This document shows, piece by piece, positions 1 to 64,000 of a stretch of 64,000 bases of DNA. The notes under the pieces are model-generated. The model saw only the letters and a list, made by a program, of their open reading frames with translations. It searched no databases and had not been told where the DNA came from. Each line of letters opens with the position of its first letter. The first letter of the stretch is position 1. Both the position numbers and the translations under genes were made by a program. Origin of the DNA: Owenia fusiformis (Eukaryota > Annelida > Polychaeta > Sabellida > Oweniidae). Where the stretch lies: positions 11,948,932-12,012,931 of the forward strand of contig CAIIXF020000012.1 in the NCBI GenBank assembly GCA_903813345.2. Reading direction: 5' to 3'.

Positions 1-1220
1 GATGGGGCAATGAGTTATGCGTGAATTATAAAAAGCAATACATGCGTTACAACAAAATTATGTGGAATAGGGAATATTGAGTCTTACTATCTGCTGATAA
101 ATGGGATCGGTTGAGACATTTGCTGGTCAAGAAAAAAGAGTAATGGTTTGTAACAAGATTACTCATATTTTACTCTGTGTTACGCACTTTCTAACTGTTT
201 GTTCACGTCTTTGTCGCGAAAGTAATACGTGCAATTAATGATAATCCTTTGAACTAAGTAATTTGTTCTAATTCGACATTAAACTACACATAACTAAATA
301 AAAACTGATTGGACGGCGTTAAGAAACTAAACTCTACACAAAAGTACTGATTTACTATTCCACTGCCATGTTTTGAAATGAAGAAAACGCGAGTGACGAC
401 ATTATAAAAGTCACATATTCCAATATCATTTCCAATATCAAATTACTATATGATGATGATGTGAATGTAAGGAATGCTTTGAAGTTTATCCAATAAATAT
501 TTCATGAAACGTTACTGAGAATTGACAATGTTATTTGGTAAGAGAGCGGTGACTTGTTCTGTCCCGGCTACTATATTAATTGCCATATGAGCGTTGACGG
601 GCGAGGCAAAAACTGTGGAAATGAATTCTCTATGAATATGTTACTTATCCTAAATGCCTCGCCCATTCAGATTAGCCTCGACTATTATCATAAGATCCTG
701 GATACACCCCTGTATATCATCTCAGTTTGATATTATGTCATTACAATAATATGCCACCCGGGAGTCAATCTTAAGAATACTTCCAGCATTTTAATGGATG
801 GACTAAGTCAAGGCAACCTAGCGATCAAATCAAAATACCGTAACATCACTCTTGGTGCTCTAATTCAGACATAAATGTGGATGTATGGAAATAATCTTAC
901 CCGGAATACAATCAGAGAAAGACATCTTTCAATATGCTGTTTTATTCATTATTCTTGAAGAGATATGATCAGTTGTACCTCTGGGCCTTACAACATATGT
1001 AATGCTTACAAGAAACGTGAACGCTTGAATAAGAATATACCGTAAGATGAATGACTTAAAGTGTTTATTGTACGGTATATATAAATAATTGCGACTCTCG
1101 TTGAACAAACTTCATCATAGCATAAGGAAATGAATTAGAATATAAAAATACAAATAATCGTTTGTTGTTCTTAATAAATCACACTTCAGTGAACGTGTTG
1201 TTTCGGTTTCGATCAATTGA
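1..1220. other. Non-coding AT-rich stretch, no gene seen
   Basis: No reading frame with recognisable protein content on either strand. The only structure noted is a short inverted pair, GGGCGAGGCA at 599-608 and TGCCTCGCCC at 655-664, which could form a small hairpin or be the ends of a very short element. Confidence 0.5.
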
Positions 1221-1221
1221 A

Positions 1222-1283
1222 CTCTATATTCATGAGCCTACGATGACGTCTACATAGGCACATTAGACTACATGAATATAGAG
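1222..1283. repeat. Perfect 13-bp inverted repeat (hairpin)
   Basis: CTCTATATTCATG at 1222-1234 is exactly complementary in reverse to CATGAATATAGAG at 1271-1283. A second nested complement, GCCTA facing TAGGC, sits inside. It may be a tiny foldback element or a cruciform-prone site. No coding potential. Confidence 0.6.
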
Positions 1284-1293
1284 CTGGTAACGT

Positions 1294-1444
1294 TCACTCC
1301 TGTAATTATGAATAAATAGTTCACAATGTTTGGGCCCCCTGATTGTGTTCACTAAGAATACATTTTGAGTAGAGCTTATCACACTCACTCCTGTAATTGT
1401 GAATAAATAGTTCACAATGTTTGGGCCCCCTGATTGTGTTCACT
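1294..1444. repeat. Direct duplication of a 60-bp unit, spacing 91 bp
   Basis: The units at 1294-1353 and 1385-1444 are almost identical, both running from TCACTCCTGTAATT to GATTGTGTTCACT and both containing GGGCCCCCTGATTG. They differ at about one base. The low divergence suggests a recent local duplication. Confidence 0.75.
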
Positions 1445-4400
1445 CGGAATAGGTTTGAAGTAGGCTAAAACCAATTTGAATTTGAATCGTGTCCCCTCTA
1501 TTCACCGTGACAGAGCTGCGATTATTACAACACCTGAGTGAACACGCCCAATAATACCTCGCTTACATAAGGTCAGATTCACACTGTATCGGGGCCTTGG
1601 CGATGGGAGTATTATGTGGATTTAATTTTTAACACAATGCTAATCCCCGGCGCCCTTGTGATTTAAACTGAGCTTATTTTGATCACACAACAACTTCATG
1701 ATCATGACAGAAATTTGAAAGTTCGCGTGGCTTGCGCAAATTATATATATATTGATATTATTATTATCATTTTTGTTTAAAACACTTCCTTTTACTCAAT
1801 TTAGAAATATGCTTGTTTTACAATATTTCGATTGATTGGTGCAATACGGGATGTACAATTAGATTATTCTTGTACATCAGAAATACATTGCACGTAGGCT
1901 TGCTTCAGATCGCGCGTGCAATCTAGGTTCAAGGCCATTTTCTCTCTTTCCAAGGAGAATAAATATAACAAAATTCAGATGGGCATTTTTATACTTCTTT
2001 ATTCGTCCATTATAGTGAAGTCTTGGGGTTCTTACGCCTGTGGAGCATCTATATTGATTCAGGGGAGCACGTTTTATATAATTTCGATAGGAAAAGAAAA
2101 TTGAAATACAGTGCAATAAACTCTTTAAGCTTTTTTGGCAAACAGAATTTGGTAGTCAATTAAACAAAAGACGTTACATCAAATACAGTAGAAACGAAAA
2201 CACACTGCATTATTTGAAAAACAAACAAAACAAACATCAATGATATTAAGTCTATACAGTCAATATGGTAATGACACAAAGTAACTTCTCTGAGTGGACC
2301 AACATATTATAAAATGTATAGCATTTGTTTCTAAAGCTGACCATGGTTAATATCTATACAATTTAGTCTGTGCAGTCAGAGTCTCTGGTGCAGTATAGCA
2401 TGTTTTAAGCAAAAGCTAAGTGATCAAATCAGCAATTTAGACAGTTATATCTATAGGAGCACAACCATTGATAAATAAACAAAACCCCAATACCCCAAAA
2501 GTATGCGCCAAGACATAACATCTAACATCCATCCCGATCATACACCTTCAGAATGAGGAATGAAAAATAGGCAATCGAAATTAGAACTTCTCGAATTCTA
2601 AGAAAATGGGTAAACATTGTGATCGGAACGTATGGACTTCGAGACTGTTGTTTGTCCCGCATCATTTGAGACTGAATGCTGCCATCTTGTGCGAATACTA
2701 GATTTGTATCTAAAACTATTTTTGATGTCATATAAGAATTGGCCATCACCTTTTTATTCTTCAACATATTTTGTAATGACTTCATTAGGAATGAAGTGTC
2801 CCTTTGTGATGTGGTTTCGACATACATTGTTTTTCTTAACGTTAGATCAGTCATGTTTTTGGATATATGGGGTTTGTTTTTGATAACTGCTGTACTTTTA
2901 GATGTTTTCCCTTTCTTTCTTTGTTCAATTTGGCACTTATACATATATGTATACATATTCTCAAATTAATCTCCACAGTATGCATCAATTGAGCATGTCC
3001 AAAGAGCTTCAATCCGACCTTATAATAAAGCATAACTGATTGATTTATTCTCACTGAACGTTCAACTGATGGCTCTTGGGTTAATAAACATAAAGAGTAG
3101 GAACTATATGGACACAAACAACTTAGTAATATAGATATGCCTACATTTGCTTTGCACGATTTGCTAGCTTGATTGGCTATTCATTGCTGTGGGATGATGG
3201 ACTGCTCAATGCTCATCAAAACAAAGTGGAGTCGGTGTCCCCCATTCTGATATTTCAAACTCAGTCTATTTCCGTTTTATAAATAGTAGTCTTTTTCTCA
3301 AGAGAAAGTTGCGATTCCAACTATTGTGTCCCTCTTCAATATTTGAAAGATATTGAAATATGGGGAGACGAATTAGTTGCTCATACACTCCCGATGGTAC
3401 ACGGACTAAACAATTATGATTCTTTGGATCGAAGTGAAATAAAACGAAAAATAAATCAAAGATTAGATCGTTTTGTGCAACACTGAATTCTTGTATATCA
3501 CTTGAATTCTTGTGGCATACTTTAAAGGCTAAAATTGATGTCATGAGTTATCCCGTTCCAGGAACAATTTGTTTAGAGGATGTGAAGGTTCAATACAATG
3601 CCACATTATCAAATATACAACACATTTCTTAGATAAAAAATTGCCATTGCAAAATATTTGCCTGCTGATTGAAAATTAAGCGGATTGGCAAGGGCTTTCC
3701 ATCTAATGGATGGCTTTTTGTGCTTCCAAAGTAAATCCGATTATGTTTTTTGAGCCTACACGTTCCATAACAGACTATAATTCATTGTAACCCCCTGATC
3801 CCAAGTGTTCACACTGATACCGGATTCCAATCTTGACGACAGACTACGGAATATATTGTTACGAGCTCTTCAAACTTGATGAGATGCGTCATGGTCTATG
3901 TGGCAATTGCTTCTTAGTTCAAAATGTCAATTTCAATTTCGGTACTAATGTTGCGTACCGCAGCTTACGGCTGTCGGCTAGCGGATTAACCTATTATTAA
4001 CTAAAATATTTGAGTCCACTGTCTTACGAATTTCAACTCGAATAATTTATTTTTGGTTTTATTTAAACAATATTACTGAATTTTTTTTACTAATAGAACT
4101 TTTCGTTCACTCAACCTCAGCAGAATAAAAGTGTTTCTTCTTTTCACACTCCTCGCATGCAGCAGCCAGAGACATACAGATCGATACCCAAGACCCTACT
4201 TATCCACCCTAAACCCTGTAAGAAGCAGTCTTCTTTGTCGTCAAACAAATAGAAAAGGGACAACCATTCAATACAGATTCAATGCTGCAAGGTGTTTCAA
4301 GACTCTGCCAATGTAAAACCCATTTCTACAGTATAAAAGACAAGTATTTCCATTTATTCAGCTCTCATAACAAAATGAGAATATTTAATTGAAAAATAAC

Positions 4401-4906
4401 GACCAGCCGTCCGCAGATTTCACGTATTAACCGAACGTGCTGACAAAGTTGGGGGATTGATCTAAATATAAGTAATGTTCTGTCAATTTACGCTTTTAAA
4501 TTGAATGAGCTCACTGATTCTCTTTTGCAGAACATAGCACTCCTTCAAATTAAATCATAACATGTATCGTAATGGATAATACTCAGCCAGGGGAAGTACA
4601 AGTTGTATCTACCAGACAATTATCATCCAGGGGGTATCATATTGTGACATTGTGTCTAAGAAAATATATGAGGCTCCTTGTACAAGTGTCCAAGGGGAGT
4701 GATCTCGTCCCTGTTTGGACAAGAGTGGACTTGCAAATGATAACGTTTGAAAAGTGTCACACTCCTCAATACAAATCTTTCTGCTATGTGCATTATTATG
4801 CCTATTTTCGGAAAATAACTAATGATTTTACTTCATGAACATAATGGTTAATGCTTCATAAATTCTTAAAAGTTCTGCATCTTGAATCTTCCATTTTCCA
4901 TAGATA
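1445..4906. other. Non-coding stretch; one unrecognised open frame
   Basis: Nothing recognisable here. The longest frame is on the minus strand, 2956-2522 (144 codons, lysine/serine/methionine-rich). It has no domain I know and no convincing splice sites or start context, so I do not call it a gene. It could be an exon of a fast-evolving protein. Confidence 0.4.
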
Positions 4907-5209
4907 CAGGGTTTGCCCAAAAATGTTGCAACTTTTTAGAAGGCTAGAAAAGTATCGTAACATTACGGTATTGACATTATTTTTTACAGAAACTTAAGGA
5001 AAATTGGTAAATCTCGGACACATAAATAGTTTAGCATTAATGTTCAAACATCTTACAAAAAATTTGAAGTCAGTATTAGCAATAAGTATTTGAATGGTAA
5101 GATATGCCTATCCTTAAATTTCTGTAAAAATGTTTTCATGTCAATACCATAATGTTACGATACTCTTCTAGCTTTCTAAAAAAGTTGTAAAATATTTTGG
5201 CACAACCTG
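4907..5209. mobile_element. Tc1/mariner-type MITE with ~100-bp TIRs and TA duplication
   Basis: A TA dinucleotide lies outside each end (4905-4906 and 5210-5211). The left end begins CAGGGTTTGCCCAAAA and the right end, reversed, begins CAGGTTGTGCCAAAAT. Similarity between the arms continues for about 100 bp through GTATCGTAACATTA and TTTTACAGAAA. The element is 303 bp with no coding capacity. Because the arms occupy most of it, it should fold back on itself. TA target sites and CAGGGTG-like ends are typical of Tc1/mariner derivatives. Confidence 0.8.
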
Positions 5210-6698
5210 TAGATACATATCATATAGTCCGAAAGTGTAAGGCCTTAAAGAGGACATTGCTTCCAAACGTTTACACATTGTATCCTTTGGTACCACTTAA
5301 AGTGGTATATTAACCCCATATGCGCTCCGTGATTCGATCAAAATGTCTTCAATCTACGCACGGTCCTTAAATGGCCCTCTTTAATATAATATCTATAACA
5401 AATTTCTTCTTCAAATGATAAATGATGTTGAACAATATTACTAGTTTTTCTTATCATACCTTTATTAGTCTCGTGTCGGTGATTAAAGTCGAAGCTAATA
5501 TATCATACATACAAGGCCCAAGCTGAAGTCATTAATCAGGACATGATTAGGGTGATTTCGGAAAAAAGTTTTGTGTCGCAGAATAGAGGTCAATTACCAT
5601 TTGGACATTGACATTAAAGAGGATGTTAACATCAAATATTGTATTGGAGGATAATTAAAGCATTTGGATAATGATTACATGTCTTTTCTCATGCTGTTAA
5701 ATAAGTGTATTCTCAAACTATTTATATTTCAAGTTGAGGGTTGTTGGTGAAAGGATCAAGAACCGGTGTAAAAAGAGTAGGATGTCATAATAATTTATGG
5801 TCCTACTCTCCATTGATTTATATGGTGACCTCTTTCCCTTATTATCTTATACACAACCAGGGCCAGTAAGGGCTTTCAAAAAGGGGGACCATAATCCCTG
5901 AGGGACCATAATTTCTTTCACACCGGGCATGCTGGGACTGGGTAAATGTCGGGGCAGCCATTTTGGAATTTCAGTCCCAAAATGTTTATTGTCTCCGCAC
6001 TTTCTGTCAAACCAGTAGACTGATTTCAAATTCTTTCTTATAAGGCACAGATTGAAACCCATGGTAATAATATCATTGTGGGATTAGTGTAGGATCAAGG
6101 ATACAAAGCCAGTGATTATAGTAGATTAGCATTCACTATAAACAAGGCCAATTGAATCATTTGTGAGGATTTTTAATTCTATTTAGTATTGCGCAATAAT
6201 AATTTTGTGGATTGCATCATTTACAGGGTGACATTTAGAATGCAACACATCTTCAGATTCAAATCTTTTTGAGCTAAATATTATTTTAATTACGAACTAA
6301 CCTTTGAACTTTTATGTGAAATATTTAGAAATTCTATCCAGCACATTCATTGATTTTCCATATTAATGTCATATCATGGTGTGCCCAAATGAAAGTTAAA
6401 CAATTGATTTATACTATACACTGTACTTATATGCAGAAGTACATTACATTACAATACTTATAACAACTTAATACTATATATTTAAAACATTTTATATTGT
6501 ATTTATGAGCATCGTCTTTGGGATCTGGGACGAAATTCCAAGTCATGTGTACAAATAGTCATTACACTAAACTGAAGTATACTTCAGAGTATATGTTCGT
6601 TAATTACATCCCATATAGATTTTGTATCCTTTTGAAATTAGTTAGATTTCTAAAAGTGCATCCCCGTAGTTCTGAAACTGAATTATATCTTGTCGTTC

Positions 6699-6945
6699 TC
6701 TGAAGATTTGATAAATGACTTTCAAAGCCTTGTAAAGTAGCCTTTTGAAGCTGGGACTACGTCGCTGTGGAAAGCTTTTTACCATTTTATCTGATAAGTC
6801 TTATATTTGTTCTTTCTCTCTATAGATTGTACAGGCGGTTTTGAAGTCACAATGGCTTTTGTAATTCGGCAAACATTGTAAATTGTAAAGAATAAAGATT
6901 TTACATAAGTGAGCATAGTTAGAGAACACTTAAAGTTGTCTAATA
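6699..6945. repeat. Diverged dispersed repeat, copy 1
   Basis: Shares an ordered series of blocks with 9715-9920: GAAGATTTGAT, TTTCAAAGC, TTGTAAAGTAGCCTTT, CTCTCTA.AGATT, GAAGTCACAATGG and AAAGAATAAAGA. The conserved order over about 200 bp indicates common descent. Both copies may be fragments of one old interspersed element. No terminal structure was found. Confidence 0.55.
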
Positions 6946-9714
6946 AGAAAAACCCTTCAGGCGTATCTACATTTCCAATAAGTTGCCAACTTATTTTGTT
7001 TAAACAACTGTTTATTATATCAATCGGCGAACAGAGTTTTTTTCAAGAGCAGGGCGACATGACTTGCGAATAACGATCTAAAAAGTATCATTTATTTGCG
7101 CTATTGTTTCATTTGGGTTATCTTAAGAAGTCTATTATAAAGGAACCAGTTATTGATTGATTTTTGAAATCTTGGAGCAATTGTCATTGTGTAGTAGAAA
7201 TCGACAGAAAGATATGCTGAAGAGCTATGTCTGCGCTGTTTGATAAATACAATTCTTCTTTTTGAGAGGATATGCATTTCTTAAATCGAGTAACAGACGA
7301 AGTGTTAACAGTTTTTAGGAATAAAAAGTAATAAAAAACGATTTTGAGCAATTTGAAAAGACAGATGTATTATGAATAAGTTTAAACAATTGATCTTATA
7401 CTTAGAAATGTCACTTTGCCATCTACCACATCTTAATGAAAGGAATTGCTATTTCCACTGCCCCTGGGGATCATTATGAAATAAGTGTATTTGTAAACGT
7501 TGACTTAACGTATATTCAGATTATACAAATATACTTTAATCGGATCATTAATCATATTAATTACTTTTATTTATCTCAATTATTAAGTTCCAGATACAAT
7601 AATCATCAATACTAAGCTATCAATACAAGGTGTTGTTATGATTTGAATGTGGAACTATTTTAATTTTGTTCAATGTCAAATATTGCCCTTTGCGTTTTTG
7701 ATAGATCGAGAATATCACGCAAATAGAGGTATAAGGACAAAATTCGTTCTTTGTTTTACAAAAACGTATCATGCAATAAGGTGTTTCACCATTGTTGTGA
7801 GTTCTCTTTATTATATTCAATAGCACTGCTAGAAGTTTCTACTATCTTAAAAATGCATCAGCTACTTTTATACTGCTGGTCCATTTGGACTGTTCAATAC
7901 TTTTTTCAGTACATACTGGCTTTCAAACATTTTATGAGACAAAACCATTGGTGCAAACAATAAACGTATTCATATACATGATTGTAGATTATTAGCCAAA
8001 TTGGTCGTTCATGAAAACCTATGTGAAGGTGTCTTAGTGTGACAATATACTTTGAATGACCAAAATGGATATTGTATATGCGTACTGTCACTAGAATCGT
8101 ATTTCACAAGATGTATGCTACTTGTTCCTATTGAGACTGATATCTTCAATTATCTAATACTCATGTGTGATTATCAAGTTTTGATCGATCGAATATGACG
8201 ACGAACTATTGAAAGTTCAGAAAATAAGCGTTTGATTTGGCGGATTCATAGCATTGGAACTCACATTATTAGTAGTAGATATTGTAAATTAGATTAACAA
8301 ACGATTAGACAAACTCACGCACAGCGCCTCAGTCACCGTCATGTTCACAAATCATTGATCTAGGACTAGTTTGATTATAAATATTTCAACATTAGTGTCT
8401 GCTATAATATACAAAAATGTTTTGCAACCGGAAGTGCTTTTGTTGTCCAATAAAGACTTCCGGAAACCAGACTGTTGTTTGAGCTGCAGCTAATTGAAAA
8501 TAGAATATATATTACCAGAGTCACAATCACACGAGCGCATGTAATTTTATCATTGATACATTTCAACAGTAAGTCTGTATTTTGATATGCAAGGAGTACG
8601 AGTCTGAGACCAAATATTCAAAGTAGTCTTAGTCGATCTGGGATCGCGCCCGGCATATTTTCTAAATTGAGATGAAAGGTTTTTATATATTTTAAGTCTG
8701 TTCCTTATATTATGACATTGTATTTTTGTGACTGGATAAGAATGGAACAAAGCAATCACACTTCAACCCACGATTGCTTCACAAGTATGTTTGCAACCCA
8801 CAACCCGCGTTATGCATTGTCCAAAAGACGCATAGGTTCATTGGACTCCATTTGGACTCATATTTGTATGGAAAGCGGACCTGCTATTTCAAATTTGGTA
8901 GTCTTACTGAAGCATCCTTTGTACAGAAACTTCGAAACCCATGATTATAATACAGAGGTCACTTTATTACGTCGAGGAGGATTATACGCTCGGAATAAAT
9001 TTAAATGCAACTTTCTAAAACCCTTAATATCGAAAGAATTAAAGAAGACATACACGACATCCATCCATTTGCAATAATACAAATTGTTTCATTTGTGTAC
9101 TTGGATCAAACATTATGTTAAATCTTATGCTCCTTCCATCGTATTAAGTACTCAATTGAGTGGCTGTTTCAGAATTCAAAGGATTCTTACTATTTTCCTT
9201 TTTTCTGTTTCTTTTGTAACAGGAAATTTTCAGTTCCGATAAATTGCATCATATATATGACTATTGTGACAATGTATACGATGTATACGGCTGATGCAGT
9301 TATGTTCATATTTTGTACTATTCGCAGGAATTTGAAGTTTTATTATGGCACCGTTACATGTATGTTTGTAACACAAGCTTTAAGAAAAATTGGTCAAAAC
9401 TTCTGATCAAGCCTAGAATTTTTATCACCTATAGTACCACTTCATCTCGGAGGCAAGAGCCTTGTTAAAGAACCAATGAATTAGTGAGATCCTGTTAATA
9501 GTTCGAAATTGTCATATAATTCTGGGATAAAGTAGTTTAAACAACTTATATAAAACCCCAATGATAACTTTTGACTGACATCGTATTCAATTCGTCATTA
9601 GTCATCCAGGTAGCGTTCAATCGTGTGTCAATTGCCAATAAAACGAACTAATAATTTCGTTCATAGAAATAAGTCAACACTTCACCAACTTCAAAAGTGA
9701 TTATATCATGTCTC

Positions 9715-9920
9715 CTTTAGAAGATTTGATGAATGAGTTTCAAAGCGTTGTAAAGTAGCCTTTGGTTCTTCTTTGTTCTTGCTCTCTACAGATTCGACAT
9801 GCAATATAGAAGTCACAATGGTCTCAGGAATGGTGGTTATAATGTTTATAGCAAAGAATAAAGACCTCGAACAAAGTGAACATTCCAATCGTACTATGAA
9901 GAGGACTATCAATATGTCAC
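9715..9920. repeat. Diverged dispersed repeat, copy 2
   Basis: Partner of the segment at 6699-6945, same orientation, with roughly 70 percent similarity by eye. It contains GTTGTAAAGTAGCCTTTGG and AGAAGTCACAATGG. No coding content recognised. Confidence 0.55.
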
Positions 9921-11198
9921 ATAACATCTAAAACTAATTTTATCTTCACAATAACTTGCTATGTAAGCCAAGTGGCAATAATGTAAAGACCAAAAAGCAT
10001 TAAAAAGTAAAACCATTTTAAGGGACATTTAATAGTACAACTGGTCATAAAACAAGCCCTAGTATGCCAAATAATGATGTGACGTACAAAACAGAACTGT
10101 TTAACATGAATCAGTGGCGTAGGAACAATGTACGCCAAAACGCCAGTGCGTAGTGTTGAAAAGTGAGAATAAAAAAGAATTTTCCTATGTTCTTTAGTCA
10201 TATTTTCTCATTGTTCATAAATTGTAAAAGTAATCTCGAGCACACTAGCCTAAAGAAATGTTTTGTGGATACCATATCATTATTGGTCTGTCTGGAAAAT
10301 ATCATTTAACAGATTGAATTCCCTTACCAACATGCTTTATTTCATGAAAATCGAGCCACTATTGAATGTCTTATGAACACAATTTTGCCAAATATTCGTG
10401 AATCGCGTTCTCTTCACGAATTTGAGAGGAAAACTGTTTTTTTCAAAAACTACTTGATGAATACCTTTGACATTTTTTCTGCATTTTCCGTAATGCTTAT
10501 GCAAACTATTGTATCATATAATTATAATGATGAACCTCTTTAAATTTAGATGTACATTTTTTTTATTCTCCCCTACCCCAATTTTTCAATTTCACTATCG
10601 ATTTATATTCCGTTGCTATGCAAAATCATAGACACGAAATTATAGTTAAGTCAACAATTATCTATTTTCTTACTAAATTATAATTGTTATTGGTAGTACT
10701 TTTTGAAATATGGATGTTAAAGACAAAAACAACTTGAAAATGCTGATTATTCAATTACACGTTCCATTGATTTCAGTTCTAGAAAAGCGATTACCTATTT
10801 TTTTTTCATTTGAAAAATAATAGCTTCTTGTTTTATAACATTTTTGGCACCCCCTAAGTCACGTTGACCTCGATTTGACCTTTGTGGTGGGTGTGTTTAT
10901 TTGTTTCATTGATCACGAATGCGTTTCTTTATATCAATTGATCAAACTAGTTTCTTTAATCTGTACGTATTGTATTGCACGGTACACGATGGAATCAGAC
11001 AATACTATATATCTTAATTCAATTATTCGAAAATGATTAAAAAATCTCTAATTGTTTTCTGGAAATTGGTCGTCTCAATCGTTCGAGACATTAGCAAAGT
11101 GAGAATGATTTGTGTCGAGATTTAAAAGATAGGCTTTCCAAGGTGATTTTAAATGATGAAAATCATTCGAACATTTTAAAGCACATTAAAAAGGTATC

Positions 11199-11331
11199 AG
11201 GGATTTAAAGCTTGCATATAAAATCGAAACGCCAACCTATACGTATGACCAATCGCCCATATAAATGCATCGCTTAAGTATTTCCGTTCACATTTAGGTT
11301 GTGAAAAATATTGCAAGCTTAAAATCTCTGT
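11199..11331. mobile_element. 133-bp MITE (GGGAGTTTAAGCTTGCA family), copy 1
   Basis: One of four copies in the window (also 44205-44336, 48989-49122 and 61220-61348). Ends are inverted versions of TAGGGAGTTTAAGCTTGCA. The interior contains ATGACCAATCGCCCAT and TTTCCGTTCAC. It is non-coding. Short length and TIRs make it a MITE; the superfamily is undetermined, and the flanks fit a TWA-like target as in PIF/Harbinger but are not decisive. Confidence 0.75.
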
Positions 11332-11639
11332 TACCATAAAATGACGTTTTACAAGCATAATATAGGCGTTTTGATATAGAATATTGACACAATTGTTTCA
11401 TATTTTTTGGCGGGATTTTTGGCGTAGTGTTGCATTTACACCTTCCTACGCCCCTGTGAATGATGTTCGACAAGTATGCAATTATATATTGGAATTAATT
11501 TTGAACTTATCTTAAGAACATGGAGAAGTTAGGATTTGAACGATGTTAAAAATGACATTTTCAATCAGAAATTACCCATCCTCTCCTGTTTTCACTCAGA
11601 GGACTATCACATTACCATGATAGTTTGTAGTCAACGAAG

Positions 11640-13060
11640 CGCTTGTTTTAGCTCACACGGTGAGCTTTTGCAATCGCTCACTTGTCCGTCTGTCTGTCTG
11701 TCCGTCCGTCTGTCTGTCTGTCCGTCAACAATAGTGGCACGTTTTAAAACCTCTGTCGATAGGATTCCTGTTTTAAGTTATTTCTGTTCAACATCAATAC
11801 ACAAAACTCCCCTATTACTCCTGGTTCAAAAGCTCGCCTATTTTCAAAATGGCCGCCATTTTTGTCTCGCGAAATTCACTTTTGACCCATTTCCTAGCTT
11901 TGCAAATAATTTCAGGTGTCCTACATTGTAAAAATCTGTGGCAATGTAAAGAGTAGATATATGAAATAATTTTGTTACAAAAAATCAGCGAAAAATTATG
12001 TCTATTTTTTAATTTTCAGCCATTTTAGTTAACAATGATTTGTCCATCTGACTTGTGAAATCCACTTTTCCGTCAACAACAGTGGCACGTTTTAAAACCT
12101 CTGTCGATAGGATTCCTGTTTTAAGTTATTTCTGTTCAACATCAATACAGAAAACTCCCCTATGACTCCTGGCTCAAAAGCTCGCCTATTTTCAAAATGG
12201 CCGCCATTTTTGTCTCGCGAAATTCACTTTTGACCTATTTCCTAGCTTTACAAATAATTTCAAGTGTCCTACATTGTAAAAATCCATGTCAATGTAAAGA
12301 GTAGATGTATGAAATAATTTCGTTACGAAAAATCAGCAAAAAATTATATCCATTTTTTTTATTTTCAGCCATTTTAGTTAACATTGATTTGTCCATCTGT
12401 CTCGCAAAATCCACTTTTGGACCATTTGCCTTAAACCCTCTGTCGACAGGATTCCTGTTTTAAGTTAATTTTGTTCAACATCAATACAAAAAACTCTCCT
12501 ATGACTCTTGGTTCAAAAGCTCGCCTATTTTCAAAATGGTCACCATTCTTGTCTCGCGAAATTCACTTTTGGCCCATTTCCTAGCTTTACAAATAATTTC
12601 AGCTGTCCTGCATTGTAAAAAGCCATGTCACTGTAAAGAGTCGTTGTATGAAATAATTTTGTTCGGCAAAATATTATATCAGTTTGTTTTTTTTCATCCA
12701 TTTTAGTTAACATTGATTCGTCCATCTGCCTCTCAGTCAGTCCAAAAAAGTGCCAAGTTTTAAACCTCTGTTAACACTTTTTAAATCCTCTGTAGATAGG
12801 ATTCCCGATTTAAAATAATTTTGTTCAACATCAATAAAGAAAAAAAACCGTGACTCCTGCTTCAAAATCTCGCCTAATTTCAAAATGGCCACCATTTTTT
12901 GTCTCGGGAAATTCACTTTTGGCCCATTTCCTAGCTTTACAAATAAGTTCAGGTGTCCTGCATTGTAAAAAGCCATGTCTTTGTTAAGAGTAGTTGTATG
13001 AAATAATTTTGTCACAAAAAATCTGCAAAACATTATACCCGTCTTTTTTTATTTTCACTT
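11640..13060. repeat. Four tandem ~345-bp satellite units with GTCC/GTCT leader
   Basis: After a GTGAGC-containing leader and a GTCTGTCTGTCCGTC tract (about 11661-11727), the same unit occurs four times. The block CTCTGTCGATAGGATTCCTG or its variant begins at 11751, 12099, 12438 and 12788, giving spacings of 348, 339 and 350. Each unit contains TCAAAATGGCCGCCATTTTT or a variant, followed by TCTCGCGAAATTCACTTTTG. Later units are progressively more diverged. Leader motifs of this sort are known to me from mollusc-like repeats. Frames crossing the array are repeat artefacts. Confidence 0.85.
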
Positions 13061-14728
13061 TTGAGCAACACCATGTGAGCCCAGTGCCCACGGTACTAAT
13101 TTTTTAATAATTATGTCATCTGATTTATATTTGCATTTCATATCCTACAAAGTTTACGAGAAGGTTACTGTGTATGTAAAGTCAAAGGAATTTCAGGACT
13201 GCCCAACAATGGTTTTGGGGTGACATCGACGGAAACGAAAGGATGGTCATGAAATCATCATGCCATTTGTCACAGTGAGGCTGTTAACAAGTGGTCTTGA
13301 ATGGTTTCTGACACGCCAAGGCTCGGACAAGCTTTCCCGTGAATGAAACACATCGGTGTCATTCTATAACAAGGGAGTGAGTGAATAGAAACTCCACGAG
13401 TCAGTCAACAATCATAAAGTCTGAATTGTATAGACACTAGACAGTCAAGGAGTCGGAATAAAAATGGAAAGACCGCGATGAATAAATAACTTTCGATTGA
13501 GATTTGAAGCATAGGTGATGTTATGAAAATAGTAGTTATTCATGTTAACTGTCATTGTCGATATATAATCGATGGCTTCACGTCGTGTTTGATGAAATTA
13601 AAACAAAGGCCAGCGTTGATGAGTATTAGTATTATTTCAATGATCGCGCTCATCTTGTCTTAAAGGAACAACAGAACTAGAAACGAGTTAAGAGCAAATT
13701 TCTTAAACGTTGTCACAATTTTACAATATTTTGTTTGCAGACAACATAGGCGAGTAGAACCAATGCCTAAATGTGCCAGGGAAGTACTTTTAAAATACAT
13801 GATGGGTAAAAGGACAAATGAGGTACCGTTGAAAACCTAAGGACTCCACCTTTTCAACATACCATGCCATGCTTGTTTTCCAATATGTCCAAACGTTCTA
13901 AGTTTATCTCACGATCATGATTATCAGCATTTGATACGTTTATCTGACCTCCTATTTTGCAATTCTAATGATTGGTCATTCCCTCCGGCATCCTGAACCT
14001 TCGATAACTTCCATATTTCATCGACAATTTTTGACAGGTAATAACTTTGAATATAAGGAACAATGTGTCATACTTTTGAAAAGCAGTTTTTTTCTAATAT
14101 ATTACTCTTTCTATTCTTCACTTCAACTTTTAAGTTATTACGATAAAAAACGCAGCAAACACAGACATCGTATATAAATCAACAAAACCAGTGATGACTG
14201 TGTCGGTCTTTTCTTCATCAGAGGTCGGCTTCATTCAAAGTACTCTGAAGCTACAGGTACATGGCCCCTCTTTGCAATGATATGTCATTCATTTACACGC
14301 GATCATGGTTCGTTGATCATGAATAATCATTGCCTTTGCACATTGGGTCAAAGTCGCCTCGGGACTAAGTTTAAGACATTGCAAAAAGTGTTCTGGCCTG
14401 GTGCTATGTTGATCTAGTCAAGTGTGTATTTGAAGTGTTGCCGTTTATGATTAATGGTTAAGAGCAAACCATTCAAGCCCAAACATTAGTTCGTGGGCTA
14501 TTTTTTACTTTTCCTTATTAGGGCCATTTATGTTATTTGTATTTCATCTGATTATTAGTTCGTTTCATTAGTTCATACTTTCCTTAATGGCTGTTAGGAC
14601 GTCGTCGCAATGTTCTACCATTCTGATTTATTGTCCTATTCCAAACATGATCGACGTTATTAATCTAATATAATTGAACCCACTTTTTGTTACTTTATGA
14701 TTATAATTTAGAATGACAGCAATTGAAC
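13061..14728. other. Non-coding stretch left of the giant element
   Basis: No gene, RNA or repeat recognised. The last six bases before the element, together with the matching six after 40130, form its target duplication. Confidence 0.45.
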
Positions 14729-14734
14729 GATAAC

Positions 14735-15296
14735 TACGAAGCTTTAAAAGGGACATATTTTTCAAATTAAAAAAAAATCAATTTTAATTTTTCAAATCTC
14801 AAAAAAACTTATAAAAATTCACAAAGTACTTATATAAAATCTAAAAACTTTAATAAAACACAATTTTAGTTTTGTAATATATCAAAATATTAAATGAAAA
14901 ATCGATTTTTCTGTTTTAAATCTAAAAAACTTATAAAAATTCACAAAATACTTATCTAAAATCTAAAAACTTGAATGAAACAGGATTTGATTTTTGTAAT
15001 TTCGAAATTCATTTTTCAATTTATTTATTTTTTATATTTATGGAAAAATACCTAGATTACTTTAAAGAAATCAAATTAGTTTACAGATTTTAAAAATAGT
15101 TTTATAAAATACGATGGGACTTTTGCAATTCAAAATATTATTTTCAAAATAATTTTCCAAAAGTATAGAATTATAAAAATAATTTTGCAAAATAAAAAAT
15201 AATTTTACAAAACTAATATTGAAAATGCATAAGTATTTTAATTTTACAAAAGTCTTCTGTAAAGGAGATTTTGTAGAATCTAGATGCGGCGTGTCA
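14735..15296. repeat. Left terminal inverted arm of the giant element
   Basis: Outer 22 bp match the right end exactly. Inside lie two ~53 bp units (14807-14859 and 14929-14981) with the pattern ACTTATAAAAATTCACAAA..ACTTAT..AAAATCTAAAAACTT. These recur inverted in the right arm. The arm is extremely A/T-rich and closes with AAAAGTCTTCTGTAAAGGA (15248-15266) and GGCGTGTCA (15288-15296), both present inverted at the right end. The integrase start codon is 22 bp beyond, so this arm probably holds the integrase promoter as well as transposase binding sites. Confidence 0.8.
15248..15296 (+). promoter_or_regulatory. Inner box pair upstream of the integrase (probable promoter/5' UTR)
   Basis: AAAAGTCTTCTGTAAAGGA and GGCGTGTCA, 21 bp apart, end 22 bp before the integrase ATG. 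The same two boxes, 11 bp apart, occur inverted at 39535-39573 immediately upstream of the HECT gene's predicted first exon. Conservation in both arms against a diverged AT-rich background suggests a shared promoter or transposase-binding function. This is inference. Confidence 0.5.
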
Positions 15297-15317
15297 TGAC
15301 TTATAATCGAAGAAGAA

Positions 15318-17185
15318 ATGGAGTCAGATCGAGATGAATGTATAGCCACATACTTTGAAGACGGTTTTACGTACAAGGAGATCGGCATGTTGTTAAAGTT
15401 CCGTCATGGAATTACACTTTCGGAGAGACAGATCAAGAGGGATTTAAAGAAGATGGGGCTCTCAAGAAAATTCGATAAAACTGCCATTGGCACAGTTGCT
15501 GACGCTATCATTCAAGAGATAGATCATGGCAGTGGGTCAGCAATGGGATACCGGAGTATGCATGGCAAAATCACAAAAGTCCATGGGTAAGTCAATTGAT
15601 TGATCAATCTCCACAATTTTACCATCGGGGAAGTATCAATGTCCTGATTCCGGAATCGAGAATAGTATCTGGTACCCCGAATCCCGATTGTAAAATTGTG
15701 GAGATTGGATTTGAAAAATCAGCCCCACATTTATGAGGTACATGTATGGGAAGGCATAGGCTGGAATGTGATTCCGCCAATCAGATCACTTTAAGGCCAG
15801 CAACTATTCTGCCGTCAACTGAATACTTTTCTTGAAAATACCTACTGTATGCTGCCCATCAAGTCAGTTCAACATACACCAGTACTCAATACATGTTACC
15901 TAGGTCATCTCAGTACCTGTACCTGTCGCTTAGTTTTCATTGAAGGCAAACTCAATTATTAAAAAGATGTCATCATGACGTTTGAAACCGTTGCCACTTG
16001 TGGCATAAGTTAAAAAAGTTGTGTCGTATCTTAATCTCAGTACATGTATTTTCCCCTTTTTGGTCCTCGTCATCTCATTTTCTGGTATATGTCACCTCAG
16101 AGTGCTGTTGTTTCATTTTCTGTTACCCATCAATTCAGTTGTTCCCGTCAACTCAGTTTTGTACCTGTCATCCCGCCCAATAAGATACTCATAAAGTTCT
16201 TTACCATTATACTGTATTTCACTATTTTATCTCCCCTTTTTCTGGCATAAAATAAAGTATGACAGCTTTTGTGAATTGCAGGCTGAAAACAGATCATGAA
16301 ACAATTCGCCGTTTGCTCTCAGTTCTTGACCCAGAAGGTGTACACAAACGATCAACGAGACGCTTACAAAGGCGACAATATACATCTGAAGGGAGCAACT
16401 ATATATGGCATATTGATGGCTGGGATAAACTAACTCCATATGGTTTAACTGTCCATGGATGCTTGGATGGATTCAGTAGAAGAATATTGTGGCTCAAAGC
16501 AGGATCTTCAAATAAAAACTCTATGTTAATTTGCAAATACTTTTGCGATTGTGTTAAAAATGTAAATGGTATTCCAAAGATTGTTCGCGCAGATCGGGGG
16601 ACTGAGAATGTCAAGGTTGAACTGCTTCAAACTGTTCTACGCTCTGTAAATGATGACTGTTCATGTAAAGTTGCATTTCTGTATGGAAAATCAACTGCAA
16701 ACCAGAGAATAGAAAGTTTCTGGAGTAAATTTCCAATATATGGAGCAGCAATGTGGATATCTCACTGCCGCCAGCTGTTAGATGTTGGCATTATTGACAA
16801 TTCAAACATACTAGACATTGAGTGTATGAGATATTGTTACATGGATCTACTGCAAAGAGAACTTGACACAACGCAAAGAATGTGGAATACACACCATATT
16901 CAAAAATCAAAATCTGTCAGTTCAGTTAATGGGAAACCAGATATTCTGTACTTTGCCCCTGAAGAATTTGGACATAAGGATGTGTTGCAAAAGATTGACC
17001 AAGAAATATTTGCTCAGTTAGAATCTGACAATACTTGTGTTGTAGAAACTAACAAGGAACACTTCAAAGAATTATTCCAAATGCTTATGGAGGAAAGTGG
17101 AAAATCAACCCCTAACACATTAGAGGAGGCAAGAGAGTTGCTGGTTTTTCTGTTAGATAAAATTAATCATGAACTGCAACAATAA
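15318..17185 (+). CDS. DDE integrase/transposase of the giant element (two exons)
   Basis: Two coding exons, 15318-15586 and 16282-17185, join in frame. The donor is GG|GTAAGT, the acceptor TTGCAG|G, and the product has 390 residues. Residues 1-50 look like a helix-turn-helix DNA-binding region (FTYKEIGMLL, LSERQIKRDLKKMGL). The region around YIWHIDGWDKL to RIESFW is an rve/RNase H-like integrase core with candidate catalytic D135 (HIDGW), D194 (RADRGTEN) and E234 (NQRIES), spacing D-58-D-39-E. The surrounding sequence (LDPEGV, GCLDGFSRRILWL, NQRIE) matches the large family of uncharacterised metazoan 'integrase core domain' proteins. It presumably cuts and joins the element's ends in the nucleus. 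The ATG chosen is the first in frame after the left arm. The frame is unbroken and all three acidic residues are present. A candidate AATAAA poly(A) signal lies near 18274. Confidence 0.85.
15604..15709. repeat. Inverted repeat within the integrase intron
   Basis: TCAATCTCCACAATTTTACC at 15604-15623 continues to ATCGGG and is mirrored by CCCGATTGTAAAATTGTGGA, ending at about 15709. The arms are about 26 bp with one mismatch and about 50 bp between them. It lies just after the donor site of the only intron, so the pre-mRNA could form a stable hairpin there. It may be a small MITE or a structural element. Confidence 0.65.
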
Positions 17186-17657
17186 TCCATTGAATAAGCT
17201 TATTCACATCAGTAGGCTTTCAGATTTTTTGAATCAAGCCTGAAGTGTTGATGTTTTACAATTCTGTATAATTTGGTCGTAAAGCTGTTAATTGTAATGA
17301 TTTTTCAAGTGGTTGGAAGTTTTCAGGTAGTTTGTCGGTGCAAGGGTTTTTTCAAAATATCACCAAATGGCTAACTCCTACTTTGAATTGCAATTCTTTC
17401 ATTTCTATGTCAGTGCATCCATCTGTTTTTTTGTTGAAAATACAAGAGGTGAGTGAGTGAACAGCCAATTTGAAATTGTTAAATGGATGTTATAAAAAAT
17501 GACTTTGGGTGCATTAGACTAGTATTATGCAATGCAATTATATGAAATACTGTGTAATTAGCTAGAATTGGACACCTTTCCTTGCATAACATGAGCTCCT
17601 CTTTCGGTGGGATAATAATCGTATTGAATATATTGATAATGTTCATTCATTTCCAGT

Positions 17658-18190
17658 TTTTATGTCACCACCAAAAGTGGTGACATATTGTTATGGTCTC
17701 GTGGTCTGTTTTTTGTTACGGCGGTTGGTGTCTGGTATCTGGTCTGTAACAAATTCTTACAACTTTCAATAACTTTACAAATACTGTTTAGACTGACTTC
17801 AATTTTTTTCTGAAGCATCTACAAGGTCTTAGAAGTGCATATCTGACTTAAAATATGAGATTTGACCTTCAATGACCTTCTCAAGATCAACAAAAAAAGG
17901 TCAAAAAGGTCTTTTTTCAACTTGCTTCAAATTGACAAAATTTTTTTCCAAATCATCTACAAGTTCTCAGGAATTCAAATCTGACTTTAGATTTACGATT
18001 TGACCTTTAATGACCTTCTCAAGGTCAAAACGGTCTTTTTTACTCTGCTTCAAATTGCACAATTTTTTTTTCAAAATCATCTACAAGTTTTCTGAAGTTC
18101 AAATCAGACTTTAGATTTAAGGTTTGACGTGCTTTAAATTGACCAAATTGTTTTAGGTGGTGACATTTTGTCATGTTAATGCCTTGTTCT
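17658..18190. mobile_element. GTCACCACC-family MITE, copy A
   Basis: About 530 bp. One end carries the hairpin TGTCACCACC-AAAA-GTGGTGACA followed by TATTGTTATGG. The other end carries GGTGGTGACATTTTGTCATG and TTAATGCCTTGTT. The interior has two to three internal repeats of a ~100 bp AAGGTCAAAT/TTTGACCTT unit. Same family as copies at 21531, 27516, 31225 and 33483, and degenerate ones at 50838 and 55900. It probably falls within the 3' untranslated region of the integrase transcript. Confidence 0.8.
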
Positions 18191-19251
18191 TATTCCAGTC
18201 TATTGGGATGCACTGGAGTTTTACTTTTCCACTGTGGCCACCCTGTACAATATGCCATTATACTTGTGGGACAAATAAAATGAAATAAAAACACTTAGCA
18301 TTTTAGTATCTCATTATATTTCTCATAACTAATATTACACAGAATAAGGTATTTCTGAATTATACACACCAAGATGCACTAGGACTCAGTATTCCTTAAA
18401 AAGTAACATCATTATTTAATTCTTTGCAACTGCAAATATTGTTCTTCTTCGTTCTTTGGGATAATGAATGCATCTTAAGAAATTTAACTTATAAACTAAA
18501 AAGTACTTGTTATTTTGATACAAGTGTCAGATACTCTAGTTTACAATTATAAATCAGAGATTTAAAGAAAATTTGCTTCATTCTTTCTAAATATGGTATA
18601 AAAATGACATGGTATAATGATGTTTGGCATGTTCAAAATATTGGCAATATTTTACATGCTTCGAAGAGTAATTCTTAACATGATGTAACAGCAATCAATT
18701 TACAACAGATAAACTTCAGCTTAAATTATGCACAAATCAAGTACTGAACCGATTTCTTAATTGGCAATACAACTTACAGAAATCTCCACATTCTATCCAC
18801 AATTCACACTTACATGTAAATTCACATTTTCAGCATCTAGTAGTATTACATCACACAATCCATAGCAACAATAATCAACATCTTAAATTATTCAGGAATG
18901 TATATGATATACCTAATAACAGCTCTCATACAGTCATCAAAATTTAGTAATCAAAGTTTGTATAGAATCGTCTAATTGTTAATACTAAGTACTGTACAGG
19001 AACACTTAAAAATATCTTAAAACAAACTTTCTCAAGTACCTTTTTCATAGGCAAGCTAATGCTATAGGTATATTGATCATGACTAAATAAATATTTTTAA
19101 AAAGCTTTCAGAATCAGACTACAAGTGGTCCCACAATGTGTTGGACATGCATCCATTTTAGCTATAAAAATAGCAATCACATTTGAGTATTCATAGTCAA
19201 TAACATATGTCACAATTTTGATTGCATTTCTCTTCTTAGGAATGATAAATA

Positions 19252-19858
19252 CAGGGCGACTCAAAAAAAAATGACACCCACCTTTCGTTGCATAACTTGT
19301 TGGTCTATGGTCATACAGACTTGTCATTTAGCACATTTAAAGAAGACATAATGTGTAAAGACCTCAAGACATTTCAGATGTGTAGCTCAAATGGATCAAA
19401 TTTTATGAGCGTTACAAGATTTGTTCCATATGACATATATGACGTACATTCCTTTGTAGGCGAACATGAATTCTACAGGCAAAGTTGTTGATTACCCTTA
19501 CACATTGAGATATGGCCCTGATCTTCCTTGTAATTTCTCTCTTTAAGTCAGCTGTTTTGGGGATGTTTTGTCTCATACATATGGTCCTTTAAATACCCCG
19601 AGGTAAAAATTTGGTGGGTTAATATCAGGGGAATGGGGTGCCCACTCAATCTCAGATCTGCGGCTAATGAGAAAGTCTCCAAAGTGAGAATTTATTGTAA
19701 TGCTCATAAAATTTAAACCACTTGAGCTACATATCTGAAATTTCTCGAGGTGCTTACGCATTATGTCTACTTCAAATGTGCTAAAGGACAAGTCTATATG
19801 GTAATGGACAAATAAATTATGCAGCATAAGGTGGGTGTCATTTTTTGCGTCACCCTTG
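19252..19858 (-). mobile_element. Mariner-type remnant with ~190-bp inverted repeats
   Basis: TA lies at each outer edge (19250-19251, 19859-19860). The left end reads CAGGGCGACTC and the right end, reversed, CAAGGGTGACGC. The arms stay alignable for about 190 bp through ATGACACCCACCTT and ATTTTATGAGC. Between them the minus strand encodes WAPHSPDINPPNFYLGVFK (about 19655-19575), matching the conserved C-terminal block of mariner-like transposases (pattern PHSPDL.P.DF.L). The frame then ends in a stop, so the transposase is broken and mostly missing. Confidence 0.75.
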
Positions 19859-20179
19859 TACATGATGAACGTCATCCAAATATATCCTATTTTAAGAAAA
19901 TACACAAATTAACAATGTTTGGTCATCAACTGTTTCAATTTTGCTGGAGTTCTAATGAGATTGTGTGAGACTGGACCCAAAGCTATCCTATTTACACTGT
20001 AGAACTACTCCATAGTCAACTTTATTAGACCACAAGAATAATATTACGTCATAGTCAGTGCTCTCTCATGTTAAATCTTTTTGACACTATGCCTGACACA
20101 TATTCACTGTACCCTCCACTGTCCACTATTCACAAAACAGCCCCATTTTAATCCACTATGTTATAGAAGCGTCTGCAGT

Positions 20180-20880
20180 CTCCTTTGCCTTCAAACTAAT
20201 CATCAAACTAGACAACACTGAGCAACGCCGAAGCGTAGCAAATCCCATCGAACAGCCATTTTACAAAATCCTTCTTCTTTTTCAGTTATAGCAAAAATTC
20301 ATCATTTTAAAAATGGTCGCTCACTAGCCAAGAGTAATATATGTTTCTAAGTAGGCACATATACAATTTCAGCAAAATCACACACACAAACATGTAAATG
20401 GTGGCCATTTTTCAAAATGGCTGCCTACTACCTAAAGTGTCATAAAACAGTGTGCCATGCTTATGAGTATTCACATATCAAATATGAACAAAATCGCTCC
20501 ACTACTTTTGAAGTTACAGCAAAAATTGTAAAGTAGCGTGTAAAAGCCGCCATTTTTCAAGATGGCTGCCATGTGTTTCTTAAATATCTACATTTCTTGC
20601 TTTATCAATGTCCTATATAATTTTTTTACATTTTAAACACATTGCTATTACAGTTTTATATATTGTACCTAAATTACTGTAAAATCGGCACTAAAATGAC
20701 CGCCATTTTGAAACGAGTGGCCATTTTGAAAATCGGCTTTCGAGCAGAACTTCTACTCTCAAAACAAAATCGGGCAAACGGTATTTGAGTTATCCCCCGG
20801 ACAGACGGATGTACGGAAGGAAGGACGTACGGACGGAGGCGTTCCCTATATCCCTCCGAATTAGAGAAATGAATTCTCAG
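20180..20880. repeat. GCAAATCCCA / GGAC-run repeat family, copy 1
   Basis: Begins with an AAACTAGACAAC-like block and GTAGCAAATCCCATCGAAC. It contains TTCAAAATGGC/GCCATTTT palindromic blocks and ends with GGACGTACGGACGGAGG and CTATATCCCTCCGAAT. Copies occur at 29185-29385 and 38160-38906. The interior is non-coding. Ends of the type CCCAACGAAC and GTTCGTTGGGATAAT are mutually inverted in the better copy, suggesting a TIR element. Confidence 0.65.
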
Positions 20881-20995
20881 ATGATAGCTTTAAAATGCTA
20901 ATGCTAAAGAAATCTTAAGCTTCAGGCAATGTCCACTAAAAAATGTAAATCCTGACAGTGCGCCAGGAAACATGTACAGTATGTAGACAAGACTT

Positions 20996-23900
20996 TTAAT
21001 GTTTGCCAAAGTACTTATTACTAAATGCATAATCAAATTTTGCAAATACACTATCTTGTTTGATCCCATCATAATATGGAAGGCGGAAAGTATTTGTGCA
21101 TGTAGAAGATGTTGGGATATCATCATTGTTGTCATAGAATTCAATGGTTAATCCCGGGTCGAACCCTGTTATGGGTTCCGTTTCAGAGCCTGTTATGAAT
21201 TTAAGTATCATTGGGATATCAACTGGCCTGTTGCCATCTGAAAATACAAAATATGAAAAGTGAAACACATGTTTATTTTCATTCCAAAAGAGACTTACTT
21301 GTAATTCATAAGTTACTATACTAGTAGTAGCAATATTATGTGAAAAGCAAATAAAGTAAATAATTGAGTGAGTACAGTTAACCTGTATTGATAAATAGAG
21401 GACACTTTGATAATTTTGTTTAAACGAGACCTCTTTAAAGCACTTATATTTATTCCATATACTGTAATCAGAAGATGTAAGTCAGACTTAGTGTTTTATA
21501 CTTCTAATTAGCATTACTTGCGCTTGCATGTACAACAAGGCATTAACATGCAAAATGTCACCACCTGCCATTCAGCTATTTGTGATAGACACAAACTGCC
21601 GAACACTGAACACCAACCACCGAACACCATCCACAAAAAAGTTGGAGACCATAACAATATGTCATCACTTTGGGTGCTGACATAAAAATGAAAAATAGAA
21701 GATAATTATCAAAAATTGTTATTTACGCTGTACTTCTATTAAGTATTTGTTGAACATTCGAAATATTTTCTCTTCTTTTATTTTACTGTTGGTTCCCGCT
21801 TCGGAAAACACAGGTTTTACGAGACTCTTCAACTTGCGCATTGTCATGACTGCCTGGGTTCCTGGGCGAAGCAGATACCGCATAACGGGCTTCTTCCTTA
21901 CAAGCTAAAACAAAATGATTGAAGTACAGTTAGAGGTTTCAATGAATGCAAGTGGCAAATTAATATAACATTTGGATTTGTAAGAAAAGTTTTTATCTTA
22001 TGCTACAAGTGCATGCAACCATATTGTAATATATCCTTACGATTCTCAGAAAACCCATCTGACATTGTAATCAAAGTCTAGCTACAGATGCTGCCGTTTT
22101 AACATTTTTGAGAACAAGTTCCTGAATTATTGCACAAACACACAAATACATGTAGATGAAAAAATAGATGGATTGATGGGTACTCAAATAAATGGATTGA
22201 TGGGTACTCTCTCTGAACTTTGTTGGGTTTAAATATATATTTACCTCAAGCACACCATACATGTTCATTCCTCTTGAAAACTCTCGCTCTCCTCCATTTA
22301 GTTCTAAGCTTTCCTTATTTAAGAGTCTATCCATCTGCCCCTCTGCCAGGAAGTTGACAGGTGGTCCCTCAAAAAGCAATGCCATAGCTTAAATTAAAAA
22401 AAATATTTCATTTATTTTCTTCAAAGAAAACATTTATGACCCCTACATATTTTTAGCTTTCATTTGAATCTAATGGAAAGTACAAAGGCTACTTCATATC
22501 AAAGATCAGAGTGACGAAATGACGAAAACTATTCAACTTATTTTGAAGCGGAAGTCAATACTCTAAAACGTTTTTAGAAAAGTTTTTCCATTTAAAATGT
22601 CTTTGGAAATTTGAAAATGCCTGGTGAAAAAAATTATGTCCAGCCAAAATGTCTGACAACGGATTAGTCCTTAAGGCAAGCACTGGATGGGATAATTAAC
22701 TTTAGAAGCAAAAATTAAAGAGCCCATAGGCCTAATATTAGTTTAGACAGCTACTCACCAACAGCAACACCAGCAGCAAAATATCCTATGTGTTCTCTTT
22801 CACTAGTACTGATCCAGCACTCATTGTTGATCACATTTAGGAATGGTGAATCATCGCCTTTGATGTACCTGCAATAATTTATCTTCGTGAATCTTCAATA
22901 AGTTTAAATAATGCATTATGTACCATTCAAATGTTTGCATGAGACACCCCACAAAAGGGTAGAAAATTATCACAGTAGCATCCAAGGAGGTGGGATACTG
23001 CCATCATACTGTTTCCTGGGAGTAGGAACTTCTGAAATGTGAATTCCTCCTGGGTATTTCATGTATTTCAACTATATTTGACCAGCTATTATTGTTACCA
23101 GGATGGGGAATTTAACTCACTTGATTGCTACATAGATGGGGAATTTGGCAGCCCATTTTCTATTTTGTTGAAATCAAGTCTCAGTAAAACCTTTAAATAT
23201 TACATTATCTAATTCTATATTACAGTATGCTCAATCCACTGTTGTTTTTCAGAAAACCCAAAACAAACAAAATAGTCTGGGAACATAACTTGTACTGGTC
23301 TCACCTCCCATATACATCTTAATCCAAGATTTTCTTGGAGGAACATTCATACATACAGCTTTTTGTTTGACCAATTTTATATCTGCATTGAAACTGAATG
23401 AAAATCAGATATCATAAAAAATATTATACAGTAGCAAAAAGAAACAAGACACTAGGAAAACAATACTGCACTCTTGAATAGAATAGACAGTTTTTGGAAT
23501 GAAAAGTCCAAAATGGCTATATTAACATTTACTCAGAATGACCAAAAACTAATCATTACTAGACTTTCAATAAATAATTGAGCTAAAAAATTTAGGTCAA
23601 ATGGTTTGGCTTGAAACATACAGACAAGACTTTTCAGACGAGATTTTAAGAATGAAAATCCAACCCCTTATGAAAAATCTTGCAAAGGTTACAATATTAA
23701 TTCCTTCATAATATTTTCACTTGCTCCAAGTTACATAATATAATATAATAATAGTTTAATAATACATAATAGTTTATTCCAATTTTAACATGTTACATAC
23801 ATATAATCATATACAATTTGACGCAAAGCGTATATTGTAGTTCAAAGATCAAAAGTCAATATTTGTAAATACAATTATTTTAATGGAGTGTAGGAATGCA

Positions 23901-26900
23901 GGAAAAGTGAGATGGTAGAGTCTGCTAGAGTTACATATAATAAATTAATAAGTTGATATAATATGATGTTTAAGTGCTGCCTTGAACATAACTGTACTGA
24001 CACTGTGCTTAATTTCATTAGGTAGTTTATTATAATATGATGGTCCAATATATTTAAGTGAGTCCCAACCAAACTTAATGCGGTATTTAGGTTGGACTAA
24101 AAGGTGTTTAGATCTTGTGTCATGGCCATGTTGGGAAATTTTAAAATAATCTTTAAAAATGTATATAGGAAAGCCAGATGGTATGTTTAAGCATTTATAT
24201 ACAAATGTAGCAACATTTAAATGATAAATATCAAAAATTGTCAAAATGTTTTCTTTTTTGAATAAAGGGGCAGTGTGCTCTCTAAAATGTGAATTTGTAA
24301 TCAATCTGATACATTTCTTTTGAATAAGATGTATTGGTGTAAGTATGTTCTTTTTTACATGACCCCAAATAATATTGCAATAGTTAATTTGAGAAAGGAT
24401 TAATGAATGATATACTTTAAGTTTAGAGTCATGATCAAGGATGTCTCTTACTTTATAGAGAATGCCTGTTATTCTTGATATCTTATTAGTAATATGCTGA
24501 ATGTGCTTTTTCCAATTCAACTTTTCGTCAATAAATACTCCAAGAAAGTTAACACTACTTTCTCTTTTTATTGGCACATTGTCAATATGTATATTTATGT
24601 CATGGATTAAATTTCTGCCTGGAGTAAAAATTATGAAATTAGTTTTATCTAAGTTGAGAGATAGTTTGTTAGCTTTAAACCATTGATTAATTGTTTGCAG
24701 TTCTTTGTTTAATAGTCTAACTAGTTCATCCATATTACGATTAGATATAAGTAAATTAGTATCATCTGCATATAATACAAATTTGATGAGATTTGAGGTT
24801 GAAGTAATATCATTAATGTACATTAAAAACAAAGTCGGTCCAAGTATAGACCCTTGAGGTACACCACATTTAATAATATCTTGATTTGAAAAAGTGTTAT
24901 TGTAGCAAGTGATCTGTTTTCTGTTTTCTAAGTAGGAAGTGAACCAATTTTTTACATTTCCCCTTAACCCATAAAAATCAATTTTTTCAAGTAGAATTTT
25001 GTGATCAACAGTGTCAAATGCCTTGGATAAGTCAAGAAACAGTCCTATGTTAAGTTATTATCATCGAGAGATGTTCTGAGGTTTTCAAGAAAAGTTAAAA
25101 TTGCCATATAAGTTGATTTGTTTGGTAAAAAACCAAACTGACTTGAGGTCAGTATTTTCTGCTTTATTATGAAATCTATGAGTCTTTTATGCATGAGTTT
25201 CTCTAGCACTTTTGAAAAGATGCTAAGAAGAGAAATAGGCCTGTAGTTTGAGAATAAACTAGGTTTTCCCTTTTTGAAAATTGGTGTAATTTTAGCTGTT
25301 TTTAGAATATCTGGGAAAATGCCATTTACAAAAGATAAATTGCACAGGTGACTAAGAAGTGGAGCTAATATATGTTTACAATATTTCAAAGCACAGGCCT
25401 TAAACCCATCTATTCCCGGAGCCCCATCCTTAAGGTTAGAAATTATCAAGGACATTTCATCTGGATTTATTGGATTTAAAAACATTGAGGTAGGAATGCG
25501 ATTATTTTTCCTAAGGAACTCATTATGTGAAGTACTACATGAGATTTTACTTGCAAGCCTAGGACCGATATTTGTAAAATATTTATTAAAATTTTCAGCA
25601 ATTGATTGATTGTCTCTATGAAATACGCCATCATTTTCAAAGAAATCAGTTGAAGAAGCTTTAGTATTTTTTCTTTTTAATATTGAATCAATGACCTTCC
25701 ATGTGTGCTTTAAATTACCCTTGGCATCATCAATTTGTCGATTAAAATGGGTCTTTTCCGAATTGCGTATCATTGTAGTAAGTGTGTTTTTATAAATTTT
25801 ATACCTTGTTTTATTTTCTTCTGAAGGATTTTTTAAGAAGGCTTTGTATAATGTACCTTTATGCTTAACTGAAGTAAGGATAGCTGGGGTTAGCCATGGT
25901 TTATCAGTATTAATTATACATTTTGTTTTAAGTGTTTTAAGTGGAAAAGTGTCAATATATATTCCTTTGAAAATTCCAAAGAAATGCTCAAAAGCAGAAT
26001 TAGTATCTTCAATTGAACAAGTGTTTGACCAATCAATTAAAGCCATCTTGTTTTTAAAAATGTTCAAATTATCAGAATTTATGACTCTATAAGTATTGGT
26101 TTTTTGAACAAGTGTGTGCAATTGCTTATTTGTAGTAAAAAAGATGGGAAAATGGTCAGAGATGTCAGAAATAATGATTCCAGATTGTTTAATGTTGTCA
26201 ATTTTGTTGGTGAATATATTGTCAATTAAAGTCGCTGATGTAGCTGTGACTCTAGTTGGTTTAAAAATAAGTGGATTAAGACCATGTGTTGTTATTATGT
26301 TTAGAAAACGTTCAGATTGAGTATGATTCTCCAATTTTAAAAGATCAATGTTAAAGTCTCCCATTAAATAAACATCTTTGTTCTCACTGGTTAAGTTGGT
26401 CATAAAAACTTCAAGAGAGTTATTAAAATCAATCATGTTAATATTTGGAGGTTTATAGCATACTGAGACGATGATATTTCTAGCATTATCCTGTGGTAAT
26501 TCAACTGACAAAATATCACAGTTTGGCATAATAAATGATAAATCAGGTCTCTCAATATACATAGAAGAAGCAGAAACATATAATGCCACGCCCCTTCCTC
26601 GAACTTCTCTTGATTTAAAAAGGCCAGTATATCCATTAATTGGATAGAAAGTTTCATCTTGCTTAGAGAGCCAAGTTTCACTTAATGCAATAATTTTGAA
26701 TTTATGTGACATGAGGGCTAATAAATTATCTAACTTCCAGTTATTTTTTTTTCATACTTCTCATGTTAAGATGGATACAAGAGAGATTGGGATCATTTGG
26801 CGTGTCGGAATTAATATTTTCCAGTGTCTTATAATTACAGTGCTCAACTAATGATGACACATTATCATTGGTAGGAATATTATTGAACTTGTCTTCTTCT

Positions 26901-29900
26901 TGGGGATCAAAAAGCATATTTTCAAAGTCATAAGTTGTCACATACATTATATCTATTGAGAGAATATTACCTTATTAAATCTGTAAGAAGTTCTCGACGT
27001 GGCCCACCAAGATCTTTGGCATTTTCACCATCGTACATCACCTCTATTCTCTGCCTAAAGTGTGTAGGAGGCCATGTTCGCACTTGCTCATCAAAATCAT
27101 CAAAAATGATTTTCCCATCATCTCCAGTCAATCTAGTCACACATATTAGAGCATCTGTCTCTTTGCCTCTATCGAATCCATTGTCATCCATATTGTTCAT
27201 TTCATCTCCCTTGAGAATCATGATACGGTACGATTTCAACACAATCACTGGATTTATTTCATTTTTCCTGAAATAAAGCATTATTGAATGTTATTAAAGA
27301 GATTTTGCAACTCACTTATAGCATGTTTATTATTCCCAAATAACGTATAACTTTTGATGCGTTTTATTATGTCATCATTTATTGGGCAGCTCTATACGTC
27401 CATAAGTGTGATATTCTTACATAGACAACGATTTATAAGAATATCACACTATGTACTTACAGACCTGCGCAATTCATGTAAATGATGACGTAATCAAACG
27501 CTTCATAAGTTATACACAAGGCATTAACATGACAAAATGTGACCACCTAAAAAAATTTGGTAAATTTAAAACAAGTTGGAAGGCCTTTTTGCCCTTGAGA
27601 AGGTCAATGAAGGTCAGATCTAAAATCTTAAATCAGATTTGAGCTTCTGAGATCTTGTAGATGATTTTGAAAACAAAATTTAGTCAAATGCTGATTTTGA
27701 AAACAAAATTTAGTCAATTTGAAGCAAGTTGAAAAAAGACCTTTTTGACCTTTTTTGACCTAGAGAAGGTCATTGAAGGTCAAATCTAAAATCAGATATG
27801 AACTTCTGAGAACTTGTAGATGATTCAGAAAAAATTGAAGTCAGTCTAAACAGTACCGGAGTTTCTTGCGAATAGGCCCATGGGCGTTTATTTGAAAGAG
27901 GGGTGAATGAAAAAGTTTTTTTCCCTCTTTATAAAGGCCCATGGGCGTTTATTAAAAATGATTTCAAATAAACGCCCAGTGGGCGAATTATTCGAGAAAA
28001 GGAATGAAATTGCGAACAGTACATATGTAAGGTAATAGGTGATTACTGTCATTCTAGTACAAATAATTAATAAAAATATGACAAGAGGTTACATATTGGT
28101 CAACGTTCTTGCCCGCGTTCATGATACTAGTGCATGAGTATGAAGGACATGTGTCATATTTGCGATCTATAATATCCCTCGACATAAACGCCCACTGGCT
28201 TGGGAGAGCTATTTTCCCTCTAAATAAACGCCCACCCCCCTTGGAAAAATGTTTTTTCCCTCTTAATAAAGGCCCATGTGCGTTTATTAAAAATTCTTTC
28301 AAATAAACGCCCAGTGCAAAATAAACGCCCGTGGGCCTATTCGCGAGAAACTCCGGTATTTGTTAAGTTATTGGAAGTTGTAAGAATCTGTTACAGACTC
28401 CAACCACCAACCGCCATCACAAAAAAACGGAGACCATAACAATATGTCACCCCTTTTTGGTGGTGACATAATTAGACGGGAATAATATAAGTGAGTTATA
28501 AGTGAGTTGCGAAATCTCTATTATCATGGCAGTTCCATTATAGATATTATAAGAGGCAGTGAAAATGTCTTTCATCAATCATTTTATTTAAAAAATCAAC
28601 AATGTTGATAGAATGACTGACCAATCAATGTATAGTCAATCCCATGGGCTTGTTTTGTCAGCCAAAAGTGATATAATGGTCTTCTCGAAATGCTGCCTAA
28701 ATATGGGTTATTGGATTTTAATCTCACCTTGACTGAAAGCACATTCACTTAACTCCTATAGATGTAAATGATGGGAACTACTGCCATTTTTATGCCCTAT
28801 ACTGTCAACCTGATAAACACTAACCTCATTGTGAAACCATGGCCATAGCCACTACTAGCCAGGCATAAGGCAGGTGAGGCAACTGCCTCGCCAAAATTTA
28901 ATAGAAAAATATCAATTCAGACATTTGTTTTGAATTGAAGTTGTGAAAATGAACTCTTTTTATCTTTATAGTGTTATTTCGCTAGTGCCTCAAATTTGCC
29001 TCGCCAAATAAAATTTGCCTCGTCAAATTTAAGATCCTGGCTATGCCTCTGAAAAGCTCCAATATGTTCATCTTTTTATGTTTAAATGAGAATCATGGTT
29101 TTGTGATCATACTGTATATTAAATATACAAAACACAAAATCCATGGTCATTCTTGCTCTGTGGGGCTTTATTTCCTCAAATATACAAACTAGAAAACAGC
29201 AACTTCACCGAGTAGCAAATCCCACCAAACAAAACATGTCTCGATAAATAGCAGCCCTCTTGAACAGAGCTCCCTTATCCCCATGCATCAACCAGTATTT
29301 GAGTTATCTCCTGGACAAACAGATGGACGGACGGACAGACGGCTTTCCTATATCCCCTCGAACTTTGTTCGGTGGGATAATTACCAAATATATTTCTGTC
29401 TTTAAAGGAAGTCTGCTCTACTTACATGTTGAATATAAAATCCTCCATCTCTTCTTTTGAAAGGCAATAGTCCATCCTACAAGGTAAAAAGTTATAAATG
29501 TTACTGATTGTATTGTATAGTATTCTTATAAGACTCTAACTGTCTAATATAAGACAGTTACAATACAATGTTGTTCGAAATGCTTGTATAATGTTGTATC
29601 TTTCAAATTGTTTTCAGTACCAAGCCTATAAGGGGACCTTTTTTGGTTAAGTCTAGGTTTGCTAAATCCATACTGAAATTACATTTTTGGTTCACCATTC
29701 TGAGCACTTTTCAAGTGATTTTGGGCATTTTTGGGCCAAAGTTGTCAAAAGTGAACCCCCCTTGAATTTTTAAAAAGCAACCCCCCCCTTTGGCAAATCC
29801 TGGCTACGGGCCTGTACATGTATGTATATGTGGGTTAATCTAAGGTAATGCTCATCATAAACCTACTGCCACTCATCAGAATACATGTATTTGTGGATTT

Positions 29901-32900
29901 GTTTTAAGTGAAGATTCATATGAGGGTCCTGTTGAGAGGTTCACTCCTAAATAATACTTTCTAATGACACTGAATGAACTTACTGTATATCACTGGCACC
30001 TTCAACTGCCTTTCTGATGGTATCCTCATTCCTGAAAATTCAACAAATGCTTCATTAAATAACAGCTTTTCTACAACTGTTTCATTTTTTAAAAATCTTT
30101 CTAATCAAGAGATGTACACATTATGGCTGGATAACTGAGAGAGTCGAAGATGTGCTTGGCAAATCCAGTAAACCCAGCTTCAGGAAACCAGGTTTACTGT
30201 TTGTTTCTGTTGACACCTGTGCAAAACTGCATTCGTAATCCATACCACAATGAACAGGAGGTTAACAGTCAAACCCAGGTTTGCTAGTCCCTTATTAGAT
30301 TTTCGTATCACAGACCAGGGTTCGAGGCTATTCCAGGCCATAAAATATAAAAGAATCGCTTAATCAGAAAATTGTTTGTGTTATCTACCAAGACATTAAA
30401 CAAATATGAAATAGTACTTATTATGAGTGGTCTAAAATAGGCAGAGTTAGAAGACCCCTTATACTCATTCTGTCTCTATTTCTACATTAGATAATGGAAG
30501 AGGAGTCCCCTTTGCATTTGTTCGACTTCGCCTCTTAAAAGAGAGCTTTGTCTTTGGAATTTATAACAAGACTCTGCACGCAGGGGAGAAGTCGAAAAAT
30601 CCCAGAATTCAAGATTGGACCCTGTTTTCATATAAAGATGACATGGTTTTTTGCAAAGGTAAATTTGGAGAGCAGCAAACCTGGTTTTGAGGGTGCAATC
30701 TATGCCAATGAGTGCTTCTGGGATAAATGGACAAAAATTGGATGGATCAAATACTGTACGATTGAATGGACCGATTACTTTTAAAATCTTATTCAAATCT
30801 TTGCTCCTAACTATTTCTGTTAGATAACAATGCTTTCTAATGAACTTACTGTATTTCACTGGCAGCTTCAACTGTCTTTCTGATGGTATCCCCTTTCCTG
30901 AAAATTCAAACAAATGCTTAAATATTTTCTGCCACGTTTTGTTAACATATCTACAGGTAAACTAAAATTAATTAATACTTTTTACCAATGGTTCTGGGTT
31001 TATTATTCTAGACCTGATTACTTTTGGGCATGCTTTGTAAACTGTAAGATGACTGGCTAAATGTGGAAATTTGCATTGGATTACAGATTTTTCTAGTTGA
31101 TCTTACTCCATCCCATAATAATAAAGTGGCTCAGCCTGTAACACAATATACACCTGAACTGAAAACACCAAAATTAACTGAAACTTTTCACAATATTCTC
31201 TCAAAATTGCACCATCAAGTTCTAACAAGGCATTAACATGACAAAATGTCACCACCTTGTTGCTCACAATATTATGTGTTCAAGTCTTTTTGGCGGTGAC
31301 TAAAAACATTCTTTTCTGTAAATGTCTGAAAAATTGGTATAACAATAAAAGAAAAAGGCAAATATGTATTCAGGCAGTTAGAGCATTTAGACATATGGAG
31401 TTCTAAGTATGGATTATTACTTTTGATACTGCATGCGCATATAGTGCATGTATGTACTTACGATGTCGTAATGTCTGCACTCGAACCATTGAGATCCTCT
31501 TCATCAGTCATTGCTGAGCTAAAATGAAAATTTAAAGAGGTGTCATTTTTATACCAATTCTCATATTCTTTGATGTTAGGGTACTATTCTTTGTTTTATA
31601 CCATTCTAAGTGTCTTCTTTGCACCTCAATTTAATTTTCAAAAATTGGGAAAATCTAATTTAGCACTAAAATTGTCAAATTCAAGATCCACCCCTGCAAA
31701 TCACTCTGTTATGTCTCTTTTGAGACTTAATATTAATGAAGAGTCTCATCTGAATTCCCCATGGAAAAAATGACTATTTTAGAGGGAATCTGCATTGGCA
31801 TTAATTTTATCCATGTAGTTTTGATCAGGGAGGTGGTACTCTTTAAATTCTGAAGGATATGGAGTGAAGCATTCCACGTTTAAAATGCCTCATTCCTCAT
31901 TTCTTGGATTGCTCCCATGACATATTTCCTTCATCAGAAGTTTGAAAACTGATTCCACTGAGCTTTTGGTTATGAGGATGGCCTTATGTCCTAGGGCATT
32001 TTCCCAGTGAAGGCTGTAAGAATCATCTATCCCAGTCATGTAATTGCTACTGTGGTGCTTTCTCAGAAAATAAAATAATTGACTAAATATTGTCTGAGAT
32101 TATATATGATCCTACATTGAATCACTGACATTAGATTCCCATGGTAAAATGAAATAAATAGATAATTATATTGAATTATCAAGTCCAGAACCAATCAAAT
32201 AGTAGAAGCTTTAATCTTGAGGTATTAACTAAATAATGTTTGGGGAACATCTGTGCCAAGTTTCAAGAAGATTGGTCTAGTAGTGACATTACTTCTGGAT
32301 CACCTTGTATGTTGTTATTTATAGAATATTAATTACCTGAATGGGTAGCGAGTCTTCATCACTTCAATATCACTATTGCTGTCACTGTCACTTTCTTCAT
32401 CATTCACTGGAATACACTTGCAAAAAAGTCTTATCTGTCCTGGTATTAATTTAGCATCCAGATATTTTCGTAATGAAAAAACACCATCCACTGCATCCTC
32501 TACACTTCGCCCAGTAATGTCTGTCAGTGTTAGATTATAACAGTTTACATTTCCAATCATTATATTTAGACCCTTGGGAAATAATGCAGCTTTCACCTGT
32601 TGAAGAATATCATGGTAAGAGTCTTGTGTTCCACAAGTTAGCTGAATAAAGTTTTTATCTCCTAATGGAGACTTCACTAATGTAAGCTTTGACTTTTCTG
32701 ATGCGGAGGCTACATAAAGACCAAACTGTACCACTCTCGAACTTTTCAACGGTCTTCCCATTTTTTCAGTTTTGGATTGTGTGCTGCTCATCATCATCTT
32801 CAGCAACTTTTGTCGCCTATCATCTGGAAAGTAGGATACATACTTTTACCACAAAGAATAACTTATTTTAGCTTTATTAAAGGTCATTTATTCTTTACTA

Positions 32901-35900
32901 GTTATGAATACTATGGGGACGGTTAGGGGACAATGACCCATGAATTAAACATTAATTTACATGATCAGTTCACTTTCACAAGTAATGGTGATTTAAAGTA
33001 CTGACCCTCAGAACCCTAAATACTCCAAACTTATTGGTGCAAAATAATTCAAGTATAAAACATTAATGTTCATGACCAGTTCACTTTTGGATGCTTGTAA
33101 CCTAATTCAAGTGCAGCATAATGTTTTACTTATTCTCTTTATTTGATTGATATTAAGTAAATAGCAGGAGCACTTGGCCATGTAAATAGTGTTGTTGGGT
33201 TAGGTCAATATTTCACTGTTCGTCAAAAAACGTAATTGATTTAGCAAGGTTTTAACCCCCCTCGAGCCTCCCCCTTCTCACAAAAGTCAAAATGTTGTTT
33301 CGTGTACAGTGTTAAAGAATCAAAATGTTGATTTGCATGCAGTGTACAAGTACAACCCCAGCACACAATATCTGCTTCTGCTATAAACACATATCAAATT
33401 CTCTATCATATCTGTTGTATATTAAATGATCATACCATTGCAGAAGATGAAACTCTGAAATCAATGTCTGTCACCTAATTAAACAAGGCATTAACATGGC
33501 AAAATGTCACCACCTAAAAAATTGGTTAATTTAAAGCAAGTTGAAAAAAGACCGTTTTGACCTTGGGAAGGTCATTGAAGGTCAAATCTGAAATCTTAAG
33601 TCAGATTTGAGCTTCTGAGGTCTTGTAGATGACTTTGAAATTTTGAAGCAAGTTAAAAAAAGACCTTTTTGACATTAAGAACTTTATTGAAGGTCAAATC
33701 TCAAATCTAAAGTCAGATTTGAACTTCTGAGAACTTGTATATGATTTAGAAAACAATTTAAGTCAGTCTAAACAGTATTTGTTAAGTTATTGGAAGTTGT
33801 AAGAATCTGTTACAGACTCCAACCACCAACCGCCATCACAAAAAAACGGAGACCATAACAATATGTCAACACTTTTTGGTGGTGTCATAACAGGGATTTA
33901 CACCCTCCCCCCTTACATAATTAATTACGTTTTTTGACGCACACTGAAACATTGACCTGACCTCTTAAGCAATTTAAAGTACTCGCAACCTTGAATACTC
34001 CAAACTGGTGCAAAATACTTCTTGTATTTAAAACATACATGATCAGTTCACTTTGGTATGCATAACAATTTTTAAATCATAGGGTTGAAGGATTGTATCA
34101 GATTAGCCATTGGTATATTCGCTAGAAAATCAACTAGTATTGATGTAATATTGTAAACATATACATGTTGGTAATAGCACAATCAGTTCAAGTTATTACC
34201 TGATTACAGCAGTAATATATTTTAAAGATCTCAAATGAAATGATTTAAAGTAAACACTCAGAAACCTAAATACTCCATACTGGTGCAAAATAGATCACAT
34301 ATTTTAACATTTGTTTACATGATCAGTTCACTTTTGGAAGCATGTAATCTAATTTCAGAGCAGTTTAATGTGTTACCAATGATCATTAGTCTTATGATGG
34401 TAACAGATATCTATCATATCTGGAGCGTGTGGCAATGTACAGAGTATCTAAGTGATGGTGAATTGAAGTACTCACAACCCTCAAGTTCCGAACTGGTGCA
34501 AAATATTTCACATCAATTTACATGATCAGTTTCCCTTTCAATATGTAACACTAGATCTGATTATATCTCTTAAACATCTCAAACATACTCAGAACCCTAA
34601 ATACTCCATACTGGTGCAAAATAATTCAAATATTTAACATTAATTTACATGACCAGTTCACTTTTGGAAGCATGTAACCCAATTTCAGAGCAGCTGTTGC
34701 AGCATGTTGATAAATAGATAGCTGGAGCACATTTCTTGAATTTAACATGTAATATAAATAAGTAAGAAAATCTATTGCAAGGGCGGAATTGCTTGATTGC
34801 TATGTTATTTCAAGGATACACGTTTTTAAAAAGGGCTAACTATGCTACAGAAGCCAAATAGCTGGCAGTTGAGCCCAAGTTTTTATAGAATGAACATCAA
34901 AGTTATGAATTGATGCTATGGTATTTTATGAAATTATAACTCAGATAGAATTTAGTTCTTTTCAAAGGATATGATATAGATTCAGTCAATGTGCACATTT
35001 AAATATAGGTCATAAGTTAGTTAGGATAAGTTAAAAAGCATTACAAAAGTCCAAACAAAGATAGAAGAATTCAAAACACAGACAAAGGAATTTACCTTGT
35101 CCCAGTTCTACTACAAGGAGACAACATAGATGGTACAGGTAATATTACATATATGTAACACCACTTTACATGTTGATCAGTAGGTGTAATGTGATATATT
35201 TTAAACATCTCAAACACACAGATTTAAAGTACATACTCAAAATCCTAAATACTCCATACTGGTGCAAAATATGTAATAGTCATGTAATTCAGTATTTGTT
35301 AATATGACTAGTCCACTTTCGGAAGCATGTAACCTATTAGCCTACATGCAAGTAGAAATAATCTTGATTTACATCATTAAATATTCAAAATTCAGTCGAT
35401 GTGATACCATATTGAAATCTACATGTGGTAACAAAAACAGTTAATCAACTTTCAAAATTTAATTTTCTTTGAAAATGTGACTTCTAGGTCGGGGAGATTC
35501 CCCATAGAGCCCATGTTATAAAATCACAAAAAGTGAATGATGTCTTTTCATTTAGTGGACAGATAGTGGACAGATAATATTTTGCTTTACTTGACATTTT
35601 TTTCATTTGTATAACTATCAGATACATAAGGGTTATATGAAAATTATTCGACCAGAACAGATGGATATTTAAGTTTAAGGGCACTTTCTGCTATACCTGC
35701 CATGCTATTTACGCCGAATTAGCCACCTGGTGGTGAAACTGGTTACTAGTTATTACTACCTACTTGCATCTGGGTAATTCCAGTGCAGCATAATGTGAAA
35801 CTAATACTCCATTAGTTTAATTATGGTAAATAATTACACAGAGTACACAGCCATTTAAAAAGTACTTGAGCAAAGATGGTTCAAAGTACCCAAACCCCCA

Positions 35901-36157
35901 ATTACTCCAAACTGGTGAATGGTGCAAAATAATACACTCATTTGACATTGATTATAAACAAATACTTCTATACAAATTATAAAAGTGCTACTGTTAAAAG
36001 TGTACAGTGTACCTGTATATCCAAATAAATAATAAATACCTGAAGACACACTACCACTACTAGTGCCTGGACTGGTATTTGGTGTTGGTTGGCATTTTAC
36101 ACCACAGTGACAGCAAAAGTTTCCCACAGCTGGTTTCCCACAGCCAGTGCAAAACAT
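20996..36157 (-). CDS. Zinc ribbon-HECT E3 ubiquitin ligase-like protein of the giant element
   Basis: Eleven coding exons with canonical GT-AG borders stay in frame: 36157-36040, 32823-32337, 31518-31462, 30897-30850, 30031-29984, 29476-29426, 27267-26971, 22868-22759, 22387-22245, 21904-21727 and 21237-20996. They total 1,779 nt, 592 residues plus stop. Residues 1-22 form a zinc ribbon (FCTGCG..FCCHCG). Residues 40-202 are unrecognised, with an acidic serine stretch (DEESDSDSNSDIE). Residues 221-252 are two copies of a UIM-like helix. Residues about 340-592 are a short HECT domain like that of G2E3-like proteins (VMYDGENAKDLGGPRREL, FAAGVAVG), with candidate catalytic Cys559 in TSSTCTNTFRLP. 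HECT ligases form a thioester with ubiquitin before passing it to lysines. The target is unknown; regulation of transposase or host factors is inference. The intron at 26970-22869 holds a LINE. Confidence 0.83.
21531..21690. mobile_element. GTCACCACC-family MITE, copy D (short)
   Basis: About 160 bp, internally deleted. It runs from ACAAGGCATTAACATG and AAATGTCACCACC to GGAGACCATAACAATATGTC and GTGCTGACATAA. It lies in the intron between the last two HECT exons. Confidence 0.75.
23740..26950 (-). mobile_element. CR1/Jockey-group LINE in a HECT intron, ORF2 with two frame breaks
   Basis: Minus-strand non-LTR retrotransposon. Fragments 26947-26741, 26712-25045 and about 25044-23945 together read through an apurinic endonuclease (IIALSETWL, LMGDFNIDLL, SDHFPIFF) and a reverse transcriptase (DGAPGIDGF, YRPISLLSIFSKVLEK, FLDLSKAFDTVDHK, CGVPQGSILGP, FVLYADDTNLL). 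Two breaks exist: one A too many in a nine-A run near 26742-26750, and one missing base near 25045. The region upstream of the endonuclease is short, so the copy is probably 5'-truncated. The 3' end has a TATTA/TATTAT tract near 23740. It begins only about 20 bp past the splice donor of the preceding HECT exon, on the same strand as the host gene. Confidence 0.85.
27516..28480. mobile_element. GTCACCACC-family MITE, copy B, split by another MITE
   Basis: Reads from ACAAGGCATTAACATGAC to TTTTTGGTGGTGACATAA and is close to copy C at 33483-33890. It is interrupted at 27856-28356 by a different element. It lies in the 2.1 kb intron before the exon at 27267. Confidence 0.85.
27856..28356. mobile_element. 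501-bp TA-flanked MITE nested in copy B
   Basis: Begins CCGGAGTTTCTTGCGAATAG and ends, in reverse, CCGGAGTTTCTCGCGAATAG. Further inverted GGGCGTTTATT / AATAAACGCCC motifs repeat inside. TA is duplicated (27854-27855, 28357-28358). The related MITE at 33483-33890 reads AACAGTATTTGTTAAG without interruption, giving a natural empty site. TA duplication suggests a Tc1/mariner-powered element. Confidence 0.9.
29185..29385. repeat. GCAAATCCCA / GGAC-run repeat family, copy 2 (short)
   Basis: Contains AAACTAGAAAACAGCAAC, GAGTAGCAAATCCCACC, GGACGGACGGACAGACGG and TATATCCCCTCGAAC, then TTCGGTGGGATAAT. It is internally deleted relative to the copies at 20180 and 38160, and lies in a HECT intron. Confidence 0.7.
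29984..30897 (-). repeat. Tandemly duplicated 48-nt exons of the HECT gene
   Basis: Exons 30897-30850 and 30031-29984 are each exactly 48 nt, in the same phase, with matching acceptor context (GAATTTTCAG) and donor context (ACA|GTAAGTTCAT). They encode GDTIRKTVEAASEI and EDTIRKAVEGASDI. Flanking intron sequence is also similar, so a block of exon plus intron borders was duplicated. The motif resembles a ubiquitin-interacting motif with Ala at the usual Ser position. Confidence 0.75.
31225..31306. mobile_element. GTCACCACC-family MITE, copy E (remnant)
   Basis: Only about 80 bp remain: AACAAGGCATTAACATGACA, TGTCACCACC, and then the far end TTTTTGGCGGTGACTAAA. It is intronic in the HECT gene. 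Confidence 0.65.
32990..35990. repeat. Irregular array of ~110-bp units in a HECT intron
   Basis: The block TACTCCATACTGGTGCAAAA or a variant occurs at least seven times, near 33023, 34000, 34270, 34487, 34604, 35248 and 35901. It is usually followed by TTTACATGATCAGTTCACTT and GGAAGCATGTAACC. Spacings vary from about 120 to 980 bp, with a GTCACCACC MITE inserted in one gap. All copies face the same way, indicating old tandem expansion inside the intron between the first two coding exons. Confidence 0.75.
33483..33890. mobile_element. GTCACCACC-family MITE, copy C (uninterrupted)
   Basis: About 408 bp, from AACAAGGCATTAACATGGC through internal AAGGTCAAATCT units to TTTTTGGTGGTGTCATAA. It is the uninterrupted sister of copy B and provides that copy's empty site. 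Confidence 0.85.
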
Positions 36158-37659
36158 GTCTGTAAAACAAAAATTTCATTAATCTGAGAATAGTGGTAGT
36201 TTAGAAAATACATCACCAATAAAATGCATGATGGGGCTCCCGTAGGATAATTGCAGCATGCACAATTTACCTATTTCTAATCACATTTCCACATATATGC
36301 GAATATGCTCACTATTTCTTTGCATTATTTAGGACCATAGACGAGAAAACCCTGTTTCGAAATCTGAGGGGGCCCCCGATTGAAATCGTGAAAAACTTTG
36401 CAAATTTAATCACTTATTCTGGACGTTTTAATTCAAACGGTTTAATATCTTAAAATAAAATAATGTCAGCAGATGTGGTTGTCACAAATCGAGCTAATTT
36501 AAAGTTTAAATGTCATTGGAGATAAAGTTTCTTATTTGTGTCATGGAAAATCCTGAACTTCCAGATTGGGATTTACCAAATTAAATAAACGGCTTTATTA
36601 GATTCTAGCCACATTTACAATTTTACCGGCAATCATCTAAATGATTGATTTAACTTCTGGTATCAGTAAAACCCTAAATCATTCGAAATTCAAATGTAAT
36701 TGGTCGTAATTGGCATCCATGGTATTGCCAAAACAAGATGGCTGCAGGTCCAGATAGAATTCAAAATGGAGGGAGTTTGTATTAATTCACGGTATTTGTT
36801 TGTGAATTAAAGCTAATGATGGTCTGTGTAAAATTTAATTAATGTGTATACAGTATGCACAAAAGTTGAACAAAGGGTCGATCAGACTCAATCTTACTTG
36901 AGTGTGATAATTGGTTACGTAACAAAGCTTTACTGCATGGTCATGGTGTATTCTACTCTATTTTTATGCATGCTTCCAGGCCTATGCTGCTTATACTGCA
37001 TGTTTACTAGTATTTTAGAAAATGTGAATAAAAATTGGTAATTTAAAATTGTATATGTTGTATTTACCCTTCAGGAACCCCAAAATGCATTTTATTAGTG
37101 ATGTATTTTCTAAACTACCGAGAATGGTACATCCTTCCAAGCATGTATTAGTACCATAAATTAAAGTATAAATGTCATTGGTCATTTCAAAATATATGGT
37201 ACATTGTCATCATAGCCAGTCAATTATACTTTACATGGCAAATGTAAATTTTGCCTAATCACCGGTAAATTATATCAATTCATTCAACTCACTTAATCAT
37301 CAATTCACACATAGCTAGGCAAAGTGTGTCAGATTCCAGCCAATCCGAACAGAGTATTTTTACATGACAGCAGTGCATGAAATAATCAACAATAACGCAT
37401 TTGTTGTGTATAGGTCACCAGTATGATATTCACCCGGTCCTGGGGTAACACCTACTGGTGCACTGATATGCTGCATGGTGAAATGTGTCTATAGGCAAAG
37501 GCAACGCAAGACAAAATATTTTGGAAAATATTCAATCAGACATTCTTTTTTCAGACCCAATGTCATATTTGGATAAGATTTACAATTCCTGTGATCGTGC
37601 CACATATAACGCCACGCGATTACGTGTTGATTTTAAACTGAATTTGCAATGAAAACGAT

Positions 37660-37665
37660 CGAAGA

Positions 37666-37699
<34 letters not shown>

Positions 37700-37707
37700 C
37701 GAAGATC
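37660..37707. repeat. T32 tract flanked by an 8-bp direct repeat
   Basis: CGAAGATC at 37660-37667 is followed by 32 T residues and then by CGAAGATC again at 37700-37707. This is the signature of a target-site duplication around a bare poly(A) tail in minus orientation, as if a retrotransposed copy had been truncated to nothing but its tail. Confidence 0.75.
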
Positions 37708-38159
37708 TGGTACTTTCATTTCTCACATGTTTGATAGCGGGTCATTAACTCTTAGCCTATTATCCATGTCTTATTTTTCACAAAAAAAACTCAGAGGAAC
37801 CCCGCAGAATTCCAGCAGAATTGGCTTTTTTCTTTGCAGAATTCACTAATTTCACTTGCAGAATTCAGTATTTTAACTCACGGAAAACTGGGGGGAGTGC
37901 CCTAGGCCCGGGAGGTTCACTGTATACAAAATTCAGCGGGTTCCTAGGCTGAACCCTCAAATATGATCAATATGTTCCCATACCAATCTGTTAAATTTCA
38001 ATGTGTTCCCATACTGACAAAAATAATGCCCCAAAGCACACCAAATGTCCAAATATAAGACCATTGCCATACCACATGTCCAGATGTAAGACTAAGGCCA
38101 TTTAAAATGTCTAAAGCCCCGAGAAGAAGGCAGATCTTTGAGGAAAACGATCCAAAACA

Positions 38160-38906
38160 ACCTCAAACTAGAAAACTGCAACTCCGCGAAGTAGCAAATC
38201 CCAACGAACAATATATCAATTACCAAATTAATTCCAATCAGTCATAGAATTGAAAAATTTAGATTTTATGATTGCGAATTCCTGAAAGGCAGCCATTTTG
38301 AATTTTCTGAGGTACAAATCTGAAAAATAATACCATAATTGTGATCTACTCTAAAATTCCTTCAATTTGAGTATAATATAGGCATACTTTGAAGGGATCG
38401 CAAAATTATTGCGAAATCCAACATTAGGCGGCCATTTTGAATTTCACGAGGTCTGAATCTGAAAAAAGATACAATCAACTCTAAATTGCCTTTCATTTGA
38501 GTATAATAAAGCTATACTTCAGAAATACCTCAAAATTAACGAATATTTCTGTTTTCCTGACCCCCCATACACGGCCCCAGGGGGTCAGCATGAAAAACAA
38601 GGAATATATGTGAAATAAATAGATGTTGTGAATATACTACCAAAATTTCAAACAAAAATATTTATTACTTTGGTTTCGAATGAAAAATTCATGATTTTTA
38701 CGAAAAAGTCTAGTCATTTTTAAAGCGGCGGCCATCATGGAAAATTTTTTTTTGGGTAAAACTATTCACCAATATACATCGTTCCACCAAATATGAAGAA
38801 AATCCGTCAACTGGTATTTGAGTTATCTTCCGGACGGACGGACGGACGGACTGACAGACGGAGGGCTTCACTATATCCCTACAGAACTTCGTTCGTTGGG
38901 ATAATT
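38160..38906. repeat. GCAAATCCCA / GGAC-run repeat family, copy 3 (fullest)
   Basis: From AAACTAGAAAACTGCAACTC and GAAGTAGCAAATCCCAACG, through GGCCATTTTGAATTT blocks, to GGACGGACGGACGGAC, CTATATCCCTACAGAAC and TTCGTTGGGATAATT. The CCCAACGAAC and GTTCGTTGGG blocks near the two ends are inverted relative to each other. Non-coding. Confidence 0.75.
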
Positions 38907-39485
38907 AAGGATATGTGTAACTACTAGACCAATGCCATACACAAGTGAGAGGCAATGTATTTTCCATGACCATTCTCATACCAGGAGTGGAAAAATCTGA
39001 CCATTGCCATACCTCAAATCATAATTTAGGGGGCATTCTCATTCCAGATCCTAAAAATTGGGTCCATTGCCATACCAAATGTCAAAAAAGGGACCCCACA
39101 TGAGCCGAGGATCCCCCCCGTCAAGGTTTATATACAGTCAACACCCCAGGCTAGGAGCCCTGGCCCTGTGTCTAGTATTCAGTCAGTGAAACCCCTGCTC
39201 TAGCTAACCATCCCATTAAAAAAAATCAGGGTGATCAACTTTGGCCAAAAATCACTTGAACTGAGTTCTAAATTGTTGAAAAACTGCATGATTTTGAATG
39301 AATTTTTGTCCAGGCCGGTCTGAGGGGGGGTGATGCACACGTGGTTCACGTCATGTCTGGCTTTTGAATGGTTTATCTGTAAAGTGCAACATCTACGTTA
39401 TTTTGAACAAACAGATTGCCTTACAAAGGTAAAATATATAAAAGATAGTCCACTAGTATAGACAACTAGGCCTACATATACTCAC

Positions 39486-39580
39486 TTTTCTGCTTGACAA
39501 TTCCCGCTTCCTTCACTTCCGTTAATTTCAACCGTGACACGCCACATAAAGTTTTCCTTTACAGAAGACTTTTAAAAAAT
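39486..39580 (-). promoter_or_regulatory. Predicted promoter and non-coding first exon of the HECT gene
   Basis: Just inside the right arm, the minus strand carries AAAAGTCTTCTGTAAAGGA (39573-39555) and GGCGTGTCA (39543-39535), the same boxes found before the integrase start. About 50 bp on lies a GTGAGT splice donor, so transcription beginning here would give a short untranslated exon spliced to the ATG-containing exon at 36159. The transcription start itself cannot be read from sequence. Confidence 0.5.
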
Positions 39581-40130
39581 TTCAGACTTATCTAAAAATC
39601 TGAACTGACTTATGAATTTCCAAAATCAGTTTTGCAAAAAAAAATTGCAAAAATATTTCTAAAAAATTATTATAATTTCTATAAATCATTTTACATTTAC
39701 ATATTTGATTTTTGAAATCCTAAAATAGAGTCTAAAGTTTTAAGGATTTTCTAAAAGTGTTTTTAAATCTTTAAATTGATTTTTAAATCAATTTATTTAA
39801 TTTTTTTATATATATTTTGAAATTAAAAAATTAAATTTTCAAATTACAAAAGTTACTTCAATTTTTATTAAAGTTTTTGAATTTTAAATAAGTGTTTTGC
39901 GAGTTTTCAAAAGTTATTTATGATTTTAAAAAACTATTTACATTTTTATTTAAGTTTTTAAATTTTCAATAAGTATTATGTGAGTTTTTATAAGTTAATT
40001 ATGATTTTAAAAAACTATTTTTATTTTTATTAAAGTTTTTAAATTTTCAATAAGTATTTTGTGAGTTTTTAAAAGTTAATTATGATTTTCAAAAATAGAA
40101 ATGAAAAAATGTCCCTTTTAAAGCTTCGTA
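39535..40130. repeat. Right terminal inverted arm of the giant element
   Basis: Outer 22 bp mirror the left end exactly. Three subterminal units (40024-40076, 39944-39996 and 39864-39916, about 80 bp apart) carry, in reverse, the ACTTATT.AAAATTTAAAAACTT pattern seen in the left arm. The arm is highly A/T-rich and ends with the shared inner boxes. The two arms differ in unit number (three against two), so outside the termini they are related rather than identical. Confidence 0.8.
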
Positions 40131-40136
40131 GATAAC

Positions 40137-41805
40137 AGTCATTGTCGTTTGAAAATTGCAACACTGCAAAAATTGCGTTTATTTCGATTCTACACTTTAC
40201 ACGCTAAATAATAGATACAGGGTGGGCCAAAAACGTCCAGATATTATATTTTGATACGAAATTTTTGAAAATGTTTGAATATGCATCAATTTCAATGAAA
40301 ATTTCGCAGGATATGTTGGAATAAATTCCACAATCTTTCCTAAAATGGGGTAAATGGATCTCTATTGGTTTTCGAATAATAAAAACAACTTACAGAGACA
40401 CTAAGGGTCTATCAAAAAATTCGGGATGTTATCGAAGCAACAATTACAATTACAATTGAAACAAATTGATTCCATAATGTGGTACAGAAAAAGATAACAA
40501 GCCGTTGTTACTCAAGTGCTCTGTCCATGTATTGTGCCAATGATTCGTAATCAGAGCCGCTAATGGTAGTAAAGAAATAATACATTGAAGTCCATGAAAA
40601 ATAAAAAGTTACTACTAACATACATGGTTTCAGTTAAACCAACATTTTTACCTCACTGAAAGAGCCCATTTCCTTCCGTCGACCGGTAAAGAGTATAATT
40701 TGGGCCTCGGGGCTAATAACAAAGCTCCATCGGATATCCAGTTTAATGTAAATGGTATTAAAATTACGGCTATTGGGACGAGTGGTTAAAGATAATGAAG
40801 TTCGATATGTTTTATCAAACTTTATTTGCATTTACATCATGTTACGTCTAAAATTACATACAACTAAACTGACAGTTACTCAATATATACTTTATTCATA
40901 AAGTAGCCAATCAAAACACTCATTAAAAAAGTTATGTCACATGTTATTCTTTTTCTTAACAATCTATGGCTATTTTTGGAGTTTGGACAATTCTAACGGC
41001 AAGTTTCTATACCTAGATATTAGATGATTCACAGTGGCTGTCTTGGGTATTTATATCATTATGCGATCGCGACTTGGAAGAGTTTCCATTATTAAATAGT
41101 TAACTCTTCTAATATCATTATGTAAATATTTGTTGAAGATTTGAATCGATTTGAATAAACTCTTATATTATTTGACAGATCTATTGTAATTTAGTTTACG
41201 CGATTAATTTACTCATAAATGTCACTGCGTTCTATAACAATACTACTTTTAATTAATTGGTGTAATGTTATGAGACTAGAGTTGACATTGAATTACCCCT
41301 TGGATCATTTGTCTTGTAAGTTTATTTGTGTATGACTTTTGAAATACCATGTCAAATAAGATAAATATTTCGTACTCCTTTAGCAACCAAAGTGATTAAC
41401 TATTTATATCAATTTATCATTATACATGGTTTCGCTATTCTTGCTGCTATTATACATCACGACATGCACGAAGTGAGTATTAAGGTGGTAAGAAAGTCAC
41501 GAAGAAGGGATGGAAAGATATTTGGTTGAGCAGATGACTGGATAACCGACTTCTCAAACCGAATAAAACCGCACAGTAACTGCAGGTTACGGACATTTTT
41601 GTTTGTTTTGGAGCACACGATACTGCATATACCTAATTACTCAGAGTAGGTAGTTACCAGTTTCGCCACCAGGTGGCTGCCTCGGGGGAAAACTCTTTTC
41701 TATATGTACTTTTACATGTAGATTCGAAATATGACATCAGTTTGACTATCAAATTGATTTTAGAGGTATTTAATATGTACAGACAGGGAATACGGCAAAT
41801 TTCAT
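40137..41805. other. Non-coding stretch right of the giant element
   Basis: Contains one unpaired mariner-type end, TACAGGGTGGGCCAAAAACG at about 40216, whose partner I did not find. No gene recognised. Confidence 0.45.
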
Positions 41806-42067
41806 GTCAAACCACAAGGAGGATTGGCTCCCAGAATGCAACATCGATATTCTGTCCCATTTGTGGGCATGTTGTAATTCGTGAATTTTCTTATTTCCTT
41901 ACGAAAAATTCCAAAACTCACAAGAAATAATCGAGACGAATCTATTGGACTATTTATTTTGAATTTATCGTCGGTTATAATTTCAGAAAATAACTTCATT
42001 AAGACGTTTTCATTGTTGGAAAATATCAATTTTCAATCCTATGAGCCAATCCTCCTTGGTCAAACAG
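41806..42067. mobile_element. ~260-bp TIR element (AAGGAGGATTGGCTC ends)
   Basis: The left end, GTCAAACCACAAGGAGGATT, is mirrored by GAGCCAATCCTCCTTGGTCA and AAC at 42045-42067. The internal segment GAATGCAACATCGATATTCT and GTCCCAT recurs at about 50036-50085 and, inverted, at about 61625-61690. Non-coding. Confidence 0.7.
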
Positions 42068-43673
42068 TAAACTCTGCAAGTTTTGCACTTTGATTTATTG
42101 ATTGAAACTTGGCACTGGAAATTATTCAAAAATCCCCGATTATTTGCACAACGTCCGTATTCTAGATTCGAAGTACTGTATGCGGGAATGTATGTGACAT
42201 ACTGACTATCAGAGATTGAATCTGAGAGGTTAATTACATTATCGCAGATATACAATGGCGATGAAACATAATGCAAAATCTTTAAAAACTCCAAAGCAAA
42301 TATTATCTGAATACACACGAGATACCGTTCCGATAGAGCCTTATCCTTGTCTACACGAAACTCAATGAAATGTCACGTTCCACGTTTCAATCAAAATTGT
42401 TTTCTTAGGCCTTCTTTCTTGACTAAACATATGAAAACGATTAGCTCAATCATCGACTCACGGGGCTATAATTTCGATGTTGAACTTGGCGGCACTAACA
42501 GATTTTCAAACCACACCCCTGGGACAAATAAATCGCAGGCTGTAGAATCACTAATGTAACATATTTTTTGTTTTGTTATACCCCTTTCTAATAGTTCCCT
42601 CCAACCGGATCTTTATAAAAGTAAAGTTAATGGTCGGGTGTCTCGGAGTACTTCAATTCATAAGTGAATGCACAAATCACAAAGGGCAGCATTTGAAAAA
42701 CATGTAATATTAATATGAGGTCCCTAGCGAGGATTAACACTTCTCTATAGATGAAAGGGACCCTTGGCGGTATCCATTGAATCCTTCCTGTACCTATGCA
42801 CAAAGGGCAATATTTAATATACGTTAACATGAGAATATAATTTATAAGAGAAATCCAGGATTTATGAGTATCCATAGCTTTTATGCTATACCTCAGCATA
42901 GCTAAGAAAGAGTCTGCCAGAACAAAACGATGATCTGAACCAAGTGAAACCAGTGTCAAACGTCAACTAGGGCTATATATCACACGAAAACATATTAAAA
43001 ATACTAAAGAATCCATCATTTCCTAGTTGGATACAGGTGTAGATCGGAATCACCATATTGGAACACAAAAATGCTCAGTTTTAACGAAAAAAATGTTTTC
43101 ATATCCCATTATTCCCATATTTAGTTTCAGTTGATTATTTTATGACCTATTAAATTTAATTATCAGTTTTATCTTAATCACTTTGGTATATCTTTTCAGT
43201 TTCATATTTAATGAATTCAATGGTCCGTGACAAATGGCGGTGACTGAACTGTATGTACACTCCCCTTAATAAAATTGGCAATATGAAGTCTGCTTTTGGA
43301 TCACTTATCACTGTTTGTATTTGGTGGTTCAAAAAAACTCCATTGTAACAAATTCTCTAACTACTAGTATTGCAATTTATTGCAAAATTAAGAATCAAAC
43401 ATTTTATGTTACAGGCTTTTTGGTATGTTATCAAATAAAATCTTACGGTTACCAAACTTATAAAGGGGGGTGTACATAAAGCAGTCCTAAATGGGTGTCG
43501 ACTTTTGCCAATCAACCGAAGATACCTCAAGAAAAGCCGGAGATTGCCGAAGATTGCCGAAGCTTTTCTTTGCAAACGAAGTTGGCCGAGGGAACCACGA
43601 ATGTGAAGAGGACGTCTCTAATTGGTCAAAAATAGGGGCTCGGCATTCTCCGTCAGATTGAATCGGCAAAATT
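42068..43673. other. Non-coding stretch
   Basis: Several short frames on both strands, none with recognisable content. No RNA gene or repeat identified. Confidence 0.45.
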
Positions 43674-43737
43674 CGGTTGTATGGCTTACCTTCGGTTGTA
43701 TGGCTTACCTTCGGCTGCATGGCCTAACCTCGGTTGA
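43674..43737. repeat. 19-bp minisatellite, about 3.3 copies
   Basis: CGGTTGTATGGCTTACCTT occurs twice exactly, then as the variant CGGCTGCATGGCCTAACCT, then the partial unit CGGTTG. Confidence 0.8.
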
Positions 43738-44204
43738 TTGGAAAAGATGCTGTCCCGTCCTAAATAATCATGATAAGGTATCTCAACTCATTTCCTCTCA
43801 TTAGTCACGACATGACATGATGTTTTTATTAGATATTGTAATTCACTAAGGAGTTTTTTTAGATCTTTCATCTCAGCTTTAATTACATCTAATTTGGGGT
43901 CGTTAATCTTGTGGCTATCATATCACCCGGCCTGGGTTAATATGTAATAAAAGTGACAATTCATCATGATTCCCATTATGTATTGTATGGACTTCAAAAG
44001 ACACGATAATCATATTTTTCAAATTCAATATTTATTTCTTACATAATAAATTTACATACATGCAATTACAATGATATAATATACTGTACATATTAAAGAT
44101 AATATAAAGGTATATAATAAGAATATATAAATAATATGAAGGTACAACTGCAGTTACACGATGTCCTTTAATTGCCATACAGCCAAAGAGTAAAATCTTT
44201 ACAA

Positions 44205-44336
44205 TAGGGAGTTTTAGCTTGCAATGTTTTTTATAATATAAACGCGAACGGAAAATATTTAGCGGTGCATTTGTATGGGCGATTGGTCATACGCATAGGT
44301 TGACGTTTCGTTTTTTATGCAAGCTTAAACTCTCTA
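44205..44336. mobile_element. GGGAGTTTAAGCTTGCA MITE, copy 2
   Basis: TAGGGAGTTTTAGCTTGCAA at the left and GCAAGCTTAAACTCTCTA at the right are inverted. Internal TGTATGGGCGATTGGTCAT matches the other copies, in the same orientation as 48989-49122 and opposite to 11199 and 61220. Confidence 0.8.
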
Positions 44337-45376
44337 TTACATATTGTATAGGTAGCAGTATTAATACTACGTTTACAAAAATACATTGTTAATTTAATTT
44401 AATTTTGGGTATTTCTAATTTGTTCAGGATTGAGTTATATTTTCTAATAAAAAGTGGCCTTGTTTGGTTTCTGTTGAGATTCTTAATTCATCTTTAATTT
44501 TGTTTCTTAAAGTGTTGTTAATCGTGGTTTACAATTTTGGAAGAGTGAATATAGTTTTTCGCGTATAGTTAACAATAATTTAGAATAGGACTGAAAACGA
44601 GATTTAGTGAGATTTCAAAAGCTTTATGGAAACTGTAGTACTACTGCAACACCTTTACTGTTATTCGTAGCATGTGCAGAGTAATTTATTTCGCTACCCC
44701 AACTTTGCTGCCATACTTCTTTTTTAATTTTTTTTATTTCAAAGAAAAAACATGTTAAAGCAACTGCAAAAACAATTACAATTACAATACAGGTACATGA
44801 TAAACATACATTTTACAATTTTACAATATTCAGTATTGGTTAAAAATTAGTCTTTAAGAAATGTTATACCATTGGCAATTTCTTAAAGGAAAAAAATCAT
44901 CAGTATCATTTGTTTAATTTTGCTTCCATGATTTTCCACTTATCGCCTCTGCCAACCCGTTTGTCCATAATACAATATTCCTTCGCATTACTTATAAAAC
45001 CTTTAAGTGTTGGTTTTAGCATAGAATATTTGCACAAATAAACATACCTTTTAAAAATACATAGCATATTATTTAGGATGATTGTTTTTTCATTTACCAT
45101 ACTTTTTTTGTCCGATTCATTCAGTGAGTTTCTTGTAACATATAAATACATTGTTTCTTTAGTGACAGGTGTTGGAAAGTTGATTGCCTATTGGAGTCTT
45201 TTCTAAGGCCATGGACATTAAAGTATGTTAATTGCAGTTCATTAATTTTAATATTTTTCCGGAGTAGTATAGTGGATGACGGTAACATGTGCCAGTTGCT
45301 AATTAGTTCAATTGTATTCCATGTATAAAAATTATAAGGTGTTTATGTTATGTACGTGCGTATGTATGTAATTGTA

Positions 45377-45757
45377 CAGGGTGGTCAAAAACGGAAACCC
45401 TACATTTTCTTCATATCTGTGTAATTTTAAGAAATTACTCCCTGATATTTGAGACGTTTGTACATCATTCAATTTCCTACTGGCCAAAAATGTTTCATGT
45501 ACAAAGTGCTGTAACAATGTTACAGCATTTTGAACAGCATTCGTCAGGTGTGGCCATCATCGCGGTATAGGCAATCTTGCACAAGTTGTCAATGACTGAC
45601 TGCATTCCTCAGCAGGTATGGCCTGAATGACACGGATTGTCACCCTTTTGAAGCCTGCAATTGTCCTGAGATCATTCCCATACACTCTATCTTTGGCGTA
45701 TCCCACAGGTAGAAGTCAGGTAGGGACACGGCAGGGTTTCCAATTTTGACCACCCTG
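45377..45757. mobile_element. 381-bp TA-flanked mariner-type MITE
   Basis: TA at 45375-45376 and 45758-45759. The left end is CAGGGTGGTCAAAAACGGAA and the right end reversed is CAGGGTGGTCAAAATTGGAA, both followed by ACCCT. TIRs are about 26 bp with a distinct interior containing no recognisable transposase. Confidence 0.85.
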
Positions 45758-46115
45758 TACCAGCGTTCGCAATCTAATCTGAATATTATCTCTCGGGATT
45801 TTATAAAAAAACATGAAAAACATTTAAGAGGTGTCCTCTTTTAGCATTGATAACGATGATCATCAGCCTTATATTTTCCTCGTATCAGATGAGAGTTTCG
45901 ATATCGCAGCATGTTGCTTATAAACAGAAAATGTGCCGAATATCAGGAAAGGGCAATTAACACTACCCTCCATAAGTTTGGCAATTGAAATTCTACTTCT
46001 GTATCGTGTGTTAAAGCCTTCCTGTTGCCTTATGTAGGGGAGTGTACAATCCTGGAATTGATGTGAACGCTCTCCACGGGAAGATCCTACACCTTTATCA
46101 AAATGATATTACATG

Positions 46116-46196
46116 AGATATTACATTGATGCACTGGCACGTACAATTAAAATACATTAGGATAACGGATTTAACAAGGATACAATCAGAATGATA
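46116..46196. repeat. 80-bp dispersed duplication, copy 1
   Basis: GATATTACATTGATGCAC, CAATTAAAATACATTAGG and AACAAGGATACAATCAGAAT recur in order at 47054-47132, about 940 bp away in the same orientation, with a few substitutions and small indels. Confidence 0.75.
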
Positions 46197-47053
46197 CGAC
46201 GTGTATTTTCTTAAATATAACTTATCAATCCGGTTTTCTGGGCACTCAAGGTTAGACACATCAAACAATTCAAGTAAATTCATTCTGTTACAAGAATCGT
46301 AAGAAAAAGGAGAGGAGACACCCACGTGTATTAAGACCCCCGCCGATATACTCAAGTTCAAGAACCAGCAAAAATCATTGGAAACTAAGGTTTATCTCTG
46401 AGTATTTTGAGTGACCCCATAAGCAAAAAGATGAAGCCAATTCATCCGGGTTTATTTTTTAATTTCAGAAATGCCCGGATGAAGATCAAAGTGAAACATA
46501 GAAGCAAGAAGCTAACAACTCGTAAATGACTTTATGCACAGTCGTCCTTGTCCAAAGTCTTTTTGAGTTATCCTTGTTTGAACTACTCTTATTATCGGAA
46601 TAATCTATCCCCAATGCTACCACAAAGTACTTTGTTTCTCATTTATATGGCTTTCCAACCCCCCGATAATATTATTTACTCAGGTGTAGGATCTCCATTA
46701 ATACATGTCTAATGATAACTTATCTGGGATCCATCATGCATTTTGAATCAATAAGAAGGATTCAATAAATCGCAACTGTTCAGTCTTCAATAGTGAGTAC
46801 ATTCAGTTCCAGATTCGGAACCTCGTTTCGTAAACCATTGATTATCGCGGCTCCAGTAATCTAAAGGGCCATTTAACAACACGATCGGAAATCACGGGCA
46901 CAAGACATTAAACGTTCGTGATTTTACTGTATTACAACAATTTTTCTGCGGTTGGGATTAAACTCCGGGAGATCCTTGATAGATATTGATAACATTCGGG
47001 TATAAATGATTTATCAAGTCCAGACAATGAAGAGAAAATTATTCCTGACTTTG

Positions 47054-47132
47054 AGATATTACATTGATGCACAAGCACAATTAAAATACATTAGGGTTAC
47101 GGAATTAACAAGGATACAATCAGAATGACAAT
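47054..47132. repeat. 80-bp dispersed duplication, copy 2
   Basis: Partner of 46116-46196. The surrounding sequence is not similar, so this looks like a small interspersed unit or a short duplication rather than part of a long tandem block. Confidence 0.75.
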
Positions 47133-48280
47133 TTGATGAGCCATCACGCAGGTATTTATGGCAATTCATGCTACAGACATCCTTGTCTGGAAGCTAATCA
47201 ACGTTGCATTATTTATAATTATTCGGTTGTCGTAGTTCATTTTTACATGAAAATTCAAAGGAAATGTCTAGGTTTATTTATGATCATTAAAAATGGTGAA
47301 TGGAATTTGGTTTTACACCGGAATTATTCTGTTGTAAATGTCATCATGTCAATTGCATGGAAATGACATGTATCTTTACGATCATGCAAAGTTAGAACGC
47401 TTTAAAATGATATACTACTTTTTGTTAGCGTTTGAATAATAAAGTTTGGATTTATTCATGAAAATTGAACTTCAAAAGGTAAATTCCTCCAATCAATTTC
47501 TTTTTAAAATTATTGTGATGAACGTATTGAAGAAATGTGAAATCAAATCTAATATAAAAAGGAATAATATCCTAGTCTGCTACGCTTAGTCACTGACTAA
47601 TAACGGTAGACTTTCAGGAACAATCGACTGAGTTTGTAACTTTCGAATTAAGTGCAGATGTCAAAGATGTTACGTTAATGGATTCAATACTACCATGTAC
47701 CATTATCTCAACGAATCATAACCAAACCCATGCCTAAATGCTATCTCTGATTACGTCTCATCTCTCTGGCATTCAATTCTTTTTACCCGACCTTTAATTT
47801 TCCATATCATTTTCATACTATTTTGGGTGCCGATTACACACCTCTTCGCATTACTCCTCGTCAGTTCCACACTTTTCAAGTTCATTTCTTGTTTTAATCA
47901 TGACAACTATGATATTTCCTCGCGGGGAAATTCTTTGAATGGAATGGTCTACAGGTATATGCTTATTACATTTGGAATAAATATATCTCGCTCTGATTCG
48001 ACTAGCGATTGAGAAGCTAAAGTCGATACGAAGACGTGTTTGAACATAAGGACTCCAAGAGAATAGGCATTCGGCGTATTCATGTATTGAACACTGCCAA
48101 CAATGCAGTACTATCAAGGATAAGTTGCAGTATATTCATAATTCAAAGTTTGGAGATCATGGATTTTTTAAAAATACCAAAATAACGGAAATATAATTTA
48201 AGGAGTAACAACACAAATAGGTATGTCGAAAATAGTTTTTATGTATTCGAACTCTGAGTTATATCACAATGATTTAAGTA

Positions 48281-48325
48281 GTGATAATGATAATATTGAT
48301 GATAGTGATAATGATAATGATGATG
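48281..48325. repeat. GATAAT/GATGAT microsatellite
   Basis: Imperfect run of GATAAT, GATAGT and GATGAT trimers and hexamers. A similar short run lies at about 61888-61912. Confidence 0.8.
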
Positions 48326-48988
48326 TTTCGCGATCGGTCTTAAAAAATACCAACGTTAATAAATTAAAGTAAACTTCATTTATCGTATATATTTTGGCTC
48401 AATCTTTACACAAAAATATTTTTTCATATTTTCGTTTCCCATTACTAATGTCTATACTGTCGTTGCATCATAAATCGTCATTCGATTTAAGGAGAGAATT
48501 AAACAGGGATGTTTTGGTATTATGCAAGTGGGGAGAGATCTCTACTAAATTAATAGTTTTTAACTACAAAGTTCGTCACGGTCTAACCGACGACAAAGTG
48601 GTTCCGGTATTTCGCACTGGCAAATAGAATATACTACTTTATGTCAGAGTTCCGATATTAATCGTTTTTATGGATTATAGAGAATGAAATATTAGAAGAA
48701 CCCTCAGTATAACGCATGGCCTTGAAAAGGCTGTATTTGATATCATTGATTTACAGGGTGTTCAATAAATATGATGAATTTTGCCATAATCAATTAAAGA
48801 TTTTTGTATGATCGGTTGGTCACATTGCCACCTTGTAAACAACACCTCAAGTTTACTAGAGAAGAATTTTGAACAAATACGTACGGTAAAGAATAAGTTA
48901 AAGTATTTTTACCAGCTATTATCGAAAGCCCGAATACGAATCCTTCGCCCTAATGACTCCAGAAGCTCCAGGCTGATATTACATGTAT

Positions 48989-49122
48989 TAGGGAGTTTAA
49001 GCTTGCAATGTTTTTCACAACCTAAAAGTGAACGGAAAATATTGAAGTGATGCATTTGTATGGGCGATTGATCATGCGTATAGGTTGGCGTTTCGATTTT
49101 ATATGCAAGCTTAAACTCCCTA
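48989..49122. mobile_element. GGGAGTTTAAGCTTGCA MITE, copy 3 (cleanest)
   Basis: TAGGGAGTTTAAGCTTGCAA at the left and TTGCAAGCTTAAACTCCCTA-like sequence at the right form near-perfect TIRs of about 19 bp. The interior CGATTGATCATGCG and AACGGAAAATATT is shared with the other copies. Confidence 0.85.
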
Positions 49123-52043
49123 TTAAATGTAGACACATTCGGATCAATGTCAGTCATTAGTAAATGATATATTATTTTACGTATCTGAAGGCCATTCTTC
49201 AAATATTAATACTGTGATTAGTTCTCACACTATCATATATCGGAAAAGTGTCAACTGGAGGCATGATTTCCATCGAACATATCTCCATTTTATTGGGTAT
49301 CATTCTTGGTCGTGATTTTTCATCCATTAAACATCAATACTATGTAATATATCCTGTCAGTGAGACTACTGGAATTTGGAACATCCCAATACCACTGTGG
49401 ATACGTTCATAAATGGCCGAACTCAAATATATTAATATCAGTTACCGCAAGGACCAATCCACAAAGCGGTCAGAAGTCCGTTATTTATTTGCCACACGTT
49501 CATATTTTCAACTCTTTGTTCAATAATTTGTCAAAAATTGTAAAATGAAAACAAATATAATTTCTTCTCAGAATATCCTTAACTAATTCCTTTGAGCAAA
49601 CATGGTTCTTTCCGAAGTTGTCCTCTCTTCGTGTTACACCCTCTTGCACATACGTTTGGTAACTGGTATTTTTTTGGATTGCATGTTCAAGCTAGTTCAT
49701 GAATCGGATTTTAATCTGATTGCATCTTGAAGGTTAATTATATCAGTAGGCTGAAGAAATAAACTGGTTTAAAACAGTATGCACTTACACGAATCAGGAA
49801 TTTGATAAAGTTGCCAGGCTTTTAACAAGTAGTCCGAAAGAAAAAAGTCCGAAAGGAACTGGTCAGAAAGTAAACTTTCGGTTGCCGAACTTCCGGGAGG
49901 GAGTGTACACGTATACTCGTCATACGAGTGAATTTCATATATAATCCACTCGACTTTGTTTCTTTGGATCATTTTCGCCCTTTCCATCTATTGAATACAC
50001 GCATTTAGATTTGTTTGCAAACGCTAATAATAAAACTCCCAGAGTGCAACATCAACATTCTGTCCCATATATGGAGCTGTCGTATGTATTTGTGTTTGGC
50101 GTATTGATTTGTATTTGCACTATATTTTAAAACCGTGTTACATCTTTTCTAAATATTAACAATTCATGGTTCTCTGACTCTCATCAGTTCACTAATATCC
50201 ACCTGACAAATCCCACCAATCCCACCAGTAGCATGAAAGGGTAATCCTCGTGGCGTTTCCCAGGGATAATCCGGGATCAGATAGAGATAATTAGCTCTGC
50301 TGTTTTTTATTCTGTTTTGAAATGAAGCGTAGCCTTGGAATACAAAGAACTAATTTGTTTCGGCCGTACGCGCATTAGTATTTCGCATTGATTATATCTG
50401 GTAGAGAAATGGGTCAAAAGAGGCTTAACTGGATAAAGGGATGACTCCTCCGGGAGACAAATGATGAATTGATGTGGGCACTGAACTTTCGTCTTTCCGT
50501 CTACCTTACAAAAAGCAGACATTTTTAAAACCATTAAATGAACTAGTATACATGATTGGGCAATATGGAGGTTAATTGCTTTACGTTTTTAATAACTTGT
50601 GAATGAACGTGTAATATTCCCAGGGAAAACGTTCACTGTCTCAATTGCCTTTTCGGGGACCCGATTGCAACTTCTTTTCTTTGAAGTTTTTACACAGTTG
50701 GAAAGTAGATAGTATGAGGGACATGTACTAATCCCTAGATGATCATTATTTTACACGTCAACGTAAAAGTTCTCTTTAAAACCTGTACATTTACATTTCT
50801 ATCGCTAATACATTAAAACGTGTCAGACAAAAAGATGCAAATCATCACCATGCAAAATGTCACTACCTGCCATTTTTACAGATGCCGAATGCTGACCGCC
50901 GACACCGTCCACAGAAAACTTGGAGACTAGAACAATATGTCAACGATTGTGTCAACAAAAACGCAAATACGAATCGACCGACTTAAGACCTTCTTTGATA
51001 TCGACGAAATGCTTAAGTGACTCTACATAAGCACCCTATTTTGTTACGAAAGACTCTGTGGCCATATTTTGACAAACCTAGACAAGTGAACTTGACACAC
51101 GTGTAGACATTAGGCGAATAGACACGTCAATCAATGATATCGTGTTTACAGAAAAAACAGTTCATATAATAACACCTCAATATTTAAAGTGATCAATTCA
51201 CTTTGAATAAATAAATTGAAATTAATCCAAGCAATAGATAAATTATTACCATGAATAAACAAATTCAAATTGATATTATGATTGGAGTTTGTATACAAAC
51301 ATTGTACATGTTGACACTAGTAAGTAGAAACGCCATAATCCCCGAAAATATTAAGCTGTCATGTAAGGTTGCATCTGTTATCAATTGGACACGAAATGAA
51401 TAGAGATTTATACTTTAGATTACACAACTCTCATCCGAGGCTTTATCGGGATTAAAGCGTAAATAAGAAGGAAAAGGCCAATATATCAAAACAAAACAGC
51501 ACAACCGCCTAAACATCCTTCTTCAAAGAACTTCATTTATGCTTAAATTATACTTATAAAATATACTTGTAAAATACCTTTGCAGCAAGGATGGCCTATA
51601 AAGCAAAATCACATTCAAGCTGCTATATGCAGCCTTGGACAGGCCGTTTTAATTTTTAACTCAATCATGCGGGTCGACAAGAATTCTCTTTCTCTTTTTC
51701 TCTTTTACCTTTTTAAGAAGGTATGCTGTGTCCCCTAAACTGACAGCTCAACCCTTTCATTTTTCATACAGAATATGCGATAAGATAAATGTTAGTGAGA
51801 AGAACTTAAGAGGACTAGAAGTTCGCTAGTGATTTAGAGCGACGTGGAGATATTGTTTTAGGATAGTAATACGTCATTGTAGACAAATATTAACACATTG
51901 CATATTCAATCAATTAATCAAGTGTATTATATAATACAATTGAACCTGTCTATATCGCATTTACGATTATCCGGCCTGGGATTCAGCCTAGTGCTATTCT
52001 ATAATCCCTGGAGAGCCCTTCATGGACATATAGTTAAAGGCAG
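49123..52043. other. Non-coding stretch with degraded MITE fragments
   Basis: No gene recognised. It includes a fragment related to the 41806 element (about 50036-50085) and a degenerate GTCACCACC-family copy at about 50838-50955 (CATGCAAAATGTCACTACC to GAACAATATGTCAAC). Confidence 0.45.
50838..50955. mobile_element. GTCACCACC-family MITE, degenerate copy F
   Basis: Shares ATGCAAAATGTCACTACCTG, GCCGACACCGTCCACAGAAA and the AACAATATGTC end with the copy at 21531-21690. It lies outside the giant element and is more diverged than the copies inside it. Confidence 0.6.
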
Positions 52044-52394
52044 AATTAGATTAGAGGTCGCAACGGTACTGAAAACCAGTACCGGTAACCGTCACGCTAA
52101 TAACCGTACCGTTACCGAAATACCGGTAAAAATATGTAAAATAATATGCCAATGCGCTGCCATCCCCACTTTGTTCCTAACTCTCTCCGTAGCTTCTCAA
52201 GTATATGCATACATGGTGCAAGACCGATTTGAACACATACTGATTACTGATGAACTTCACGAAATAGTATGTAACTATCTTACGAATCAATAAATGTATT
52301 TTTAGTTTTAAATTAAATGTATTACACATTTCAAACCATTCTCAACTGTAATCAATAGCAAACGACGTGCAGTATATATGGGGGTGGGGTAGGT

Positions 52395-52800
52395 ATAATA
52401 GATTTAATTGACTGTCTTGAGTTCTGGAAAGTAAACGGAGGAAAACATCCTGATGTGGCGAGTTTGGCTGAAACATATCATGCTATTCCTGCGTCATCCA
52501 TGTCAAATGGACGCCAGTTCAGTGCAGCAGGCAACACCCTCATTTAAAAACGGGCACGACTTCAACCTGAGGTTGTCAATGCCTTGTTGTTCGTAAATGA
52601 CTATTACAAATATAATCCAGTTTCTGGATCTGACGTTGACACTACAACTACACCGGAACTGCCAAACATAACTACCAACCAAATCTGAGCCTGAGCATGA
52701 AGCTACTACACCCGAACTGCCAAACATGGACATCACACCTGAACTGCCAAACATGGAAATCACATCTGAACTGCCAAACATGGACATCTAAATGTCTATG
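52395..52800 (+). pseudogene. hAT transposase C-terminal fragment (broken)
   Basis: The frame through 52410 reads DCLEFWKVNGGKHPDVAS, LAETYHAIPASSMSNGRQFS and AAGNTLI. It then hits TAA at 52545-52547 and continues with KRARLQPEVVNALLFVNDYY. This is the hAT C-terminal dimerisation region (W..N...HP.LA..A..Y..IPASS...R.FS.AGN..), with a stop where a lysine codon is usual. Catalytic and BED regions are missing. The distal part runs into a 27-bp minisatellite. Confidence 0.85.
52648..52791. repeat. 27-bp coding-like minisatellite at the end of the hAT remnant
   Basis: GAACTGCCAAACATGGACATC with a 6-bp spacer repeats at 27-bp spacing (GAACTGCC at 52714, 52741 and 52768), with an earlier diverged unit near 52656. 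In one frame it reads TPELPNM-D/E-I. The expansion lies just after the transposase C-terminal domain. Confidence 0.8.
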
Positions 52801-53212
52801 TAAATGTACGCATATTGAAAGTGGAAATTTAACGAAATAATTAAAAAAACGACGCGTCTTATATTTCCCCGGGGATTATCGTCGGTTAACCGGTTAATAA
52901 TTTCAATACCGGTAAATGCTCAATTCCGTACCGAAACCGTATAACCGGAATTACCGTCAGCCTCTAAATTAGATATAAAGGGTGTGAAAAATTACATCTC
53001 AAAAATATTTCCAATAAGATCCAAGAATGGGAGGGGGGCGGGGTGGGCAAACCCAAAACTAGATATATTTAGTTTCCTTTCATACATTGAACTTTTGATG
53101 CTTCCCCTTATCTATTTAGTTTGAAAACGCAATTCAAAACAGAAAAATGCAGAAAATAGCACACATTTCTAGAAATAATTTCATCAATATCAACGACGCA
53201 GTTTATATGAAT

Positions 53213-53285
53213 GGGCGCATGGCGCAATGGACAACGCGTCTGCCTACGGAGCAGAAGATTCCAGGTTCGAGTCCTGGTGCGCTCG
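53213..53285 (+). tRNA. tRNA-Arg (anticodon ACG)
   Basis: 73 nt, intronless cloverleaf. The acceptor GGGCGCA pairs with TGCGCTC (one G-U) and is followed by discriminator G. The D arm is GCGC..GCGT-type. The anticodon stem TCTGC/GCAGA encloses loop CTACGGA, giving anticodon ACG. The T arm is CCAGG-TTCGAGT-CCTGG. A-box (TGGCGCAATGG) and B-box (GGTTCGAGTCC) promoter elements are intact. It would read CGU, and after A-to-I editing CGC and CGA, arginine codons. No clear T-run terminator was checked beyond TATCGTTTGATTATTTTCTT downstream. Confidence 0.93.
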
Positions 53286-55899
53286 TATCGTTTGATTATT
53301 TTCTTCATTGCCCTTGAATTCGGACTACAGCCCTCATTCAAACTCTTGAAATAATACATGCACGTTTTAGAAAAGTCATCCAAAAGTGAGCCCACCCTTT
53401 CATAAATAGAGACCAAAGAGATAAAAGTGGTTCATTGTGGTGTTTTGCTTCTTTATTCATTAAATTCAAATATATTCGATATATGAAATATTAATATTCG
53501 CTAAATCATTTTTCCATTCGGTAAAAACGTTTATATGTTTGTTACAGCAAATTAAGTTTTCAAAATAACATATTTCACTCGCTAAATGATATGTTTTTTT
53601 GCGTAAATTGTCATGGTATTCCTTAAGGGTAACACATTATATGCACAATATTGAATTTCTATTTGAACTCTACCGAAATAAGTTTGCCTATATTTACCAA
53701 ATGGTTTATTTTTCTACGACATAGTTTATGCATTTTACCGAAAGCTAATTTGCTATTTACCGAATGCAATGAAGTAATATTCGATAACTTTCGTTGTTGT
53801 TTGATATTTTGTCACGTGACCTCGAGATTTGCAAAATGGCCGCGCAGCTATTCTACATCGTTCAAATATATCACGTGACTGAAAGTCTCGTAGTATGAAT
53901 AGAATATTGTTCTTAAATTGTGCGATGACTTGGATCCATCTATAATGACCATTCAACCACAAATGATCTCAACAGAAGTGAAACCTAAATCCTTTGATTT
54001 GACCTAGAATACAATCAGGTTAGGTTGAGCACATCACGTGAACCCGCAAATTGATCAAAAGTACTAAAGAAGTATGAAACAATGCGCGCTTGCTTGAATA
54101 CGCGTCTAAGTGCCATGGGAGAATATTTATTTGAACATGGGACCACTTCTAGTAAGGCTTCCGAGAAGGTCTTCATCTTCTTAATCTAGCCCCATAAAGA
54201 AAACATAGCTAGCTCAAGTAAATGAACGTAAAATGTCTAAATCTTGCGAGTTAGAATGTATGGAGGTAGTACCTACACTATAGAAACAACGGTAAACAAC
54301 CTAAAGATTACTATATTTCAATATTATAAATATGTATGTAAATGCTAAAGAAGGACGTAATTAGAGTTTCATGAAAGAAAGACATGATAGGATCGTCTAG
54401 TAACGGCACAGACCTTCTCAATTACAGCGACGCATTACACTAATAGATAAACACACATGTTTGTGGAGTGATGTTGCAGTTAGATAGCTGGATATAACTA
54501 GATAAATGGCTAGAAATCTATCTATGAAATATTTCTACGTAAAATTGCAATATTTCCCAGAATAAGATGTGATATATCAATTATTTGGTATCGTTTGCTG
54601 AACTCGTTTCTCAATGGTTGCTAAACTCGGTTAGGAATATCAACAGAAACTTCGGGTTTATGGAAAGTCTTTTTAGGTGGACTTTTCGTTGTGAATTTAA
54701 TTGACTAGCGAAGTTATAACATCACAGCGTAAAATTATGCTAATAAACATTTTGCATTAAGCATTAAACAAATAGTTAAGTGCTCTATTTCTACAACTTA
54801 TTTGAGCGAAAATAATCATCTTTAATCATGACAAAGAAAAACATATTTTCTAACGTGCCATAATATGAACTCAGAAATATTACTCATTAGTATTTCAGAC
54901 ATCGTTACACTGTTATTTAAATCTTAGTTTTGGATATTGGATTTGTTTCATGGTGACAGATTTCGTTTTTTGGTATTCTTATCTGTCCATTCCGTAAAAA
55001 GTACATATTTATGTTCCAATTTAATATACGATATCCTTTTAGAACCCAACTTCTTCGGATTCATATACAGGTCCAGTTGTTTAAAAATACATACGTCTAC
55101 ATTTTGATAAACGTACAGTCTAATAATTAACTAATTCTCACTCCCCATTGATCTGGACATAACGTATTGAGATCTACAGCAATATCACAGTTCTACACAT
55201 AAGTTCACCAGAAACGAGGAACTAATTACGAATTTGACACATTAGTTCCGGTAATGTGGCACAAACAGCCCCTTAGTGCAATTACGAATGCGGTGGACAA
55301 CGGATGGTGTAATGATATATTTAGTAATCGCTCTTGTCTTAAATAAAACTTAAATTAGCAGTAGACCCCGCCATTTTGATCGTCTGTTTAGCAAAATTAC
55401 ATCTTATAAATGACGTGCAAGGAGGCTTATGGGCTTCAGTCTTTTTATGTTCGAAATTCACAATTGTTTCTGAACAATTTCAATCTGAGAGAAATGCATC
55501 TTCAAATTAATTTGACCAGGGAGGGCTCGCGGAAGATTATGATCAGTTCCTTGGTAGTTTGAATACAGAGCGATGTAATGACAAAGCAGGCACCGTTAAA
55601 CATATTTTTGATTTGAACAAGGCCAACCGACAATGTGTTGTGTCAGTTGTAAGGGATGTACTAGATGTCTATACTCTAGGGATACTACTGACAATGCCTT
55701 TGGATGTTACATTTGACAGCTTCTAATTGGGCCAACTAATTAGTCTTTTGAGAGTTGAGAACTTTGTGTGGTACTTACTTATTTTAATTGACTTGTGTCA
55801 TGTTTGCCGTTTTTTACATGTAAATCGTACATCTGATCGAGAGGGTGATCTGATTTGTCTTAGGTTTTCATTTGTTCATAGAGTCGCAAGTTAGGTTGC
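53286..55899. other. Non-coding stretch
   Basis: No gene recognised and no repeat with identifiable ends. The short frames are not supported by domain content or splice structure. Confidence 0.45.
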
Positions 55900-56090
55900 T
55901 CTTTTTATGTCACCAAAAACAGTGGGGACAAGTGGGGACATTTTCAACATTTTTGTGGACGGTGCTCGGCGGTTGGCGTTCAAATCTGACTAAATATTTG
56001 AAAGTTGACTTTTGGTTGACCTTCACCTGTAACAATTGTTTCACTTTTGTAACACTTTGCATGTGATGACAGTGTCATTTTAATGCATTG
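55900..56090. mobile_element. GTCACCACC-family MITE, degenerate copy G
   Basis: TTTTTATGTCACCAAAAACA at the start, CGGTGCTCGGCGGTTGGCGT in the middle, and GTGATGACAGTGTCATTTTA with ATGCATTGTT at the end match the family layout with heavy decay. Confidence 0.6.
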
Positions 56091-58737
56091 TTTTATTTAA
56101 TTCTACCTCGCATGTAATCTAATATCTACTTGGACTTGACTTTTGGTTGTCAGCGGTGCCAATAAACTGATTTAAAAAAATAAAAGTTTAATTATATCAT
56201 AAACATGCACGATATTTTTCAATGTCTTGAATAACTTTTAAGACTAACTTGTCTCTGTGACTACCAAGAATGTTAAACACATCTGTTTATTTAGACTTGT
56301 CGCAGAACTTCGAGCACCGTCCTTGATTTTTTTAAATAACTCGTATTTGGTTATAAGAAGTCTTCCCATTGGTGTACGGCTAGCTTTAGACTACTTAAAC
56401 GTGTTCTTGATTGGTTTTCTGACGTCTTAAACTTTCAGGACTTAAAGTTAGATTCAGAGTACTTAACTATACTTCAGGACGACTTTAAACAGTAAACAGT
56501 CAAAATACATACGAAGACTTACATTTGGTTATCAAATTAATTAAAGCGTGATTTTGTGCTGTTTACACATGATTTGGCATCCACTTACCAAAGAATCAAT
56601 GAGTGTACGAAAGTGCTAGTTTGTTGGAATCGGACGTGATTTATCACCACGATGGGGTCAATAGGCCGGCAATGGAATAAAGAGGCAAATCATTTAATCA
56701 TATAAAAGTGTAGTCGCGTATATTGCCGTCTAGTGGATATACTTATTCTTGAGATTGATCGGGCAATTCAAATTCATAAATGTGGCACCAGAAAAACAGT
56801 TTGTCAAACTGTTTCCCTGTTTGGCACCTTATGAGCAGTCATACAGGCCGATTAGAGCTGTTTATACCACCACGGGTTTTCTATTGCTGATCAAGTCGAG
56901 ATACAAATGAGAAAAATATCTCTTTCGATCCTCAATGGTCATATTTAGAAACACGTTGCTTTGATGAGGACGATTTGTATTTAATTTAGTGTGTTTTCAG
57001 GATCCTTATAGCGGCCGGTTGCGTAATCCCCGGGGATCATGTAACGTCCAATTGAGGGTTGGTAATGTATCTAAAGCTGTTTTACATTGACATAACTAGA
57101 TTAATCACGGTAGTTTGAGGCATTTAAGGTTTTTATTCTCAAATCAGCTTGCAATGTGCATTTTTACTAATATCGATAAAAATGTTATTTTTCTGTTTTG
57201 CGCAGATTACGGTTAGTGGGACATGATTCTGCAAGTGGATGCTATCTCAACAGAATCCGATATCTCATCAATGTGTATCAACCGTTTACTAAGCTGTCAC
57301 GAGTAGAGTAGAGATACGCCCGTTGTCATACCACAGGAATAATTTAGAATCAATCGGATCCGTTGCGTGAATATGCCTAAAATATCATATAACATTGAAA
57401 TTAGATAACGACTTCGAAAACATTTAAAGGAAGATATCCAATCACGTTGTTATTTACATACTAAAGGATTTCATTTTTAAAACAAGAATTGCCCAGTTGG
57501 TCTGAATTTTCTACCCTGCGCGCAGAGTCTAATCATAAACTAAAGTGTACAATTAAAGGGACGAACTTTTCACGCCTTTTATTTCAAAATCCCGACTTCG
57601 ATACTCGAAATAAACCCATGCTAAAATATGTAATTTGATATGAAGTATGCAGGGCTAGAATATGAGAAAACCCAGGCTGGAATTCCGATTACATAATAAA
57701 GGAATTTTGATCTTTGATTACACAGATACAAAGCGTAAGGAATGCAGCATGTCATAATCCAACGATGAAAAATGTGAAGAAAGTCATAATTTAACCGATC
57801 ATCCTCATAAATCGGAATCTTCTTTCCGATCAGATCAAGTTAATATCCGCATAGGAAGCTATTCTCTTTAGGTTAGCGTGATCTTTTCAACAGTTTGAAA
57901 CAATAGGGCGAGGTATTCCCAAGCAAACACTTTTTTCTTTATCATTATTTTTTCTTTATTAATTATTTATTGTCAATTATCGGAAACAATTTTGACTCCT
58001 CTTGATATTTTTACATTTTGTATTTGTGATTATGTTTCGTTTTTTATTTAAACCTATACTATCTTTAAAAAGCAAAGTTTTTCATGTATTCCATGGAACT
58101 TAGATTTTTTCCCATTTTTCTATAAACTTGGTAATCATATATTGTTTGAGAGATTTTCTACCGATTTTGCCCTATGAATCTTTACATTTGATAGATATGC
58201 ATTGGAGAGAGTGTATTTCCGATCATGGCAAAGAATGCATCGTTATATCAATTGTGCGTTTTGGAAATATTCATTGTAATTGTTTGAATTGTTCACTGCA
58301 ACTTTGCCTTTTTCTTGGAATAATTTTATACTATACTTACTGTATAAAGTACATGTGTATCACTAAACTATGAAAGCTGACTAGACGTTCAAATGCATCA
58401 AGGGGAACATGTAGCTTTAGAAATAGGTTATGGTGATCCAGTTTGTTTTGTTGATGCCTTGTTTATTTATAGCGTGTCAATGCGGTTGTCAGTACAGGTA
58501 TTTTATTGTTCAATTGTTATGAATATATTTATAATTTATCATGGGATATAGGCATCAATGATTTATGGCAAAGCTTTGAGATTTGACAGCTTACACGGCA
58601 GAAGGTGTCAACAATTTATCCTCATACTGAAACAGTCCTGGAGTGGCAATTATCTAAAATGTTACAAAAACCCTACTCAAACGAACAGGTATTAAAACAT
58701 GAATTGAAGTCTAAATCGCCTTATCAAACTATTTCCA
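56091..58737. other. Non-coding stretch upstream of the potassium channel exon
   Basis: Nothing recognised. It may contain the promoter and an untranslated first exon of the channel gene, but I cannot locate a start site. Confidence 0.4.
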
Positions 58738-58751
58738 GATAGTGGTGACTG

Positions 58752-59352
58752 ATGGGTAACAAGAGCAGTTCATGCCGGGAACGCTCGAGGTGCTGTGCCT
58801 GCTGTCGCAATGTACCACCTGACGACACTCCCACACATGCATTGGATAAGAACTTGGAGAACCCGGATGTTGATGACCCCGGGGAAGAAGACCCGGATGA
58901 AACAACTCCGGCAATGGCGCAAACAATATCAGACAAATCAGCAACGCGGATCCGTCGATCTAGACAATGTAAAACATGCTGCAAAAAATTCACAGCATTT
59001 CTATTCTCTCATATCGGACTTATGTGCTTAGTAGTCGCCTACTCAATATTTGGCGGCTTCATTTTCATGTCACTAGAATCTCCCCAGGAAGAACTTGTAA
59101 GCCATGGGGTACATAAAACTCGAAAACTATATGTCGAGAGACTATGGAATTTGACAGAACGATTAAATATATTATATAAGAAAAACTGGAGTCTAATGGC
59201 AGATGATGTTATGAAGGACTTCCAAGAAGAGATTAGGGTAGCAGTGAAATATGATGGCTGGGACGGGCAGTCAGATGGAAAGGACAGTGGGGAAAGACAG
59301 TGGACTTTTGCTGGCGCCCTGTTATATTCTATCACCGTGATAACCACCATAG
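58752..59352 (+). CDS. Two-pore-domain (K2P) potassium channel, first coding exon (partial)
   Basis: ATG at 58752 opens 200 codons plus one base, ending at a G|GTATGT donor (59353). Residues about 82-108 are the first membrane segment (LFSHIGLMCLVVAYSIFGGF). An extracellular cap-like stretch follows, with a glycosylation sequon NLT, then the pore helix and start of the first selectivity filter (WTFAGALLYSITVITTIG, 184-201). The split inside TIG|YG after one base of the Gly codon is a position I recall as conserved in K2P genes. K2P channels carry background potassium current across the plasma membrane. The N-terminus, MGNKSSS then CCACC, fits N-myristoylation plus possible palmitoylation. The closest type is the TWIK/KCNK18-like invertebrate group, subtype uncertain. 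An acceptor, TATTTCCAG|A, 14 bp upstream suggests a 5' non-coding exon. Later exons are not in the window. Confidence 0.85.
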
Positions 59353-61219
59353 GTATGTACCAGTATAGTCCTGCTTGCGTTTGATCTTTGGTTAATCCGC
59401 ATGGTGCTGCAATAACAGGAAAAAATGAAAGGCAGCACCGGATATCTAAATTCTATTTCAATTTAATGCTTGAATGTCATACTTTGAATGTTCATTGTCT
59501 AAAAATTACCCAGTGGCATTCTTCTCAGCTCATCTTGTACACGCGACTCCTTTCAGATCACATGCAACTTTTCCACACATTGATAACTCACAGTGGGAAG
59601 TCATTACAATCAATGGAACTGATATAAAGCCATCGCAATTTGAAGAGTCTGTCGAAAAAGCCCCCTATAAAAGCTCCCCAAAGCTTCTTCCACTTTGCCC
59701 TATTTGCATGACAATGGGTCGACAATTCCATATCAATAATTTAAAATACGGAACTTGGAGAAGGAACTTGTCTACTGTTCGGTCTTTTGGGCTCTTTTGA
59801 AACTTAACATATCAATCAATTATAAATCAAAAGATTTGCGCAAGAAATTATTAATCGCAAAACGATAGCTGTAATATCACACTCGTGTCTGATAGGTTAT
59901 TAATCTATTTTTGAATTGCGTAATTCTTTCATGTACAAAGCCTGCTCTTATCAAGAGTACTTTTTATCATGAAAGTTTCAATCCACAGAGCAATATTTCC
60001 TAATAACCAAGGCTTTTTGACTTACGATCAAACTAACAAACTTCTTCGGTTTATGGCAGTCAATTCGTTTCAACTCTCGTAAGCGCTACCAGTAAATCTT
60101 TTGGAACCTGTTCTCAGATTACTTAAGTTCACATTTAATGGACACAAGAAACATAGCAAAGGAAAGAGTTAATAGAGTCCTTGCAATAAATGTTCAAGAC
60201 ACCTGACTTTGGCGCATTAATATGTCGGAACTTGTTGCTTTATTTCTTCCAGAGCTAGTAACTCATTCACAAATGTTTCACTTTTCGTATCCACTTTACT
60301 ATGTTCGCTAGTTTCGAATTCCTCATATATTAGACTTTCATAAAGCACACTTACGGAGATTCGAAGCGTATAAAATAATGTGTGATTTCAGAAGGAAATT
60401 CTGCTTATTTTTAGGAGAATTGAGTGACGTATTTCTACCTATATTAGCTCTTCAACAAGAACGGCCCTCGTATTGTAGTTGGCAAATGTCAAAGCTGACA
60501 TTGTTTCCCCAATAAATATTGAATCCCTAATCAAGCTTTGTTGCCAAATCTAACTTAATTGCTCATTTCATCAAGCGTTGATACTTCAAAAATCATGAAC
60601 CCATATTCAAGTCTTGTTATAAACGCACTCTATGTTGTTACTTTAATCAAACTTCGTCACTCAAATCAAGTTTAGTTACTTAATAATCCAGCTCCGAGGA
60701 AATCCAATAAATCAAGCAGAATCTGATTTACTTGAGATAAATCTTTCAGCTTGGGTATTCCATCAATCATGGACTTAGCAAGGGTGACAAGAATTACTAC
60801 AGAAAGTGTCAACACAGAAATGGACTTTTTGATCCTAACACAGTTTAATTAGGGTTGTCACTAATTCACATGGCATCTTGAATACTACATGATTGAATAC
60901 TACTCTCCCAAACGATCAAATGGCGAAGCTAATTTGTCTAAAATGTTCTCAAAATCGTCTTGAATAATTAAAGTGGTATGGTCACTGCGAAGTATTTCAT
61001 GCACTATTGAAACTCGATCAAAGAAATCAGTTCTAAACTCATGAATGTTGTGCGGTAATGTTATACAAGTATAGCCAGAGATTATTCCGAGCCATTCAAA
61101 ATTTGACCAGGGGCTAATGAAAATGGGGTAATTTGACATTGCTTGTTTCATCACTGGTTAGGATTTTATGATGTGTTTTATAAAAAACAAGTGATATCAT
61201 GTTTCGTGATAATAGCTAA

Positions 61220-61348
61220 TAGGGGGTTTAAGCTGCATATAAAATCGAAACTTTTACGCATGACCAATCGCGCCCATACGAATGCATCGTTTAAATATTT
61301 TCCGTTCACGTTTAGGATGTGAAAAACATTGCAAGCTTAAACTCCCTA
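61220..61348. mobile_element. GGGAGTTTAAGCTTGCA MITE, copy 4
   Basis: TAGGGGGTTTAAGCTGCATA at the left and GCAAGCTTAAACTCCCTA at the right. ATGACCAATCGCGCCCAT inside matches copy 1, same orientation. It lies in the K2P intron. Confidence 0.8.
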
Positions 61349-61619
61349 TTCTGCATTGTGTAAGACTTTCACTCACTGCATTTTTAACTGAAGGAAAATA
61401 TTCTGATTTCTAAAATTTGATTTAATGATTTTCCATTTATAAGTCATGTGATCTATATTCAGATTGTGACTGTTCCAAAGATTGTGATTGTTCAAAAGAT
61501 TCGAACCAATATCCCGATAATTTCTTGTGAGTTTTAGAATTTGTCGTTAAAAAACGAGACCAAAATTCACGATTCAAATGTTGAAGTGAACAAAATGGCG
61601 GCTGTTTGAATTCGAATTT

Positions 61620-61690
61620 TGAATCACGACATACCCATATATGGGACGGAATATCGATGTTGCACTCTGGGAGCCAATCCTCCTTGGAAT
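61620..61690. repeat. Fragment of the AAGGAGGATTGGCTC element
   Basis: ATATCGATGTTGCACTCTGG and GAGCCAATCCTCCTTGG are the inverse of the left end of the element at 41806-42067. Only one end is recognisable. Confidence 0.65.
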
Positions 61691-64000
61691 GAGACTTTGA
61701 CCTCTTTATGTAAACAGTGAATTTGTGATTCTACACACTTTTTGATGATGTCATCCAGGTCAGTTCACATTCCTAACTCTGTACTGTAAAATATCACAGT
61801 TGGGACTAAAGGCTTCACAATGAGATATTTCCGATATCATTAAGTTATATCGAGTATAAATTTATCCTAGTACAGAATCAAGGTAAAAAATGATAATGAT
61901 GATAATGATAATTCTTAGATTTTGACAAATCTACCTTATAGCATTTGTTCTATATGGATTAAACATTAATTGGCGACCTGAAACAAGGTTTGCGTCAATG
62001 TCCTGATTTATATACATTTATGATCGTGCTAAATGGATCCTTGAAAGAAGGCCAATAACTGCAGTGATGTCGGATGATGACAATATCTTAGTTTGATTTG
62101 TTATTCTAATTCCTGGCATTTCTCTGTCATCTTACTTAAATGCCATCCATGTATTGGATTTATTTCTGTAATAGCCATTGCGAATTCACATTTATTTCCG
62201 AGATGTCTACTTGAAACTGTCTTGCTCAACGACTTGCTGATCTTGAGAAATCTTTTATTGACACGTCTGGACATGCCAAGTCGTGCAGAACGGGCCAAGG
62301 AGCTTATGTTTCAATGACCTGTCTAGTGTTATGATGTTATCATGACACGCTTGGCAGGCGTCGAATATGCTACCCTTGTTAGGATGGATATGACCCACGA
62401 ATAGTACATTGGTGTCCGTCATTATATTAGAAGCAGAAACTGCGCCTTAACGTTGTCCTTGAAGCTGTCTCTGCAAATGGACTTGTTTGAATTTATTTGT
62501 CTCGTCTTGTTGAACCTTGTCACAGGATATTAAATTTGTCGAACTTTGTCTGATCTTGCAAAGATCTTGCAGATTTTCTGTGTTTTTGTAAATTGTCAGC
62601 CAGATCTTGCCTGATCTTGTCAACTTGTCCTCTCATATTATCCGATAATTATGCAACTCGATCTTTTTATTTTGTTGCGTTGTTCTGTATTATCATATTC
62701 GAAGTCTTGACTGCAACAGTTTTAGTCCTGTCGTGTCTTGTTTGACATCGCTTGGACATGTCTGGTCTTGCACAAACTTATCTAGATCTCATTTTGCCCA
62801 TTCTTACATATCTGATTTTATCATCAACTACATGTACATGATTTTGAGCCGTCATATCTGTAGCTTCATGCGGAACATCATATTTCCTTGTTAATCATTG
62901 TCTTGGCTGATCTTACATTATTACCTTAACCTTCTCGGTTGGTTTCGCCCTGTCGTGCCTGGTCTTGTCAGAACTTCATATGTCAATCACCGTGACAAGT
63001 TTGGACACGCTCAGACAAGCATATTATATCATCTTAAGAGAATACCTCAACAGACATGCAAACTCAATACGTTGTCTTGAGTTTTACATATTTAGAATCT
63101 GCATCTTCTGTTTAGGTTTTAATACTCATTTTATTTGTCAGTACATGAACATATAATCATAGGCCTTCTTTGTGTGATGGTTCACGTTTTGGTGTGTTTG
63201 CATTGTTAGTCAAAGAACCCAAATAGTAAACATCTTGACCCATCAATTGCAAGGTATTACATACTATGTTTGAAGGAATATAGCACACTGGTTTTAAAAG
63301 TACAATCATGTATAGATCATAAAATAAGGTATTTTCTCAAGTGTACAATTGATTGTTTGCTACATGACAAGCGAATTCTTATTTATAATTGGATTTCCAA
63401 TCACTCTGAAGTTAAACTCATGATCACTCGTAGAAAACTACTATCACGTACCATTAAAGCACGCCATAATGCATTTATTACCATTGTTTACGTTGACATT
63501 TTGTACTACTTTGGGAATATACAGTAAACTACCGGTAATAATACGTTCAGAACTAGCACCTTTCATCTCTCCCGATGGATTTTATCTTTGATTAAAAACA
63601 GCAAACTGGTTATTTTCTTTTTTTTGCAATGTAAGTGAACTTGAGGTTAAATCAACCAAGTCATTGTAGATGCTGGGTTTGAAATAGAACCTCACTCGAA
63701 AGTGTTTCGTTTGGGCTATATCTGCAATGTTATTCCATAGATTCATGTGAATAGTGTGAGTTTTGGCTTTGCTTTCGAGCTCTTAGAACCTCAACATGTG
63801 GTTGGCGATTGCCATTCTGGTTTATTTACAAGCTCTTTGTAATTCTACCTCCAAACGAAGCTGTAAGGTTGACTTGCCGAAGTGAAACTTGAAATGAGAA
63901 ACCCATCCTTCGAACTCGGAAAAAGAAGGCCGGGGGAGAAAGAACACGTGTGGATGATGTTTGGAGCCCTGTGTTTGAAGGATGGAAAAACCGCAGAGGG

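Follow-up and report, generated by a model that had tools for sequence, protein, structure and literature searches.

A large IS3EU-type DNA transposon of Owenia fusiformis with its own predicted HECT-type ubiquitin ligase gene

The window analysed here, a stretch of 64,000 nucleotides from Owenia fusiformis, contains an element of 25,396 bp (14735-40130) with identical 22-bp terminal inverted repeats. The left repeat (14735..14756, plus strand) starts with TACGA and matches the right repeat (40109..40130, minus strand) at 22/22 positions, giving the element TA..TA termini (TACGA..TCGTA). An exact target site duplication, GATAAC, flanks it on the left (14729..14734) and on the right (40131..40136). 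With up to 3 mismatches allowed, the only sites of the 22-mer in the window are the two element ends, and 100 shuffles produced none. Inside the repeats lie two subterminal arms, one at 14757..15156 (plus strand; a unit of about 122 bp present 1.9 times according to TRF) and the other at 39709..40108 (minus strand; a unit of about 81 bp present 2.9 times). These 400-bp arms align with a score of 157 when inverted, as against 47 in direct orientation; 500 dinucleotide shuffles gave a mean of 44 (sd 7, maximum 88), and the best of 600 other comparisons within the window scored 39. The element carries two convergent spliced genes, with a transposase gene at the left and a HECT gene running towards it from the right. 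The earlier note had described a single transposon holding both genes, and this description is borne out by the identical ends, the GATAAC duplication, the arms and the in-phase exons.

The transposase gene consists of two exons on the plus strand. Exon 1 (15318..15586) begins with an ATG at 15318, ends at a GTAAGT donor and encodes a Clr5/HTH-type N-terminus (PF14420, E 5.5e-6 for the exon). Exon 2 (16282..17185) contains the DDE integrase core (D135, D194, E234) and the stop codon. The two join in frame to give an IS3-like DDE protein of 390 aa. In profile searches the spliced protein matched PF24764 (rva_4) with an E value of 1.4e-32, while rve (1.5e-4) as well as the NCBIfam models for IS3 (1.5e-8) and IS481 (7e-5) each fell below their own cut-offs. 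Its N-terminus matches Clr5 and HTH models, and an HHCC finger is absent. Comparison of the transposase with solved structures returned eight unrelated synthases (E 0.39-0.68).

The HECT gene is predicted to have up to 11 coding exons, all of them read from the minus strand; their phases agree, and each of the 10 introns is bounded by GT..AG. The joined frame has a single stop, located at its end, and the other two frames have 56 and 58. Exon A (36040..36157) provides the ATG and two CxxC knuckles (C3-C6 and C15-C18). It had been described as encoding a zinc ribbon, a label that did not hold, since only these two knuckles are present and no Pfam family was matched at E <= 1. An acceptor-like TTTTACAG just upstream of exon A suggests that there is an additional 5' exon; a scan for bacterial-type promoters over 36000-37000 gave 2 promoter-like sites, fewer than the shuffle mean of 4.4. 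Exon B (32337..32823) has no recognised fold, and its single-sequence structure prediction (pLDDT 37) was not used. It is followed by exon C (31462..31518), the optional and in-phase exon D1 (30850..30897), its optional duplicate D2 (29984..30031) and exon D3 (29426..29476). D1 and D2 are 92.6% identical over 81 columns, and the predicted protein is 576 aa long without D2, 592 aa with D2, and 543 aa without D1, D2 and D3. The predicted HECT N-lobe would start in exon E (26971..27267), which aligns weakly with the N-lobes of Itch, Rsp5 and AREL1. Exon E joins in phase to exon G (22759..22868), and a candidate exon F (23393-23305), assigned to the gene at first, was discarded since it would disrupt the frame. 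Exons H (22245..22387) and I (21727..21904) lead to exon J (20996..21237), which encodes the C-lobe with a Cys in TSSTC (C543 of 576) and a Phe four residues from the end. PF00632 was matched at E 5.9e-11 by the exon J stretch and at 1.7e-10 by the spliced protein, where the match scores 41.5 bits, above the cut-off of 23.9, and covers only profile positions 191-284 of 306. A HECT C-lobe with a predicted catalytic Cys is therefore present, with modest scores that come mostly from this lobe; against solved structures the protein aligns only weakly (E 0.003-0.1). Profile searches recognised no domain in the predicted substrate region.

The intron between HECT exons E and G contains a LINE (23736..26931, minus strand) with endonuclease (PF03372, 2.5e-6) and reverse transcriptase (PF00078, 6.9e-26) domains. 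This 3.2-kb insertion (element positions 9002-12197) is absent from 10/10 other copies of the element that were read whole, and is thus private to the copy in the window. By our reading the LINE carries two frameshifts and the genes none, but its use as a clock was dropped because a private insertion is younger than the transposon family.

A search of the host genome identified 17 copies, whose left ends are 99-100% identical. Perfect 22-bp ends are found on both sides of 16 copies (that of the window and 15 others). The target duplications are exactly 6 bp long at 15 of these 16 sites, all of them different, and 7 bp long at one (ATAGGAG). Transposase exon 2 is open in 16/17 copies and broken in one. 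HECT exons E and J are each present in 17/17 copies and exon B in 15/17. In the ten other copies read whole, the transposase exons are identical (10/10) and all 11 HECT exons are kept in eight, one of which has a 2-bp deletion in exon I. The two remaining copies have lost HECT exons B-D3 through one and the same deletion, whose junction is identical at 240/240 positions, and reside at different sites with different duplications. Among the loci retrieved, none gave a match running across the joined flanks, as an empty allele would. The earlier note had proposed a search for further copies holding both genes between the same ends and flanked by other duplications, and such copies are what the genome contains. 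Its suggestion that the ligase gene is part of the mobile unit likewise stands: transposase and HECT gene are paired in all 17 copies, and the ligase gene thus moves together with the element. As for the large size that had been remarked upon, it is mostly intrinsic: the eight copies that retain every HECT exon are 21.4-23.4 kb long, and the 3.2 kb of the LINE are an addition to the window's copy.

The assignment to an integrase-type superfamily such as IS3EU, previously offered as a possibility, is supported by the TA..TA ends, the 6-bp duplication and the type of transposase. Elements of the IS3EU superfamily have TA..TA ends and usually 6-bp TSDs (PMC10045372), and the element fits IS3EU/GingerRoot as described there (Kojima and Bao 2023), sharing a DDE transposase that lacks the HHCC finger and resembles IS3/IS481. 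This fit is one of sequence features. Unlike IS3EU/GingerRoot as presented in the main text of that paper, where the words HECT and ubiquitin are absent, the present element is about 22 kb long without the LINE and has a HECT ligase gene. Fungal IS3EU families that bear TET genes carry an alpha-kinase gene opposite in orientation to the transposase (PMC12730594). They share with our element the 6-bp TSD and the arrangement of a transposase with an oppositely oriented second enzyme gene. In the fungal elements this gene encodes an alpha-kinase, and a TET/JBP gene lies in between; in our element it encodes a HECT ligase, and nothing of the TET type was recognised. HECT and ubiquitin do not appear in the main text of that source either. 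Ginger1 and Ginger2 also have integrase-related transposases, with ends and TSD lengths unlike those of the element in the window. According to PMC10045372, Ginger1 has an HHCC domain, in contrast to the Clr5/HTH N-terminus and 6-bp TSD found here.

No pairing of IS3EU with HECT was found among the literature matches listed, which were mostly open-access and did not extend to Repbase entries, and a paper on bivalve transposons mentions neither; HECT is likewise absent from the main text of one of the papers that paired ubiquitin or HECT terms with transposons. Protein searches of the viral_contigs collection found no relatives (one of the six peptide patterns in one search was intron sequence), and the 22-bp end used as a pattern had 0 matches there. 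Pattern searches returned 5 and 18 stretches from viral_contigs and 54 from genome_contigs; none of these 77 loci matched the transposase or the HECT protein at E 0.1, and the best two (L004 and L005, E 0.2-0.3) lie in phage structural genes by our reading. Both collections comprise viruses and prokaryotes and have little bearing on animals. We conclude, with a probability of roughly 0.9, that the element in the window belongs to an IS3EU/GingerRoot-type family of DNA transposons that has spread recently and has its own HECT-type ligase gene.

The HECT domain, the Cys in a T-C motif and the Phe near the C-terminus are shared with the E3 ligases AREL1, Itch, Rsp5, WWP1, E6AP and HUWE1; unlike these, the protein of the element has an N-terminal part with two CxxC knuckles and a stretch of no recognised fold, and is encoded by a transposon. 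HECT enzymes take ubiquitin onto a Cys and pass it to a substrate that is picked by the N-terminal part. Judging from the family, the transposase would bind the repeated subterminal arms via its N-terminal helix-turn-helix, cut at the TA..TA ends and join them with a 6-bp stagger. The ligase may help the element, and would do so in trans. Its most likely route would be ubiquitylation of a host factor that restrains transposition, through silencing or repair; this step taken alone has, in our estimate, a little less than an even chance. A less likely route would be the setting of transposase level. The two copies that lack exons B-D3 lie at different sites, so the whole ligase is unnecessary in cis. 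Tentatively, and with odds again somewhat short of even, we suggest that an animal IS3EU lineage acquired a HECT ligase as its permanent second gene. The enzyme would serve counter-defence, tagging a silencing or repair factor of the host so that it is destroyed, and would occupy the place that an alpha-kinase and a TET dioxygenase have in fungal IS3EU elements.

Alternatively, the HECT gene might be a passenger that the family's founder picked up on a single occasion, useless for transposition and universal because the family is young. The copies are nearly identical, with 79 differences from the copy in the window in 171,837 masked non-coding bases, and one capture before the burst would therefore explain the presence of HECT in all of them; copies devoid of exons B-D3 have, moreover, reached more than one site. 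Against this, the HECT exons vary less than other sequence. With the arms and sites near gaps masked, a choice made after a cluster in the right arm was noticed (34/99 sites), 1/2,952 coding sites is variable between copies compared with 55/18,323 others (two-sided p 0.005); the unmasked figures are 1/2,952 and 98/19,248. The sole coding change is synonymous and lies in HECT (1/1,779 masked sites; one-sided p 0.036, a weak test when taken alone), and the transposase has 0/1,173 (one-sided p 0.033). Fungal elements of the superfamily also keep an oppositely oriented second enzyme gene (PMC12730594), and we consider a mere passenger unlikely. In the host genome 76 of 155 HECT candidates were scored, which leaves room for a host parent gene.

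Equally improbable in our judgement is that the ligase targets the transposase of the element itself, either limiting its level or clearing it from joined DNA. For HIV-1 integrase, whose fold is of this class, degradation through the ubiquitin system of the host is reported (PMC6389893); the predicted substrate region of the HECT protein, where no domain is recognised, offers nothing in favour of this target. Finally, it is unusual for a simple DNA transposon to be this long and to hold spliced genes, which could be taken to mean that each end comes from a separate element and that ordinary genomic DNA lies between them. This is refuted, since identical ends, matching duplications and a common interior recur at sixteen sites.

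An E3 ligase encoded by selfish DNA would link transposons straight to the ubiquitin system, a link already known from some viruses, and the ligase would provide a testable route by which the element handles its host. On the counter-defence reading, the IS3EU superfamily might be a platform that swaps enzymes rewriting host protein or DNA marks, and the Owenia family is active enough for the platform idea to be tested. The present case is unusually clean: sixteen copies have perfect ends, the genes are mostly intact, and naturally deleted copies are available as a comparison. HECT genes that occur as repeats in animal genomes may in part be transposon genes.

Most of both genes lies in a CpG-depleted block (16641..36299), the best segment with two change points. 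CpG per C is 204/3368 inside the block and 1142/7763 outside (89.6, against a permutation maximum of 35.6), and the borders of the element are a poorer fit (log-likelihood -4022) than those of the fitted block (-4012). CpG loss as a sign of silencing of the whole element is thus weakened, because the block follows the genes and the extreme ends of the element appear undepleted, albeit on just 7 and 2 CpGs. Depletion is uneven within the block (0.66 at 27900-29425, 1.04 at 20500-20995), and some is also seen outside it (0.42 at 39000-39700).

The element spans 25,396 bp (14735-40130) and is bounded by a 22-bp end, TACGAAGCTTTAAAAGGGACAT, which is identical but inverted at the two termini and adjoined at each by GATAAC. 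Allowing up to 3 mismatches, this end is found within the window only at the two element termini, and in none of 100 shuffles. Inside the ends lie AT-rich repeated arms (left, ~122 bp x 1.9; right, 81 bp x 2.9), whose inverted alignment scores 157, compared with 47 in direct orientation and a mean of 44 (sd 7, max 88) in 500 shuffles of both arms. These subterminal arms are plausibly arrays for binding of the transposase. None of the 67 self-similar pairs in the window links the interior of the element to the exterior, and of 640 circular shifts just two, both coinciding with the element, separate as well.

The identical inverted termini, GATAAC target site duplication (TSD) and inverted arms of an earlier note were re-found, as were both intact spliced genes it had described, encoding a DDE integrase and a HECT protein. 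The transposase gene (+ strand; exons 15318-15586 and 16282-17185) encodes 390 aa when spliced, with Pfam matches to rva_4 (1.4e-32), Clr5 (6.7e-5, N-terminus) and rve (1.5e-4, under its cut-off). Among curated bacterial families, the closest are IS3 (1.5e-8) and IS481 (7e-5), each falling well short of its own cut-off. D135 in WHIDG, D194 in RADRG and E234 in RIESFW form the catalytic triad predicted from these motifs. The HECT gene runs from 36157 to 20996 on the minus strand, with up to 11 coding exons of matching phase and GT..AG introns, and its protein comprises two CxxC knuckles, a region without a known domain, and a HECT domain (PF00632, 1.7e-10; 41.5 bits vs. a cut-off of 23.9). Solved HECT domains match weakly (E 0.003-0.1) over the N-lobe start and the C-lobe. 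Cys543 is preceded by TSST, and the C-terminal FGKH puts Phe at -4, a position at which Phe is important in HECT enzymes. Two in-phase 48-bp exons of this gene lie in an 81-column duplication (30839-30919 and 29973-30052, 92.6% identical), one in each unit. A Pfam scan of all 7 of the element's open frames that reach 120 aa and 4 more of 102-111 aa (two frames in part) gave no match above cut-off besides transposase, HECT and LINE.

In the host genome (498 Mb, 525 contigs, the window being on contig C12), the 122-bp left end is present at 17 places with 99-100% identity, including the window; further matches are more diverged. The right end was located for 15 of the 16 non-window copies, all 15 with a perfect 22 bp at both ends. 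An exact 6-bp TSD flanks 14 of these, giving 15 distinct sequences with GATAAC, and the copy on contig C5 has a 7-bp duplication (ATAGGAG). In the C6 copy the left end is altered, and the matches listed include no right end. The search proposed in the earlier note, for more copies with both genes and other TSDs, was borne out. Transposase exon 2 is full-length and open in 16/17 copies and split in the C6 copy. HECT exons E and J are each found in 17/17 copies and exon B in 15/17, in a survey that scored 76 of 155 candidates and may miss a distant host HECT gene.

Ten non-window copies were read whole (11 with the window). Each of the ten matches the window exactly in both transposase exons and lacks the 3,196-bp LINE of the window copy. 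All 11 HECT exons are full-length in eight copies (21.4-23.4 kb): six have every HECT exon identical, one has a single change in exon B, and one has a 2-bp deletion in exon I. The transposase and HECT genes travel together. Exons B-D3 are missing from the other two (C2:3.2M and C10:29.6M, loci L126-L129; 16.8 and 17.4 kb), which constitute a young deletion subfamily. Their deletion junction is the same (240/240 bases equal) and their TSDs differ (ATTATG, GACCTC); therefore, a copy with the deletion either moved one or more times or was carried along.

Between the window and the ten copies there are 203 substitutions in 182,334 non-coding bases and 1 in 28,138 coding bases. As distinct variable sites, unmasked, this amounts to 98/19,248 non-coding vs. 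1/2,952 coding (p 2e-5), with 34 of the 99 variable sites in the last kilobase, within the right-hand repeated arm. When both arms and all sites up to 12 bases from a gap are masked, a mask chosen after this cluster was seen, 55/18,323 other sites and 1/2,952 coding sites are variable (two-sided p 0.005); one-sided values are 0.036 for HECT alone (1/1,779) and 0.033 for transposase alone (0/1,173). The sole coding change, in HECT exon B, is synonymous. As evidence that selection maintained both genes during the spread, this is fair rather than strong, because the mask was post hoc and errors of alignment or assembly in AT-rich sequence would push the test in the same direction.

Action of the ligase on a host target ranks as the most likely role, with a probability of about 0.4. 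The ligase might instead control the element's own transposase, which we consider improbable. It is likewise unlikely that the HECT gene is a passenger, a reading kept alive by the deletion copies but weakened by the discovery of further copies. Because these copies were found, the identity of the element as a transposon with its own ligase gene is more secure.

Assignment to the IS3EU type fits every feature testable on sequence. As described in available excerpts of PMC10045372, IS3EU families always have TA..TA ends, usually a 6-bp TSD, and no HHCC finger, and they form a single lineage together with GingerRoot (bootstrap 99). On this assignment, transposition would be expected to occur by cut-and-paste at the TA..TA ends. 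An IS3EU-HECT pairing was not among the matches listed from an incomplete literature collection that did not extend to Repbase. In all fungal TET-bearing IS3EU families, according to excerpts of PMC12730594, the TET gene lies between opposed transposase and alpha-kinase genes, and the author proposes that TET counters silencing. The HECT-bearing family shares this plan, its second enzyme being a HECT ligase where that of the fungal elements is an alpha-kinase, a parallel drawn by analogy.

CpG observed/expected is 0.45 within the element and 0.88 outside it in the window. The contrast at the exact borders is greater than at all 320 shifted positions, with neighbours within ~1 kb nearly equal. 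The best-fitting depleted block, 16641-36299 (204 CpG of 3368 C vs. 1142 of 7763 elsewhere), begins within transposase exon 2 and ends 142 bp beyond the start of HECT exon A, with a fit of 89.6 vs. a maximum of 35.6 in 200 block permutations. The ratio is 0.44-0.56 in 11/11 whole copies, and CpG loss therefore predates the burst. In the excerpted parts of two papers, 5mC in most invertebrates is concentrated on transcribed genes, with transposons also carrying it in some (PMC11292947), and CpG loss serves as a 5mC footprint (PMC8857923). This suggests, without proof, that the copies descend from ancestors that underwent transcription and methylation in a germ line.

Three loci with diverged ends (L146, L147 and L148; arms 81-85% alike; 3, 4 and 1 mismatches in the terminal inverted repeat, respectively) carry neither gene in the ~5 kb read of each, and are perhaps short non-autonomous relatives. 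Relatives of transposase exon 1, 52-82% identical, occur at L149 (G000 C4:23847593) and at G000 C6:3985691, C9:11980551 and C1:39810745, and probably represent further families of this type; L149 has no transposase exon 2 and no HECT in the 2.8 kb read. Within the element, a dispersed, partly inverted repeat (17660-18188, 27513-27855, 28356-28471, 33480-33890) has no copy in the window flanks at E 1e-8. To the left of the element is a tandem array (11721-13057) of ~350-bp units, 83-87% alike, and four copies of a 130-bp dispersed repeat lie outside it (11199-11329, 44203-44345, 48989-49125, 61211-61350). An exon at 58749-59384, with Pfam Ion_trans_2 slightly under cut-off and a homeo-prospero match also under cut-off, resembles a two-pore potassium channel and is likely a host gene. 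Together with the spliced genes and the LINE, this channel-like exon points to an animal host. A tRNA-Arg (ACG) gene is located at 53212-53286.
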